A DNA stretch of 64,000 bases from Amaurobius ferox. Taxonomy: Eukaryota > Arthropoda > Arachnida > Araneae > Amaurobiidae. The number at the start of each line of letters is the position of its first letter. The stretch's first letter is position 1. The translations under genes were made by a program, and so were the position numbers. The notes beneath the pieces are model-generated. The model was not told the origin of the DNA, made no database searches, and was given only the letters and a program-made list of their open reading frames with translations. Location: contig OX578133.1 in assembly GCA_951213105.1 (NCBI GenBank), positions 141,539,313 to 141,603,312 of the forward strand, written 5' to 3'. Positions 1 to 64,000 of the stretch are shown here, in pieces.

Positions 1-2573
1 TTGGTAAACAGCTTTGTCCAGTGGAGCATTTTAATCTATTAAAATTTGGTGGATCCTAAAAAAAAAAAAATAGAACCATCATTGTTTTGGAAATGGTTTG
101 TGAAAAATCGCCTTCACTCTACATATTCATATCATTGTAAGATCAGGGTTTGAAATAGGATTTAAAATTTAAGGAGGAAATTCCCCCTTTAATACAAATT
201 TTAGAGAGGTTTTTCAAAAACTTGGGAAGAGGGATTTAAAAATCTAGAATTTTTATTAGTAAAATGCAAAATAAGGATATTTTTATATTACAATACATAC
301 AAAATTGGCATTTAGTATCTTCAGTCTTGGTTTGAAAATGGTCAACTTTTATTATAAATTGAAAGCCCCTTTTTAGGACTGAAAATGGAAAGCATTAACA
401 AAAGAGGGAAATATTTATTTATTCAATTTAAGTGGCAACTGCAGATGAAATCCAGTTACAATAACCACACATATATTATAGACACAGTTATTTTGTAAAT
501 TGCATAATTTTAAGATATAGCACATTTTGAATTATCCTAGTCTATATCTGCAACTCGCCATGCTAATTTTATTCAAAATATTTTGAACTAAAAATATTTT
601 TAATAATTTTAATATAATTAATATGAGAAGGATGTTCATTTTTAATTTAAATTAGAGATTTAACTTTGGGTACAAATATATCAAATTCTAATTTATGATC
701 TTCAAATGTATTTCTATGAGCCTTATAATTCTAAATGCCTGAATAAATAAACATGTTTCAATTTTGTTATCCTAAACATATATCTCAATTTTATTAACAA
801 TATGTTTAAAAGATAATAAGCCCAGCATAAAAAGCATAATAAATATAAAAATATCAGTGGATGCAAACAGACGGAAGAAATGGAAAATATTTGAAAACAA
901 AACGATATACTGCATTCATGCCTAAATAAAAATTTCCACAATATTGCTAAATTGTCTTTTATAAGTTACTAATTAATAAATGAAATACGTTAAAAACCTA
1001 TAAATATACTGCAATGGAATTTTTTGCTAGGGTCAATTTTTGTTCCAAAATAGCCATTTTCATACAAATCATAGGATTTTACTGAAAATGTTTTTGATAC
1101 TGGAATCCTATCAAAGTCATTTAAAAAATATTGTATATTTTCCCGGAGATGAAAACAATCAGGTTTTCCCAAGAAAATTACAAGTTTATTATTTAAGTAA
1201 AGTATTTAAAGATGTCAATCAAAAGGCCTTAAATGACATTTTGTAACTACTATAATATTTTACTTTGCATTTTGGCAAAAGTTAACTCCCACTAATTATG
1301 GGAATTCCTTACTTAAACGCCCAGTAGCAGAATTTTTCTAGCTGTTCTGCGATGAAGATTGAGGGTTTGAAAATTTATCAGCAGCTTGCACATTGTCTTA
1401 GCTTCCGTGTTCTTCATTAGTTGTTTTCTAAATTGGTCATTTTTTGTGTATATTTTATTTGTTTCAAGTTTTACATAAATTTTAATGATCATTTAAATGC
1501 ATTTATTAAAGTGAAAAGTCAGAAAATATTTAATTAGCATTATGGACATGTAAGTAGAGATGCACATATATCAAATTTTAGTTTGTGCTCCTGAAATGAT
1601 GATTATATTTATAAGTACTTCTCATTGTTTCTTTTAAGAGAATAACTCTTTTTTTTCATTAATTACATGTATGAGAAATAACTAGAAATATCAGGGAGAT
1701 TCAAAAGATTCACAATAAAATATAAAAGATATTACTTTTATTTAAAAATAATGCAGGCAAAAATTCACATAAATATTTATATTTTAGCAATATTAACGTG
1801 GGCTTATTATTGCTATTTTCTCTTTTTTTGTATTTATTAAATTTCAAAAACTTATTGTCTTTTTATTAACCTTTTCTAATTTAAAGTTTGTCTTTAAGCC
1901 ATTGTCAGTTTCATCCATTTTTTTCCATTTCATAGAGGTTTCCCAAATTTTACTGATTTTTTTTCTAACCATTTTAAACACTTATAATAAATATTTTACA
2001 ACCTTATTTAAAATTGTAGAATGTTTTTTATTATAAGACATTCAGATGTTTCACACATAGCAATTTAATCATTCAAGAATTTTCAGATTTTATATTTTAG
2101 CAATATTACAGATTATTTCCGATTTTGCTTGCCCCTCCCCCCCTATCCTTTTTTCAAGTTTTCTCCTATCGATCTTTTTATTCTTTACATTCCAAACTGA
2201 AGTACCATTTGCAATAATCTATCGTTTCTTGGTTTTTTTTATAGTTAAGGAGACCAGACACAAATTTATTTAATTTAATACGTATTGCAAATAATTATCG
2301 ATTTATATTAGTGTATCTTCCTGTTTTCATCTTTTAATCATTTATTTTGCAATTTTTCAATCATCGATTGTAATATTCCTATAATTTTTCTTGTCATTTT
2401 ATCAGACATTATGAATATAGTTTCGTACATTATTGTCTTTCAAGCAGACGTTTTATTTATTGTAATTAAATATAGCTAATGTAATTCTATTTTCCATATG
2501 ATCGTTTATAGACTGTACATATTTAGGTCAAAATGGTACAACAATACATAATGCAATGATATTGGTTCTTCAG
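1..2573. other. AT-rich stretch, no gene recognised
   Basis: The stretch is strongly AT-rich with scattered homopolymers. I see no transposon termini, no strong splice-bounded exon and no RNA gene. A minus-strand frame of about 70 codons at 990-1209 has protein-like composition, but it has no start, no clear splice sites and no family I recognise. Intron or intergenic DNA is the simplest reading. Confidence 0.5.
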
Positions 2574-2700
2574 CTCGGAAAAGTCCAGTTTTCAAATCTT
2601 CCCTTCGCAGAAAGCACAACATACAGCACTTCTTGAAGATGTTGCGGACTTGCTCATGTCATATCCACAACGTATTCAAGAAATTCTTCCTTGCATATGA
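2574..2700 (+). CDS. candidate terminal coding exon, unknown protein
   Basis: A pyrimidine-rich tract ending TTGGTTCTTCAG at 2562-2573 makes a good splice acceptor. It is followed by 41 open codons in phase 2 and a TGA at 2698-2700. The peptide is protein-like: serine-rich at first, then a helical-looking stretch with HTALLEDVADLLMSYP, ending EILPCI. The upstream frame is closed by a stop within the putative intron, as expected for an exon. I do not recognise the family, and no AATAAA lies close downstream. It could be the last exon of a plus-strand gene entering from the left, or a chance frame. Confidence 0.35.
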
Positions 2701-2969
2701 ATAATTATTTTTATTAATTCTTCATGAAGAAAAATATGGTATTATGAATATTTAAACAATTAAAAACTGATTTGGCAATTTGAAAATTTTTGTGCACGTT
2801 ATGAATTCCATTTGCAAGAAACGCGAATGCAATCGTGGGAACCCCAGTCTGTAACTAAACAAAACAGCTGTAATGACCTTTTATTCCCATGTCTTTGCAT
2901 GTAAATCATGCAAGAAATTTATCTTTCGTTTGTGCGGATATGTCATTTGCAATCAGTGTACATCCTCAG

Positions 2970-4180
2970 TAGCATTTAATATTGGACCAATATTACCGTA
3001 TATACTTGAGTATAAGTCGAGAAATTTGTGACAAAAAAGCCTCAAAGTATCTGTGTGTGTGTGTGTGTGTGTGGAGGGGGGACTGATACACAGAGTCTAA
3101 AAAAGAAGAAAAATCATAAGTGTAAAAGTTCTTTTTTCCTGCGAGGCAATCCATCCTAAAATAATGCGTAGTAATTACGCAATCGTACACTCCGAATATC
3201 TCTGCACTTCAAAACTCACCTGTGAGTCACTGCCCTCCCGATGCTCCCGACTACCAGTGTATCGCATTATAAAAAAAATCTACAAACATTTTCATTCGAT
3301 GTTTATCTCTCACTTCTCGGATTACGGCCCATCATTTTCAACAAAAAATGACTCTTTTCGGAAATGATTCTGTAACACAGATTGTTTAAAACTATAATGC
3401 AGGATATTAAGTTGAAGGTGTTCTTTGTTTTGTTTATTGGAGAGTATCTAATAACAACTGTGTTGGGGGGGTTAATGAAAAAATCAGATTAAATAAAAGG
3501 GAGAAGCTAGATATTGTTCTGATTACGCAGTGGGTCAAGGATGCTTGAGCAAAGAACATAAAGAATATACACACAGAATATACTGCTTGAGACAGGGATG
3601 CATGGTCTCCAGTCTGTTTTGAGGACGCTGTGGGCTGGGAGTAAAAGAATGCCTGGAGCTTGCCACATGAAAACAAACATCCCCAAAATGGACAGGAGAC
3701 AACGCTCATATGTCATATGTGTACATGTTTGGAATCAAATCAGACTTTAAAGGGTTCTGATGAAGTTTTTATTATGGAAATTAAATTTTATTATATATAT
3801 ATATATCCATATATCCATTGGATTTACAATTTTATATTTATATATATATATATATATTTTATTTTCAAGTGTTTTTGAATAATTTATTGAAACATTTTTT
3901 TTCTCTTTTTGGGATCTACTTATACGCGAGTTTTGGAGTTTTTTTTTTAAAGTAAGGGGGGGAGGAGGGGGGGGGGTCAACTTATATGCGAGTATATACG
4001 GTATATATTTTGGCATTACACTCGAAATATTTCCAATGCAATCCCAATATTGGACAAATATTGAGGTTACACTGGCCTCCAATATTGAATAATATTTTCA
4101 TTACAATATTACGCCAATATTGGTGTTATATTGGAAATATTTGCATAATATTGTAATAATATTATAAGCCAATATTGATT
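2970..4180. repeat. AATATT palindrome cluster split by the TIR element
   Basis: Short palindromes of the form CCAATATTGG recur at about 2976-2994 and again many times between 4020 and 4180, at intervals of about 15-35 bp. The unit is degenerate. The 2996-4001 element interrupts the cluster. Confidence 0.5.
2996..4001. mobile_element. non-autonomous TA-flanked TIR element (pogo/mariner-like)
   Basis: The ends form inverted repeats of about 25 bp starting CCGTATATACT and closing AGTATATACGG. Each end is flanked by TA (2994-2995 and 4002-4003), the Tc1/mariner/pogo target duplication. The interior has a TG microsatellite (3053-3072), two TA microsatellites near 3792-3806 and 3840-3857, and a G-rich block at 3955-3976. 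Frames inside are short and shadow the microsatellites, so no transposase is present. The element sits inside a patch of CAATATTG palindromes that continues on both sides. Confidence 0.7.
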
Positions 4181-4949
4181 TAATTCTGTCAAAATGTCCA
4201 CTTTTCCGTATTAGGCCAGTACTGAATTGCTACTAGGGATCTGCACGTTTATCAATCCAAGGACTTGTATGTGTGGTTTCTCATGAAATTTTAATTGCAG
4301 ATGGCAAATTTTTTTATGGATCCAAAGTTTCTGGTGCTAAAAAGATTTCACTAAGGAGGAGAGCAGATCATTGAGAGGAAATTAGGAACTGATACAACGA
4401 GTCTTTTAGGGAGAGCCTGTTTGCACAAAGTTAGGGGAAGTCGCATCATAAATTATGCAACAAAAGAAAAAATAAAAGTTGAGAGAGGGATACAAAGCAT
4501 GTCAAAGGGTGCAATAGTTAAGTGTTTATTTTGCAGATTACCTAGGGATTGGATAGACAATAGGTATTTGTTCTGCAGATATAATTTGGCAACATTTTTT
4601 AACACTTTCCAAAATAGTTAAAAAGTGTTTATAACTTTGTTTACTCTGTCTGTCCATTCGCACAATAACTGCCATAAAAATGACTTTATCTAATTGAAAT
4701 TTTAGTATGTTGAGATGGTCTGTGAGACATATAGGAATGTAAATGAATAATATCATCCAATCAGTTTTGGATTTAACCCAAGTTGAAAAAATGAAATACA
4801 TTGAACAATTGTACATTGAACATTATGGGAAATAATTTTTCAAGCATTTTTTAAGCAGAGTTAAAATTCACAAATTGCTTCGAAAATTTACAAGTATAAA
4901 CTAGCGAATAATCTACAAGTATAAACATAGCGAATGCTTGTACTTAAAA
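4004..4949. other. gene-free stretch with a dispersed repeat
   Basis: No coding region is recognised. Positions about 4630-4900 match the reverse complement of about 31130-31410, for example the block GTTGAAAAA..AATACATTGAAC and the block CACAAATTGCTTCGAAAA. The remainder is AT-rich. Confidence 0.5.
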
Positions 4950-6060
4950 TTTAAATTTGAATAATGTAATTATACTTACATTTGAAATGAACTTAAAAGT
5001 TTTCTATGATTATACTTAAATTTAAATGTCATTTAAACCTTAATAGTTATACTCAGTTTCTTAGATTTAAAATTTGCTGTGCTGATACTTCAATAAATTT
5101 TAATCCTTTTTAAACCCAAATTCTTTTGAAATGCTTATACTGAAATTTAATGTCATAAGTCTACCCATATTTTAATTTACTTAATGATGTGATTGCTTAA
5201 ATTTAATTTCCTTCATTATGCTTTCGGTAGGATACTGGGGGACTTGGCATTTATTAACATGCCATGGTCCTTAGAGTAAATTTTTGTCTGCATATGAGTC
5301 AAGACTTAGGGATTTGCATGAAGGGGACGATTGCTGGAAAAATGTGAGTAAACAATTGCAATTCACGATTGCCCTGAACATTGTTCAACTAATAAATTCT
5401 TCTTGAAAGACTAACTTCGTTCTCAGGAGTGAATCGCGACGTTTTTTTGGCATGCAAATCATGCAAATTGTGTGCTCAACACATATGCAAGTAATTTGCA
5501 TATCCAGGGGCATTTCCTGTTACGATTATGTTCCGGAGCAATCCCATCTTCGAGTATATATACTGGGCCATCTTAAAGAAGTTATTCGGTGTTTTCTGAT
5601 ATTGTATTCAGGTATTTCTGATGCAATTCATCTCGACATTCAGTTCGATGTTCGGCTCTGGTGGTTTTTGCCTAGTGGTCTGTACGACTATGATAAGTTT
5701 GATCTTGTTATAGATCATAAATATTTCTTTACAAAAGGCAGATATCTTTAAGTTACGGACGCCAAGCATGTTACCAATTTTTGTGGTTTCAAGGAGTGCA
5801 CGCCTAATGTTATATATAAGTAATATAGTTATTCTTATTACCCTGATGTCCACAACTGCTTTAAAATGGTCCAGTATGAAACAAAATCTCTTTGAGCGTA
5901 TTAGCTCATCTGTTGTAAACTATAAATGCTTTACCCATGTCTTACCAAGTGCTATAAACATTGATAAATGGATGCCTTTCACAATAAAAGTGTTTAGACA
6001 TTTTGCCCTCTTTATATAAGGACAAATCCACATGCCATTCTGCGAAGATAAATCGTTTCA
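4950..6060 (+). mobile_element. ancient Copia relic: 3' region plus diverged LTR
   Basis: The order of landmarks matches the 3' end of the Copia element at 12780-20895. First comes an AT-rich run of TTAAATTT motifs, then a block with GGATACT..GG..CTTG, then a polypurine tract GAAGGGGACGA, then an LTR start near 5332 (TGCTGGAAAA against TGTTGAAAAC). Downstream shared blocks include GTGAATCGCGA, GCAAATCA, TTTGCATATCCAG..GGC, GTTCCGGA, a TATA-containing segment near 5554 and CACAATAAAAG near 5980. No pol frame is left. The limits are approximate because of divergence. Confidence 0.55.
5332..6060 (+). repeat. diverged LTR of the Copia relic
   Basis: This aligns in blocks with the intact LTRs at 12780-13872 and 19825-20895, including the pre-TATA region and the AATAAA-containing region. 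Short reading frames through it are chance. Confidence 0.5.
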
Positions 6061-6239
6061 AATGCGTATATCCTTGATCATATAGAACTTCCAAATCAAA
6101 ATGTTTAATTAAAAAAAATGCCAATTATAAGTTTCCTCCTTCCTTTAAAGGTGCATTTTAGATAAAATATAAGATCAGAAGGAGTTTGAATGCAAGTATA
6201 TGTTGCCACGATAATTAGTATTTTCTGTTTCTGGAAAAG

Positions 6240-7430
6240 TATAAAATAGAATATGTTTTTAATAAATTTATAAATTAGTTAAAACATGTTTCGAATTATT
6301 GATACTGCTCACACCTACAGCTGAGTCAAGTGACTTGGGTCTTCAACACTTGTATGCCTGCTACCCTTAGAATGGGGTAAAAATAAACAGTTTTTAATGA
6401 GATTTTTTAAGGTGGGAAAAGTTGAAAAAGGTAGAAAATTTTCTTCCCGACTGTGAATATCAAAGTACATTTTACTTTTCTGTGCAAGAATAAATAAAAA
6501 TGTAAGATACATTAATTGTTTATAAATTTATTATTACTATTTTATATTGTTTAATATATTATTCAATAAAAAATATACTTTAACATAATAAAGCCAATTT
6601 ACTACTTCACAATCTGAAAGTTTGTAAAACAGAGAAAATGCCTTTAAATTCATTTCACAGCAAGGGAATATAGAATTGCTAGAGTTAACTTTTATACTAT
6701 TTGGTAAATTGTATGAAATACTTATTAACACCATTCATTAAAAACTGAATGGTGCAATTGTACTATTTACATGAAAATAATTTAAAAAATTAAGCTTTAG
6801 AATTAACCAAAATATAAAAATAAGATACGTCAGTAAAGCTAATGTGCAATGATAAGAAGATGGACATGGATGGAAAAAGATTACTGTATACTCTAGGCAA
6901 TGGCCGAGAATAAAAACTGAATTGCACAATCATATTATATATCCGAAAATAATTAAAAAAATAACCTTTAGAATTAACCAAAATATGAAAATATGCTAGT
7001 TTAGGCAAGCTAATGTGCAAAACCAAGAGGATGGACAGGGATGGAGAAAGACAATTGTGTACTCTCGGCAACGCATGAGAATAAAAACTGAATTGAGCAA
7101 TCGTACTCTTTATGCGAAAATAATTCAAAAATTAACCAAAATATGAAAATATGCTCATTTTGCCAAGCTAATGCACATTAATAGGAGGAAAAATGATTGA
7201 TGGAAAAAGATAATTGTGTATTCTCGGCAAAAGCCGAGAATAGAAAGTGAACTGCGCAATTGCATAATTCATGAAAAACATTATTTATTTAGTAAAATAA
7301 TTGTTCATTTTTACTCACATTATAAAAATAAAATAGTTTTATTGCTCTGATATGGAATTATTACAAGGCAAAAGTGGATGCAAGCTGAGACTTTTGGACT
7401 CTCAGCAATGCACTGGAAAATGAATTGAAT
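6240..7430. repeat. segment duplicated at 55680-55900 and 58560-61180
   Basis: The order is conserved in both places: AATAGAATAT.TTTTTAATAAATTTATAA, ..TTTCGAATT.TTGATAC, a GAAAA..AAAAAGGTAG block, the CACAGCAAGG..AA block before the satellite, then satellite units and GATGCACTGGAAAATGAATT. The right-hand copy is spread out by the TIR elements at 56565-57649 and 58757-60989. Position 6300-6380 has about 90 bp absent from the other copy. Confidence 0.55.
6730..7270. repeat. satellite array, about three units of 150-172 bp
   Basis: Each unit holds AATTAAAAAA..TAACC, CCAAAATATGAAAATA, CAAGCTAATGTGCA, GGATGGA, ACTCTCGGCAA and AAACTGAATTG. Units start near 6779, 6951 and 7123. The same family occurs at 12470-12779, 26584-26760, 34830-35165 and 58680-61170. 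Minus-strand frames of up to 112 codons here are by-products of the repeat. Confidence 0.75.
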
Positions 7431-8340
7431 GGTGCAAGTTTTTCAAACATTTTTTAAGCAAATTTAAAATTCACAAATTGCTTCGAAAGTTTTAGAAAAT
7501 ATTCAAATTATCCCATAAAAAATATGAAAATAATTTTAGCAAAATATTAGCAGCAAAATATTTCAGCAAAATTAGTTTTTTAAATAAAAATTAAAATAAT
7601 AATTACACCCATATTTTAGGAAGAGATCACATGACCCACTTTAAAATAAAATATGGCATCCATCTTGTGCCAAAATCTTGATTTATAAAGTTCCTTTTAA
7701 TTTATATTTAGTGTTGTATCCGTCCCAAAACCGCTTTATTTTTGCTTAAATTCTGTGAATCTATATTCTGAAACAATGTAATTATAATATATTTAAGTTT
7801 AAATGATCATCAAATTTTGATTATTTCTATAACAAAGCCTAATTTTTACTTATGGAGAATGTAAACACATAAAGATGTAGGATGAGTTGTATAAGAATTG
7901 TTGAATTTCTTTAACGCAAAATTATTTAGTTCTGGAGTCTGCAATATAGCTGATATGAATTAAACATTCATTGATTTTACATAGAGAAGCAGACGATATT
8001 TTTGATGAAGTTTTAAGCATAGAGTTAAATTACTTGTACCTGCATGGTTTTTAAATAAAATAAATTATTGTAGTATTATGATAAATGAAAGGAATGGAAT
8101 AAAAGTGTATGAATGAAATATTTACAGCTTTTACATAGAGAGTCAGGCAATTTATATTTCAATCACATCATTTGAATAAAGTTCATTTTTTTCGATGAAG
8201 TTTTAAGTTTTCAAATATAATAAATTATTGTAGTAGTGTGATAATTTTAAAAATACAGCTGAATGTATCACATTTTAGAGATGTCTAAATAAAATTACAT
8301 TGCAGTTGGAAAGTGTTTCATAATCAATACTTCATGCATG
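7430..8340. repeat. dispersed repeat, inverted relative to 30270-31200
   Basis: Shared blocks in opposite orientation include CACAAATTGCTTCGAAA, GATGAGTTGTATAAGAATT, AAATTATTTAG..CTGGAGTCTG, AAATGATCATCAAA and ATTACA.TGCAGTTGGAAA. The unit seems internally doubled (7740-7960 and 8100-8330), as it is in the inverted copy. No coding signal is visible. Confidence 0.5.
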
Positions 8341-8399
8341 TTTCTTGTTTAATATATATCAAAACTTTACTTTTTTAGGTTATCTGGTATATGTATATA

Positions 8400-10401
8400 C
8401 AGTCGAGCCCACATATAGTGAAGTCGCACAGGACACTAAAAATTATTTGTTATACGTGATATAATAAAAAAATGAACTTACCCGCATGTTCTAAAGCAAA
8501 AGAATTTTCACATGAAGGCTAAAATTTTATTACACAAGAGGGAAAAAGTCTAACTTTCTATGAACAGTTGAATTTACAACACATTTGCATAATTCTTTTT
8601 CCAGTGCACTTAAATCCCCACGGTAGTCAATGTTACGGGATTCGAAGGACGTACGCAAATTTTGAAGCCTGTCTACGGCAGATTTTGATGTCACTAATTG
8701 TCTATTTACTTCAATTTCACAATGTCTTCCTCTTTGAAATCATCAGAAGTATTTTGTAACACTGCTGCAATAATGTCATCGACTGTTACTTGTGCTCCAA
8801 TTTCTAAGTTGCAATCGCTAGCAATATAATCCGAAAAAGTAACATCTCCACCCAAAATTCCCTTTTCCTGTAAATTTTTCTACAGGGAACTTTCTTCAGG
8901 ATCAGGCTCAGACATGAAATCTGAGTCCCCAAGTCCTCCTAAAAATCCTGCTTGTTTCCAGTAGTTTTGGATGGTTTTCGGTTGAACCAAACGCCAGGCA
9001 TCATCTAAAAATTGGCAAGCAATTTTAATGTTCGCAACAAAATGCAGATAAGTTTCTAGATTCAAAATAACACATCGAATAATCTGAGATTTGTAATACA
9101 CTTTCATGCATTTTATTATACCCATATCTAAAGGCTGCAGTTTTGATGTAACATTCAATGAAAAGAGACACACTGTGATATTTTTTTAGTTTGATATTCA
9201 TAGTATGAGCAGTGCAATTATCAAGCAGAAACAAAATGTATTTACTTTTTTTGACATTTCGTCATCAAATTCTTTCAGTCATTCTTCAAAAATTAAGGAA
9301 GTCATCCAGGTCTTTTTATTGTTCTAGTATATTACGGGTAGATTTTTTTAATTCTTGAAACATCGTGGGTTTTTTGATTTTCCTATAACTAAAATCTTCC
9401 TCTTTTCTAACCTGTCCATATTGCCGCAAAGAAGCATCGTTAGCCTGACTTTGAAATGTTTACCCCCTTTACAAGGCTTTCCTTTCAACACAAATGATTT
9501 TTCAGGCAAAAGTTGGTAACAGCATTAAAAACATCTGATGGTTTAAACTGTTCAATTAAACTTTGATTACTTCTCAACCAGCCCTGTACAGTAGCATTGT
9601 CGACTTGTGCACTTTCTCCACTTACTTTTAAAAACAATCCCATGTCGATTCTTAAACAGCTGTAGCCATTCATTCCCTGGAACAAAATCTGTGCAAAATG
9701 AAAGACTTTTTCTTTTAGAATTGGTCCATTAATCAGCACATTTTTGCTTCGCATAGTTCTAAACCATTCAAATAAAGCACTCTGATACCTTCATACATCG
9801 ATCCCCAAAATCGTTTCTTGTCGGAAACAGTCGAGCTTTGATGATACATTTTTAACAATTGAAATTTATTTTTTAAGATTCTAGACAAAGGATTTGCAGG
9901 GATTCCAAATTTTTTCGCTACCTCACATTTTTTCATACGACCTTCATCTACTAATTTTATTGCTTCGATTTTTGTTTCAAGAGACAAACACTTTCTCTTT
10001 TCACCAGACATTATAAAAACACTTACTGAAACTTCCCAAAGAACTATTCTGTGCCTTGTAACAAGACAAAATCACAACTGTCACCCTATATCCGGTTTAT
10101 AACTCAAGGTAAAAACACATGACCCTAGTAACCAATAAGCAACCAACAAACAAAACCTCTTCCCCATGTTTCTCAGAAATTTTCTCCCTTGCCCCTCTCG
10201 TTTTTGTCGTCCACAATTGGGGGGGGGGGGGGGTTAATTGCCAGAACAAAAACTTCACAGTATCCAATATTCATGCTCCAATACTGCGCTATATGCGATC
10301 TTTCTAACACTGTTTAATATTGCAGTTCCAAGGGGACAGAAAAAAATTCGTAATAACCAATACTTCACTGTATCAGAGCTAACAATAAGTGGGCTCGACT
10401 G
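8400..10401 (-). mobile_element. Tigger/pogo-type DNA transposon, inactive
   Basis: Terminal inverted repeats begin CAGTCGAGCCCAC on the left and end GTGGGCTCGACTG on the right. Both are flanked by TA (8398-8399 and 10402-10403). The 2.0-kb length fits the family. The minus strand carries a transposase remnant at 8706-10011. A run of about 17 G lies at 10210-10226 near the right end. Confidence 0.85.
8706..10011 (-). pseudogene. Tigger-like transposase (CENP-B HTH plus DDE), broken
   Basis: It starts with MSGEKRKCLSLETKIEAIKL, the N-terminal psq/CENP-B helix-turn-helix that binds transposon ends. A second HTH-like region lies around 9560-9750 (QVDNATVQGWLRS). The block FKPSDVFNAV.. corresponds to the family NADETG site, where the first catalytic Asp has been lost. 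Near 9220, LLDNCTAHT keeps the second Asp of the DDE core, followed after a frameshift by TSKLQPLDMGIIK at about 9130. The tail runs acidic to a TAA at 8706. At least three frame breaks separate the blocks, at about 9735-9755, 9235-9485 and 9170. Confidence 0.85.
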
Positions 10402-10403
10402 TA

Positions 10404-10794
10404 TGTATATCATTGCATCTGAAAAACTAAGATTAGCAGAATCTTAGTTTTGCAAAAAGTCTAGTATATATCTTGGATTTCTAACAATATTTTTTATTTC
10501 ATAAATAATTCTAATTTTGGTGATTTATTAAATGATCGCAAAGCAATGAGCACATCTTGCAAGGAAGTCTCTATTTGCTTTTCTGCTGGGGGATTTTACA
10601 GCATATGGCTGCCTAGGAATGTTGAAGTCATGCCTCATCTCCCCTCATTGTTATTTTTATTTATTTATTTTTGTTTTTGGGAAGAACTTAAGATTCCATT
10701 ATGTGGAAATTTTGTGGAGTGGTGCTCTTTGTGCTTAAATAAAGGATTTCACACTTCGTAATTAAAAAACTTAGTAGTATTATTTAAGTAGCAA
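10404..10794. other. AT-rich spacer, no gene
   Basis: Between the Tigger element and the next dispersed repeat there is AT-rich sequence with short chance frames only. Confidence 0.4.
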
Positions 10795-12779
10795 GTGACC
10801 TTATTTAAGACCTGGGCAATGCTGGGTAATTTGTTCTCTACATAATAAAATAAGATGTCTGGGTGTATGTGCAGTGCAGTCTGTAGCAGGAAATTTAAGT
10901 ATTGCATGTCCATGAAATTTGGTACACAGGTATTTCAGAACCTGATTAAAGGAATCTTTAGGACTCAGGGTTCATGCCCATTTTTCAAAATGAAATTCCC
11001 TAAGTTTTCCTGGTTGTCTTCATTAAAATTCCAGGTACTGCGTACTACTATTTTAATGCCAATTTAAAAAAATAATTTTAGATTTAACTGATATTTACCG
11101 TGAATACATGACTGTGAGAAGAAAAATACATTCAAAATAACTCAAATTTTTTTTATCTGTGCATGCAATTTTATCTGCATATACAGTGCAAAATCAGAAA
11201 TCTGGACTTTGCCAATTTTAGATTTTAAAATTTTCCCACAGATTATAGAGTTTAGATAAAATTCAAACTTAATTTCAATTAAATACACTATAAAACATTA
11301 TTGCTAGTAAAAATGATGAAAAAAAGTCAAGTTAACCCATTAAAAATATTATTTAATAAAAAATAAAAAAAAGGAATGAAAGAAATTAAAGAAATATACA
11401 TATACAAGAAATAGTAAAAAAGAGTAGAAAGAATAGTAGAAAGTTTATATTTTATAATTTTGCTTAAACATTTGAACTAATGTTTGTTGTTTCATTATTA
11501 TTTCCTGTTTGGTTATGGAGCTTCTATGTTCAAGATCTTTAACTGCATGATTGACTGATTGTACATGATTATCAATAGGTATTTCTTCTGTCAACCCCTC
11601 CCCCCACCACCACCACCTCAATTCGCTGGTGAAATGTCTCCATATTTTTACTTTCTCATACTATAGAATAGAGAAACTATTGTTTTCACGAATATTTTCT
11701 ATTTCGAAATTTTGATGCCAATACATGTTTTAGGACCTGCTGCACACATTTTGACTATTTTAGAGTAATGTCCATCTGTTGTCTACTGCTAATGTACACG
11801 ATAGTTGCCATAAACACTGATGGATTTTCATGAAACTTTATATCTGGCTTTGTTATAAAAAAATCCAGAACTAGATAGAATTTTTTTTAAATTCAGTGAA
11901 ATTTCATATTTTCTATGGCAGCATGAAATAAAAGTTTGCTTAATAATGCATAAAAGGGATTATTTATGACTCAATGATCACGAAATGTAACAGCTTCATT
12001 ACAGTGATGCCACTCAACTGATGAAGATTCAATAGTGAAAAAAGAAAATATCAATAGTTTTAACACTTTTTCAGTAGTCAGGTTAAGAAATGAATTATAT
12101 ATGCTCACATAATACAAAAATGCATATACACAAAATTATTTAAGCATATATATAATTATACATTATATATATTTATAGTAGAAGTTTTTATCCAGTTAAA
12201 AATACTTTATATTGAAAACAAACATTTCCATTTGATAAAGCACAAGTTTTCACTAATGATAATAACAAATATTAATCTTTAAATAAAAAATAAAATATAG
12301 CAATGTACTTATATATGTGAATATATCAATGTGTTAATATATCCTTGTTAATATATGGTTGCTTTTTTATTTGCTTAAATCATTATTTTAATACCACATT
12401 TTGGAAAATATCCCTTCAAAAGGTTCATACCTATTCTTCAAAATAGGAAAATATGGATTATACAAAAATAATAAAAAAATTAACCTTAAGTAACCAGAAT
12501 ATAAAAATAAGCTAATCTAGTCAATCTAAATGAAACATTTAGAAGATGAATGGGAAAAGATACTAATGGACTCTCAGCGATTCACGTGAACATATGAGAA
12601 ATAATTAAAAAAATCAAAAACTTAATAATAGCCAAAATATGAAAAAAAAAGCTAATTTATTTGTCAATTTAATATGTAATATTTAGCAGATGGGGATGGG
12701 TGGAAAAGATACTAATGGACTCTAGGCGATTCAGAGGAACATAAAGTGAATTGCATAATCACGCTGTTTATGCAAAAAT
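10795..12779. repeat. large dispersed repeat segment, copy A left part
   Basis: This is colinear with 32585-35165. It contains a CCTGGGCAATGCTGGGTA-like start, then CAGGGTTCATGCC..TTTTCAAAATGAAATTCCCT, a single copy of a 23-bp unit at about 11071-11093, the TTAGGACCTGCTG..TTTTGACTATTTT block, GCATAAAAGGG.TTATTTATGACTC, and ATATATGCTCACATAATACAAAAATGC, ending in two satellite units. The right part continues at 26572-27180 after two retroelement insertions. A third partial copy lies at 48530-48960. Confidence 0.7.
12470..12779. repeat. satellite units (two) broken by Copia
   Basis: Two units with the ACTCTMGGCGATTCA core. The second is cut at 12779 by the Copia insertion and resumes at 20896. 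Confidence 0.7.
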
Positions 12780-13872
12780 TGTTGGAAACTTGGTTTTGCT
12801 TACGTCACGATTCTCGTTTCGTGAGAGCGTGACATCATTATCCTAAATGATTTTTTCCGTTCTCGTGAACGAATCGCGATGTGAACAAACTGGGCTTATC
12901 CTGCAAATCACCTTCTCGCAGCTCACGCATCCCGCTTTGCATATCCAGAGGGCGTTGCCGGCAACAATTGTGTTCCGGAACGCACCCATCGTCAGATATA
13001 AATGCTGGACACATTTTTGGTTTAAGCAGTAAATCGACTTTCAGACAGATCGATGGTTAGTTCGAGATCACTTAGATCGATCGGATCATGGATAGATCAA
13101 TCAGATGGACTTGGCTGTCGAACCTTGTAAAGGTTGTTGCCTATTTTAGAGTCTAGTTCAAAGATGTCGAATGTTTCGATAATGTTTATCATAGACGTGG
13201 ATGTTTGAACCAAGTAATGGTGGATCTTATGTTTTATGGTTCTCAGTCCACGAGACCATGTTGTTCCATGTTGTGGACTCAGTGCAATGTAAATCCGTGA
13301 AGTTTAAAGTTTCAGCCGTAGTGTGTGACCAGCTATTGGTAGCCTCAGGAAATGTACGAAGCTAACGTAAGTCTGAAAAGCTTTTGTTCTTCTTACCTGC
13401 GTATTTCAAAGGATTGCTTAAACCTAGAATGTGTCTGAGCTTGGAACTATACTGAAATCTCACGCTTGAGCTCGAGAGCTCAAATGTTTATACATAGTAT
13501 GCTTGCTTTGTGTTACAATTACTGAAGTATCATGTAAGCAAACGCAATGGATTCACTTCATAATAAAAGGTGATTTGACTTAAATTGGAACTGCTTTTTT
13601 CTACACCTTTACAATTACTTTGTATTACTTTGTATTACTTTGTATAGTTTACAATTGCCTTTGACATTGTTACTACTGCTACTCTGCTTAAATACCTTCA
13701 TGGTTACATTAAAATTTTCATGACCAATCTACAACACTAATGGGCCTAATCAACGTCAAGAATATACCAGTGAAGTCGTTCAAATTTTAATTTGCTCTCG
13801 CAGCTTATTAACTTCAACGAGATACATTCTAATCTGTTTAAATTAGAATATTATGTACCTTGTATACCAGCA
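12780..13872 (+). repeat. 5' LTR of Copia
   Basis: It starts TGTTGGAAACTTGG and ends TATACCAGCA, so it has TG..CA ends. It pairs with 19825-20895. It contains a TATA box and an AATAAA near 13562. Confidence 0.92.
12997..13002 (+). promoter_or_regulatory. LTR TATA box
   Basis: TATAAA inside CAGATATAAATGCTGG. The same box is kept in the 3' LTR at 20042-20047. Transcription of the element would start about 25-30 bp downstream. Confidence 0.55.
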
Positions 13873-13890
13873 GGTAATGGGCCCTAGCTC
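13873..13890 (+). promoter_or_regulatory. primer binding site, half initiator tRNA-Met
   Basis: Directly after the LTR comes GGTAATGGGCCCTAGC. This is nearly complementary to the anticodon-arm region of insect initiator tRNA-Met (GGGCCCATAACC). Drosophila copia is known to be primed by that internal half-tRNA rather than by the CCA end. Confidence 0.75.
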
Positions 13891-14052
13891 CCCCATAACA
13901 ACGTTAAAGGTCTAATTTATGTAAGAAGTGCTTGTGTTCAATAAAGAAGCTAAGAATCCTGTCGACGGGGGCCACGGACGGTGCCATTTTCAAGTCGATG
14001 AATACATAAACAAGTCAATCAGTTCAGTTCAGTTCTAAAAGACCATCTTGCC

Positions 14053-14922
14053 ATGGAGGCAAATAAAATTAGTGCATTGACAAGAGACAATTATGACACA
14101 TGGAGAAATGAGATTTCATTCGCTCTGAAAGGAGAGGGCTGTTTCGGATTCGTGGACCGAACAGCAATACCAGTGGATGATAAGACGTCATGGCGTGACT
14201 ATGAAGAGTACATGCGCAGAAGGGACCGTGCATTAGCAATCCTGTTCCAGAACGTATCATCTGACTACCAATAGCTAATAGACATTAACGACGATCCTGC
14301 AGATGCGTGGGACAAGTTAAAAGCACATTTCGAAGCGCAGACACGTGCCAACTTAATGCGCTTGTTAGATGAGTTCTTTAACCTGCGTCTGACGTCAGAT
14401 GAACCTGTGGACATTTTCTGCATGCGTTTGAAAAGAGCGGTCACCAAATTGAAGGATGTCAAGCACCCGGTGGAAAGTGTCTATGTGGCATTCCAAGCCA
14501 TCAGATACCTCTCTGACGACTTCCAGAGTATAGTTCAACAAATTTACCGTTGGGATGACAAAGACTTTGTTTTGGAAAAGATCCAGTGCGAGCTATCGGA
14601 TGAAGAAGGCCGTATTCGGCAACTCCGTAGTGACAGAAATCATGTAAGTCAAAATTCATCTGTATTTTTATCTCAGTGTAATGCAAATGTAAAAAGTAAA
14701 AATAACAGTGTGTTTAAAACTGGAAAACCAGTCAAGGTCATAGGACCGTATTATTTTTGTAAAAAAGTAGGTCACTTAAAAAGAAACTGCCCTAAGATTA
14801 AGACTAGTTCAAACAATATAATTGAATTGTATTCTTCTGCTAAAATTGAAGCAAATACTGTGCAGGATCCTAGCGATAGACTCAGCTGGGTAATTTACAC
14901 CGCTGCTATGCGGCGCTTTTGA
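14053..14922 (+). pseudogene. Copia gag, one internal TAG plus end stop
   Basis: The ATG lies in CCATGG about 180 bp after the 5' LTR. The protein begins MEANKISALTRDNYDTW, the usual Copia Gag start, and has the helical Gag (UBN2-like) domain over roughly residues 10-200. In-frame TAG at 14272-14274 replaces a codon after SSDYQ. The nucleocapsid zinc knuckle near 14745-14790 reads YYFCKKVGHLKRNC: the first Cys of the CCHC box is Tyr, so zinc binding is compromised. The same frame runs straight into the protease region. Confidence 0.85.
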
Positions 14923-15345
14923 AATAACATTAAAATGTTCTCAAAATTTAAAGAAAGCAAAGGTGCATCTATGTCGCTAGCAGTGGGTGATATTGAGAAC
15001 CCAGTTGAGACTATTGGTACGGTCAAAATGTTTGTTTAGTTTAAGAACGTAAAAAGTGACATTGTACTTTCTGACGTTATGTTTTCACCTAAGTTAAGGC
15101 AAAACTTGTTAGCGGCATCTGTTCTTGAGGAACAGGGGTATACATTTAAAGGGGCTAACGGGGTATTATGGTTTAACACTCCAAAGGGGGAAAAATACTT
15201 CTATGCTAAAAGAAAAGAAGGCTTATATTTTTCAAAACCTCAATACGAAACTCAGACTGTAAATAACAATGTCGAAGACCGTAAAACTAAAGAAAAGGAT
15301 AAGGATAGGGATAAAGAATCTAAGAAAGATAAAAAAAAACCCTAA
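14860..15345 (+). pseudogene. Copia protease region and linker, broken
   Basis: This follows gag in the same frame. The active-site block reads SWVIYTAAMRRF at about 14884-14919, where family members have a catalytic Asp followed by Ser/Thr-Gly/Ala-Ala; the Asp is replaced by Tyr. Stops occur at 14920-14922 (TGA) and 15037-15039 (TAG). The downstream open part contains DVMFSPKLRQNLLA, typical between Copia protease and integrase, then a very Lys/Asp-rich tail. The frame is lost in a poly-A run near 15330-15345. Confidence 0.8.
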
Positions 15346-15377
15346 ATAAGAAAAACAGTATTAACAAAATAAAAAAT

Positions 15378-16640
15378 TTGTCTAGTGTAAATAAAAGTAA
15401 AGATAACTCTCATGTAAAGTCGAGGTCAAAGGGGAAAGTTAATGATAAACCAAGTTGTTCGGTTTCAGAAGTTTTAAATAAAACTGAACTCTGGCATAGG
15501 AGATATTGCTACATTAACTCTGATTATATATATCAGACTAGTAAAGTTTCCGCGGCTAATAAACTCCCTAGACTAAAATATGCAAAAATTAATTGTACAC
15601 ATTGTAAATTAGCAAAGTCTAAGAGAATTTCTTTTAAGCCAATTGGTAGGATAAGGTCCACTAAACCTTTACAATTACTCCATATGGATGTGTGTGGTCC
15701 CTTACCTACAGCTTCAATGGGAGGAAACAAATACTTTTTGACGATAACTGACGACTTCAGCCGGAAGGTGTTTGTGTATATCATGAAACAAAAATCAGAG
15801 GTGTTTAAAATCTTTAAGGAATTCCAAGTTAAGGAAGAGAGGCAGCTAGGCAAAAAGATTTTGTGTATCCGTACGGACAATGGTATGGAGTTCGGTCACA
15901 ACCAATTCAAAGCATACTTAAAGAAATTAGGGATTAAAGCAGAAAGGTCAAATGTATATACACCCGAACAGAACATAGTTTCTGAGAGATTTAATCTAAC
16001 AGCACTAGATTGTGTAAAAGCTATGCTTGATCAAAGTCAGGTTGGTGACAGGATGTGGGAAGAGGCGATTTTGTGTTTTGCACATACAAAAAACAGGGTA
16101 TGTCACAAGTTTAAAATCAAAACTCCACACGAGTTATATTATGGTAGGAAGCCAGCCGTAGCTCACCTCAAAGTTTATGGGTGCAAAGCCTTTGTTGGCA
16201 CGGCAAAACAACTTAGAAACAAGTTGGACATGAGAGCCCAAGTAGGAATCATAGTCGGTTATGCCGAAAGCACCAAAGACTATTGGATATATATAGTGAA
16301 GAATAAGAAAGTTGAAGAAACTAGTAATGTAAGATTTGAGCAAGAAGAGGCAGCGGAAGGCGTCCTGGGCCCTAATTACCCTAAAGTGATCACCTTAAGG
16401 AAATCAAAAGTTACTCAGTCGATTAACTCGGAATCAGAATGTTTGAGAGGGGTGTCAGAGGAAGAAGCAGGTGAGAGTCATGACACTAGCAAGTCTAGTG
16501 ATGAAGAGGACTCTCCTGCTGATTCTGATCTGACACCCTGCTCAGATATTAGCTGGGTACGGAAAGCAGTACCTAGGCCTGATTGGAGTAGGACGGACGT
16601 TTACTACTGGGTAAAAGGTGACAGTAAAAGGCTGATATAA
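15378..16640 (+). pseudogene. Copia integrase segment of pol, open 420 codons
   Basis: The N-terminal zinc-binding box is present as LWHRRYCYIN followed by CTHC; the second His of HHCC appears mutated. The catalytic core keeps the DDE residues: HMDVCGPLP at about 15683, RTDNGMEF at about 15872 and a Glu in VSERFN at about 15978. A GKKP-type C-terminal region (YYGRKPAVAHLKVYGC) follows, then an acidic linker with SSDEEDSPADSD. The displayed start is arbitrary; this is an internal piece of a polyprotein after a frameshift. It inserts the cDNA into the genome in active relatives. Confidence 0.9.
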
Positions 16641-16759
16641 ATGATGTCAGAAAATTTTGTGAGAAATCCAACATTCATTACGATCAGCAAATGTTTAATT
16701 TTAGAGAGAAAAAAGGGGTAAGTGATATCAAAAGAAAACCGGAAGCAAGCAATGTCGAG

Positions 16760-18862
16760 ATCTTGATACCCAAAAGCTATAGATCAGCAATTGAATCTCC
16801 CCAGTCCGATAAATGGCACGAGGCCATGAATGATGAAATAGCTACAATGCAGAAGAGGGGTGTCTGAGACTTAGTGCCCGCACCCATCTTACAACAAAAA
16901 ATAATCGGAAGTAGATGGGTTTATACCATTAAGAAAGATGAAAGGGGGAATGTCAAAAGATTCAAAGCTCGCCTAGTAGCTCAGGGATATACCCAGATAA
17001 AAGGGGACTCATATGATGAAGTGTTTAGCCCTGTGATTAATTTTAGTTTGATCAGAGCCTTCTTCTCCATATTCGTTTGCATGCTTAAATGGAAACATTT
17101 TCAACTGGACATTAAGTCCGCATATCTAAACTTAATGATAAAACTTTTATGAAACAGCCACATGGATATGTCGATCCTAACCAGCCTCAATATGTATGTT
17201 TGCTTAAGAGGGCAATATATGGCCTTCATCAAAGCGGAAGGGAGTGGTATACAGAGCTTGACACCACTTTGAAAAATAAAATTTTTTCAAATTTAAATGG
17301 TGCAACTGTGCTTATATATACCAGAATAAGGTATTAATGCTGGTTTACGTAGACGACATAATTTTGTTTGCTGAACAACAAAAAGATATAGACCATACTG
17401 TTTCCCTTTTGAGTAAAGAATTTCATATCAAAGAATTAGGAAAAGTCAAAAGACTTTTGGATGTGGAATTTAAAGAGATAGAAAACAAATTTCATATACA
17501 TCAAGGTGATTACATTGACAAAGTTTGTCAGATGTTTAAAAGGTTCAAATATCCAGTTTCTTCATTACCTATTGCAAAGGGAAGCATTTTAAGCAATATT
17601 GATAGCCCAATGAATGATGGTGAATAAACACAAATGCAGGGTTTCCCATACAGAAGCTTAATTGGATGTCTAGCCTATCTGTCCAGTAGAAGTAGACCAG
17701 ACATATGCTATGCAGTTAATATTCTGTCTCAATTTCAAAAGAATCCAGAGATAAAGCATTGGGATGCATTATTAAAATTGTTAGGATATGTTGAAAAGAC
17801 TAGAAAGTATATGTTAAATTTGTCAAATATTTGTGATTTAAGGCTAAACTGCTACCCAGACTCAGATTTTGCAGTGTGTTAGTCTGCCAACGATGGAAGC
17901 TGAATATGTTTCATTGGCAGAGGCCACTAAAGAAATGATCTGGATGCAAAACGTTGCTGAGAAATGTAAAAAGCTAGGGTTAAAATTTAACAAAAATAAT
18001 TGTCAATTTAACAAAAATAATAATTTTATTTGCTGAACAACAAAAAGATATAGACCATACTGTTTCACTTTTGAGTAAAGAATTTGATATCAAAGAATTA
18101 GGAAAAGTCAAAAGACTTTTGGGTGTGGAATTTAAAGAGATAGAAAACAAATTTCATATACATCAAGGTGATTACATTGACAAAGTTTGTCAGATGTTTA
18201 AAAGGTTCAAATATCCAGTTTCTTCATTACCTATTGCAAAGGGAAGCATTTTAAGCAATATTGATTGCCCAATGAATGATGGTGAATAAACACAAATGCA
18301 GGGTTTCCCATACAGAAGCTTAATTGGATGTCTAGCCTATCTGTCCAGTAGAAGTAGACCAGACATATGCTATGCAGTTAATATTCTGTCTCAATTTCAA
18401 AAGAATCCAGAGATAAAGCATTGGGATGCATTATTAAAATTGTTAGGATATGTTGAAAAGACTAGAAAGTATATGTTAAATTTGTCAAATATTTGTGATT
18501 TAAGGCTAAACTGCTACCCAGACTCAGATTTTGCAGTGTGTTAGTCTGCCAACGATGGAAGCTGAATATGTTTCATTGGCAGAGGCCGCTAAAGAAATGA
18601 TCTGGATGCAAAACGTTGCTGAGAAATGTAAAAAGCTAGGGTTAAAATTTAACAAAAATAATTGTATAATATTTTGTGACAACCAGGCTGCAATAAATTT
18701 TTCAAATTCCCCAATTGAGAATAGTAGAACTAAGCATATAGATATAAAGTATCACTTTTAATTAACTTTGTAAATACTAAAGATAACGTAGCAGATTACT
18801 TCACAAAACCAATGACTAAAGATAGGGTCTTAAAATTTAGTACTGATATCCTTAAAGTGTAA
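16760..18862 (+). pseudogene. Copia reverse transcriptase and RNase H, frameshifted and duplicated
   Basis: RT begins near 16790 (DKWHEAMNDEIATM), has a TGA at 16865-16867 in place of Trp, then GSRWVYTIKKDE and KARLVAQGYTQ. Frame changes occur near 17140 and 17330. The catalytic box LVYVDDIILF is at about 17340-17368. A TAA sits at 17625-17627. The segment ending DSDFAVC is joined abruptly to SLPTMEAEYV, a deletion of the middle of RNase H. A 662-bp tandem duplication follows, then the terminal RNase H part with CDNQAAINFS and HIDIKYHF, and after one more shift DNVADYFTKP, ending TAA at 18860-18862. Confidence 0.88.
17358..18683 (+). repeat. 662-bp tandem duplication inside Copia RT/RNase H
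   Basis: Matching points are offset by exactly 662 bp (17634 and 18296; 17882 and 18544). I count about five single-base differences, so identity is about 99%. The join near 18000-18030 is marked by a repeated AATTTAACAAAAATAAT. Both copies share the same stop codons. Confidence 0.9.
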
Positions 18863-19824
18863 ATTTAACTGTTTAAATAAAAGAAATTTTCCTTAAAATT
18901 TTTACACATTTTTCAAAGTATAAATGGTTAGGGTATCTTATGATTTACTCCTCTCTCATTGATACAAATGAAATGTATCTTGAGTATATATTCTTATGTG
19001 ACAATGAACTGTTACTTTTCTCACATTACACTTGAAAAATAAATATCCATTTTTTACTACACGCATAATGCGTTTTTGCTAATATGAATAAAATGTGTGT
19101 TTGATCTCTGGGATGTACATCATTGATATAAAATCACATGAATCATAAAATTTTTTTAATCTGTGCTTATCTCATATGTAGGTTTACCTTCTGTATCTTC
19201 TTTTATTATCCTTGCCATTGTATTTGGTATTTATAGTGTATACTAGTCATGGGCTAAGATAATAAAACTTAAATTTTTTTTTTATCTTAAATTCAAATTT
19301 TCTCGACTTGAATTTGATGTTTGGACTTAAATTTTTAATCTTAAATGTTAAATTTAATAGTTATACCTAAATTTTCTAGAGCTTAAATTTTGATATCTTT
19401 AGATTTTTAAATTTTAATCTTAATGTTTCTATAAATTTTCAATGTAGTAAAAAAATAGTTTTCTTTAGTATGAGCTAGTACTCTTTAGTATGAGCTAGTA
19501 GGAGAAGGGCAATAGTACGGTGATACTCAGTTTCTTTTACTATATTGTCTTTAATCATGAACTTTAAAGAATGCTTATGATCTGCATAATAGAGACTTGT
19601 ACTTGTTTAGTTGTTGCCATTTTCAGAAATAGAAAAAGGCTGTTCACATTCTAGAATGTTATAAGTGTTATATAATTTTATAATGTATTAAATTTTATGT
19701 ATGCATACATTATGTTTTTAGGATACTAAGGACCTTGACATTTTGGTCTTGATTTTTAGAGTAACCTTTTTTTGGATGATAGCATGGGTGCCGAGAGTTG
19801 GTGTTTTGCATGAGGGGGGCCAAT
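18863..19824 (+). other. Copia 3' noncoding region and polypurine tract
   Basis: About 960 bp without coding potential, rich in TTAAATTTT motifs. A 19-bp direct repeat TAGTATGAGCTAGTA lies near 19467-19501. It ends in the polypurine tract TGAGGGGGGCCAA at 19811-19823, just before the 3' LTR. Confidence 0.75.
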
Positions 19825-20895
19825 TGTTGAAAACTTGGTTTTGTTTATGTCGCGATTCTCGTTTCGCGAGAGCATGACGTCATTATCCTAAATGATTTTT
19901 TCCATTCTCGTGAACGAATCGAGATGTGAACAAACTGGGCTTATCATGCAAATCACCTTCTCGCCGCTCACGCATCCTGCTTTGCATATCCAGAGGGCGT
20001 TGCCGGACACGATTGTGTTCCGGAACGCACTCATCATCGGATATAAAGGCTGGACACATTTTTGATTTAAGCAGTAAATCGACTTTCAGACAGATCGATG
20101 GTTGGATCGAGATCACTTTGATCGATCGGATCATGGATAGATACCTCAGACGGACTTGGCTGTCGAACCTTGTAAAGGTTGTTGCCTATTTTAGAGTCTA
20201 GTTCGAAGATGTCGAATGTTTCGATAATGTTTATCGTAGAAGCGGATGTTTGATCCAAGTAATGGTGGATTTTATGTTTTATGGTTCTCAGTCAACGAGA
20301 CCATGTTGTTCCGTGTTGTGGACTCAGTGCAATGTTAATCCGTGAAGTTTCAAGTTTTAGCTGTAGCGTGTGACCAGCTATTGGTGGCATCGGGAAATGC
20401 ACGAAGTTAACGTAAGCCTAAAAAGCTTTTGTTCTACTTACCTGCGTATTTCAAAGGATTGCTTAAACCTAGAATGTGTCTGAGCTTGGAACTATACTGA
20501 AATCTTAAGCTTGAGCTTGAGAACTCAAATGTTTGTACATAGTATGCTTGCTTTGTGTTACAATTACTGAAGTATCATGTAAGCAAACGCAATGGATTCA
20601 CTTCATAATAAAAGGTGATTTGACTTAAATTGGAACTTTTTTTTTCTACACCTTTACAATTAGTTTGTATTAGTTTACAATTGCCTTTGACATTGTTACT
20701 ACTGCTACTCTGCTTAAATACCTGCATGGTTACTTTAAAATTTTCATGACCAATCTACAACACTAATAGGCCTAATCAACGTCATGAATATACCAGTGAA
20801 GTCCAAATTTTTATTTGCTCTCGCAGCTTATTAACTTCAACAAGATACATTCTAATCTGTTTAAATTAGGATATTATGTACCTTGTATACCAGCA
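19825..20895 (+). repeat. 3' LTR of Copia
   Basis: Starts TGTTGAAAACTTGG and ends TATACCAGCA, matching the 5' LTR along its length with small indels. It is followed by the AAAAT target duplicate. Confidence 0.92.
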
Positions 20896-20924
20896 AAAAT
20901 AATTAAAAAATTAACCTTAATAAT

Positions 20925-21523
20925 CTCCACTAACTGATGTCTGTGCCTTGTCGTAGTGGTGGAGCTTGTGTGTTCCAATGATCCTGATAGCTAAGCCAGT
21001 AGTAGCTTTTGTTACTGGTAGGGTCTCCCATGCTGGACAGGTCAAAGGTGAGGTTCCTAATGAAATGAGACATCCTGGTCCTCCAGGTTGGGGTTGGGAG
21101 TGAGGCACTCAGCCTCACCCTGTAAAATCCTCAAGGGTCCACTTCTTGTGTGGATACGGGTGTAGCAATCCCGAAGTATCTGAGCGGTCTTTACTTCTTA
21201 AGCTTTAGATGTCATAAATGCCGAGTCCCTAGTAAACATCACTTCTGCTTTATGGACCCTAGTACCACCCTTCGGCCTCTGTCGTAAGGTATACCGTTTT
21301 GGGCTCGGGAATGGGATCATGTGGTTGCAGTGCGAAAAGGGAAAAGCGGCATGTATCTATAGTATTGCTTTTAAGAAATGTTTGTAGTGAACAATTACAG
21401 AGGCTGAGTCCCTTGGTTGCATTGGTTGGATGGTGAAGAGTGTTTCATATCGAGAAATCGCCCTTGGATCCTTGGACTCTGTGCACCAGATGCATGTTAT
21501 AGCCCGCTCTTCATCATCTAGCT
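20925..21523 (+). promoter_or_regulatory. LINE 5' untranslated region
   Basis: About 600 bp between the upstream target duplicate and ORF1, GC-richer than the surroundings, with no reading frame of note. Full length at the 5' end suggests it holds the internal promoter that such LINEs use, but no defined motif was recognised. Confidence 0.5.
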
Positions 21524-22861
21524 TTGCGAATGACTCCGGTGGTTATACTTTACACGTTAGAAAAGTGTGAGGAGACGAAGCCTAGCGGGGGCTTCGATCA
21601 AACTGGAAGAAATCCGTGGTTTTTCTCATTTAGTGGATACAACATGGAGGAACTAGATGTGCCATTACCTAGCCCTCCGTGTTGCCATAGAGAAAGTGCT
21701 TTTAAAGGATTGGGTAAACCTTCAAGTGAATCCCAATCAGCCAATGAAACAACCCCTTTGGGGTTGGATCTCAGTGAAAAGGGGGAAACCTGCAGCCTGA
21801 CTGTGGAAGGAGGTGTAGTTGAGAGTATTGGTGAGCAACACACTGAAACCATGGCTGGAATGCAGGAAGTATTCACAAAGTCACAGAGGCGCAAGTGGAG
21901 GCACACTCATGGGCAGCAAGACCAGAAGCTTGTAAAAGCTGGTGCTGTCAAAGAGAAGGTAGGAGGCACCAAAAGATTTAGGTCGTTTGGGACCATACCT
22001 TCTCCAAGAGATCTGGTCATGAAAAAGAGGCCAAGGACTAGCATCCAACCTGGATCTTATGCTCAGGCAGTCCAGGCCATTAAGATGACAGTTATCAAGG
22101 ATTCCTTTTCTTCTGGTAAGCTGAGCAAGGATAAAGTTGACCTCATCCAGGTGGAGATTCTCAATAAAATAGATGAGATCCCAACTGGTGAGCAACTTCC
22201 GAAGATCCATGGTTCTGGCCTATTTGCTGGAACCTTGGTTCTTCAATGCAATGATGCTACTACTGTGGAATGGGTTTTGAAAACTTTCCACAAAAACAGA
22301 CAGGTTTTAGGAGAGGCACTCAAAGTCATGAGTGCCAATGACCTACCTATGCCAGTCAAGGTGGCCTTCAAGACCAAGGACGTATACACCAAGGAGCCGA
22401 GTGTTTTGCTGAAAGAGCTGAACCGTTTCAACTCGGAGTTGAAGTCTGAGGAGTGGCGTGTTCTGCAAAATTTTGTGGAACCCCTCTTCGCACGATGGAT
22501 CTTTGAGGTGGATTCAGAGGCTGTGAATGCGATTCATAAGGCTGTTTTTGGTGTCTACACAAGTTTGGACTGTGGAGTTTTCAAGATTCTATGGGACCCA
22601 AACGAAAAGCCCAAAGGGAAGTTGGAGATGGAGGTATGGCCAGAAGATCAGGCAACCTCCTCTCAGGCAAGTATCACTAGTGCTGATACTGTGTTAGCTG
22701 AGCTAAATGAACTGGAAATTGCTTCCAGCTCTGATAATACATTGCATACTAACTTACCACTATCTGATGATGAGTTGGAAAGACGTATGCAGGATTTTGA
22801 GAATGATGCTGTGTCTGACACTGATCATTCTCATGATACTGGGGAGATCACTTCTTCCTAG
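21524..22861 (+). CDS. LINE ORF1 protein, intact reading frame
   Basis: The frame is 445 codons. The ATG at 21644 (MEELDVPLPSPPCC) is a plausible alternative start 40 codons in. The N-terminal third is Ser/Glu-rich, followed by a basic stretch (SQRRKWRHTHGQQ; MKKRPRTS). The C-terminal half (residues about 185-370) looks like the DUF4780-type domain found in ORF1 of LOA-like arthropod LINEs, with LFAGTLVLQCNDATTVEWVL and a conserved Trp/Asp end (FKILWDPNEK). No CCHC knuckle is visible. It probably binds element RNA. The TAG at 22859-22861 lies 8 bp before the open ORF2 frame. It is the only undamaged retroelement frame in the window. Confidence 0.8.
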   Translation: MRMTPVVILYTLEKCEETKPSGGFDQTGRNPWFFSFSGYNMEELDVPLPSPPCCHRESAFKGLGKPSSESQSANETTPLGLDLSEKGETCSLTVEGGVVESIGEQHTETMAGMQEVFTKSQRRKWRHTHGQQDQKLVKAGAVKEKVGGTKRFRSFGTIPSPRDLVMKKRPRTSIQPGSYAQAVQAIKMTVIKDSFSSGKLSKDKVDLIQVEILNKIDEIPTGEQLPKIHGSGLFAGTLVLQCNDATTVEWVLKTFHKNRQVLGEALKVMSANDLPMPVKVAFKTKDVYTKEPSVLLKELNRFNSELKSEEWRVLQNFVEPLFARWIFEVDSEAVNAIHKAVFGVYTSLDCGVFKILWDPNEKPKGKLEMEVWPEDQATSSQASITSADTVLAELNELEIASSSDNTLHTNLPLSDDELERRMQDFENDAVSDTDHSHDTGEITSS

Positions 22862-22869
22862 TCTTTTCG

Positions 22870-23842
22870 TTGCCCTTTCTTTTTCTTGTTTATGGGTGCC
22901 TTAATGTTGTGCAAATTAATCTGCATCACAGTCGATCTGCCTCTGCTATTCTGAGCAAAAGGCTGATAAATGGTAGAGCTGATATTGCTCTAATTCAAGA
23001 GCCCTGGACCTACAATGGTAAAATCCTGGGTCTTGGGATCAAGGGCTATAACGTCTTTTATGATACATCCTGTATCAGACCTAGAGTCTGTACTGTTGTA
23101 AGCAACAGGCTCAATGCCCTTCATCTTGTGAAATTCCTTGATGGTCATTATGTTGCCATCAGTGTGAATTTGAAAACTAATGAGCATAAGGCTGAATATA
23201 TCTTCTTATCTTCTTTATGAAGATAAAGAAACCTTTACCAATGTCACTACTGATCTTATTGAATACTGTAGTGGGGGTAAAAGAATGATTATTGGTTGTG
23301 ATGCTAATGCCCATAACACTGTTTGGGGCAGCAGTGACTGCAACCGTCAAGGTGATGATTTCTTAGAACAGATCATTCACTTCAAACTTTTTATTCTTAA
23401 CAAGGGAAATTCACCTACCTTTATTACGGTGAATCGCCGCAAAGTTATTGACTTAAGTTTAATTAACAGTATTGCTTATGATGATGTCACTGATTGGAAA
23501 GTTTCAGATGATATTTCCTTGTCTGATCACCAATTAATTACATCTTCCATTAAAGGTACTACTAAACTGATAACTGCAGAGGGCAGGAACCCCAAAAGAA
23601 CTAACTGCGGTTCCTACAAAGATCTTCTTGTCAACACTGCTTGTCATATTGATGAGTATTCTTTAATTGCTAATTTGGATTTGACTGTTGACTCTGTGCA
23701 ACGTTCCATTATCCAATCATACTTTAAGAACTGCAAGGCCACGAAAGCTGACTCCCCAAGGATTGTTCCTTGGTGGACGAATGAGCTCAGCTGTCTGCGT
23801 GGCAAGTGTAGAAAGCTCTTTAATAGACAAAAAGAGTTGTGA
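22870..23842 (+). pseudogene. LINE ORF2: APE-like endonuclease, one frameshift
   Basis: Begins almost at once after ORF1. It keeps the endonuclease landmarks: Asn in VVQINLHHSR, Glu in LIQEPW (about 23000), the Asp/Asn pair in GCDANAHNTVWG (about 23298) and the terminal SDH at about 23523. This enzyme nicks target DNA to prime reverse transcription. A frameshift at about 23200-23220 splits it, and a second at about 23840 separates it from RT. No ATG is obvious at the start; the listed start is where the frame opens. Confidence 0.88.
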
Positions 23843-25613
23843 ATGACAGGTTTATAAATCTGCTCTTACCTCTTATAACAAGGCGGTTAGAGACTCCAAG
23901 AGAAACTCCTGGAGAAACTACTGCGAGGGTATGAAAGATGTTTCTGCAACAGCGAAACTGGTTAAGCTAATGGCAAAAAAAAGGAGTTGCAATCTTAATA
24001 CTGTCAAGTTACCAAATGGTGGTTTTTCTGGAATTGGAGAAGAGACCCTGGCTGAATTGCTCAGGGTTCATTTTCCGGTTTCTGATTCTTACGGCCACCT
24101 GATGCTTGCTCCACTTCTACATGTGATAGCAGTAAGTGGAGCATCGCTAGGAGTGTGGTTACTTTAGATAGGGTAAAATGGGCAATTAATTCTCATAAAC
24201 CCTATAAAACTCCTGGGACTGATGGCATCATTCCAATTCTTCTCCAGGAGGGAATTGAGGTGCTTGCTCCCATTCTCTGTAGATTTTACAGAGCCTGTAT
24301 TGCTTTTAGTCACGTACCATCCGCCTGGAGGCATACTAAGGTAATCTTTATTCCAAAGATTGGTAAAGATAACTATTACGAGGCCAAATCCTTCAAGCCT
24401 ATTAGCCTTACGTCTTTTCTTCTAAAGACTATTGAAAAGCTTATTGACAGATATATTAGAGCAGTGGTTCTGGCTGTTATGCCACTGTCTAGTTCTCAGC
24501 ATGCCTATCAACCGGGTAAATCTACGGCTACCACCCTCTATGGTCTCTCCTTTATTTTGGATAGAAACTTCAATGCTAAGGAAATTGCTCTTGCCACTTT
24601 TCCAGACATTGAAGGTGCCTTTGATAAAGTGCCCATTGACACCATCCTGTATGCCCTTGACAGGAAAGGTGTTGATATTACGATCTCTTGTTGGATCAAG
24701 AACATGTTATCCAATAGGTACATTTGTGAATCATTACTGGATGATAGTATGACAGTGCATGCTCTGGCGGGCTGTCCGCAAGGAGGGGTGCTTTCACCAA
24801 TTCTCTGGTGCTTACTTGCTGACTCTCTTTTGAAAAGCATCATTGGTTCTGGTGTATCCTGTGTTGGATATGCTGACGACGTTGTTATCATTGCCAGGAG
24901 CAAATTTGGTAATACTGTCTCTGAAATGATGTCCACTGCTCTTAGGAGTGTTGAGACATGGTGCAACAACAATGGTCTGTCTGTTAGCCTGCAGAAGACT
25001 GCCATGGTTGTGTTTACTAGAAAACATATTCTTAATCTTAGAGACATTCGTTTCTTTGGTCAGAAGCTCACTTGCTCCAAAGAAGTAAAATTCTTAGGAA
25101 TCTTCTTAGGGTCTCAACTGGAAGAGACACCTGGAATACTGCATAACTAAAGTCAAAAGAATCTTCTGGTCTTGTAGGAATGCTATTGGGAGAACCTGGG
25201 GTCTGAATCCCAAGGCTATCCATTGGATTTACTCTATGGTTATCTGTCACATCATTTCCTATGGCTCCATTATTTGGTGGTCTAGAATCAGATGCGAAAC
25301 TGATAAATTAGATTTAATTAAGCTCCAAAGGATGGTGTGTACTGCGATATCTGGTTGCATGAAAACCACTCCCACTGCAACTCTTGAACTTTTGCTTGGA
25401 TTGCACCCTCTCTACATGCACATTGAAGCTCTGGTTCTCATCTGTATGAACAGACTTAAATATCTGAAACAATGGAAGGACTATTCAAAGTATTTATCTT
25501 GGAGTGGTCTAAAGAGTAATGCTGTTAATCATCCTTACTTCCATATGCCATCTAATGGCATTCGTGTCAAATATACTTTTGACAAACCTTATGTAATTCA
25601 GGTCCCTTCGTGA
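23843..25613 (+). pseudogene. LINE ORF2: reverse transcriptase, frameshifted
   Basis: The linker region is open from about 23850 to 24167, then shifts frame near 24150. RT proper starts at TPGTDGI (about 24209), followed by ATFPDIEGAFDKV (first catalytic Asp), GCPQGGVLSPILW and the catalytic box YADD at 24869-24880, then EVKFLGIFLG. Another shift occurs near 25115. The thumb region runs to an in-frame TGA at 25611-25613, consistent with a CGA to TGA CpG transition. Confidence 0.9.
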
Positions 25614-26489
25614 GATGACTGGAAGAGGACTCCTACCTACAATAAACAGAGTTGCATTGTTTGGTACACGGATGGCTCAAAGCTAGGCACTAGTATTGGT
25701 ACTGGTGTATGCTGTCCGGATGATGGCACAAAACTGTCTTATCCTCTCGGCAGTTATGCTACTGTCTTTCAGGCTAAGGTTTTTGCCATTCTCAAGTGTT
25801 GTAGAATTTGCTATGACAGAAAATACAGGAACAACCAAATACTTATCTGTTCTGATAGTCAAACTGCTCTTATGGCCCTAGGGGAGTCCACTATGACGTT
25901 TTCCCTTGTTTGGGAGTGCTATAATGCACTTTGTGAAATTGCTAGCAATAACAGAGTCATCCTCTACTGGGTGCCTGGACATTCGGGCATTCCAGGAAAT
26001 GAGTTGGCTAATGAATTGGCTAGGAAAGGTTCTTGTACTCCCTTTGTTGGTCCTGAGCTGGCTTTGGGTATTCCCAATGAACTTACCAGAAGAACTGTTT
26101 ATGACATCTTCAGAAAGCTTCAGTGCAAGAACTGGAGTAATACCAAGGGTCAAAGGCAGGCAAAAATACTCAACTGCAATTGCCCTAGCATACGTCAGAA
26201 GGAATCATTTAAGCTCAGTAGAACTAACATCAGAAGGGCTGCTGGGCTCCTTACTGGGCACTGCACCCTTAAAAGACACCTAAATATTATGGGTGTCACG
26301 AAGGATTTGCTTTTCAGAGGCTGCAATTATAGCGAAGAAACTGCTGCTCACATTCTTTGTGAATGTGAGGCCTTCTCCGTCCACAGGTTCGAACACATAG
26401 GACGACATATAATTGACCCATGGGAGCTGAATGACATTTCTGTCAAATGCCTGCTTATCTTTGCTTCGGCTACTGGTCTCTTTTTGTAG
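25614..26489 (+). pseudogene. LINE ORF2: RNase H and C-terminal Cys motif
   Basis: Same frame as the RT thumb after the TGA. RNase H shows Asp in VWYTDGSKLG (about 25656), Glu position in the KVFAI region, Asp in ICSDSQTALM (about 25852) and HSGIPGNELANELA (about 25980). This domain removes template RNA. Past it lies GLLTGHCTLKRHL and a Cys/His motif (GCNYSEETAAHILCEC) characteristic of I-superfamily ORF2 ends. Stop at 26487-26489. Confidence 0.88.
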
Positions 26490-26571
26490 AGATCTTCTTG
26501 TTTGGGGTAGCACAATAGACCTCTGGTAGATGTGCTGGGCTCTCCTGGAGCCACCCGTCTTCATTTCATTC

Positions 26572-27180
26572 AACCTTAATAATTAATCAGAATATAAAAA
26601 TAAGCTAATTTAGTCAATCTAACATGCAGTATTTAGAAAATGGAGATAGATGGAAAAATATACTAATCGACTCTCGGCGATTCATGAGAACATAAACTGA
26701 ATTGCACAATTGCACCGTTTATATGCAAATAATTATAAAATTATCCGTTCAGTGACTTTTAAGAAATACATTTATTACTTCCATGAAAAAACAAACATTC
26801 TGTACAACAGTAAATCACCATTGTCACCGTGATTTGATTGGCACTACCGTGCACACAGCTGTAAATCCCCATTGGCATGTTAATTTGATTGGCATTAACG
26901 GGCAAGCAGCCGTAAATCCTCATAGTCATGTTAATTTGATTGGCATTAATGCCCATTCGGTCGTAAATCCCCTTTATTACGTTGATTTGTTTGAGCTTAG
27001 CGTGAATGCAGTCATAAATTTACATTGATCTTCATAGAAGATAATTTTTTCATAGCAAACTCTGTAAATTCTGTAATCCATAGTTTCCTATAGAAACTAC
27101 AAATATCCCCTAATAATCGCCATCTCTGTGAGCAGCAGGTCGACAAGTTGAAAATTCCCTAATTTTTCCAGAATTTTGAA
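26572..27180. repeat. dispersed repeat segment, copy A right part
   Basis: Resumes the segment interrupted by Copia and the LINE: one more satellite unit (26584-26760), the 51-bp minisatellite, then GTTGAAAATTCCCTAATTTTTCC. Colinear with 35000-35640. Confidence 0.7.
26810..27025 (+). repeat. 51-bp minisatellite, about four copies
   Basis: Units start GTAAATCCCC and contain GTTAATTTGATTGGCATTAA. Four units of exactly 51 bp run head to tail. Because 51 is 17 codons, one frame stays open and gives a 17-residue repeat (VNLIGIN core), but the sister array at 35195-35410 has indels that break the frame. Confidence 0.8.
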
Positions 27181-27399
27181 CGAAAAAATGATTGTTAGGG
27201 AGGGATGACATTATTACCCATAGCAACCACAAAATGGAAGGAAGCAAAATGTGGGAAAATTAGAATAAGTGCGGGATACAGTAAGAATAGGTGCATTTAT
27301 GCAAATATTTCATTTCTATGCCTGTTCTTCATGTGATAGCGCTGATAAGCGATTTAAAGGATTTGACACATGTGGACAGTTGTTGTTCCAAGTGAGGGG
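27181..27399. other. spacer before Tc1 relic
   Basis: Unique-looking AT-rich sequence. A weak match to the Tc1 terminal repeat may lie near 27345-27375, not secure. Confidence 0.35.
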
Positions 27400-28775
27400 T
27401 TTTAAGGAAGTTCCCAAGTTTTAAGGGAAAGATTTGATTGACGAACTTGAAATTTTTGGTATGTCTTCCTGATATCACTTAGATTTTAAGTGTGACCGTG
27501 TGACTGTATTATTGGAAAGATCGAAGGAGGGTGAAAAATAACAGATGTTGCCAGGGAGCTCGACATCACCCACAACATTGTTTCACAGTTATGGCAAGCA
27601 TTTAAAACAACTGGAATGTGTAGCAAGCGTCATGGGGAAGGTTGTGTTAGAAGTACGACACCTGCAGGAGACATGTACATTTTCCTATCGGAAAAAAGGA
27701 ACCAGTGCACCACAACTCAGCAGGTGGCAAATCAGTTTCTTGCTACCACCGGACAGCGGATTTCCCAAAAAACTGTAGCTAGACGTTTGGGAGGAGGAGA
27801 ACTATACACCCACAAACCTGTTGTGAGTTGAAGACCCAGATCACACGACCAACCCTAAGGCTTATATCAGCTATTTGTGTGGCCGGGACCTGTTGTGTGT
27901 GTCCCATTGTTCAGACTGCACCATACCGCTCGTTTACAATGGTGTCATGAGCATCAAAATTGGACAGAACAGGAATGGGCTTGCATACTATTCTCAGATG
28001 AGAGTAGGTTAAGTCTGTCATCGGATTGTTGACACCAACTGATCTGGCATAAGAGTGTTACTGCTTATAGTCTAGAAAATATCCAAGAAAGGGACCGATA
28101 TACGACATGCTGTATCATGGTATGGGCCAGCATGATGATCAATGGCCGCACACATTGATGAAGTTCTACAGCCTCATGTTCGCCTTTTCCATGGAGTTGT
28201 CAGTGATAAATTTGTTTTCAAGGATGACAATGCACCATGTCATTGAAGCCTCCCTGTTTAGGATTGTCTAGTCAGCGAGGGTATTCAATGCCTCGTATAG
28301 CCAGCACGTTCTCCAGATCTAAACCCCATTGAAAATATTTGGGATGCTTTGGGGAGGCGACTTGTTGGTCGAAAATATCCTCCATCCAACAAGAACACCC
28401 TTATCTGTGCACTGACAGAGGAGTGGGATAACTTGTCTCTCAACAGCTGCCAGATAATCATGTGCAAAGCATGACATGACATGTGGAATGTTGCATTGCA
28501 TTCCATGGTGGACATATTTTGTACTGACACCTTTCTCATAGGTGCCTGTTGTTATTCATATGCATTTTTCCATTTCTCAGTACACAGCATCAAATGAACA
28601 CTGTTTTTTTTTTTCAGATGTTTCAAAATCTTCTGTCTTTTCCAGAACAGTAAATGATCTTTATTCTAATGTCTGAACAGTGTGGCAACAATATTTTATC
28701 GTGCTGGGCCTCCACCTCCGCTTAATGTTGTACTACATTGCAATTTGTGATCTGTCCTTAGCAATTATCCAGCAG
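27400..28775 (+). mobile_element. Tc1/mariner element, copy 1, inactive
   Basis: The right terminal repeat (GCAATTATCCAGCAG, ending at 28775, next to TA) is the reverse of the left end of copy 2 at 40881. Inside lies a Tc1-type transposase relic. The left terminus could not be defined. The right flank is a TA microsatellite that also holds the 28789-30248 element. Confidence 0.75.
27462..28560 (+). pseudogene. Tc1-like transposase relic
   Basis: The N-terminal paired-type HTH is visible as DVARELDITHNIVSQLWQAFK, with KRNQCTTTQQVANQFLATTG and ISQKTVARRL forming the second HTH. The catalytic domain shows FSDESR at about 27990 (first Asp), VWASMM, then DDNAPCH at about 28225 (second Asp) and ARSPDLNPIENIW at about 28305-28345, which carries the third acidic residue. 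Stops and shifts occur at about 27540, 27830, 28245 and later. The enzyme would cut and paste the element at TA sites. Confidence 0.85.
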
Positions 28776-28788
28776 TATATATATATAT
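28776..28788. repeat. TA microsatellite, left part
   Basis: TATATATATATAT between the Tc1 end and the next element; continues at 30249-30269. Confidence 0.85.
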
Positions 28789-30248
28789 CAGGCTTCCGGA
28801 AATCGCACGTCCTCCCGTCCTCGCCGGGTTAAAATTCGGCGAGGACGACCAATTTTCGAAAGTTGCCGTCCTCTCGGACGGCCTTGAGATTAGAGATTCC
28901 GTAAAAAAAAAAAGATAACAAATTGTTGTCATCGTAAAATTGTGGCGAAAATTGAAATGTCGTCACCTGCAAATCCCCCTAGTGTGCATTATCAATGCCT
29001 TCTTTCTAGGCGATCCATCAGATCTGAATTGTAACCATAGGTGCTAGTTATTTTTTCTCCCCTCATCATCCACCCAGTGAATCCGATGATCGCACGAAAA
29101 TGCGATAGGGCACTCACGATCGAAGTGACATGTTCTCTTCTCCTTTTCAAGGTCTACATGAGCAGAAATTTTCGGATTTTCATAAGACCGACAATACCAA
29201 TGCTTAAATCCAGACCAAGCCCGAAGAAATTTATAAATGTAGAATGAACTCGGCCTGAAGATAACTGCGTCTCAGCAGGCCCGAAATAATTTGTATTCAA
29301 ATATGTTAAAAATAAATTTTTCAAAATTTTGTACGGATAATTTAGTTTATTTTCTTAAACATTTATCTTTACACAGCTGAAATAAAAGCAATAAGTTCAT
29401 GCATTCAATTTAAATCCATTTTTAAAATTTTCAAAAGAAATATGTTCGGCCCGGTCGTAACGGACGTTTAAAAAACAACAAAAAAAAAGACTCAACCCTG
29501 CCCTAAACAATAGAAAACTCAAGTCCAGCCCAGGCCTAAGCCCAAATCACCATTTAACTTTTTAAAACCCAAACTATAAAATTTTCATTTGCTGTAATAG
29601 ACGGGAGTAAGTAACAAGTTTGAATTTTTGGAATGGATTCTTCTAGTTTCTGCTAGAAGTGTTTTATTTTCTTTCCCACTTTGGCTTCAACTTTAAAACT
29701 AAAATGCTTAAAATTCATTCATGGCATTTGTTCCAGTTGTTTGACAACTGAAGTTAAAGTATGAAACATCTATTCAGTCCAAGAAGATTTTAATCTTGAT
29801 TGACTACATTCCCTAGAAATTAAGAGTACCGATGAGGTTTAAACTGCTTAGAGACAAGAGGATTTATATGATTATTTATTTACCACGCCTTCAAGTTACC
29901 AAACATTGAAAAAAGGAGCGATTCCTTACAGATCTTACCCCTTTGACCCCACCCATAGATCGGAATTCCCCCGGTCATATCCATTATTGGAGACTCCGCG
30001 TCGGCGACTTTCATCGCGGCGGTTAAGTGCTGTGGGGGTGGTGTATGAATATGCAGTTATCGCACTTCATCGTGAGACAGTTGGTTCTAATTTATTATTG
30101 TTGTACGATGTATTTAAGCACATATATTAAGGAATATAAAGTGAAAAAAAATTCTTAGGAGGACGGGTAAAAAGTTTCGAGGACGGGTAAAAAGTTTCAA
30201 TAGCCGTCCTCGCGGACGGGCTAGATTTTGCCGATTTCCCGAAGCCTG
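28789..30248. mobile_element. 1.46-kb non-autonomous TIR element with GC-rich palindromic ends
   Basis: Ends are CAGGCTTCCGGAAATCG and CGATTTCCCGAAGCCTG, inverted repeats with one mismatch. Subterminal palindromes are dense: GTCCTCGCCG / CGGCGAGGAC at about 28818-28855, GCCGTCC-TCTC-GGACGGC near 28864-28881 and GCCGTCC-TCGC-GGACGG near 30203-30219. A 20-bp unit GAGGACGGGTAAAAAGTTTC is tandemly doubled at 30162-30199. The CAG start and an apparent ATATATAT duplication would suit hAT, but a TA duplication cannot be excluded inside the microsatellite. No transposase was found; a 74-codon frame at 29906-30130 is unassigned. Confidence 0.75.
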
Positions 30249-31410
30249 ATATATATATATATATATATACATGAATCTATAAAATCGCTTGCTTCTCTAT
30301 AAAAGTAAAATCAGTAAATATTCCATCCATATCACTTATATTTCAGACTCCAGAGCTAAATAATTTTAAGTAAAAAAATTTAGCAATTCTTATACAACTC
30401 ATCTTACAATCGCTTGTTTTGTTTACATTTTGCATAAGTTAAAATTAGGCTTCATTGTAGAAGTAATCAAAGTTTAGTGATCATTTAAAATAAAAAATAT
30501 TGTAATTGCATAAGCACAGAAATTACAAACACAGATAATATGCAAAAATAAAGCAATTTTTGGGATGGATGCAACACTAAATATAAATACAAGAAAGACC
30601 ATGCACAAAGCTTTGATTATAAAACATTATCCAACTGTAATTTTATTTAAACATCTCTAAAATACGATACATTCAGAGGCAATATTATTTTAATTATCAC
30701 AGAACTATAATAATTTATTTACTTGGAAAATTAAACCATGGAGGTAAAAGTATGTTCTAACTCCATGCTTAAAACTTCATTCAAATTTTATTCAAATGAC
30801 GTCATCAAAATATAAATCGTCTGGCTCTCTGTGTAAAAGCAGTAAGTATTTCATTCATACAATTTTATTTCAGACTCCACAGTTAAATAATTTTGCTTGA
30901 AAAAAAAATCAGTAATTCTTATACAACTCATCTTACAATCATTTGTTTACATTTTGCATTCACTAAAGTTAGGTTTCGTTGTAGAAATAATCAAAGATTG
31001 ATGATCATTTAAACTAAAAAATATTGTAACTGCCTTGGTGTAGAATATGGATGCACAGAAAAAATGCAAAAATAAATTGGTTTTAGGATGGATGCAACAT
31101 TAAATATAAATTAAAAAGAACTTTAATTTGAATACTTCCTAAAATTTTCGAAGCAATTTGTCAATTTTAACTTCGCATAAAAAACATTTCAAAAATTAGG
31201 TCCCATAGGGTTCAATGTATTTTAATTTTTCAACCTAGTTTCAATCTAAAATTAATTGGGTGATATTATTAATTTACATTCCTATATGTCCCACAGACCG
31301 TCTCAACAACATACTACAATTCCATTTTGATAGTCATTTTTACGGCAGTTAGTGCGCAGACAGAATGAACAAAGTCATAAACACTTTTCAACTATGTTAT
31401 AAAGTGTTAG
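30249..31410. repeat. inverted counterpart of 4630-4900 and 7430-8340
   Basis: After the TA run come two related blocks (about 30280-30720 and 30840-31130) sharing CTTATACAACTCATCTTACAATC, AAATAATTTT, GATCATTTAAA and GGATGGATGCAACA. Then 31130-31410 has CGAAGCAATTTGTCAATTTTAA and CTGTCTGTCC-type sequence in reverse. No gene was seen. Confidence 0.5.
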
Positions 31411-31871
31411 CGATAAAAACTAGGCTGAATTTTTCTTGGGGGTGCTCAGGTTGGGATTTCTGCTTGGCTATGACCCAAGATATTGTTCAATTTATTAACT
31501 CAATTGAGACATAAATTAGCAAGCCAAATAGAACTAAATTAAAATCCAACTGACTGAATTGAGCTCAAAACCACTTAACATTACTGGATCCTGAATGGCA
31601 AAATGGACAATATGATGAGGATCGAAATTCACACTAAAGGCACTAATTGTGTAAGCCCATTCTTCTTAGTACGTTTCTACACACCATTGAATTTAACCAA
31701 TGGACTTATTCAAAATCATAACACCCATCTCCCAACTCGCTGAAGTAAACAGTACACAGATTGCATGCAATTTTCGCAGTTATTTATACCAATAAAACTG
31801 ATTTATTTTGTTATTTTATATAAACTACCCTGCTTTAATTCCTGGGCAATGTTGAGCACATTTTCTAGTTA
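31411..31871. other. gene-free stretch
   Basis: AT-rich, no frames or repeat termini of note; 31826-31850 resembles the CCTGGGCAATG start of the 10795 repeat. Confidence 0.4.
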
Positions 31872-31958
31872 TGCAATAAAAAATTTAAAATCCTTTGATT
31901 TTTTATTGCATATTATAAATTTATATGTCTGAATATAATTATTCAGACATATAAATTT
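31872..31958. repeat. two adjacent inverted repeats (hairpins)
   Basis: TGCAATAAAAAAT at 31872-31884 pairs with a later ATTTTTTATTGCA. Directly beyond, 31917-31935 (AAATTTATATGTCTGAATA) pairs perfectly with 31940-31958 around a 4-nt loop. Paralogous intron flanks near 35850 and 37310 lack the second hairpin. Confidence 0.85.
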
Positions 31959-31959
31959 G

Positions 31960-32330
31960 TTTGAGTTTCAAATGCAAAATGAATGTAATGAAAACATATT
32001 AAAATTTTCATAAAAATAAAGTTTATGGAAAATAAATGTTTTACCTGAACTAAGTTGATTTTCAATTCTCATTTCTGGAACATATATTTGAGTTGATTCC
32101 AGAAAATTGGAATCTAAAAATATTAAAAGTAAAGCTAAATATAGAAATTAATAAAAGAAGAATGGTAGAAACATAATCTGAATCTACTGTCACTGGATGG
32201 TATAATTATCAAAGTTCTTTTTGCAATGAACAATCTTGATTATTTTGACATCTTTACTTAAGCATAACTGGGTACACTGGTGTGTGTACACTGGATACAC
32301 TTGTGTTTGTTTAGTGTTTGACACGATGAC
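31960..32330 (-). repeat. exon-bearing unit 1 (exon plus intron flanks)
   Basis: About 350 bp aligning with 35790-37190 (interrupted by piggyBac) and 37200-37570: TTTGAGTTT..AAAATGAATG.AATGAAAACAT, exon, then AAAAATA..AAAGTAAAG and GAAATTAATAAAAGA. Confidence 0.7.
32045..32113 (-). CDS. 69-nt phase 1-1 repeat exon (last seen in gene order)
   Basis: On the minus strand, TTTTTAG precedes 32113 and GTAAAA follows 32045. The 69 nt stay open only in phase 1 and encode D-SNFLESTQIYVPEMRIENQLSS. It is a clear paralogue of the exon at 37405-37473 and the dead one at 37007-37075, with matching intron flanks. The peptide has a T-Q-x-aromatic motif (TQIY), acidic and Asn/Gln residues and no membrane or enzyme motif. 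Family unknown. Conserved frame, length and splice sites argue for a real exon. Confidence 0.72.
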
Positions 32331-32584
32331 TGCCATCTATGAGATAATTTGTAGTTGGCAATCTGCCACTGGATGCCTACTTTGAGCTATCTCGTAGTTG
32401 GCCATTTAATTTCTAACACAAACTATGACCATTCTTGTAGGTAAGATGTGTTAACTATACATATTGGGCATCTCTGTGGCAAGTTAATTAAAAGTCTTGA
32501 TAGCAGCAGGACCTTGGACAATATTATTTTTAAAAACAAGACTTATTTTGCCACAAAAAGTATAAAATAAAAACCCTATAATTT

Positions 32585-33366
32585 CACATCAGGGTTCATG
32601 CCTAATTTTCAAAATGAAATTCCCTGAGTTTTCCAGGTTTTCCCTGTTGTCTTCATAAAAATTCCAGATACTGCATACTACTATTTTAAAGCCAATTTCA
32701 AAAAATAATTTTAGATTTAACTAATATTTAATTTTAGATTTAACTAATATTTAATTTTAGATTTAACTAATATTTAATATGAATACATGACAGTGAGAAC
32801 AAAAAAAATTCAAAATAACTCAAAATTGTCCATATTTGTAAACAATTTTAACTGCATATACAGTACAACCTCAAAAATCTTGACTTCGCAATTTTGGATT
32901 TTAGAATTTTCTGGAATATACAGTTTGGATAAAATTCAAACTTAATATCAACTAGATACACTATGAAACATTATTTTTTAGTAAAAATAATGACAAAAGT
33001 CAAGTTAACTCATTAAAAAATATTATTTAATGCAGAACTAGATAGAATTTTTTGAAATTCGAGTGAAATTTCACATTTTCTATGGTAGCATTAGACAAAA
33101 GTTTGCATAATCATGCATAAAAGGGTTATTTATGACTCGATCACGAAACTTAACAGCTTCAATTATTATTGTGATGCCACTCAGCTGATGAAGTTTTCAG
33201 TGGTAAAAAAAGAAACTATCAGTAGTTTTAAGATTTTTTCAGTAATCAGGTTAAGAAATGAAATATATATGCTCACATAATACAAAAATGCATATATAAA
33301 ATTATTTTAGCATATATATATAATTATGCATTATATATATTTATAAGTTTTATTCAATTAAAAATA
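32585..33366. repeat. dispersed repeat segment, copy B left part
   Basis: Colinear with 10960-12195. Ends at the TA where the 33367-34760 element is inserted and resumes at 34761. Confidence 0.75.
32707..32775 (+). repeat. 23-bp unit in three perfect tandem copies
   Basis: The unit starts AATTTTAGATTTAACTAA. Copies at 32707-32729, 32730-32752 and 32753-32775. The paralogous position near 11071 has one copy. Confidence 0.95.
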
Positions 33367-34760
33367 CACCCAACTCTTTTTTTACATGCTTTTATTTTAC
33401 ACAAATTTGAAGTTACACGGTTCAAAAAAGTCTTCCTTTTTTGAAAAATTTATTTGATCTAACACGATTTCAAAGTTATTGTCTTATACTTATGTACATG
33501 ACCATGAGCTGTCTAGTATAAATTGTAATCTTTGGTACTAATGTATAAAAAAAAATTCACGTTTTTACCACACTTCAAAAATTAGGCAGCACTGTGTGCA
33601 TTGTTATAACGTTATCGAATAAAGGGATTCTCCAGTAACTACTGGGGAATCCCCTCAATTATTAAGGGGATTCCCGATGATTGCAACGAATAATTATGTA
33701 ACTAAATATTATTTCTTTATTTCTATTTTTAATTTTGAGTTTTCTATTCTTAACCCTTTCGCGACGATCGGCACGCCCACGTGCCAGCTGCGAACTTGCA
33801 TTCAAGGACGGACGGCACGCACTCGTGACGCAGGAAACTTTACCGTAAGCGGAGAGTGGCACTTATACGTGCCTCCACGTGGAACATTTTAATTTGTCTA
33901 CTAGATGGCGTTACATATCCGTGGAACTAACTTCAATGAATTTTGCAGAGGCATGACCTTGGCAGAAGAGGATCGAATGAATTATTTCTCCATTTGGAGC
34001 AGGAAATATCATTTTGTAATATAAACAGACAGAGCAATTCTCGTAGCATCAACAATTTTATAATTGAGTTTCGGTTTTTATTTTTATTTCAGCATTATGA
34101 TTTCGTTGGTGAATCATAGGAATATAAGAGAGCATTTTTTTTTGTTTGGGTTTTAGAGGCAGTGAAATTATTCGTTTATTTCGGATAAAAGAATGGGAGC
34201 AACTAACGAGTATTTTGTATTCAGATTTGTATGAAAAATATATATCAAATAGAAAATAAATATTTCTTTTCTTCCTGAAAAAAAGTAGATTTCTGTGTTG
34301 AATAGGTGATTTTTAGTGAATTTTTTTCGAGAGTTAGGCTTAGTGCAAAAAATGTGTCGTCATTTGGGACCAGTTTGGAAGCGAAGCGCTCCGTCTTTTG
34401 GGCCACGACAGCTCCGGAATGCCGCCGTCGCGAAAGGGTTAATTGTGGATTAACAGATTATTTTTTTTTTGCTTGCGCTACTTATTTTTACCTATGAATT
34501 ATGTATTTTAAGTTTTATTGCTCAATAAAATTGCATATATGTATATATCATTCGTATGCATATCAGAACTTTTACAGTTTTCAGAATTTTTTTAACACGG
34601 TTTTTAAACTAAATATAGTTCTTTATTTCATCTTACACAGCTTTCGGATAACGTGGAACGTATCCCCAATTTTACTATAGTAAACTTATCGGTCTTTACA
34701 CTTTTTTTTTACATGAATTTCTGAGAAACGTATCTACCGTGTAAAAAAAAGAGTTGGGTG
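33367..34760. mobile_element. TA-flanked TIR element containing a nested piggyBac MITE
   Basis: Ends are CACCCAACTCTTTTTTTACA and its inverse GTAAAAAAAAGAGTTGGGTG. TA lies on both sides (33365-33366 and 34761-34762). The empty site is preserved at about 12197-12220 as TTAAAAATACTTTATATTGAAAAC, which fixes the boundaries. Without the nested insert the element is about 705 bp and has no transposase, so it is a mariner/pogo-type non-autonomous copy. Confidence 0.88.
33754..34438 (+). mobile_element. piggyBac MITE (copy A) inside the TA element
   Basis: Flanked by TTAA (33750-33753 and 34439-34442) with terminal inverted repeats CCCTTTCGCGACG and CGTCGCGAAAGGG. Its left end matches, inverted, the right end of copy B (35903-36971) for about 150 bp, and its right end matches the left end of B. 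It keeps only ends, so it is a deletion derivative mobilised in trans by piggyBac transposase. Confidence 0.9.
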
Positions 34761-35640
34761 TACTTTATATTGAAAACAAATATTTTTATTTGATAAAGCC
34801 CATTTTTCAAAACAGGAAAATATGTATTATGCAAAAATAATAATAAAATTAACCTCAATAAGTAACCAGAATATAAAAATAAGCTGGTCTAGTCAATCTA
34901 ATATGCAATATTTAGAAAATGGATGGGAAAAGATACTAATGGACTCTCGGCGATTCACGTAAACATATGCAAAATAATTAAAAAATCAACCCTTGATAAT
35001 AGCCAAAATATCAAAAAAAGCTAGTTTAGTCAATCTAAAATGCAACTTTTAGAATATGGGGATGGATGGAAAAGATACTAATGAACTCTCGGCGATTCAC
35101 GAAAACATAAAGTGAATTACATAATCGCGCTGCTTATGCGAAAATAATTAAAAATTTAACTTTATGAAAAAAAAAAAGATCTTTTACATTCCAAGCAGCA
35201 GTAAGTCGTCGTCAAGGTGATTTGATTGGCCTTACCGTGCACATGGCCATAAATCCCTGTTGTCGCATTAATTTGATTGGCATTAACGCATATGCGGCTG
35301 TAAATCTCCGTTATTAAATTTGATTTGCATTAATGCCCATGCGGCCGTAAATCCCCGTTGTTACATTGATTTAGTTGACATTACCATGACCACAGCCATA
35401 AATTTACATTAGCCTTCACAGAAGTCAATTTTCCATAGGAAATTATGCAAATTCGGGAATCTGCTGTATGAGGAAGTTTCCCAAAGAAACTACAGAGAAT
35501 TCGTAGTAATCTGCATCTCCGTGAGGTCGGCAAGTTGAAAATTTCCTGACTTTTCCAGGAAAATTGCACAAAAAATCGATTTTCCCTGCAATTTCCCTGA
35601 CATTTTAGTCCACTTTCAAATTCCCGATTCTCCCAATTTC
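34761..35640. repeat. dispersed repeat segment, copy B right part
   Basis: Contains two satellite units (34830-35165), then the minisatellite (35195-35410), then TTGAAAATTTCCTGACTTTTCCAGG. Here the sites occupied by Copia and by the LINE in copy A are empty. Confidence 0.75.
35195..35410 (+). repeat. 51-bp minisatellite, second array
   Basis: Degenerate units with GTAAATCYCCGTTRTTA and TTTGATTGGCATTAA, lengths 47-51 bp. Sister of the 26810-27025 array. Confidence 0.75.
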
Positions 35641-35902
35641 CAGAGTGAGCACAAACTCTGTCACATTATCCTACTGTAAGGTAAAATGTGGAGGTCGCTA
35701 ATTATTTGTTTGGGGTAGGACTTGATGAACACTCCGTAGCAGTCAACATGACAGTCTGCCAAATTTTGAAGAAAAAAAACTGATTATTAATTCATTTATA
35801 TTTATCAATAATTATTTTTTGAAAATTATTTACTGATTTAAATTTATATACTTGAGTTTAAAATATAAAATGAATGAAATGAAAACATGTTCAAAGCTTT
35901 AA

Positions 35903-36971
35903 GCCTTTCGGGACGGCGGCATTCCGAAACTACCGTGGCCCAAAGGACGAAGCGCTTCATTTCCGAAATGTGCCCAAAAGACGGCTATTTTTTTGCGCTA
36001 AGCCTAACTCTTGAAAAAAATTCACTAAAAATCACCCGTTCAACACAGCATTCTACTTTTTTCAGGAAGAAAGCAAATACTTATTTTCTATTTGATGTAT
36101 ATTTTTATACAAATTTTCTTTTATCAAAATATTAAAAATTTTAGTGTATATATGTTTTAGGCACAGATGGTTAATTCTTTGGCATGTCCTTCCGATTTTT
36201 TAAAACTGTACCACATACATGCGTATTCTTAGACAACAAATACTTTGCAAGTACAGGAGAGGTAAAAAATTTATCCAAATACAAAGTATATCCTTTTCCT
36301 AAAAGTTCACTTAGAAATGTTTTCACAATGCGTTCTCCATACCCACCATCAGAGCTTGATAATCCCGTGTCCTTTCCAGTATACACAAGGAAATTACATT
36401 TATAGCCTCATTCCGATTCTGACGATTTATATATTTTTATTCCATATCTGGACCTTTTCGATGGGATATATTAATGAAATCCCAGCCTTAATTTCCATGA
36501 GAACATAAATAACCTAATCATTTCATTGCCGCACATTCCTTTACCCACCCCCCCTCCCCCACCCACTCAAAAAAATACTCTCTTATATTCCTCTAATTCA
36601 ACAACAAAATCAATAAAAGACAAAAATCAGAACGAGACCCGGAACTCAATTATAAAATTGTTTATGCTGCGAGAAGTGAGCTGTCTGCTTACGCTACAGA
36701 ACCATGTTTCATCCCTCCAAAGGGAGAAATAATTCATTGGATTCTCCTTGTGCCAAGGTGAAACATCTACAAAATACATTTAAGTTGCTTCCAAAGGCAT
36801 TTAACGCCATCTAGTAGACAAATACATTCAAATTAAAACGTTCCACGCAGAAACACCAATACGTGCTAGTCGTCCTTTAGGGTAAAATTTCCTCCGGCCC
36901 GAGGGCGTGCCATTCGTCCTTGAATGCAAGTTCGCAGCTGGCACGTGGGCGTGCCAATCGTCGCGAAAGGG
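35903..36971 (-). mobile_element. piggyBac-type element, copy B, internally deleted
   Basis: TTAA at 35899-35902 and 36972-36975. Left end GCCTTTCGGGACGG is diverged, right end CGTCGCGAAAGGG is intact. Orientation is opposite to copy A. It holds a transposase fragment on the minus strand. It lies in the intron flank of exon-bearing unit 2, whose empty form (ACATGTTACAGTTTTATTAA) is seen near 37352. Confidence 0.9.
36171..36386 (-). pseudogene. piggyBac transposase fragment
   Basis: About 71 codons: YTGKDTG near the start, then GYGERIVKTFLSELLGKGYTL, LYLDKFFTSPVLAKYLL with the Asp that corresponds to a catalytic Asp of the family, and a CGTV-KNRKDMPK end. These are adjacent blocks of the catalytic core. 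Both the N-terminal half and the Cys-rich C-terminus are missing, so it is not functional. Confidence 0.88.
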
Positions 36972-37006
36972 TTAATAAAAATGGAAGTTTGTGAAAAATA
37001 AATATT

Positions 37007-37075
37007 GATATAAAAGTTGATTGTCAATTCTTATTTCATCAATAAATGGCTGAGTTGGTTCTAGAAAATTAGAAT
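37007..37075 (-). pseudogene. decayed copy of the 69-nt repeat exon
   Basis: The acceptor side (TTTTTAG) and 19 or so codons are preserved (D-SNFLEPTQPFIDEIRIDNQLL), including a TQPF motif. The 3' splice donor region is replaced: where paralogues have G|GTAAAA the sequence runs on as TATCAATATT, so it should not be spliced as the others are. It lies about 30 bp from the piggyBac B end. Confidence 0.6.
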
Positions 37076-37199
37076 CTAAAAATAGATAAAAGATTGGTAG
37101 TAAAAGAATAATCTGAAATCCCTCTGACTAGATGATCGGAGTTATTTTTGTAATTTACAATCATTACATGATTATTTTGAAGCTCTGGCCAAATTAATG

Positions 37200-37570
37200 T
37201 TATCGCTTGTATTTGTTTTGTTTTTAAATCCGTAAAAGTTTAGAAAAATAAATTAATTGATTTGCATTTATCAATAATTATTTTGTGCAAAATTATTTAT
37301 TGATTTAAATTGATATGTTTGAGTTTAAAAAGTAAAATTAATGAAATGAAAACATGTTACAGTTTTATTAAAAACTGCAGTTTATGAAAAAAAAAATATT
37401 TTACCTCTGCTCAGTTGATTTTCAATTCTCATTTCAGAAATCAACAACTGAGTTGGTTCTAGAAAGTCATAATCTAAAAATATAAAAAAATAAAGTTATG
37501 CAGAAATTAATAAAAGATTAATAGTAAAAACATTGTCTGAATCCACTCGCGTTAATTAAATAGTACAATC
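37200..37570 (-). repeat. exon-bearing unit 3
   Basis: Aligns with units 1 and 2 on both sides of the exon. A further partial trace of the outer flank (TTTACAATTATTATTTTGACATCTTGA) is at about 38525-38600. Confidence 0.65.
37405..37473 (-). CDS. 69-nt phase 1-1 repeat exon
   Basis: Acceptor TTTTTAG before 37473 and donor GTAAAA after 37405, minus strand. It encodes D-YDFLEPTQLLISEMRIENQLSR. Shares FLE-TQ and EMRIENQLS with the 32045-32113 exon. Symmetric 1-1 phase lets the exon be duplicated or skipped without breaking the frame. Product unknown. Confidence 0.75.
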
Positions 37571-39125
37571 AGAAAAGTTACCAGACAAAGAATCTGCAGC
37601 AATTATGATAAAAACTGTCACACATATTATCAAAAACATGTCTAACCCAACTCAACTTGGTACAACTGACCTTGGATAAACAATGCAAATTAACACGCTC
37701 AACATTTCTTATAGCACAAGGGTCATGACTAATCACTGTCTAGTCATTGGTAACTTACTGAATAGTCCATCTAGAGCCTCCTATACATCCCTCAAAAGTT
37801 CAAATATTATTGGAAGATTTATAAAAATTTTTGCACATACACAATATGTAGTGCATGTCCATATTTTTACAAAATCAAACCTTCAAATTATCATAATTTC
37901 TGGTACAGGCACTGTATCCTTTTAAGAGTTTAAAAATTATTGCTTGCAGGATGCAGCACTTCAGCTTCTGCAATATATATTTTGAAATCCTGTTTTATTA
38001 TGTATTATAGCTGGAATGAAAGTCGTTACTTACACCATCAGGTTATTTCAGTTCAAAATAATAACTTTGTTTAGCAATCAGAAAAGATATTATGCAGGTA
38101 GAAAGAATTTAGTTTTTTTAATATTTCGTGAAATAATAGTGCTCTTGCAAGATCAACTTGTGAATCACAAAAAGGGATAACAGATAGAACAATAAGATAA
38201 ACTTAAAATGCTTCAAAACTACTATTTTTAATTTCGCAGTGGAGATATTTCTTTCCTTGATTTTTGATCTATACAGACATTTAATTTAATTTCCTCATAA
38301 TGCAGATATTTCTAAAATAAGTATTTACAAATTGTAAACTGGCCTTCTTCCATTTTAAAAAGCTAAATGTGATTGGAAGTGCAAATAAAATAAAAATTGC
38401 AATTAAAGGTGTTTAGAAATTTAGAAACTTCTGATGTTTCATCAATTAACTGATATAAGGAAATTTAAATTAATTTTTTATCTACATATCTGCTTTACTA
38501 TAAACAAATACTCTATTTTTGAAATTTACAATTATTATTTTGACATCTTGATATATGCTTAGCTTGGTAAATTAACACTCACTTGTGTTTGTTTAGTCTT
38601 TAAGATTTTCAAAAGAAGTAGGAGAAGTTGGTTTCAAAAGAAGACACATTAAGTACAGGGTTCATATTGCCTTTTCAAAGAAAAGTAGGAACAAAAACAG
38701 GAATTCTTTCTTTAAAAAGTAGGGGGGGAATCTAATTTGAGATCTGTTGACTTATTTTTAAATAATAAGTGAATATAAAATATGTTTGCAGAATAACAGA
38801 AAAATAATATCCAGAAAAATTAGTTTGAAGTTCAGACCTACACAGAAAGTTTATGAAGATAAATGTTAAATTTATGGCTTTCAGCAATAGATCACAATAA
38901 TCTGAATGCACCAATGCTGCTACAGCATTACTGTTAACAGATGCAAACTAACTATAGACATAAGAAAAACCTTAATTAGAAAGCAAACAACTTTCAATAT
39001 TAAATGACTTTAGGTTTATGACAGAAACATTAATTATGTTATATGCAAATAAAAAATTATTAAAAATTGTAATAATTGCAGACTATATTATAATTGACAG
39101 TAAAAAGAAATTAAATGTAAAATAC
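37571..39125. other. intron-like AT-rich stretch
   Basis: No gene or transposon terminus recognised. A good-looking splice donor sequence (GTAAGT, minus strand, near 38030) has no open exon beside it. Confidence 0.45.
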
Positions 39126-39733
39126 TATTGTGAACGTGTAATAATCTCTAACTGGCGCCCCACGTCTTGTCTTTTATTTCAATCACAGACCAAACGGTGC
39201 ATTCGGTTTGTTTTCTCCAGAAGACAACGATATGAACATTCTTTCCCTGACATCACTCTATGGTTTCTAGAATTTCAAGCCAGAAAAAGGGTTGCCAGAT
39301 TTGGTGATTCATAGTCAATTTGGCGACTACCCGAAATATCGCCAAATAACAATTATTCTACAAGATATTAGATAATTCTGGAGATTTCTATAGAGAAATT
39401 TCCAGAAGATTCTATAAAAAGACTATAAAAAGGACTCATCACTCCGTTGGAGTTCAGTTGGGGGTTGATAAATGGATGTGACACGAGCTACATTGGACTG
39501 TGATTTTTGCCAATGTTTTGAGAATAGTAGCTGCTGTTTTGTGAAATCACTTTTGTCAATGTTTTGAGAATAATATCACTTATGCTGTGAAAATAGTGGA
39601 GCATTTAAGTGCTGTTTATATACCATTACTGTTTACTTTATGCTTGTGAATAAGCATAACTTATCCAGAAACTTGGACGTGTTCCTGTATCCTGCGTATA
39701 TACCCATGATTCTAGAGGATACATTTTATAACA
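39126..39733 (+). repeat. LTR of a Gypsy-type element
   Basis: Starts at or near TATTGTGAACGTG and ends TTATAACA. A TATA box (TATAAAAA, 39413-39420) precedes an initiator-like ATCACTCCGTTGGAGTTCAGT. The PBS follows immediately. The start is supported by an inverted partial copy at 40046-40099. Confidence 0.75.
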
Positions 39734-39735
39734 AC

Positions 39736-39753
39736 TGGTGTCAGAAGTGGGAT
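39736..39753 (+). promoter_or_regulatory. Gypsy primer binding site, tRNA-Leu
   Basis: TGGTGTCAGAAGTGGGAT is complementary to the 3' end of a Leu tRNA (..ATCCCACTTCTGACA plus CCA). It begins 2 bp after the LTR, as in Ty3/Gypsy elements. Confidence 0.75.
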
Positions 39754-39794
39754 TTCTAGAAACTTGACAAGTGTATATGGCTGTAACTAGAAAT

Positions 39795-40045
39795 GCGATG
39801 GAGGAACAGTTGTAAATCCAGATGAGACAAGATAAAAGCAGTACAAGACAAGATGATGGCTATGATGAAAACCGAAAAGACAAGATGATGGCTAAGATTA
39901 AAGCCGGACAAAACACGATGAAATATGGATGAGATGAAAGCCAGAGAAAATGAGATGATAACTGGACAAAAGGAGATGAAGGTCAGACAAGACCAGATGA
40001 AAGAGGCTATGAAAGCTGTGCAAGCCAAGATGAAAGTCGGACAAG
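39795..40045 (+). pseudogene. Gypsy gag N-terminal remnant, coiled
   Basis: A degenerate tandem of short Met-Lys-Ala/Gln-Asp units (DEMKARENEM, QKEMKVRQDQMKEAMKAV) predicted to be a coiled coil, as seen at the start of many arthropod Gypsy Gag proteins. Broken by stops near 39813 and frame changes, and cut off where the inverted segment begins. Confidence 0.6.
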
Positions 40046-40112
40046 AAATGAAAGACAAGACTAGGAAAGCCAGTGAGAGATTATTACACATTCACAATAC
40101 TGCCCCCTCCTT
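40046..40112 (-). repeat. inverted LTR start plus polypurine tract
   Basis: In reverse, AAGGAGGGGGCAG (polypurine tract) leads into TATTGTGAATGTGTAATAATC, matching the LTR start at 39126 for about 50 bp, then changes into gag sequence of the other orientation. Confidence 0.75.
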
Positions 40113-40140
40113 AAGACTGTACGTCCCAGGCAGTATCAAT

Positions 40141-40345
40141 CTACTGTAGTCCAAAATATGGGGCCAATCTGTCGATATTGAAGAAATTTGGCTTGTACGA
40201 AGATGATTTCTGGATTCAATAAACAAAACTGCTTATTTTTTTCTTTATGACGTAGGGTTCTTCCCATTTGTACTGAACTTTTGACGAAAATCCTGGTCGT
40301 CGCCGTGGGTTGAACAGCCACACTTTGTTTTTAATTCTTCCTTCT
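40141..40345 (-). pseudogene. Gypsy Pol C-terminus (integrase tail)
   Basis: Minus strand reads KNKVWLFNPRRRPGFSSK, then KWEEPYV, and after a TGA at 40216-40218 the tail with NIDRLAPYFG and a TAG at 40141. This is the GPY/F-type end of Ty3/Gypsy integrase, where VWL-NP, W-GPY and a DRLAPY block recur. It is opposite in strand to the adjacent LTR and gag. Confidence 0.8.
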
Positions 40346-40830
40346 TTTAATTCCACCTTCTTTTTTAATTTTATGTTTTGAAACTTGGACAATCAAGGGC
40401 TTGTGAGGAAAAGGCTTATATAAAGATTTTGGTATTTATTATTTAACGTTCAATTGCCCCTTTTTTATAATCTAAAATTAATATAGTCCCTTTTTGTCAT
40501 AACCTCAATCTGCTTGGCCTCAACAGTGCATGTTTGTAATAAAACACTGTCACTAAGAGAACAGTCATTTATTTTATTACATATATATGGGTCATTTTCT
40601 CCAAACAGGCTTTTTCATCTTTCTTGTTATATCTTTTTTCTATTTTTCAACCTGTTTTCGAAATGTTTTAACATGGGTGGTTTAAAGTGGGGGGGGGGGG
40701 GGGGGGGGGACAGTAGCAGCGATCGTTTTGAGGAAATTAAATAGAAAATGCAAATTTTTATTTTCAAGACAAGTAAATGACAGCATGACAGGAGAATGAC
40801 ACTTACAGGCAACTGCTTTGTTAGTATGTA

Positions 40831-40880
<50 letters not shown>
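40346..40880. other. stretch with poly-G and microsatellites, no gene
   Basis: Possible eroded pol upstream of the integrase tail, then a run of about 20 G at 40690-40709 and a TG/TA microsatellite at 40830-40880. Long minus-strand frames here only translate the microsatellites. Confidence 0.6.
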
Positions 40881-40883
<3 letters not shown>

Positions 40884-41545
40884 TGCTGGACAATTGCTAA
40901 GGATGGATCACAAATTGAAATGCAGCACAACATTAAGCGGGGGTGGAGGCCCAGCAGGATAAAATATTGTTGCCACACTGTTTGGACATTAGAATAAAGA
41001 TCATTTATTGTTTTGAAAAATAGAGAAGGTTTTGAAACATCTGAAAGGAAAAAATAGTTCATTTCATGCTGTGTATGGAGAAATAGAAAAATGCATTTGA
41101 AAGACAGCAGGCACCTTTGAGAAAGGCGTCAGTATGGGATATGTCCACTGTAGAGTGCGATGCAACATTCCACATGTTGTGTCATGCTTTGCACAACATT
41201 ATCCAACAGTTGTTAAGGCAAGTTATCCCACTCTTCTGTCAGTGCACGGATGAGGGTGTTCTAGTTTGTTGGAGGATATTTTCGACCAGCAAGTCGCCTC
41301 CCCAAAGCATACCAAACATTTTCAATCGGGTTTAGATCTGGAGAACGTGCTGGCCATACGAAGCATTGAATTCCCTCACTGACTAGACAATCCTGAACAG
41401 AGAGTGTTCGATGACATGGTGCATTGTCATCCATGAAAACAAATTTATCACAGACAGCACCATGGAAAAGGCAAACATGAGGCAGTAGAACTTCATTTGC
41501 CCATTGCACTTTGAGCATTTGTTCTACTATGGATTTTCTCAATTG
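40881..41545 (-). mobile_element. Tc1/mariner element, copy 2, truncated
   Basis: Left terminus CACTGCTGGACAATTGC directly follows the TA microsatellite. The first 140 bp match the inverted right end of copy 1 (28640-28775). The element retains only the 3' half of the transposase and no second terminus. Confidence 0.8.
41100..41542 (-). pseudogene. Tc1-like transposase, C-terminal half
   Basis: Reads NEVLLPHVCLFHGAV, FMDDNAPCHRT (second catalytic Asp) and ARSPDLNPIENVWYALG (third acidic residue), then EEWDNLP before stops. Closer to the Tc1 consensus than copy 1 in this part. N-terminal DNA-binding domains are absent. Confidence 0.85.
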
Positions 41546-44101
41546 TGATATAAATTATTTAAAAGCTGTTGTTATCAATCGTGGTTTCTTTCCCAGCATT
41601 GTTGAGCATGCAATTAAAAAATTTTCTAAACCATCCTCCAACTAACTTCTGAAAAATATTTCAATAACATTATCATTTTACAATTTTCCCCAAAGTATCA
41701 GTAACAGATTGCTAAAATCTTTAAAAAATTCAAATTCAATATTGTGTTTAAACCTTCTAATAAACTCAAATTTTCTAATCTTAAAGATCCATTGGAAATT
41801 AATAATAGTTGGGGTATTTACAGTATTTCTTGCCAGTGGGCTCTTTCTTATATTGGTCAAACTAAATGTACTAAAATCTCATATTAAGGAACATGAAAAT
41901 ATGTAAAAAAAAAATAAGAATTTAATAAATCTATTGCCCAGCATTGCTATTAATTTATCATGGTTTTGAGTTTTATTTAGCAAGGATCATACAAAAATTC
42001 ACATCAATCTATGATCTTGACTTCTTTGAAGCTTTCCATATCCAGAAAAATTCTAGTAATTTAGTCAATGACTTGTCTAGTACTCCACTTTTGTCAGCAG
42101 TCTGACAGAGTGCCCTGCAAAAAAAAGTTTTCCCACTTTCTTCTTTATAGTCCTTTGGTACTCTTTTGTGTTGCTTTTACCTATTTTTCATCTTGTTGGG
42201 TCTCATTTATCCTTGTTCACACATGATTTGTCTTGTCAGGAAATTCCTATCGTGTTTTTACACATGTCATTCTTGTGTTGATAATTCTCATTGCGGACTG
42301 GCTGACTGATTGCTCTTCATGCTGCTTTCTGATTATCTCTCCCTTGAGTATATAATCTCCCTGCTTCTTCCATCTGCACACATTCCTCTTTTGGAGTTCG
42401 GGTTTGTTGGTTCTCTTTCCAATGTATCCTTAAAACAGCTGTATAGTGCTTATTATGTTATTTGTGCTTAACTATGTTGTTCTAGTTTTCCTTATAGTAT
42501 CTTATATATGAGTGGATAATACAATAGCTAAAGTTTTCAAAAAATCGAGAGGGTTCAGGTAGAAAATGCATCTTTTTCATATTGATTTGATATGAAATGA
42601 TCTATCAATGGAATTAAAAATTTTTTTGAGATATCAAATTCACTTGTAAATTGCACTCTCAAGGATCATCATTGGTGTTTAATGAATGTGTTTTCTCAAT
42701 AGAAAACCACCAGCTATTAAAAATTTATACTTTCAGATTTCAATTATCTGCAAAAACTATTGAAAATAGAGTCAAAAAAGATCTTGATGAAACAATGCTC
42801 TCATTTTGCAATAACTTTTGACAGTGTATATGTAAGTTTCAATATCGTAAAATATAAAAATAAACTCTGAATTAGCTTTTTTTTAACTAGTTCATCAAAA
42901 ACCAATCAAAAGGTGATATTAAATAGGTTTTTCTATGTCAAATGTTCTAATCCTCAGTCAGGCATTTTTTAAAGGAAGTTGAGATAATATTTTTTGCTTA
43001 TTTTATGGATTTTCTATTTATTTTTTAAAAATTTAGACAAAGCAAAACAGGAAATAAGACTTTTCCCAGGACTACCGCTCAACAAGCATAATAAAAATCC
43101 ATGACTTTTCTGATAAGTTTTAAAAATTTTCTAGATTGAAACACTTAACAGATTAAAGAAATTGTAAAGAAAAATGTGCAAGGGGCAAGGAAAATACACA
43201 TATATCAAAGAACTTCAGAAAACAAGCTCAATAATGCTAGTTAAAATTTTTAAATTCCCTAACTTTTCTAGGTTTGGGACTTAAAGATTTTTGTTTTCAT
43301 TTTTTTTTTAAATTCCCTGACTTTTACGTTCATTTTCAAAATCAATGATAATTGCAGGTTTTTTGTTTCTGAGGTAGGGTAACAACGCTGTTATAAATGT
43401 ACAATAAATATGATTTATACTCACATAAGCAAAATTCACATTAGTTAACAGACTAATGTGAACTGAAAGTAAATTATATCGCATTTTATAAAAGTACGCA
43501 GTTGAAAATTTCATATTATATCAGTTGCTAAAATTTTGCATTTTCATTAATGGACAAAAATAGACCTAGGTTGGTGTTCTGAAATTGTTGTTCTAGGTTA
43601 TTATTATTACTGTCTAAAATATCATAAAAATTCCCCGACTTTACCACATAAAAAAAATCTGTAAATGCTTTAATTTTTTAGTAAGTTTTTCACATTTCAG
43701 TTTTTTAAGTACGGTGGAAAACTTATGCTCAAATCTAGATTTTACAAACATTAAATTGAATGTTTCAAATTAAGATATAAGTAAGCATGTAATTTCCAAT
43801 AAGAATCAAACTTTATAAAAATATATATAGTCTACCAGTATGTAATGTAGGTTCGATTTCTGCAGGAAAAAATGGTAGATTAACTATTAAAATTGCTGAA
43901 TCTAGAAACATTTAAAATGTATTAGATAATACTAGAAAAATTAGATATATAATACTTATATAATTAAAGATTTATATTTTCAGATATAAATCTTTAATTA
44001 TATCTGAGTATTATATATATGAATATTTAATAGAACTTACACTAGTACTTAATTATAAAAGTTTGTATTTAAAATATACATTATAAGAAACATTTGATAT
44101 A
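41546..44101. other. gene-free AT-rich stretch
   Basis: No frames with recognisable products. 43250-43325 carries the dispersed AATTCCCTGACTTTT motif also present in the 11-kb, 27-kb and 35-kb repeats. Confidence 0.45.
43945..44018. repeat. long hairpin next to Tigger copy 2
   Basis: TAATTAAAGATTTATAT (43961-43977) pairs perfectly with 43984-44000 around a 6-nt loop. Outer arms ATATATAATACT and AGTATTATATAT extend it with a small bulge. Confidence 0.9.
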
Positions 44102-46327
44102 CAGTGGAGCACTGTTTATATGTTTCTCAAGGGAAATTCGAAAAAGATGTATAAATGGAAAGATGTATAATCGGAATTTTAAGAAACAACTTTGATTATT
44201 ACAAATTTAATGCTACAAATCATCCTAATTTATTTAAAAGTAATATTTTTATATTTTTAAGATATTATCTATATTGAAAATAATATGTATTAAATTTTTA
44301 TATTTAAACATTTACAATCATAGAAATGAAAAAAAAAAACATACCTTTATTTTATTTTCATACATATATGTCATAAGTAAATACACATCTTGTTTCATAC
44401 GATTTATATGCATGCTGGTAGATGTTAATTAAAAAAAATCTTTAATCGTCGTCTGACATGCTGATTGAATGTGAGTAATGAGTCTTCTATTAATTCATCA
44501 ATTGTGATTAATTTCAAAGTCATTATGTCAGTATCACAATTCACATACTCCTCGAAAGTAACTTCTGATCTCAGGAGATTCCAACTTCTTCATTCATGAT
44601 CACAGTTTCATCATCTCCAGCATTGACATCACTGTCGTCATTGGCATCACATTCATCTAATTTGGGATATGGAAATCCTCCTTTAATGAAACAATTTCTT
44701 ATTGTTTTAGACATGACTTGAGTCCATGCTAGGGAGATCATGATTATTTACTGAAGTACTGTTATCTTTCCTTGAATATTTCCTGTAGTGATGCTTTGAA
44801 GTATATATTGAATTAAACGCTTTCTGTAGTACACTTTTAAGTTTTTTATTATTCTCAGATCTAGGGGTTGTAGTTTGATAGTGCAATTTGGTGGAAAGAA
44901 AACCTCATTCACATTTTTCAAAAAGTCGATCTCTTGGGGGTGAGCAGTACATTGAAAATAATAGAGAGTAAAATTTTATGTTTTTGTTGTTTCATATCTT
45001 TATCCATTTTTTTTAGCCACTCAGTAAAAATTTTAACAGTCATCCACACTTTTGTATTTGCTTCATAACCTACTGGCAATGTTTCAACGTTTGTAAAACA
45101 CTTTGACTTCCGTATGACTAGAGGAGTCATCTTATCACTTCCATCAGCGTTGGCACAAAGTAAAACAGTGAGGTGATCTTTAGATTTTTTTCCACCATTG
45201 CAATTGTCACCTTTAAATGCGAGAATTCTTGCAGGCATTAGATGATAAAAGAGGCCTGTTTCATCAACATTGCAAATGTTCTTCAGCTGGTATTCATCAA
45301 TTTTGTTTGACAAATTTTTTAACCATTTGTTAGCAGTTTTAGTTGGATCATTTTTAGATTCCCCGCTTACCATGTGACTTGAAATTCTGTGTAACATTTT
45401 GAATTTGTGAAGCCATCCAGTTGAAAAACATGCATCTTTCACATCCAATTTCAATGCAATTTCCTTTGCCTTCTCTTTAAGCATGGGAACACTCACGGTA
45501 ATATTTGATGTACAACATTGTGTTAAAAACTAAAGCAAAATGTCCTCTACTTCAGGAAATTTGCCTTCTTGTACATGCAGTTTCTTCAAAGCACAGTTTT
45601 CGCAAGCTGCTGCTTTGTCCTCGATTTTTTTTCTTTCATAGACAATGGTTTTTAGAGCAAAAGCTGGAATATCCAATTTTTTAGCCAAATGTACTTTTGT
45701 TAATCCTGTACTTTTCTCAAATTCTTTTAAAATTTCAATTTTATCTTTTAATGAAAGTGCTTTACATTTTCGGGACATTTTTGGAGAAAGTTAAATTTTT
45801 AAGAAACCAACAGAATGATAATAACCAACAGACTGAATAGCAATACTGAAACATGAGCTCTCAAAAGCATAGGAATTCAATTCAAACTGCTTATCAAACA
45901 AAAGTGTCTGGTGAATTCCCTTTCATTGTTCGTTCTTTTCGTCTTGTAAGCATCAGGTTATTTTAGGGTAGGGGTGATTTCTTCCCGCAGCAGGTGCAGT
46001 TTAGGGTTGCCATGTAAATTTGACAACTTGAAGGAGAATTCTTTGGGAATCAAAAAGGGTGCAAAATTTGTAACATTGGCAACCTATGTAACAGTGATTA
46101 GAGCATCTCTATCCTTGTGGTGGCAATTCCCAAATGTTTTATCCGAATGAAAATTTTCGAATTTTAGAAAGACTTATCAGTGGAAAAACAACATATAACT
46201 GAAGTTTTTCATCATATAAACGAAATATTTTATCATTACATGGCTAGGAATGAATCGGGATTGTGATGAAACGAAGTATAAATGTAAAAGACGTATAAAT
46301 GAGAAAAGTATAAACTGTACTCCACTG
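44102..46327 (-). mobile_element. Tigger/pogo-type DNA transposon, second family, inactive
   Basis: Termini CAGTGGAGCACTGTTTATA and TATAAACTGTACTCCACTG, flanked by TA (44100-44101 and 46328-46329). Distinct in TIR from the 8400-10401 element. Carries a transposase pseudogene on the minus strand. Confidence 0.88.
44425..45778 (-). pseudogene. Tigger-like transposase with CENP-B domains, broken
   Basis: Starts MSRKCKALSLKDKIEILKEF (psq-type HTH). The second HTH (CENP-B type) shows STGWLHKFKMLHRI. The DDE core has ICNVDETGLFYHL at about 45240-45280 with the first catalytic Asp intact, then DHLTVLLCANADGSDK and PLVIRKSK. After KWM-type sequence a frameshift near 44960 removes the DNC-AH block with the second Asp; downstream IKLQPLDLRIIK is out of frame, and the tail ends NQHVRRRLK before TAA at 44425. 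A frame break near 45500-45530 splits the N-terminus. Confidence 0.88.
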
Positions 46328-46329
46328 TA

Positions 46330-46776
46330 TTTAGAATAAAATAACTTTTTTTCTTTTTTTTTTTAATCAAATGGCCAGGCACTTAACTCATCATCATTCG
46401 CCTAAGAAGAATAAAATAACTAGCAAACCATGTATTTTCACAATGCTTTAGTTTTCAGTTTCATTTTTATTATAGAAATTCTTGATCACAGTGCACAAAT
46501 TAAATATTAGCCATCTCCCACAACCAGCAAATTTAGCATATCAGTGTTTTAAATATATAATACATAGAAGAAATATGATTCATATAATATGGCATGTGAT
46601 AAGAAAAAGTCACAAAACATTAAAATTAAAGTTATTATTACTATTCAAAATGAAACGTAAATGAAAATTAAATTCCATTAGGAAGTATTTATTTTCTCAC
46701 AATTTAAAAATAAAATTATAGGTTAATGATAACTGAAATAAAATACATAATTTGCCGATTATAACAGTTCTAAATA
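46330..46776. other. AT-rich spacer
   Basis: No gene seen between the Tigger end and the candidate exon. Confidence 0.4.
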
Positions 46777-46878
46777 TCAAGAAAATTCTGCATCAATCGT
46801 AGTCCCAGATTTCATGGTTGATAATGCTGGATCATTATTCATTTTCAATTTGAATTTTGTGTTTAAAAATTCAATCAG

Positions 46879-47000
46879 TCACTGTGCTTCTGGACAAGAT
46901 AAATTAGCATTGAAATGGTAAACAAAAATCATTAGAATTTTATCTTTATCCATTCCAAGTAAAGCTGCAATGTGGTCTATACTAGATTTCAGCACAATTA
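46879..47000 (-). CDS. candidate exon, unknown protein
   Basis: On the minus strand, ATTAAATACAG ends at 47001 and a phase-1 frame opens: VLKSSIDHIAALLGMDKDK followed by ILMIFVYHFNANLSCPEAQ, then TGA at 46879-46881. The same frame continues beyond the TGA for 33 protein-like codons to another TGA at 46777. So either the exon ends the protein here, or a Trp or Arg codon became a stop and this is decayed. Entry phase 1 fits the other minus-strand exons. Family not recognised. Confidence 0.35.
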
Positions 47001-48529
47001 CTGTATTTAATAATTAACACAGTAATAGAAAGTTGCACACTTCAAATAACACATTTCAACTGTATATAATATAACAAAAATGTGAAACACACTAGACTCA
47101 CTCGATACATAGCAAACAACTAAGAGCATAACAAAAATGTATAACTCTCCAGCCTCACTCACAGGTCTGCAAGTAGTAGGGCAAGTGATAGCCACTCTCT
47201 CCCCTGACTTACTGGTGGGCATAACCGAAAGTGTAATAGGCCATCCTTACTCTACCCATCTTAACTTTTGTGCTACCTAGCATAAAGAAGAGTTTCACTT
47301 CTTCGTTATTCTAGGATTCTTATTAAATGAACTTACACTACCATGTCTTAAGAAGTTATATTTCAAAAATGCTTCTCAAAATTTAAAAACATGGGCCCTA
47401 TAAAGCATGAAGCCAGAGTTAGGACGAGACCAAACATGCACAAGTACATTTAATGATGGTTTTACTTTGTAATTGTCTTCACTTTAAAGCGGGGAACAGC
47501 ACAAAGTGCAAATGGTCTAAGGTTCTAACAGTTTTCTAATAAGCTGAAACAATGAATAAGTTCTTTCATTACTTTGACACATTTGAAAATAACTTCCATT
47601 TAATTACCTATGGATGACAAGAGTAAAACTAACAAAGATTCAAAAAGAAGATGAGCAAAAGAAAAAGAGAAATTAACCTTTAGCTTGAGGGGTCGAAAAA
47701 TCTAAACTCTTTTTCAGAACGGAAAGATTCATTCGAATTCCTACCCCTTTTGCCATTTGCCACAAAAAAAGATGGGTATCAATCATTGTCCCACTGTAGT
47801 CCAAAATGAAGGGCAAAATTCATTCTTTTATGCAAGATTCCTTTATATCATAGGAAATTTGAAATAAGGAATATTCTTCTGATTTTCACTGAACTCTGTG
47901 TTCATTGCTTTTTGCTGAAAACTTTGATTATTTATATAAAATGTATACTCTGGCCTTTTTATTGCATATGATATTTTTACTTTCTCTGCAATATATGGTA
48001 ATGTATAGGGTGGTATTGGTATTGTGCCAAAAATCGCAACTCTGAGTTTTTGGCAGATCTACAAGTTTTGGGACCTCTAGAACACTACTTTTAGCGTAAC
48101 ATCTGTGCACGTGTCTGTCTGTGCAGATTTTGTATCTACTCTAAATGTAAAACAAATTGACCGAATTTCATAAAATTTGGTTGGTACGTCACTTGTGGGT
48201 AACCCTGGTGCTGATTAGATTTTGATACGATTCAAGATAAAAGAACCTGCCTTTTTTTGTGAAATGGCCTCAAAAATTTCCTTTATTCATTTTAGTTGAA
48301 AGAATAATAAGACCAAATTTCACAAAATTTGATAGATAAATCACCTGTAGGTTAACCTGGTGCTGATTAGATATTGGTAAGATTTGGAAAAAAAAACCCA
48401 CTGCCTTTTTCTGCCTTGACAAAAAGAGATATTTAATCAAAATTTGGTATGATTTTTCAAATCAATAAATGTTATAAACGTGTAACTTTCAGTGTTCTCA
48501 AAGAAGAGAAACATCTTCAACATTTCAAA
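47001..48529. other. gene-free stretch with a doubled motif
   Basis: Two related blocks at about 48155-48245 and 48305-48395 share ACCGAATTTCATAAAATTTG and AACCTGGTGCTGATTAGAT. 47791-47810 resembles the Gypsy Pol end at 40141, too short to call. Confidence 0.4.
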
Positions 48530-48960
48530 CATTTTTACTTTCTCATACTATGTACTATAATAGAGAGAAAGTATTATTTTCATAAAAGTTTTTGAATTCA
48601 AGATTTTGAAGCCAATATTTTTTAGGACCTCCTGAACATGTTTTGACTATTTTTCCAGTGATGTCAGTCTGTAGTCGATTTCTTATGTATAGGATAGCAG
48701 CCACTAATATTAATGGATTTTCAAGAAACTTTATATCTCGTTTTGTTATCAAAAGCTCTACAACTACATATATATATATATATATATTTACTATAATTTT
48801 TTTTTTAATTCGAGTTTGAAAATTATTCTAAATTTTATATTTTTTTAACATTTTAGCATAGGACAAAAATTGGCATAATCATGCATGAAAGGGTTCATTT
48901 ATGGCTCAATGATCACAAGACTTAATAGTTTCAAGTTGTGAAAGATAACCACAATACAAT
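48530..48960. repeat. third partial copy of the 11.6-12.0 kb repeat
   Basis: Shares TTTTTACTTTCTCATACTAT, TTTTAGGACCTCCTG..TTTTGACTATTTT, GATGGATTTTCA.GAAACTTTATATCT and GCATGAAAGGGTTCATTTATGGCTCAATGATCAC with 11640-12000 and 33040-33190. Confidence 0.65.
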
Positions 48961-50469
48961 TTTTCTGTTCGTGATGTCATTAGCCCAGAGGTAAATTGCC
49001 CCCACCCCCCCTCCTCAAACGAGGAACATTGTCAAGAAATATGGTTTCAATCGAAAGATTTTGTAATCTCTTTAAAAAAAGCTATTAAAAATGGATTCTG
49101 ATAAGGGATAGTCGAGTTGAGCCACATTCCAGTTAATTTCCCTCGAATATCGAAACAATATTGAAATGTACTGTTATTTTAAAATTTCCTGTGAAAATTA
49201 CCAATTAATATGTAAAGTTCTATTTTTAAACAAATAACACAACTTTTAGAATGATAATCTACGCCATTGAGATATTGTCCATTATTGATCCAAAATGGGG
49301 AAAATTCTAAAACACTAAATATTTTCACTATTATCATATGACAAAATACTTTCAGTACATCTAACTAATAATTAATAAACACTATTGTTTAGTAGTTATG
49401 AACTGCTCACTAGATATTAGATATTTACTTTTTCACCAGAAACACGATATCTCATGAAATAATGAACCACTTTACATAAACTTTAACAGCAATAAGCATA
49501 TTTATTTTAGCGAGATTCAATTTGTGCTTTTGTTTTCAAAATAGAAATCTGTTAAACTGTAGTGAAAGTCATGAGTTGGGGATACATTGCTTATATATAT
49601 TTCATTTTATTTTTCAAAGAAAATATGCCTGATTTGGGAAAACAACTATCAGAAAGATCAAAGAAATTTCTTTAAAAAAAGCTTTGAACATAATCTATAC
49701 TATCAATAGTTTTTTTACATCAATAGTTTACGCAATCTATACTATCAATAGAATTTTAAAAAAATATATACTTTTAGTATTTTGAAGACGTAATTAATTT
49801 ATAAATTCTGATATAGGACATTCAACTAACAATATGAACTTAAAATTTAACAGGAGCTAAATTGAAACTATTGACACTGCAAAACCATCTTTGTGATTTC
49901 CATATCAGTGCATCCCTGTCAGTTCTCAATGACAGGAGCATGCATCCCTGTCAGAAGATTATTTTAATAATGTATTTATCCAGCATGCATTTGGATAAGG
50001 ACACTTTGGAGTAGTCCAGGAGTTCTTCAATCAGACCTTTCTCTTTGCTGATTCCAAGCCTTTCAAAAGGGATTTTGTAATTAATGTCATTCCCAAGCAT
50101 AAGGCTCCTGTATGAAGAGCTGGTGCATCCGTTATACTGAAATTTACTTGCACATTGATTTACTATCGTGCAGAGTCTTGATATAGAGCATTGTGGTATA
50201 AATTTGTAATAAAGTGGGAGATAATTTGGTCACAAATTGCTCTAATAATGTTGAAAAAGAGGGACGTGAGAATACTGTATTTTTCCATTATTGGCTATAA
50301 GTGTACAAAAACAGGTGCATTCCACTGAGGTTAGCAAGGAGATTTTACAGGTCAGTGGTGCTGGTTATCCCTCCTTGTCTCCAAGGCATTTCTTAGTTTG
50401 ATTCAGCATGTTAGCTTGTGTTATAGGAGTTTTTCCTGAGCAAATGTTCATATGCAAATGTTCATTTGC
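48961..50469. other. gene-free stretch with possible eroded coding trace
   Basis: Mostly AT-rich. 49955-50135 on the minus strand reads as about 55 open codons (NGCTSSSYRSLMLGND, then KIPFERLGISKEKGL), not assigned. A small foldback CCTGTCA..TGACAGG is near 49905-49935. Confidence 0.35.
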
Positions 50470-50975
50470 AAGGTCAGTAGTGTGCTAGTCGTTTGCCAGG
50501 GTATTCAATATGGCCACTTCCCAGGCTCTTGCAGTATTCCACACTGCATTCCTGATGTTAAAAATTTTAGAAATGGTTAAATACTTTTACTGCTGCTGAG
50601 GGCATTCAAGATTTTCTTCAGAAGTAAATGTGATTGAACAATGTATGCTCTGATCCATTGGTTGAAGACCCAGACCGTCCAACTCATCTGAAGGACTTGA
50701 GCAACTATTTGGACGGCCGGGCTGATCCATAGGTTGGATTAATGAAGCATAATTAGGTGTTGTCCAATTTGGTCAGTTTATTGGAAGTGGCTGTACGATT
50801 AGAAGGAAGGGGGATAAAAACAAAAAAATCTTTCACTGTAAAGTCAGAAAAATAAATTTCCATAATTATTATTTCTACAAAAGTTTTTTCTAAAATTTTT
50901 TTTATTGAATTCTAAAAAGTGTCAAATTTTGGGTCTTTTCGGGTTCCCAGATAATAGATCCGGTACTGTATATGA
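50470..50975 (-). mobile_element. Tigger-type relic, C-terminal trace and one TIR
   Basis: Minus-strand NAVWNTARAWEVAILNTL at about 50500-50555 resembles the tail of Tigger/Jerky-like transposases, where an ARAW-type helix is common. 50945-50973 (CCAGATAATAGATCCGGTAC then TGTA) matches the right terminus of the 56565-57649 element. The other end was not found. Confidence 0.4.
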
Positions 50976-51559
50976 AACCTATTGCACTGTCACTATCAAT
51001 AAAATCATATGGTTATGCAGGTATTGTTAATGATGAAAGATGACCACCTGTTCAGAATTAACCCATGTGAGGACTGGTCAGTAAGTTGCCCTGATGTATG
51101 ATTGCTTCCGATTTGCTACATAAAAAGCACCCATGTATGGCAAAATTTCTGCAGCAAGTAGTAGAAATTTTTTTTACTCAATTGATTGCTCTTTGCTTTC
51201 ATATTTGTCAGTTTTAAACTTTTCAGCTCTTTAATTTTTCTAGCTATTTTAATTTTTTATACATGTTGGAAGAAATATGTAAAGATAGAAAAATAAACAC
51301 AGCATGTGCTACTAGTTGTAAATTTAGTTTAAAACTAAGTTACCATTTTTGTAGAGCAATTTAAAAATTCGATGGCTGCTCGCCATTTTGCAGTAACTAA
51401 AAAGAAACTGCAGGTAAAGGTAAAAAAAGTAAAAAAAGTAAAGGTAAAAGTACAGGTAAAAAGTCTGAGTTGTCTCTGATGTCGAGAATGAAGAATGCAG
51501 TATGTGATTGTTTGACATTAATTTCAGTTTTAGAGGAGAAATTAGCACAGTGGGTCACC

Positions 51560-52680
51560 CGAGCAGAGCAGAGCAGATTCATTGTGACATGAACAAACAT
51601 TCAGATCAAGATGCAAAATATGTCAAAAGACCCTCCCTAACTTCCAGCTACTAAAACTGATGGATTTTGTTACTTTTGCAGGATGATGTAATCGATTTAT
51701 GAATAAATGGGAGTTATATTTACAAATCTTCACTAAGCTTACCCAGAAACTGCCGACAGAACTGGAAGGAAAATTTTATTCTTTTCAAAATTTCATCATT
51801 CAATTACGTATGCTGTACAATTTTGAGCTTTCATAAATGGGAAACAGATAAGACTTTTCCCACATTTGATTTGCCTTCAAAGAGTACAGTGGAGCAAATT
51901 GGATCAGTTGCTTGTAAAGACAAAAGAGCACAAAAAGTCACAGTTCACTAATTCTTTTGGGATGCATGCCTCCAGAACACATTTGCCCCTAGTGGTTATT
52001 TTTTACTGAAGTGAAGCTGAAGTTTTTTCTCAGACAGTGAAGTTCCCAAGTGGCATATTTGTACATGCTGACTTGAAAGAGTGGATGGACAAAAATAACA
52101 CTGTGGAATGGCTTGAGAAAGTTGGGGGCAGGAGAGAGTGGGCTGGTTTTAAAAATCATCTTTAAAAATCATGCTCATCTAGTTTAAGGCACATTGCACT
52201 AGGAAAGTAGAAAAATTATGCCATGACATGCAGGTGTCTGTATTTGTAAATCCTGGGGGAGGGGGGCTTGTTTCACCAGTCATTCTATGTCTATCTGAAC
52301 AAGACATTTAAAGATAGATTTTGGGCAAAATGGATCATATGGATGGCACCGTCCAATGCAGTGATGTTGAAGGACGGTAACCTTTAAAAAAAAGTGGGCA
52401 TTATCACAATTGTGGAGCGGGTGAAAGAAGCATTGTCAGCCATCCCTTCAAAAATAATTGTTGGATCTTTAAAAAAAATTGCTTAATCAGCAATTCAATG
52501 GGTGGAAGTGCAGACAATGTTGTCTCCAAAGAGAATAGTGATGATGAAATTCAACCTGATCTTCTGATAAAGAAGGATGAGTTTCAAGAATTGTTAAAAT
52601 AATCTTATAGTGATTCTGACTTAAAGGATTTGAGTAATTTTTGTAAAATTGTAGAATGCTTGAATGCTAATGGATGATTG
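51560..52680 (+). pseudogene. pogo-like (POGK/Jerky-type) transposase relic
   Basis: Scattered blocks on the plus strand read like the DDE domain of pogo-type proteins: FDLPSKSTVEQIGS, KRAQKVTVH, then PSGIFVHADLKEWMD and NTVEWLEKVGGRR (about 52030-52130). Further on are FHQSFYVYLNKTFKDRF (about 52270-52320) and an ERVKEALSAIPSKIIVGSLKK tail. Many stops and shifts separate them, and no catalytic triad can be followed. Termini were not identified. Confidence 0.6.
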
Positions 52681-55160
52681 TGGAAGTGAATGATGATGGT
52701 TGAATTGAAAAATAAACGTACAACTGTTATGATGGTTTTCAATGACGCAGCTTTTCCAAATCAATTAGAATTCAAAATTCATAATTTTCAGCCTTCCATT
52801 CAAAATTCTAAATTAATTTATCGTTATTGTGTATTTCGACGATTTATCTCTTATTAACATTCATTTATTATGCCTTTCTAGCAGTCTAATATTCTAAATT
52901 AAGTGCAATGTATTTGCAAATGCTAAATATATCCTTTCAATCCTTTGCCAATTCACTAGTGTCCCCTGTACGTTTTTCTTTATGGTTTTATTCTTTCTCT
53001 TTCGGTTGAAAATTTTATTAAGTAAATCGACAAAAAAGTGCATCTTTTAAAAGTCCCTTTCTCAGCTTATCGTTTGAACACCTGGTTTTAGGGTGCCTCA
53101 CGAACATTCCTTAGATAAGTCATTCATGTGTTTAAGTTAGCTAGGATTTTGAGGCAATTCTGCACCTTGCGTTTTTGGCGAAGCATTCTATTTTTATTCA
53201 CAGGGTGCATAGGCGCTTTATGCAATATGCAAGTTTTCACTCGCCAAGATTGGAGGCTCTTGGGAAGTGAAAATCTCATTAGTGGGACATTCTATTCTGA
53301 GCAGTGACTTGAGGCGGGCATAAGATTTTGTGGAGCCACACTCCAGGACTTATGCTATGGTACCCATGACTCATGGTTACCAGTGAGAAGATTTTTTCAT
53401 TTTAATGTTTTTACCATTGTGCCAACAATTAATGTGAAGTGTTTCTGGGCTTGCTCTGCCATCCCCGTATCATCAATCTATTGTCTCTAATCATCCCAGC
53501 AACAACAATCTTATCTTGCAGTGTGTATACCAGTGAAGTGAAAGTTTTGTCAGACTACAGCGCTGCAATCTTGCTACCATTTTTCCCGGCTACAGGTTCT
53601 GCACCGTCATCTATTTTTCCTAGTGCATGCCCCTGCGATGCGCTGTCACATTTCAAAGATCTGCTGCTCAAATTATAGTTGATGGAAGCGGCCACAAGAC
53701 CAATTATTTTGTTTACAGTGATAAAATGTGAAGAACAAGTGTTGTGTTGTGTTGTGTTACCAACCAATTTCATGGGTTACAGTGGCTTGAAAATGTAACC
53801 AGTTTTCCTGGTCCCTTGTGTGAATAGCTCCTAATGTGTGGTGCTGCCATCTATGGTTGGACACAAAAAACATAGCAGTCCAAATGATAATTTTTCTATA
53901 AAGTGTTGGCTGAGAATTTGATTAGTATTTTAATTTTAACAATTATTATGAATTTTTTTTAAACACTTACACCTTTATTTCCAAACTTAGAACTTATTTT
54001 TCGAACATGTACACTTGCAATTTTACATTTACTATTTGCTTTTGCTTTTTCTTCCTTTTGGTAGACAGTTTTCCAGGCAGACCAAGCTCTGATCTTCAGA
54101 CTAGAGTGGAATCTGAACCTGGGATTTAAGTATTTTAAAATCTCAGTTAAAAGTTTTGAAATGATTGTTTTACTTTAAAAATTGAAGGTTAACTGTTACT
54201 GGAGATCTTAAGTTTTAAATGTTTGTTTAACAATAAAGGTTTAGTTTGGCAAATATCTTGTATTTATTTTGTGTTTGTTTGGCTATTAATTATTTTGGGT
54301 ACTTAAAGGTAAATGGATTCTGGAATTTAAAAAGTTGATTGTTTGGTGTTGGTATATATTTCAAAAAGGTAAAAATCAAAATAATGAGCACAAGCCAAAC
54401 ATTTAGAAATAGGATACAGAAACTTTATTATTTAATCAGCTTATTGGAAATAATCTTGAAAGTCAAAATAAAATATAATACATTATACAATCAGGCAATT
54501 TAAAAATAATAACAACTTTAGTTTAATCAAAATAACATCTTAAAATAAATATAAATAATAAATCAATTAAGGATGTCAAAGACGACATCACAACCGATGA
54601 AATGCAAGTTTTTCTGTCATTAATTTAGTATTATCGATTTTAGTGTACTAAATATTTAAAAATTTTTTTAATAGTGAAAATCTTTTTCAAAAATTCTTTG
54701 CTTTTTTAGAGATATATAGTACCCTACCTTTCAATACTTGTTGCTTTTTCCAAATACTCGATATTTTTAAAATTCATAAATTGTTAACTTTTATGTTTAA
54801 TATGTTATTTTAATTCAAATAAATTTTTCAAGGAGAATAAATGTATTAGTTGAATAGTATTCAGCAATATCATTTTGTTGTCCTATAAAACTTGATTATC
54901 TGACAACAGAAAAACAAAGTTTTATTTTTAAATAAAAAAAAAAAAATTCAGTTAGTATTATGTTCCAAGTAGCATTAAGTAACTTACTAAAAAATGTAAA
55001 AGTAACTTGCAACTGTAATAACTAATTACTTATTTTTCATAGGTAACTGTAATGGTTCTCTATTTATTAATTACACTTTCAAAGTAACTTTATTGACTAC
55101 ATATTAAGCATTTTAAATACTTTCTAAAAATTCCAAAATAATGAAAAATTCACATTTTAC
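52681..55160. other. gene-free stretch
   Basis: Opposing 70-80 codon frames at 53439-53773 overlap each other and match no family I know. The rest is AT-rich, intron-like. Confidence 0.4.
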
Positions 55161-55256
55161 CTTTATTTTGCACAGGTGCATTTTTCTCAGCCTGAGTATT
55201 GTCCAGCATGTTTAACACTGCCTGATAAGGTTGTGTACTGTTTAAGACAGATGAGT
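55161..55256 (-). CDS. 96-nt phase 1-1 repeat exon
   Basis: Acceptor TTTTTTTCAG before 55256 and donor GTAAAATG after 55161 on the minus strand. It encodes 32 residues: DSSVLNSTQPYQAV, LNMLDNTQAEKN, APVQNK. It begins like the 69-nt exons (DS..LNSTQPY against DSNFLESTQIY) and carries two TQ sites. 96 nt keeps the 1-1 phase. Product unknown; low-complexity Ser/Thr/Gln content suggests an unstructured region. Confidence 0.72.
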
Positions 55257-56564
55257 CTGAAAAAAATAAAAATTTATAATTGGGTGAAGTGAAAAGAATA
55301 AAATAAATATAGTTTGAATTGTATATATCTAATAGACCTAAATAATAAGATTCATGTTTTAGCCTACTATCTAAGGAACTTAAACTAGTATCTAGTTATG
55401 ACAGTTTGCATTGAAAAGAACCACTACAAACCTTAATTATTTTTTAAGAAAGCTATTTTTAGTGTAAATATAAAGAAAGCAATATTGCATCAAATCAAAA
55501 GAAAATGAACTCAGGATATCAATATAAATAAAATACAATTAACAATGAAGCTCTATGCAGGCATAAAATACACTCATTTCCATAAATTAAGAATCAAAAT
55601 AAATTCAGAAGACATTTTTCCAAAGTTAAAAGTAATGAGTGCAAGTATTATTTTAGATGATAATTAATTAGTCCTTTATGCTTCCAAAAAAATATAAAAT
55701 AGAATATATTTTTAATAAATTTATAAAGTTGTAAAAACTTATTTCGAATTGTTGATACACATATTTTTAATAAGGCAAAAATATTATAATGGCATTTTTT
55801 AAAGTGAGAAAAATTTTAAAAAGGTAGGATATTTTCCTCACGACTGTGATTTTTAAAGCACAATTTATTTTTTGTATAAAAACAGGGATGAGATTGCCTA
55901 AAAAGCAAAAAAGCTGAAAATAAAATTTTGAGTAAATTATATGAGACAGACGTTTTAAGTGTCAAAACATTTGAGAATTACACATAACTAAAAAAAATAA
56001 AAATACTACATTGCAAAAACAATGATTTAATTCATATTATTATATTTAGTATAATACAAGCTTGGCAATTGCATTTAAATATATAAGCAAATTTAATATT
56101 GGCACAATCTTTCATATTAATTCTAAACTATGCTTTTGTTATCTATAATAACTTATGCTTTTATTTTTGTCAGTTTCGTAGAAATTAAATTATTATACTT
56201 TCAGGTTATACAAACAAAAAAATTTCCATAATTTGTAAAACACAAATTTTTTATAATTACGAAGACACAAATTTTTTGTTCCAAAAGTGCAGTATATTTT
56301 CAAACACATATATAAAATAATCATGTTTTATTAAAATGTGCATTCTCTAGGTCTACACAGAAATAACATTTTGTGGCAGTATCACATGTTTAAAATAAAA
56401 TGTTTCTTTTGTCCAAAAATGTTTTTTCATAAAAATGTGGCAGAAAAATATTTCATTGAGTTTATGTCAAAGAATATTAAAAAATACATCCACAGGTCAT
56501 ATCTTGAAGCAAGATATTCACTCTACCTCTGTTTTCCCTTTGAGTTCAGTGACATAAACATATA
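55257..56564. other. intron-like stretch with the 6.24-kb duplicate
   Basis: 55680-55900 is homologous to 6240-6500. No gene seen. Confidence 0.5.
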
Positions 56565-57649
56565 CAGAATGCAACCTCTTATCCGGCGTTCCAATATCCG
56601 AACTTTCCCAAAACCGGAATGAGGCAAAATAATGCCAAATTCTGTGCCAACACTCAATTATTTGCCAAAAATTGCGCCAAATAGCGGTTTTTTGTTTAAA
56701 ATCCCACCAAATGATTTTTTGCCTTAATTAGCAATATTAATATTATAAAATAATGCGTTGAAATCTGCATTTTTCTCACTTCAACTGTTTGCGATCCTGA
56801 CATAAAGATCTGGCTGAATCCACAACTTGCCACATCGGAAATGTTGTTAAAAATATTTCGGGAAGAAGACGAAAACTACAAGTATCATGGAGGTAAAAGT
56901 GAACTCAACCTCCATGGTGGATATATTTGTTCCATGTCAGATAAACATACTTTCGACGAATGACAAAACAGTTTCTTTGTGAAATGATATAAAAAAATTA
57001 TATTTTTAGAAAAAAAAAACATATTTTCTTTTTTAGAATGGGTGAGCGTTCGTTTGATGCCTCAATGACTTCGTAGTGGTAAAGTTACGTCATAACATTT
57101 TTCACTGCAAAGTGACTGGGGCTTTGGGAGAAAGCTATGGAATCTAAAGAAATTTGCAGAGATTTTTAATTTTTTTTCTTGTGTACTAGTAAGTTTATAA
57201 TTTTCAATTTATGGATTTCATTTTCACATATTTTTGAAATTCTTAACATAAAAATTAACTTTTGGCATTTCCAGTTAACTGTACGCACTGATTATAAATA
57301 AACTGTAACCATGTTAAAACAGCTTGTTTTGATTTTTTTCACGGTGGTCTGCTATGATAATACCAAAGGAGTGACAACTTTTTTCAGACTTTTTTTTTTC
57401 TTTCAAAAATTTTCTTAAACACTAATTAATACATGTAATTTGCATTTTAGTTAACCAAGTATATTTTTCATATAGATTATAAAAAAGCTTTATGTAATAC
57501 ATTTATGTTCTTAAAATGAATTATAATTTTCTATACCATCATTTGAGACCATTCCAGTAAGTTTTAGAAAAAGTGTTCCGAGTTAGGAAAAAAACCCTTA
57601 TCCAGAATGCCTAAAGTCCCAAGCATTCTGGATAATAGATCCTGTACTG
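56565..57649. mobile_element. non-autonomous pogo/Tigger-like element
   Basis: Left end CAGAATGCAACCTCTTATCC and right end GGATAATAGATCC..TACTG form imperfect inverted repeats. TA at 56563-56564 and 57650-57651. Interior of about 1.08 kb lacks a transposase and includes a short GCCAAA-rich region (56640-56710). Confidence 0.7.
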
Positions 57650-57651
57650 TA

Positions 57652-58559
57652 TAATAATGACATATACATGTATTAAATATCAGTGATTACGGACCAGGAC
57701 AAAAATCTAATCTGCTTTTGGTTCCACTTCTGTGGGATATTTTACAACTCCACCCCTCCCCCTTTCTCGAATCACCCTTTATTCACAGATAATTGCAATC
57801 CGAGGAGTTAACCAACCTTGATCCAATCAAGTAGTTTATTTCCTAGGAGAAGTGCTGAATCTGGCATTGTTGTAGGCGTATTTATTGTACACACTTTGTT
57901 CGCCCCCTCACTTTATAAATCTTTTATCTGTATCCTGCATTTTTATTGGAGTTAAAAACAAGAAAGTCCTACCAGTACTGGGGAATTCAGATGAATTCCT
58001 TGAACTTTGATTGCAAAGCACCACCCTCTTTTGTTAGCTCTCCCCCATGACCTTTGTTAACCACTGAAGTGCAAAAGCAAAGAGCTAGTATCAAAATTAA
58101 TCCTATTTACCGAAATAACTCATGGAAGTGCAGAACCCACAGTCCACGAGTACAGTGCCAAGAATGAAAGGATTGAAAAGAAAAGGTATGAATAAGGTAG
58201 TGATTTTTCTAGTACCCCCTTGTTACCTGCGTATTCTCTCCAAAACGACTACCGACATTACAGGAGGTAAGAATAAAACTAAAGGAATTCTGTGTTTGCT
58301 CGTTTGGCAAAGAGTATTTAATTTATCAATGTAGGGTGCATCATAGTTACATTTACAAATGAAGTGTTTTGTAGACAGAAGTATGCAGATTTCTTGGAGA
58401 TTTTCTTTGAAAAGTGGAACTTTATTTGAGGAGAAAAATTTATTTAAAAAACTGAATTTTTAGAGAAAAGTAAAAACAGAAGTGTTCAGATTTCTCAGAG
58501 ATTTTCTTTGAAAAGCAGAATATAATAAAAACAAATTTAATATTTCAAAATTTGAAATT
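57652..58559. other. somewhat GC-richer stretch, no gene assigned
   Basis: 57700-58260 is richer in C and G than its surroundings and has a 70-codon frame (58122-58334) with no recognised match. 58375-58400 and 58480-58510 share TTTCTTGGAGATTTTCTTTGA-like sequence, a local duplication. Confidence 0.35.
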
Positions 58560-58756
58560 TTTAAATGAGAAAAAAAAAATAGATTCATAGCACAGCAAGG
58601 TAATGCCTTATTGCTAAAGAGTCAACTTTTAGATAATTTAGTAAATTATACGAAACATTTTTTGAGAATAAAAAATATTGCACAATAGTTTATGTGAAAA
58701 TAATTTACAAATTAAGCTTTATTATTAACCAAAATATGAAAATAAGCTAGTTTAGT

Positions 58757-60989
58757 CCAAGGTTAATAGAATTAACAGGTTGTCTCGTTCGCTATTCCCC
58801 CCATGGAACCATTTCTGGGCGAGCTGTGACGTCACTGCTAGACCTTCCGTTCTGTTGACAAGCGGCGCTTCGTTGAAAAACGTTGGAAAACAGCACGGTT
58901 TTGTTTAAAAATGCCTTGCTTTAAATATCAACGAGATACATGAAATGTTTTCTAAAATAATGTCCTAATACTGAAATATGACAAATGAACTCAAATTTGA
59001 ATTCAAAACGAACTAAATTGCTGTAATTAACGGATGAAGAAGTCAAAAACAGCCGTTTGACAAATTATATATTAAGACAAGGATATGATTTTCCGGGTGA
59101 TTTCGTATAACAAATACATTCATCTTCTTTTTTACACAAAATTTACATATTTCATGTGTAAATTGATAATCTTTATTAATATTTTTACTCACAAATATAT
59201 TGCATGAATATTGATTTTAATATAGTATTTTTTAACAATTACTTTTACAACACATTAAAGATTTTAAACGAAATATCCCGTTCAAATTCATTAAATAGAG
59301 ACTGTGCACTTTACTGTCTGTATTTTCTATTAAAGGTTTGGAATAGGATACAACTGATGAGAAATATGTAAAAATAGAATTAAATAATATTTATTTCTAT
59401 AAAACTCTCCATATTATCTTTATGAATTTGCAATTAAATTTCTATTTCTTTAAAAATTGGATGATTTAAAATTTCCTGCATATAAATGCTATGGCACTTA
59501 TTCTATCAAGTAAGCGTACCATTCCGTTCCTAATAGTTCCTATACAAAAAATATTTGAACTTTATAATTTTCTGAAAAATGTCATCGATTTGATTTTAAA
59601 ATATTTAGATTGTATCATTGCATGCACAATGCATGTAATTAATATTTTCATTTTATATGCTTAAAGAAAACCCCATTTCTATATATTTAATGATATACAT
59701 CTGCTGTTTAATTTTGTTTATTTGAAGTTTTTGTGAATTCATTTAATTTCTTTTATGGTATAGATATTACCGCAGAATTCAGTCAATCAGCACTTTAAAT
59801 GCAACAGAAAATCGTGAAAAATAAAAGGGGGGGGGGGGGGGTTAGGGAGTATTATCCAGAATTTTATGCTAAAAGAAACAAAGGCTATTTTTATCATTTT
59901 ATTCGACGACGAATTTTTTTTCCCCGAAATGTGTCCAATATTTATGGGGAAGGAGCTTCAAACTAAAAAGATTCCATTCACCGTTCGCTTTAAAATAAAT
60001 AGGGGTAAATGTATCATTTTAATGTGACTATAAATTTATTTTGTTTTTACAAAATTATCCATAAAATTACACTTGTTTCTTTTAACTTATGAATATTCCT
60101 TTTTTGAACAAAAACCATTTTTATTGAATCGAAATTACTCCGTCTTACTCATGATGAAGTCCTTCAATTTGACGAATCAAGATATAAATGCCTTAGCAAA
60201 AACTTTATTAACAAATTTACTAACAAAAAAAATCTTAACAAACTACATTTAACGTGACTAATAATTATTATTGCAATGATTTGATAAAATATGTGTTTTC
60301 AAATTTAAATCAATTACTGTTTTTTCTTCAGATGATTTTGAAAGTTTCCTGACCTTCTCTCAAATCCAGACGATATATTTTTTCTAAAACATGTAAAATT
60401 TTTGAACTAGACAAAAGCTATGCATTCATTGCCTGGAAATAATATTTATTCTAATTTATACTGCTTTATTCATGCCTGTAAACTTCGGAATACAGTCAAT
60501 ATTTAAATGATGATTGATTTGCCACATTTAGATTAGAAATATATATTTATATCCTTCTCAAACCGATTCGCATAACACACCTAACACCTATTGGCTCTTC
60601 TCTGATCATTCACTATTTTTTTATACATAACTTTTGCTCATTCAATTATCTTTCAACATAGCATTCAGTAATCTTTGTATAAACTTCACTTATGTTAAAA
60701 TTTTAATAGCTTCCACTCTCATAAAAAAATTGCTATTTCTTTTCATATGTACGGAATTTATTTTCATAAACTTCACATTACTATGCATGTACTGTTTTAT
60801 TTTGTTCTATATTGCTTGCACACCGTTACTATTAGATAAATATTTAAATAGTTTCCGATCAACGTTTCTCAATAGTTCTCGCCTCTATCAGAGAATGGGT
60901 CTAGCAGTGACGTCACTCGTCCTTCCTTCCCGGGACAACTTTTCCCCCGAACGAGACAACCTTATATATAAGATATTCTACGGACCTTG
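58757..60989. mobile_element. 2.2-kb long-TIR element in a satellite unit
   Basis: An 8-bp duplication AGTTTAGT flanks it (58749-58756 and 60990-60997), possibly 9 bp with one mismatch. Terminal repeats are long, about 150 bp: CAAGGT..TAGAAT, then GGTTGTCTCGTTCG, then TGACGTCACTGCTAGACC, present inverted at 60905-60980. The middle has no transposase and includes a run of about 16 G at 59826-59841. Long TIRs with an 8-9 bp duplication suit Mutator-like elements; P-like is also possible. Confidence 0.8.
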
Positions 60990-60997
60990 AGTTTAGT

Positions 60998-61180
60998 TAA
61001 GCTAATGTGCAATAAGAGGATGGAAAAAGATATTTATGTACTCTCGTCAATACCCGAGAATAAAAACTGAATTGTGCAATTGTACTATTTATGTGAAAAT
61101 AATTAACAATTTTATAATTAACCAAAATATGAAAATAAGCTAGACTAGTTAAGCTAATGATGCACTGGAAAATGAATTCA
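60998..61180. repeat. satellite units resumed after the insertion
   Basis: TAAGCTAATGTGCAATAAGAGG then ACTCTCGTCAATACCCGAGAA, same family as 6730-7270; left half lies at 58680-58756. Confidence 0.7.
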
Positions 61181-62200
61181 GTTCACGAATTTGAGCATTT
61201 TACACAAATAATCGTAAGGTGCAAGTTCTCCTTCAAGAATTCGGAAATATTTACAGAGAAGATCGTAAAAGCTCGCACTAGAAAATGTTACACAAAGTGC
61301 CGAGGTACGCACAGCATTTGCACAAATTTTGGAAAAAAAGAATTCCGTTTTCGGGATTTTTTATGATTTTCTTCATCGGTAGACACTACTCTGATTCAGG
61401 AACTTTAAATAAGCAAGCCAATATATGAACTTTCTCTCGCTATCATTTTTGGTATTTGCCTTGGTTTAAGGTAACCACACCTTTATACACTCTTTTGAGT
61501 ACATACTACTTCTTTTTCCCGAATCAGAATATTTTAGTTATGTCGAAACTATTAATGGAGTATGCATGTTTACTTTTTACAAAAGTAGGAACATGTGTAC
61601 ATTGTCTTTTTGTAAGAGAGCCCCATGTATTTTTCATAAACAAATTATTTATTGTTTTGTGTAAATTTTCTTTCCTTTAGCATGCATGATGCGATTCATG
61701 GAGAACTAGGCATAACATATGGATATGTCTCAATCTTTGATAGCTTTTAGAAATAGAGGTATTAGAGAAGATCCCCCAAATCTATATCGATATTGTTATA
61801 TAACAGCAGGTATGCATATAGCAAACTCTCAATACTAAGTTGCTGACCTATTCCACCACAAATGGTGACCTTTACTTGGATAATTTATTTGAGTAAACAA
61901 GTCCACATAAGTGATTGATATTGCGATCAATTCATTTTACTTTATAAATATAAATGTGCATGTTTTTACATTTAGTATGGGAAGTAGAAAGCTACAAAAA
62001 ATAACCTATATTTACTACATTTAATATTACTTTATTATATTTTAATAGCTGAAAACTTGTTAATTATACTAATAAAGTTTGCCCAAAGTAACTTTATTTA
62101 TTCTTCAAAATAATTTTGTTCCATAAGATTATGTTATAATCACTATATGCAAACATGCTAAACAATTTTCAATAAAAAATCAAGCTATAAAACATTTTAC
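61181..62200. other. intron-like AT-rich stretch
   Basis: Frames at 61157-61366 and 61456-61680 have no recognised match and no splice context. Confidence 0.4.
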
Positions 62201-62269
62201 CTGCATCTGAATCATCTTCACTTTTCTGATCAGTACCAAACGGTGCCGTTGATAACAAAAATTCAAAAT
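62201..62269 (-). CDS. 69-nt phase 1-1 exon, divergent repeat
   Basis: Acceptor ATTTTTAG before 62269, donor GTAAAATG after 62201. It encodes D-FEFLLSTAPFGTDQ followed by the acidic tail KSEDDSDA. Same length and phase as the exons at 37405 and 32045 and alignable at FL.STAPF against FLESTQIY, but with TAPF in place of the TQ motif and an acidic end. It joins in frame to the 55161 exon (DSDA, then DSS). Confidence 0.75.
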
Positions 62270-62407
62270 CTAAAAATTATATAAAAATATATAATTTAAT
62301 ACTTATAATAAAATATTGAGAAAAATATAATTTAAATTAAGAAATTACATTTTTAGAAAAATTTTGGAATCTTAATAATGTTCTTTTTTATGCATAATAA
62401 AATTTAC

Positions 62408-62427
62408 CAGCATGCAAATTTTTAGGT
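62408..62427 (-). CDS. 20-nt candidate microexon
   Basis: Very good acceptor: CTTTTGTTTCTTCTTGTTGCAG on the minus strand. Donor GTAAATTT. The 20 nt enter in phase 2 and leave in phase 1, giving PKNLHA continuing into DFEFLL of the next exon. Upstream exons would lie beyond the window. Confidence 0.5.
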
Positions 62428-64000
62428 CTGCAACAAGAAGAAACAAAAGTATCAATACATATCAGTAACTCATAATAATGTATTAAACTAAAAATTATAT
62501 TTTAAATATAATTTCCTAGAATTTGATGGAAACATATATTATAAAGATATTGATGCACCATACAATGTAAGGTAAAGATAGTATCAGAGCATTATATTTT
62601 GGTATTGATTCTCAAGACATCTAAAATCAAGCATCTAATCCTCACTAAATTTAAGATGTGCATTTTTTATAAATGAGATTTTACATTAGACTTTTATCTT
62701 GTAATTGATTATTTGGTGGTGGTGGGGTGGGAGTGGGGGTGATTTGAAGTTCTGCCACTGTATACAGAACAAATAACAAATATTGGAAAACAATTATTGT
62801 AATATTTCTTACAATTGAACATTCTAGCCTTATATTAAATTTCAAGTCTCTCTATTATAAAGTATTTTTTGCTAATAGTATACATTTAAAACATTTTGAT
62901 ATAAAATACTTCCTCAAATGTAAACTTTTAGAAAATAAGATTTTTTTCCCTAGTAGTTATATCATATGACTGTTCCCTGTACCAAATTTCAAGTCTCTAT
63001 TTACTTGGGAAGTGCTAAAAAGAGAGAGAGCGAGAGACAAACACTTGGGTATCAATAATAAAGGAAGATGTCTGCCTGTCTGTCTGTTGCATAGTAGAAA
63101 ATCTCAGTGATCCACAGATACAACATTTGGTGCAGTGATACTTTAGTTCAGGCTTGAAGTTTCCTAGCAGTGATTTTTTAAAATTTAAATTAGTATTTAG
63201 TTATTAAATGTTGAAGCACCATTTTGAGCAAATATTGCATAAATTAGTTCCTTAGTGATAGAAAATATTATAACAGAGTTTCCATCTTGACACCATTGGA
63301 AAGATTGAAGAACAAGCTTTTCAACAAGCTTTAAGCAAAATCCATACAATAATGCTTTCTTATTAAAAAAAAATTGAAAATTCATAAAAATACGAAAAGT
63401 TTATAATATTTCATATATATTCATATTTCATTGTAATAACCAAAAATTGAAGAGCCACACAATTCCAATTTTTGGCATAAATATAGTGTGATATCTTCAT
63501 CATTGTAGTAATTTTTTTCATTACTCTATTCCTGAATTTTCTATGAATTTTAATATAAAACCTCTCAAATTTTCAAAGCTCTGATAACAGAGTTGCTGAT
63601 GCAAACTTTTCTCCCCAAGGTTATTCCCCTATTTTTCATACTAGTCAGGGTTTAAACGAAGGTGACGTCACAGAATATAAAACAGTGTTTTACAGATTTT
63701 CTCACTGAGATAACAATTATTATTATTTTTTAATTTTATCTCTGGGTAAAGGGATTTTTTTTTTTGTGTGACTTCCAAGTATTTTCATTTATTAGTGTTC
63801 ATTTTAAGTAATTCAAAAGTCTAACTTCTTGAATATCGATTTTCTAACTTGACAAATTAACAAGATAGCATGTAAAGCATATGATATTTATGTATCATTC
63901 TGCCAATGATAGGCAAACCAGATATTTGTGCATATGCTTATTTAGGGTGTATCAAAGGAGCTTATTTAGGGTGTATTACACCAATGTTGTACAATTGGCA
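62428..64000. other. intron or intergenic stretch to window end
   Basis: Contains a G-rich (GGTGGTGGGGTGGG) patch near 62715-62740, an AGAGAGAGAGCGAGAGA patch near 63020 and GTCTGCCTGTCTGTCTGTTG near 63070. The last 60 bp hold a doubled CTTATTTAGGGTGTAT. No gene seen. Confidence 0.45.

Follow-up and report, generated by a model that had tools for sequence, protein, structure and literature searches.

The minus strand of chromosome C2 carries ten intact exons and one broken copy over a span of 187 kb. All intact members are phase 1-1 exons; seven are 69 nt, two are 72 nt and one is 96 nt long. The window, a 64-kb stretch of C2, includes four of the ten and the broken copy. Proceeding in the direction of the minus strand these are the exon at nucleotides 62201..62269 (69 nt, encoding DFEFLLSTAPFGTDQKSEDDSDA with a T-A-P-F variant motif; splice scores 4.6/7.1, in-phase frame open), that at 55161..55256 (96 nt, DSSVLNSTQPYQAVLNMLDNTQAEKNAPVQNK, TQPY, with an added part that includes a second TQ; splice scores 10.7/6.1, genome match E 1.4e-11), that at 37405..37473 (69 nt, DYDFLEPTQLLISEMRIENQLSR, TQLL), the broken copy at 37014..37075 (DSNFLEPTQPFIDEIRIDNQL, TQPF), and the exon at 32045..32113 (69 nt, DSNFLESTQIYVPEMRIENQLSS, TQIY). 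The broken copy, located by tblastn and in the sequence itself, has a readable frame and has lost the donor side; its downstream intron flank resumes at about 35811-35899, past an inserted repeat element. The preliminary description had listed these four exons (69, 69, 96 and 69 nt, AG/GT bounds, phase 1-1) and a dead 69-nt copy, and all five are seen in the sequence, the four with open frames and an Asp junction codon. It had also extended the feature to nucleotide 62427, where we found no symmetric exon; this position is an AG acceptor, and the 20 open nucleotides after it (62408-62427) would disrupt the frame if used. A 48-nt phase 1-1 exon encoding GEALHADEKEFQDENS is a candidate just outside the window (C2:141603471-141603518). 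Another candidate, a phase 0-0 exon at 141663444, had no match and was dropped.

A search for further exons downstream of 32 kb added six members on C2. The idea of a family of symmetric exons, each of which lengthens the protein by about 23 residues and leaves the frame intact, holds for a larger set, and the spread of the array across long, transposon-filled introns reaches further than first described. Between modules, an inverted pair of transposon-like arms (33747..36978, inverted repeats I1-I4, 74-85% complementary) acts as intron filler, and downstream of the last unit in the window there are remains of a non-LTR retroelement on the opposite, plus strand (21524..26489), recognized by its ORFs and by Pfam domains (DUF4780, endonuclease, reverse transcriptase and RNase H).

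Open AG-69-GT frames are found at chance-level frequency in the window (38 on the minus and 58 on the plus strand, versus 32.5 +/- 4.1 in 40 shuffles) and were rejected as standalone evidence. When a G|A[TC] junction and high-scoring splice sites were also demanded, at thresholds set after the exons had been seen, three frames were left on the minus strand and none on the plus strand, and the shuffles gave a mean of 0.05 (40 shuffles) or 0.04 (100 shuffles), with a maximum of 1 in either set. In a similarity test of 312 candidate exons from both strands of 304 kb, the held-out exons at 62201 and 55161 scored 11.7 and 12.7, and every candidate outside the family scored 2.7 or less. When 264 kb were screened for phase 1-1 exons that have an Asp junction and encode T[Q/A]x[F/Y/L/I/W], the minus strand returned ten rows, consisting of the four window exons, an alternative form of one of these, three unrelated rows and two new 69-nt exons (TQIF and TQMF), and the plus strand none. 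In searches of the 3.56-Gb genome with units, the matches at E<=10, 4 and 6 in number among the best 8 and 10 candidates scored, were all at this locus; the broken copy at 37014-37075 was not among them. The units are therefore not multi-copy across the genome among the best candidates scored at E<=10, and their identity as a transposable element was rejected. Among proteins with a name, those of spiders come nearest to the senataxin-like gene of this genome.

TQXF-type motifs among the units

Five of the ten live units include the sequence TQx[F/Y/L], two of them as strict TQXF; one has TAPF, and the broken copy has TQPF. The threonine is absent from four, namely two with V or I in its place and the two 72-nt units. 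When the broken copy is included (11 units), column 8, where the T is located, is second only to column 1 (D) in being the least variable, followed by L5. In the seven T-bearing units, which share a common core over approximately the first 12 residues, D1 and L5 are invariant and Q9 is found in six. The acidic repeat SDTD, described for mammalian MDC1 as binding NBS1, is absent from all ten live units; given this mammalian scope, we did not treat it as a requirement for MDC1.

MDC1 is a scaffold on which repair factors assemble at DNA breaks, and its TQXF motif is a docking site for FHA-domain ubiquitin ligases. Since five of ten units carry T-Q-x-[F/Y/L], the core of this motif, the protein was predicted to be MDC1, a reading fixed from the window alone, ahead of the discovery of the exons outside it and of the BRCT exons described below. 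The spider sequences FLEPTQPF and VLNSTQPY resemble the human docking peptides VLApTQPF and DEPpTQAF given in the available part of PMC11884936. According to the same partial text, human MDC1 has four such units per protein. The vertebrate cluster docks the FHA domains of RNF8 and Pellino.

The units had no significant match in PDB or Pfam, and no homologue among 44 and 686 candidate proteins (about 440-2100 amino acids) from a database that includes spider proteins; Rfam, at gathering scores, and viral contigs gave no match. Pfam analysis of the minus strand of the window (three frames for 1-2, 2-32 and 61-64 kb, one frame for 47-61.5 kb) identified transposon domains and one chance-level match, with nothing beyond these, and that of the minus strand of three 10-kb flanks one Tc3-type transposase domain. 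KNL1-type repeats and TRAF-type motifs were considered as well; on the former the literature offered nothing useful.

BRCT exons downstream of the array

A comparison of the human MDC1 tandem BRCT with the whole genome resulted in six matches at E<=10. Two of these, one at 141213771 (E 0.0018) and the other at 141205225 (E 7.2), are on the minus strand of C2 and follow the order of the protein. They correspond to two exons, C2:141213770-141213869 and C2:141205224-141205379, the latter weak alone, about 200 kb 3' of the last repeat unit and on the same strand. The match at 141213771 includes one TAG, which is sited at the splice acceptor. The two exons join in phase to encode 85 amino acids, part of a BRCT pair, whose best match among solved structures is MDC1 (60.5 bits, E 1.5e-15), followed by PTIP (PAXIP1) with 46.9 bits; a PTIP-like gene is found separately on C23, where the PTIP match is weak (E 0.005). 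In the alignment, KRTVKF of the C2 exon is opposite RRTVKF of the human protein, and the residues at the positions of human R1933 and K1936, which bind phosphorylated H2A, are kept. Other comparisons were less favorable: the strongest match in the genome to the human MDC1 BRCT is on C23 (E 6.4e-5) rather than on C2, the 85 amino acids score 24.5 bits with Pfam PF16770, below its cut-off of 27, and none of 12 matches in a BRCT_2 search of the genome is on C2. A further tblastn match to the MDC1 BRCT (C2:141623986-141624072, E 0.33) was dropped, as the similarity does not continue.

The exon array is probably the docking-motif array of a spider MDC1, grown by module duplication; based on sequence, we put the probability of this reading at about four in five. 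The preliminary description had proposed a gene built of these exons: the exons, and the homology within their subfamilies, stand, and the protein, which it did not recognize, is now assigned to MDC1. As in the array, the vertebrate cluster consists of repeated T-Q-x-aromatic motifs in a linker ahead of a tandem BRCT (PMC11884936, available part). It differs from the spider locus, in which there are ten units of three subfamilies, each in its own symmetric exon, over 187 kb, with a looser motif (F/Y/L at +3, T absent in four of ten) and, so far, no FHA domain found on C2. Drosophila MU2, an MDC1 orthologue, has several TQ dipeptides, and the part of PMC2672170 available describes no exon-per-motif array. 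Among the papers listed in the literature searched, which misses most subscription journals, none deals with TQXF arrays in spiders.

The array could instead belong to a gene of its own, possibly confined to spiders, that encodes a disordered acidic repeat protein and is located upstream of MDC1 on the same strand by chance. We consider this unlikely. In its favor, 145 kb between the array and the BRCT exons (C2:141214101-141359312) are unread, so another gene could lie there; the units have no homologue among the database proteins searched, and FHA searches found nothing on C2 (22 matches in the genome, none on this chromosome, although an intron-split FHA could escape; no match in three frames over 20 kb of the 100 kb upstream). 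Against it, the TQx[F/Y/L] core is a known MDC1 motif that had been named before the BRCT exons were discovered, and by our own arithmetic a given gene would be expected this close (200 kb) and on this strand by chance in about 3 of 100,000 cases.

Module duplication and divergence of the units

Within each of the three subfamilies the copies were duplicated together with their introns, e.g., the exons at 37405 and 32045 are homologous including introns (74% over 280 nt). As judged by their sequences, a clear relationship does not extend to all of the subfamilies. The link of the two 72-nt units to the remaining ones is weak: compared with the m units, 145 and 112 of 298 candidates score as high, which is no better than random, and compared with the 37405/32045 pair, where the match is only fair, 6 and 3 of 298 do. 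For m3 and m4 versus that pair the numbers are 11 and 40 of 298.

Exon conservation does not exceed that of introns (0.74-0.78 versus 0.68-0.80); in five of the six m-module pairs the exon is below both flanks, clearly so in four. Such divergence, as fast as in the introns, the broken copy, and an open frame in all four m-modules that could well be fortuitous (90 of 483 gap-free window-frames) are what would be expected if the exons were remains of a once-coding array now unused, or had never coded. This is improbable in view of the ten intact copies, in all of which length class, phase, open frame and splice sites are retained (splice sites and open frame were search criteria for most of them), of the m-exons, gap-free in four of four despite gapped flanks, and of the core shared by the T-bearing units. 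A PEVK-like spring region of a titin relative (sallimus, projectin) would likewise have short, symmetric, skippable exons for an unfolded region and acidic, P-containing units, and insect PEVK regions undergo alternative splicing (PMC3835035, PMC12063666, available parts), but the amino acid make-up (P+E+V+K 30% over 241 amino acids, below the 40% cut-off that the available part of PMC12063666 applies to 250-amino acid windows; lysine 5 of 241) and the MDC1-like BRCT downstream make this very improbable.

In the predicted MDC1, all repeat exons and the BRCT exons would be spliced into one mRNA. Upon a DNA break, the T of TQx[F/Y/L] would be a target of ATM/ATR-type kinases and, once phosphorylated, a dock for ubiquitin ligases with an FHA domain (RNF8, Pellino), with the BRCT pair meanwhile holding the protein on phosphorylated H2A; the four T-less units may be spacers or bear another motif. 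Disorder of the repeat region, as the preliminary description supposed, is plausible (25% acidic and 6% basic residues). The region would have grown as genomic modules of about 0.3-1.8 kb, each an exon with its intron, were duplicated in tandem and then pushed apart by transposon insertions. Because each 69-96-nt exon begins and ends in phase 1, its duplication, loss or skipping preserves the frame. It is a tentative and rather doubtful extension that, with each phospho-docking unit in its own frame-neutral exon, cells would tune by exon skipping how many FHA docking sites there are and of which kind, and that lineages would change them by module duplication. As part of this extension, the units may be diversifying, even to the point of losing the phospho-threonine, given that exon differences between the m1/m2 and m3/m4 modules are larger than those of the accompanying introns.

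The available part of PMC11884936 raises the question of why most MDC1 orthologues have several TQXF motifs. Separately duplicable, frame-neutral units would offer a natural series for motif number, spacing and loss across spiders and tissues, and the locus suggests that a fast-evolving linker can grow inside a gene of about 400 kb with its frame intact.

Exons and extent of the array

The four exons recognized in the preliminary description, at 32045-32113, 37405-37473, 55161-55256 and 62201-62269 of the window (minus strand), were read again in the sequence and indeed have AG/GT borders and an open phase 1-1 frame; the junction codon at the start of all four is Asp. The fifth copy, at 37014-37075, is broken as described, its donor side being gone. 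Open AG-69-GT frames number 38 on the minus and 58 on the plus strand of the window, and because shuffled sequence yields comparable counts (32.5 ± 4.1), such a frame alone is at chance level. When good splice scores and an Asp junction are added, using thresholds set after the exons were known, three are left on the minus strand and none on the plus strand, compared with 0.04-0.05 per shuffle.

Reading 100 kb on either side of the window, which occupies 141539313-141603312 of contig OX578133.1 (C2), and a further 80 kb downstream, i.e., toward falling coordinates, revealed six more intact exons on the same strand. These are the 69-nt exons m1 (C2:141519631, DCLLLPPTQIFEEEFQSIDTRES), m2 (C2:141511455, DCLLLPPTQMFEEESQSIDTQES), m3 (C2:141493030, GNLPVPPVQVFDEESESTDSRES) and m4 (C2:141449425, GRVPVPPIKVFPEESESTDSRES), and two 72-nt units at C2:141469918 (DIEFIEEIPGRNLNLNENEEDEYT) and C2:141414321 (DIEFIEEIPKRNINLNESEEEEHS). 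All ten intact exons are phase 1-1 (seven of 69 nt, two of 72 nt and one of 96 nt), and the array covers C2:141414321-141601581, well beyond the minimum of 30 kb originally proposed. No further units were found in C2:141359313-141399312. Upstream of the window there is a candidate 48-nt exon at C2:141603471, which has TTGCATGCTG in common with window positions 62408-62427, where a strong-looking acceptor and a donor flank a 20-nt open stretch that would disrupt the reading frame; this is possibly a decayed exon copy or a product of chance.

Searches of the assembly (3.56 Gb, 276 contigs) with two sets of units, which score best candidates only and do not list the broken copy, matched 4 and 6 places, respectively, at E ≤ 10; every one of them belongs to this locus, and a transposon family therefore looks unlikely. 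The introns do contain transposon remains, as had been claimed. Remains of two pogo/Tigger-type DNA transposons (CENP-B_N/HTH_Tnp_Tc5 and DDE_1) lie at window positions 8958-10002 and 44918-45496 (both minus), and those of a Copia-type LTR retrotransposon (gag, integrase) at 14356-16640 (plus); similar-looking frames occur near C2:141476000 and 141499000. Tandem repeats with related-looking units occupy window positions 26810-26993 (~51 bp) and 35220-35388 (~47 bp), and C2:141468116-141469634 is a local tandem array of a ~233-bp unit, related copies of which are found in other parts of the region, in both orientations.

Kinship and growth of the units

The ten family members took ranks 1-10 among 312 candidate exons (304 kb, both strands) by a similarity score that eight of them had contributed to building; the two held out scored 12.7 and 11.7, and the best candidate outside the family 2.7. 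In the same candidate-exon test the pair starting at 37405 and 32045 is clearly like m1/m2 (0 or 1 outside candidate as high), and the exon at 55161 resembles both. The 72-nt units show a fair likeness to the 37405/32045 pair (6/298 and 3/298 candidates as high) and none to the m units (145/298 and 112/298); because of this weak kinship they may constitute a second exon family within the same gene. For m3 and m4, likeness to the 37405/32045 pair is weak (11/298 and 40/298), but at the DNA level they clearly resemble m1/m2.

Within each subfamily, copies were duplicated along with intron sequence: identity is 74% across 280 nt between the 37405 and 32045 modules, ~1.8 kb is common to those of m2 and m4, and 361 nt (85%) to the two 72-nt modules. 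The downstream order alternates (m3, 72-nt, m4, 72-nt). Exon divergence is approximately that of the introns. Between m1/m2 and m3/m4 the exons (0.71-0.75) are more diverged than the flanks (0.78-0.86), and gap-free, while m1 and m2 show the opposite (exon 0.94, flanks 0.79-0.90); with numbers this small, diversifying selection on the units is no more than suggested.

TQXF motif and downstream BRCT exons

Five of the ten live units include T-Q-x-[F/Y/L] (TQPY, TQLL, TQIY, TQIF, TQMF), one has TAPF and four lack the T; in the broken copy the motif reads TQPF. When the 11 units are taken together, column 1 (D) is the most constant and column 8 (T) the second. Judged by sequence, this is the TQXF docking motif of MDC1. 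The MDC1 motif is phosphorylated by ATM and bound by the FHA domains of RNF8 and Pellino, human peptides including VLApTQPF and DEPpTQAF (PMC11884936). Drosophila MU2, an MDC1 orthologue, likewise has several TQ dipeptides (PMC2672170).

The MDC1 hypothesis was set down from the motif ahead of the BRCT search. Counted against it were genome searches for FHA (22 matches) and BRCT_2 (12 matches), neither with a match on C2, and the lack of a homologue of the units in two protein searches, which covered proteins of about 440-2100 aa. Elsewhere, C21:111798848-111804004 holds an uninterrupted 1719-aa frame with FHA and a senataxin-type helicase; its best named matches are spider senataxin-like proteins (Araneus, Argiope, Nephila, Stegodyphus, Parasteatoda, Uloborus and others) at about 44-50% identity, and an unnamed top match reaches 57%. 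BRCT sequences at C13:129915871 (a frame) and C5:35994700 (an exon) are presumably RAP1-like and RFC1-like, respectively.

The human MDC1 BRCT pair, identical in sequence to PDB 2ado, gave six genome matches at E ≤ 10: two on C23, including the best (E 6.4e-5), two on the minus strand of C2, and single matches on C9 and C10. A further C23 exon nearby (C23:23647542) hits PTIP (E 0.005), and MDC1 is absent from its matches at E ≤ 10; the C23 gene is therefore taken to be PTIP. The C2 matches, at 141213771 (E 0.0018; the one TAG counted within it is at the splice acceptor) and 141205225 (E 7.2), are exons with acceptor scores of 8.2 and 9.4 and donor scores of 8.9 and 3.1 that join in phase. The resulting 85 residues, part of a BRCT pair, match MDC1 best (60.5 bits, E 1.5e-15), followed by PTIP (46.9), and score 24.5 bits with Pfam PF16770, below its cut-off. 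They keep the residues at the phospho-H2A-binding positions, which we take to be R1933 and K1936 in the human protein. The two exons share the strand of the array and are 200 kb from its last unit in the 3' direction; by our own arithmetic a given gene would fall there with a chance of ~3 in 100,000, and we regard these putative BRCT exons as the deciding result for the MDC1 assignment.

Proposed working of the array

The working proposed here is inferred from known MDC1. After a break, the BRCT pair would bind phosphorylated H2A, and ATM-type kinases would act on the TQ units, creating phosphothreonines on which ligases with an FHA domain would dock, given leucine or an aromatic residue at +3. 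By the design of the exons, duplication, loss or skipping of any unit would be frame-neutral.
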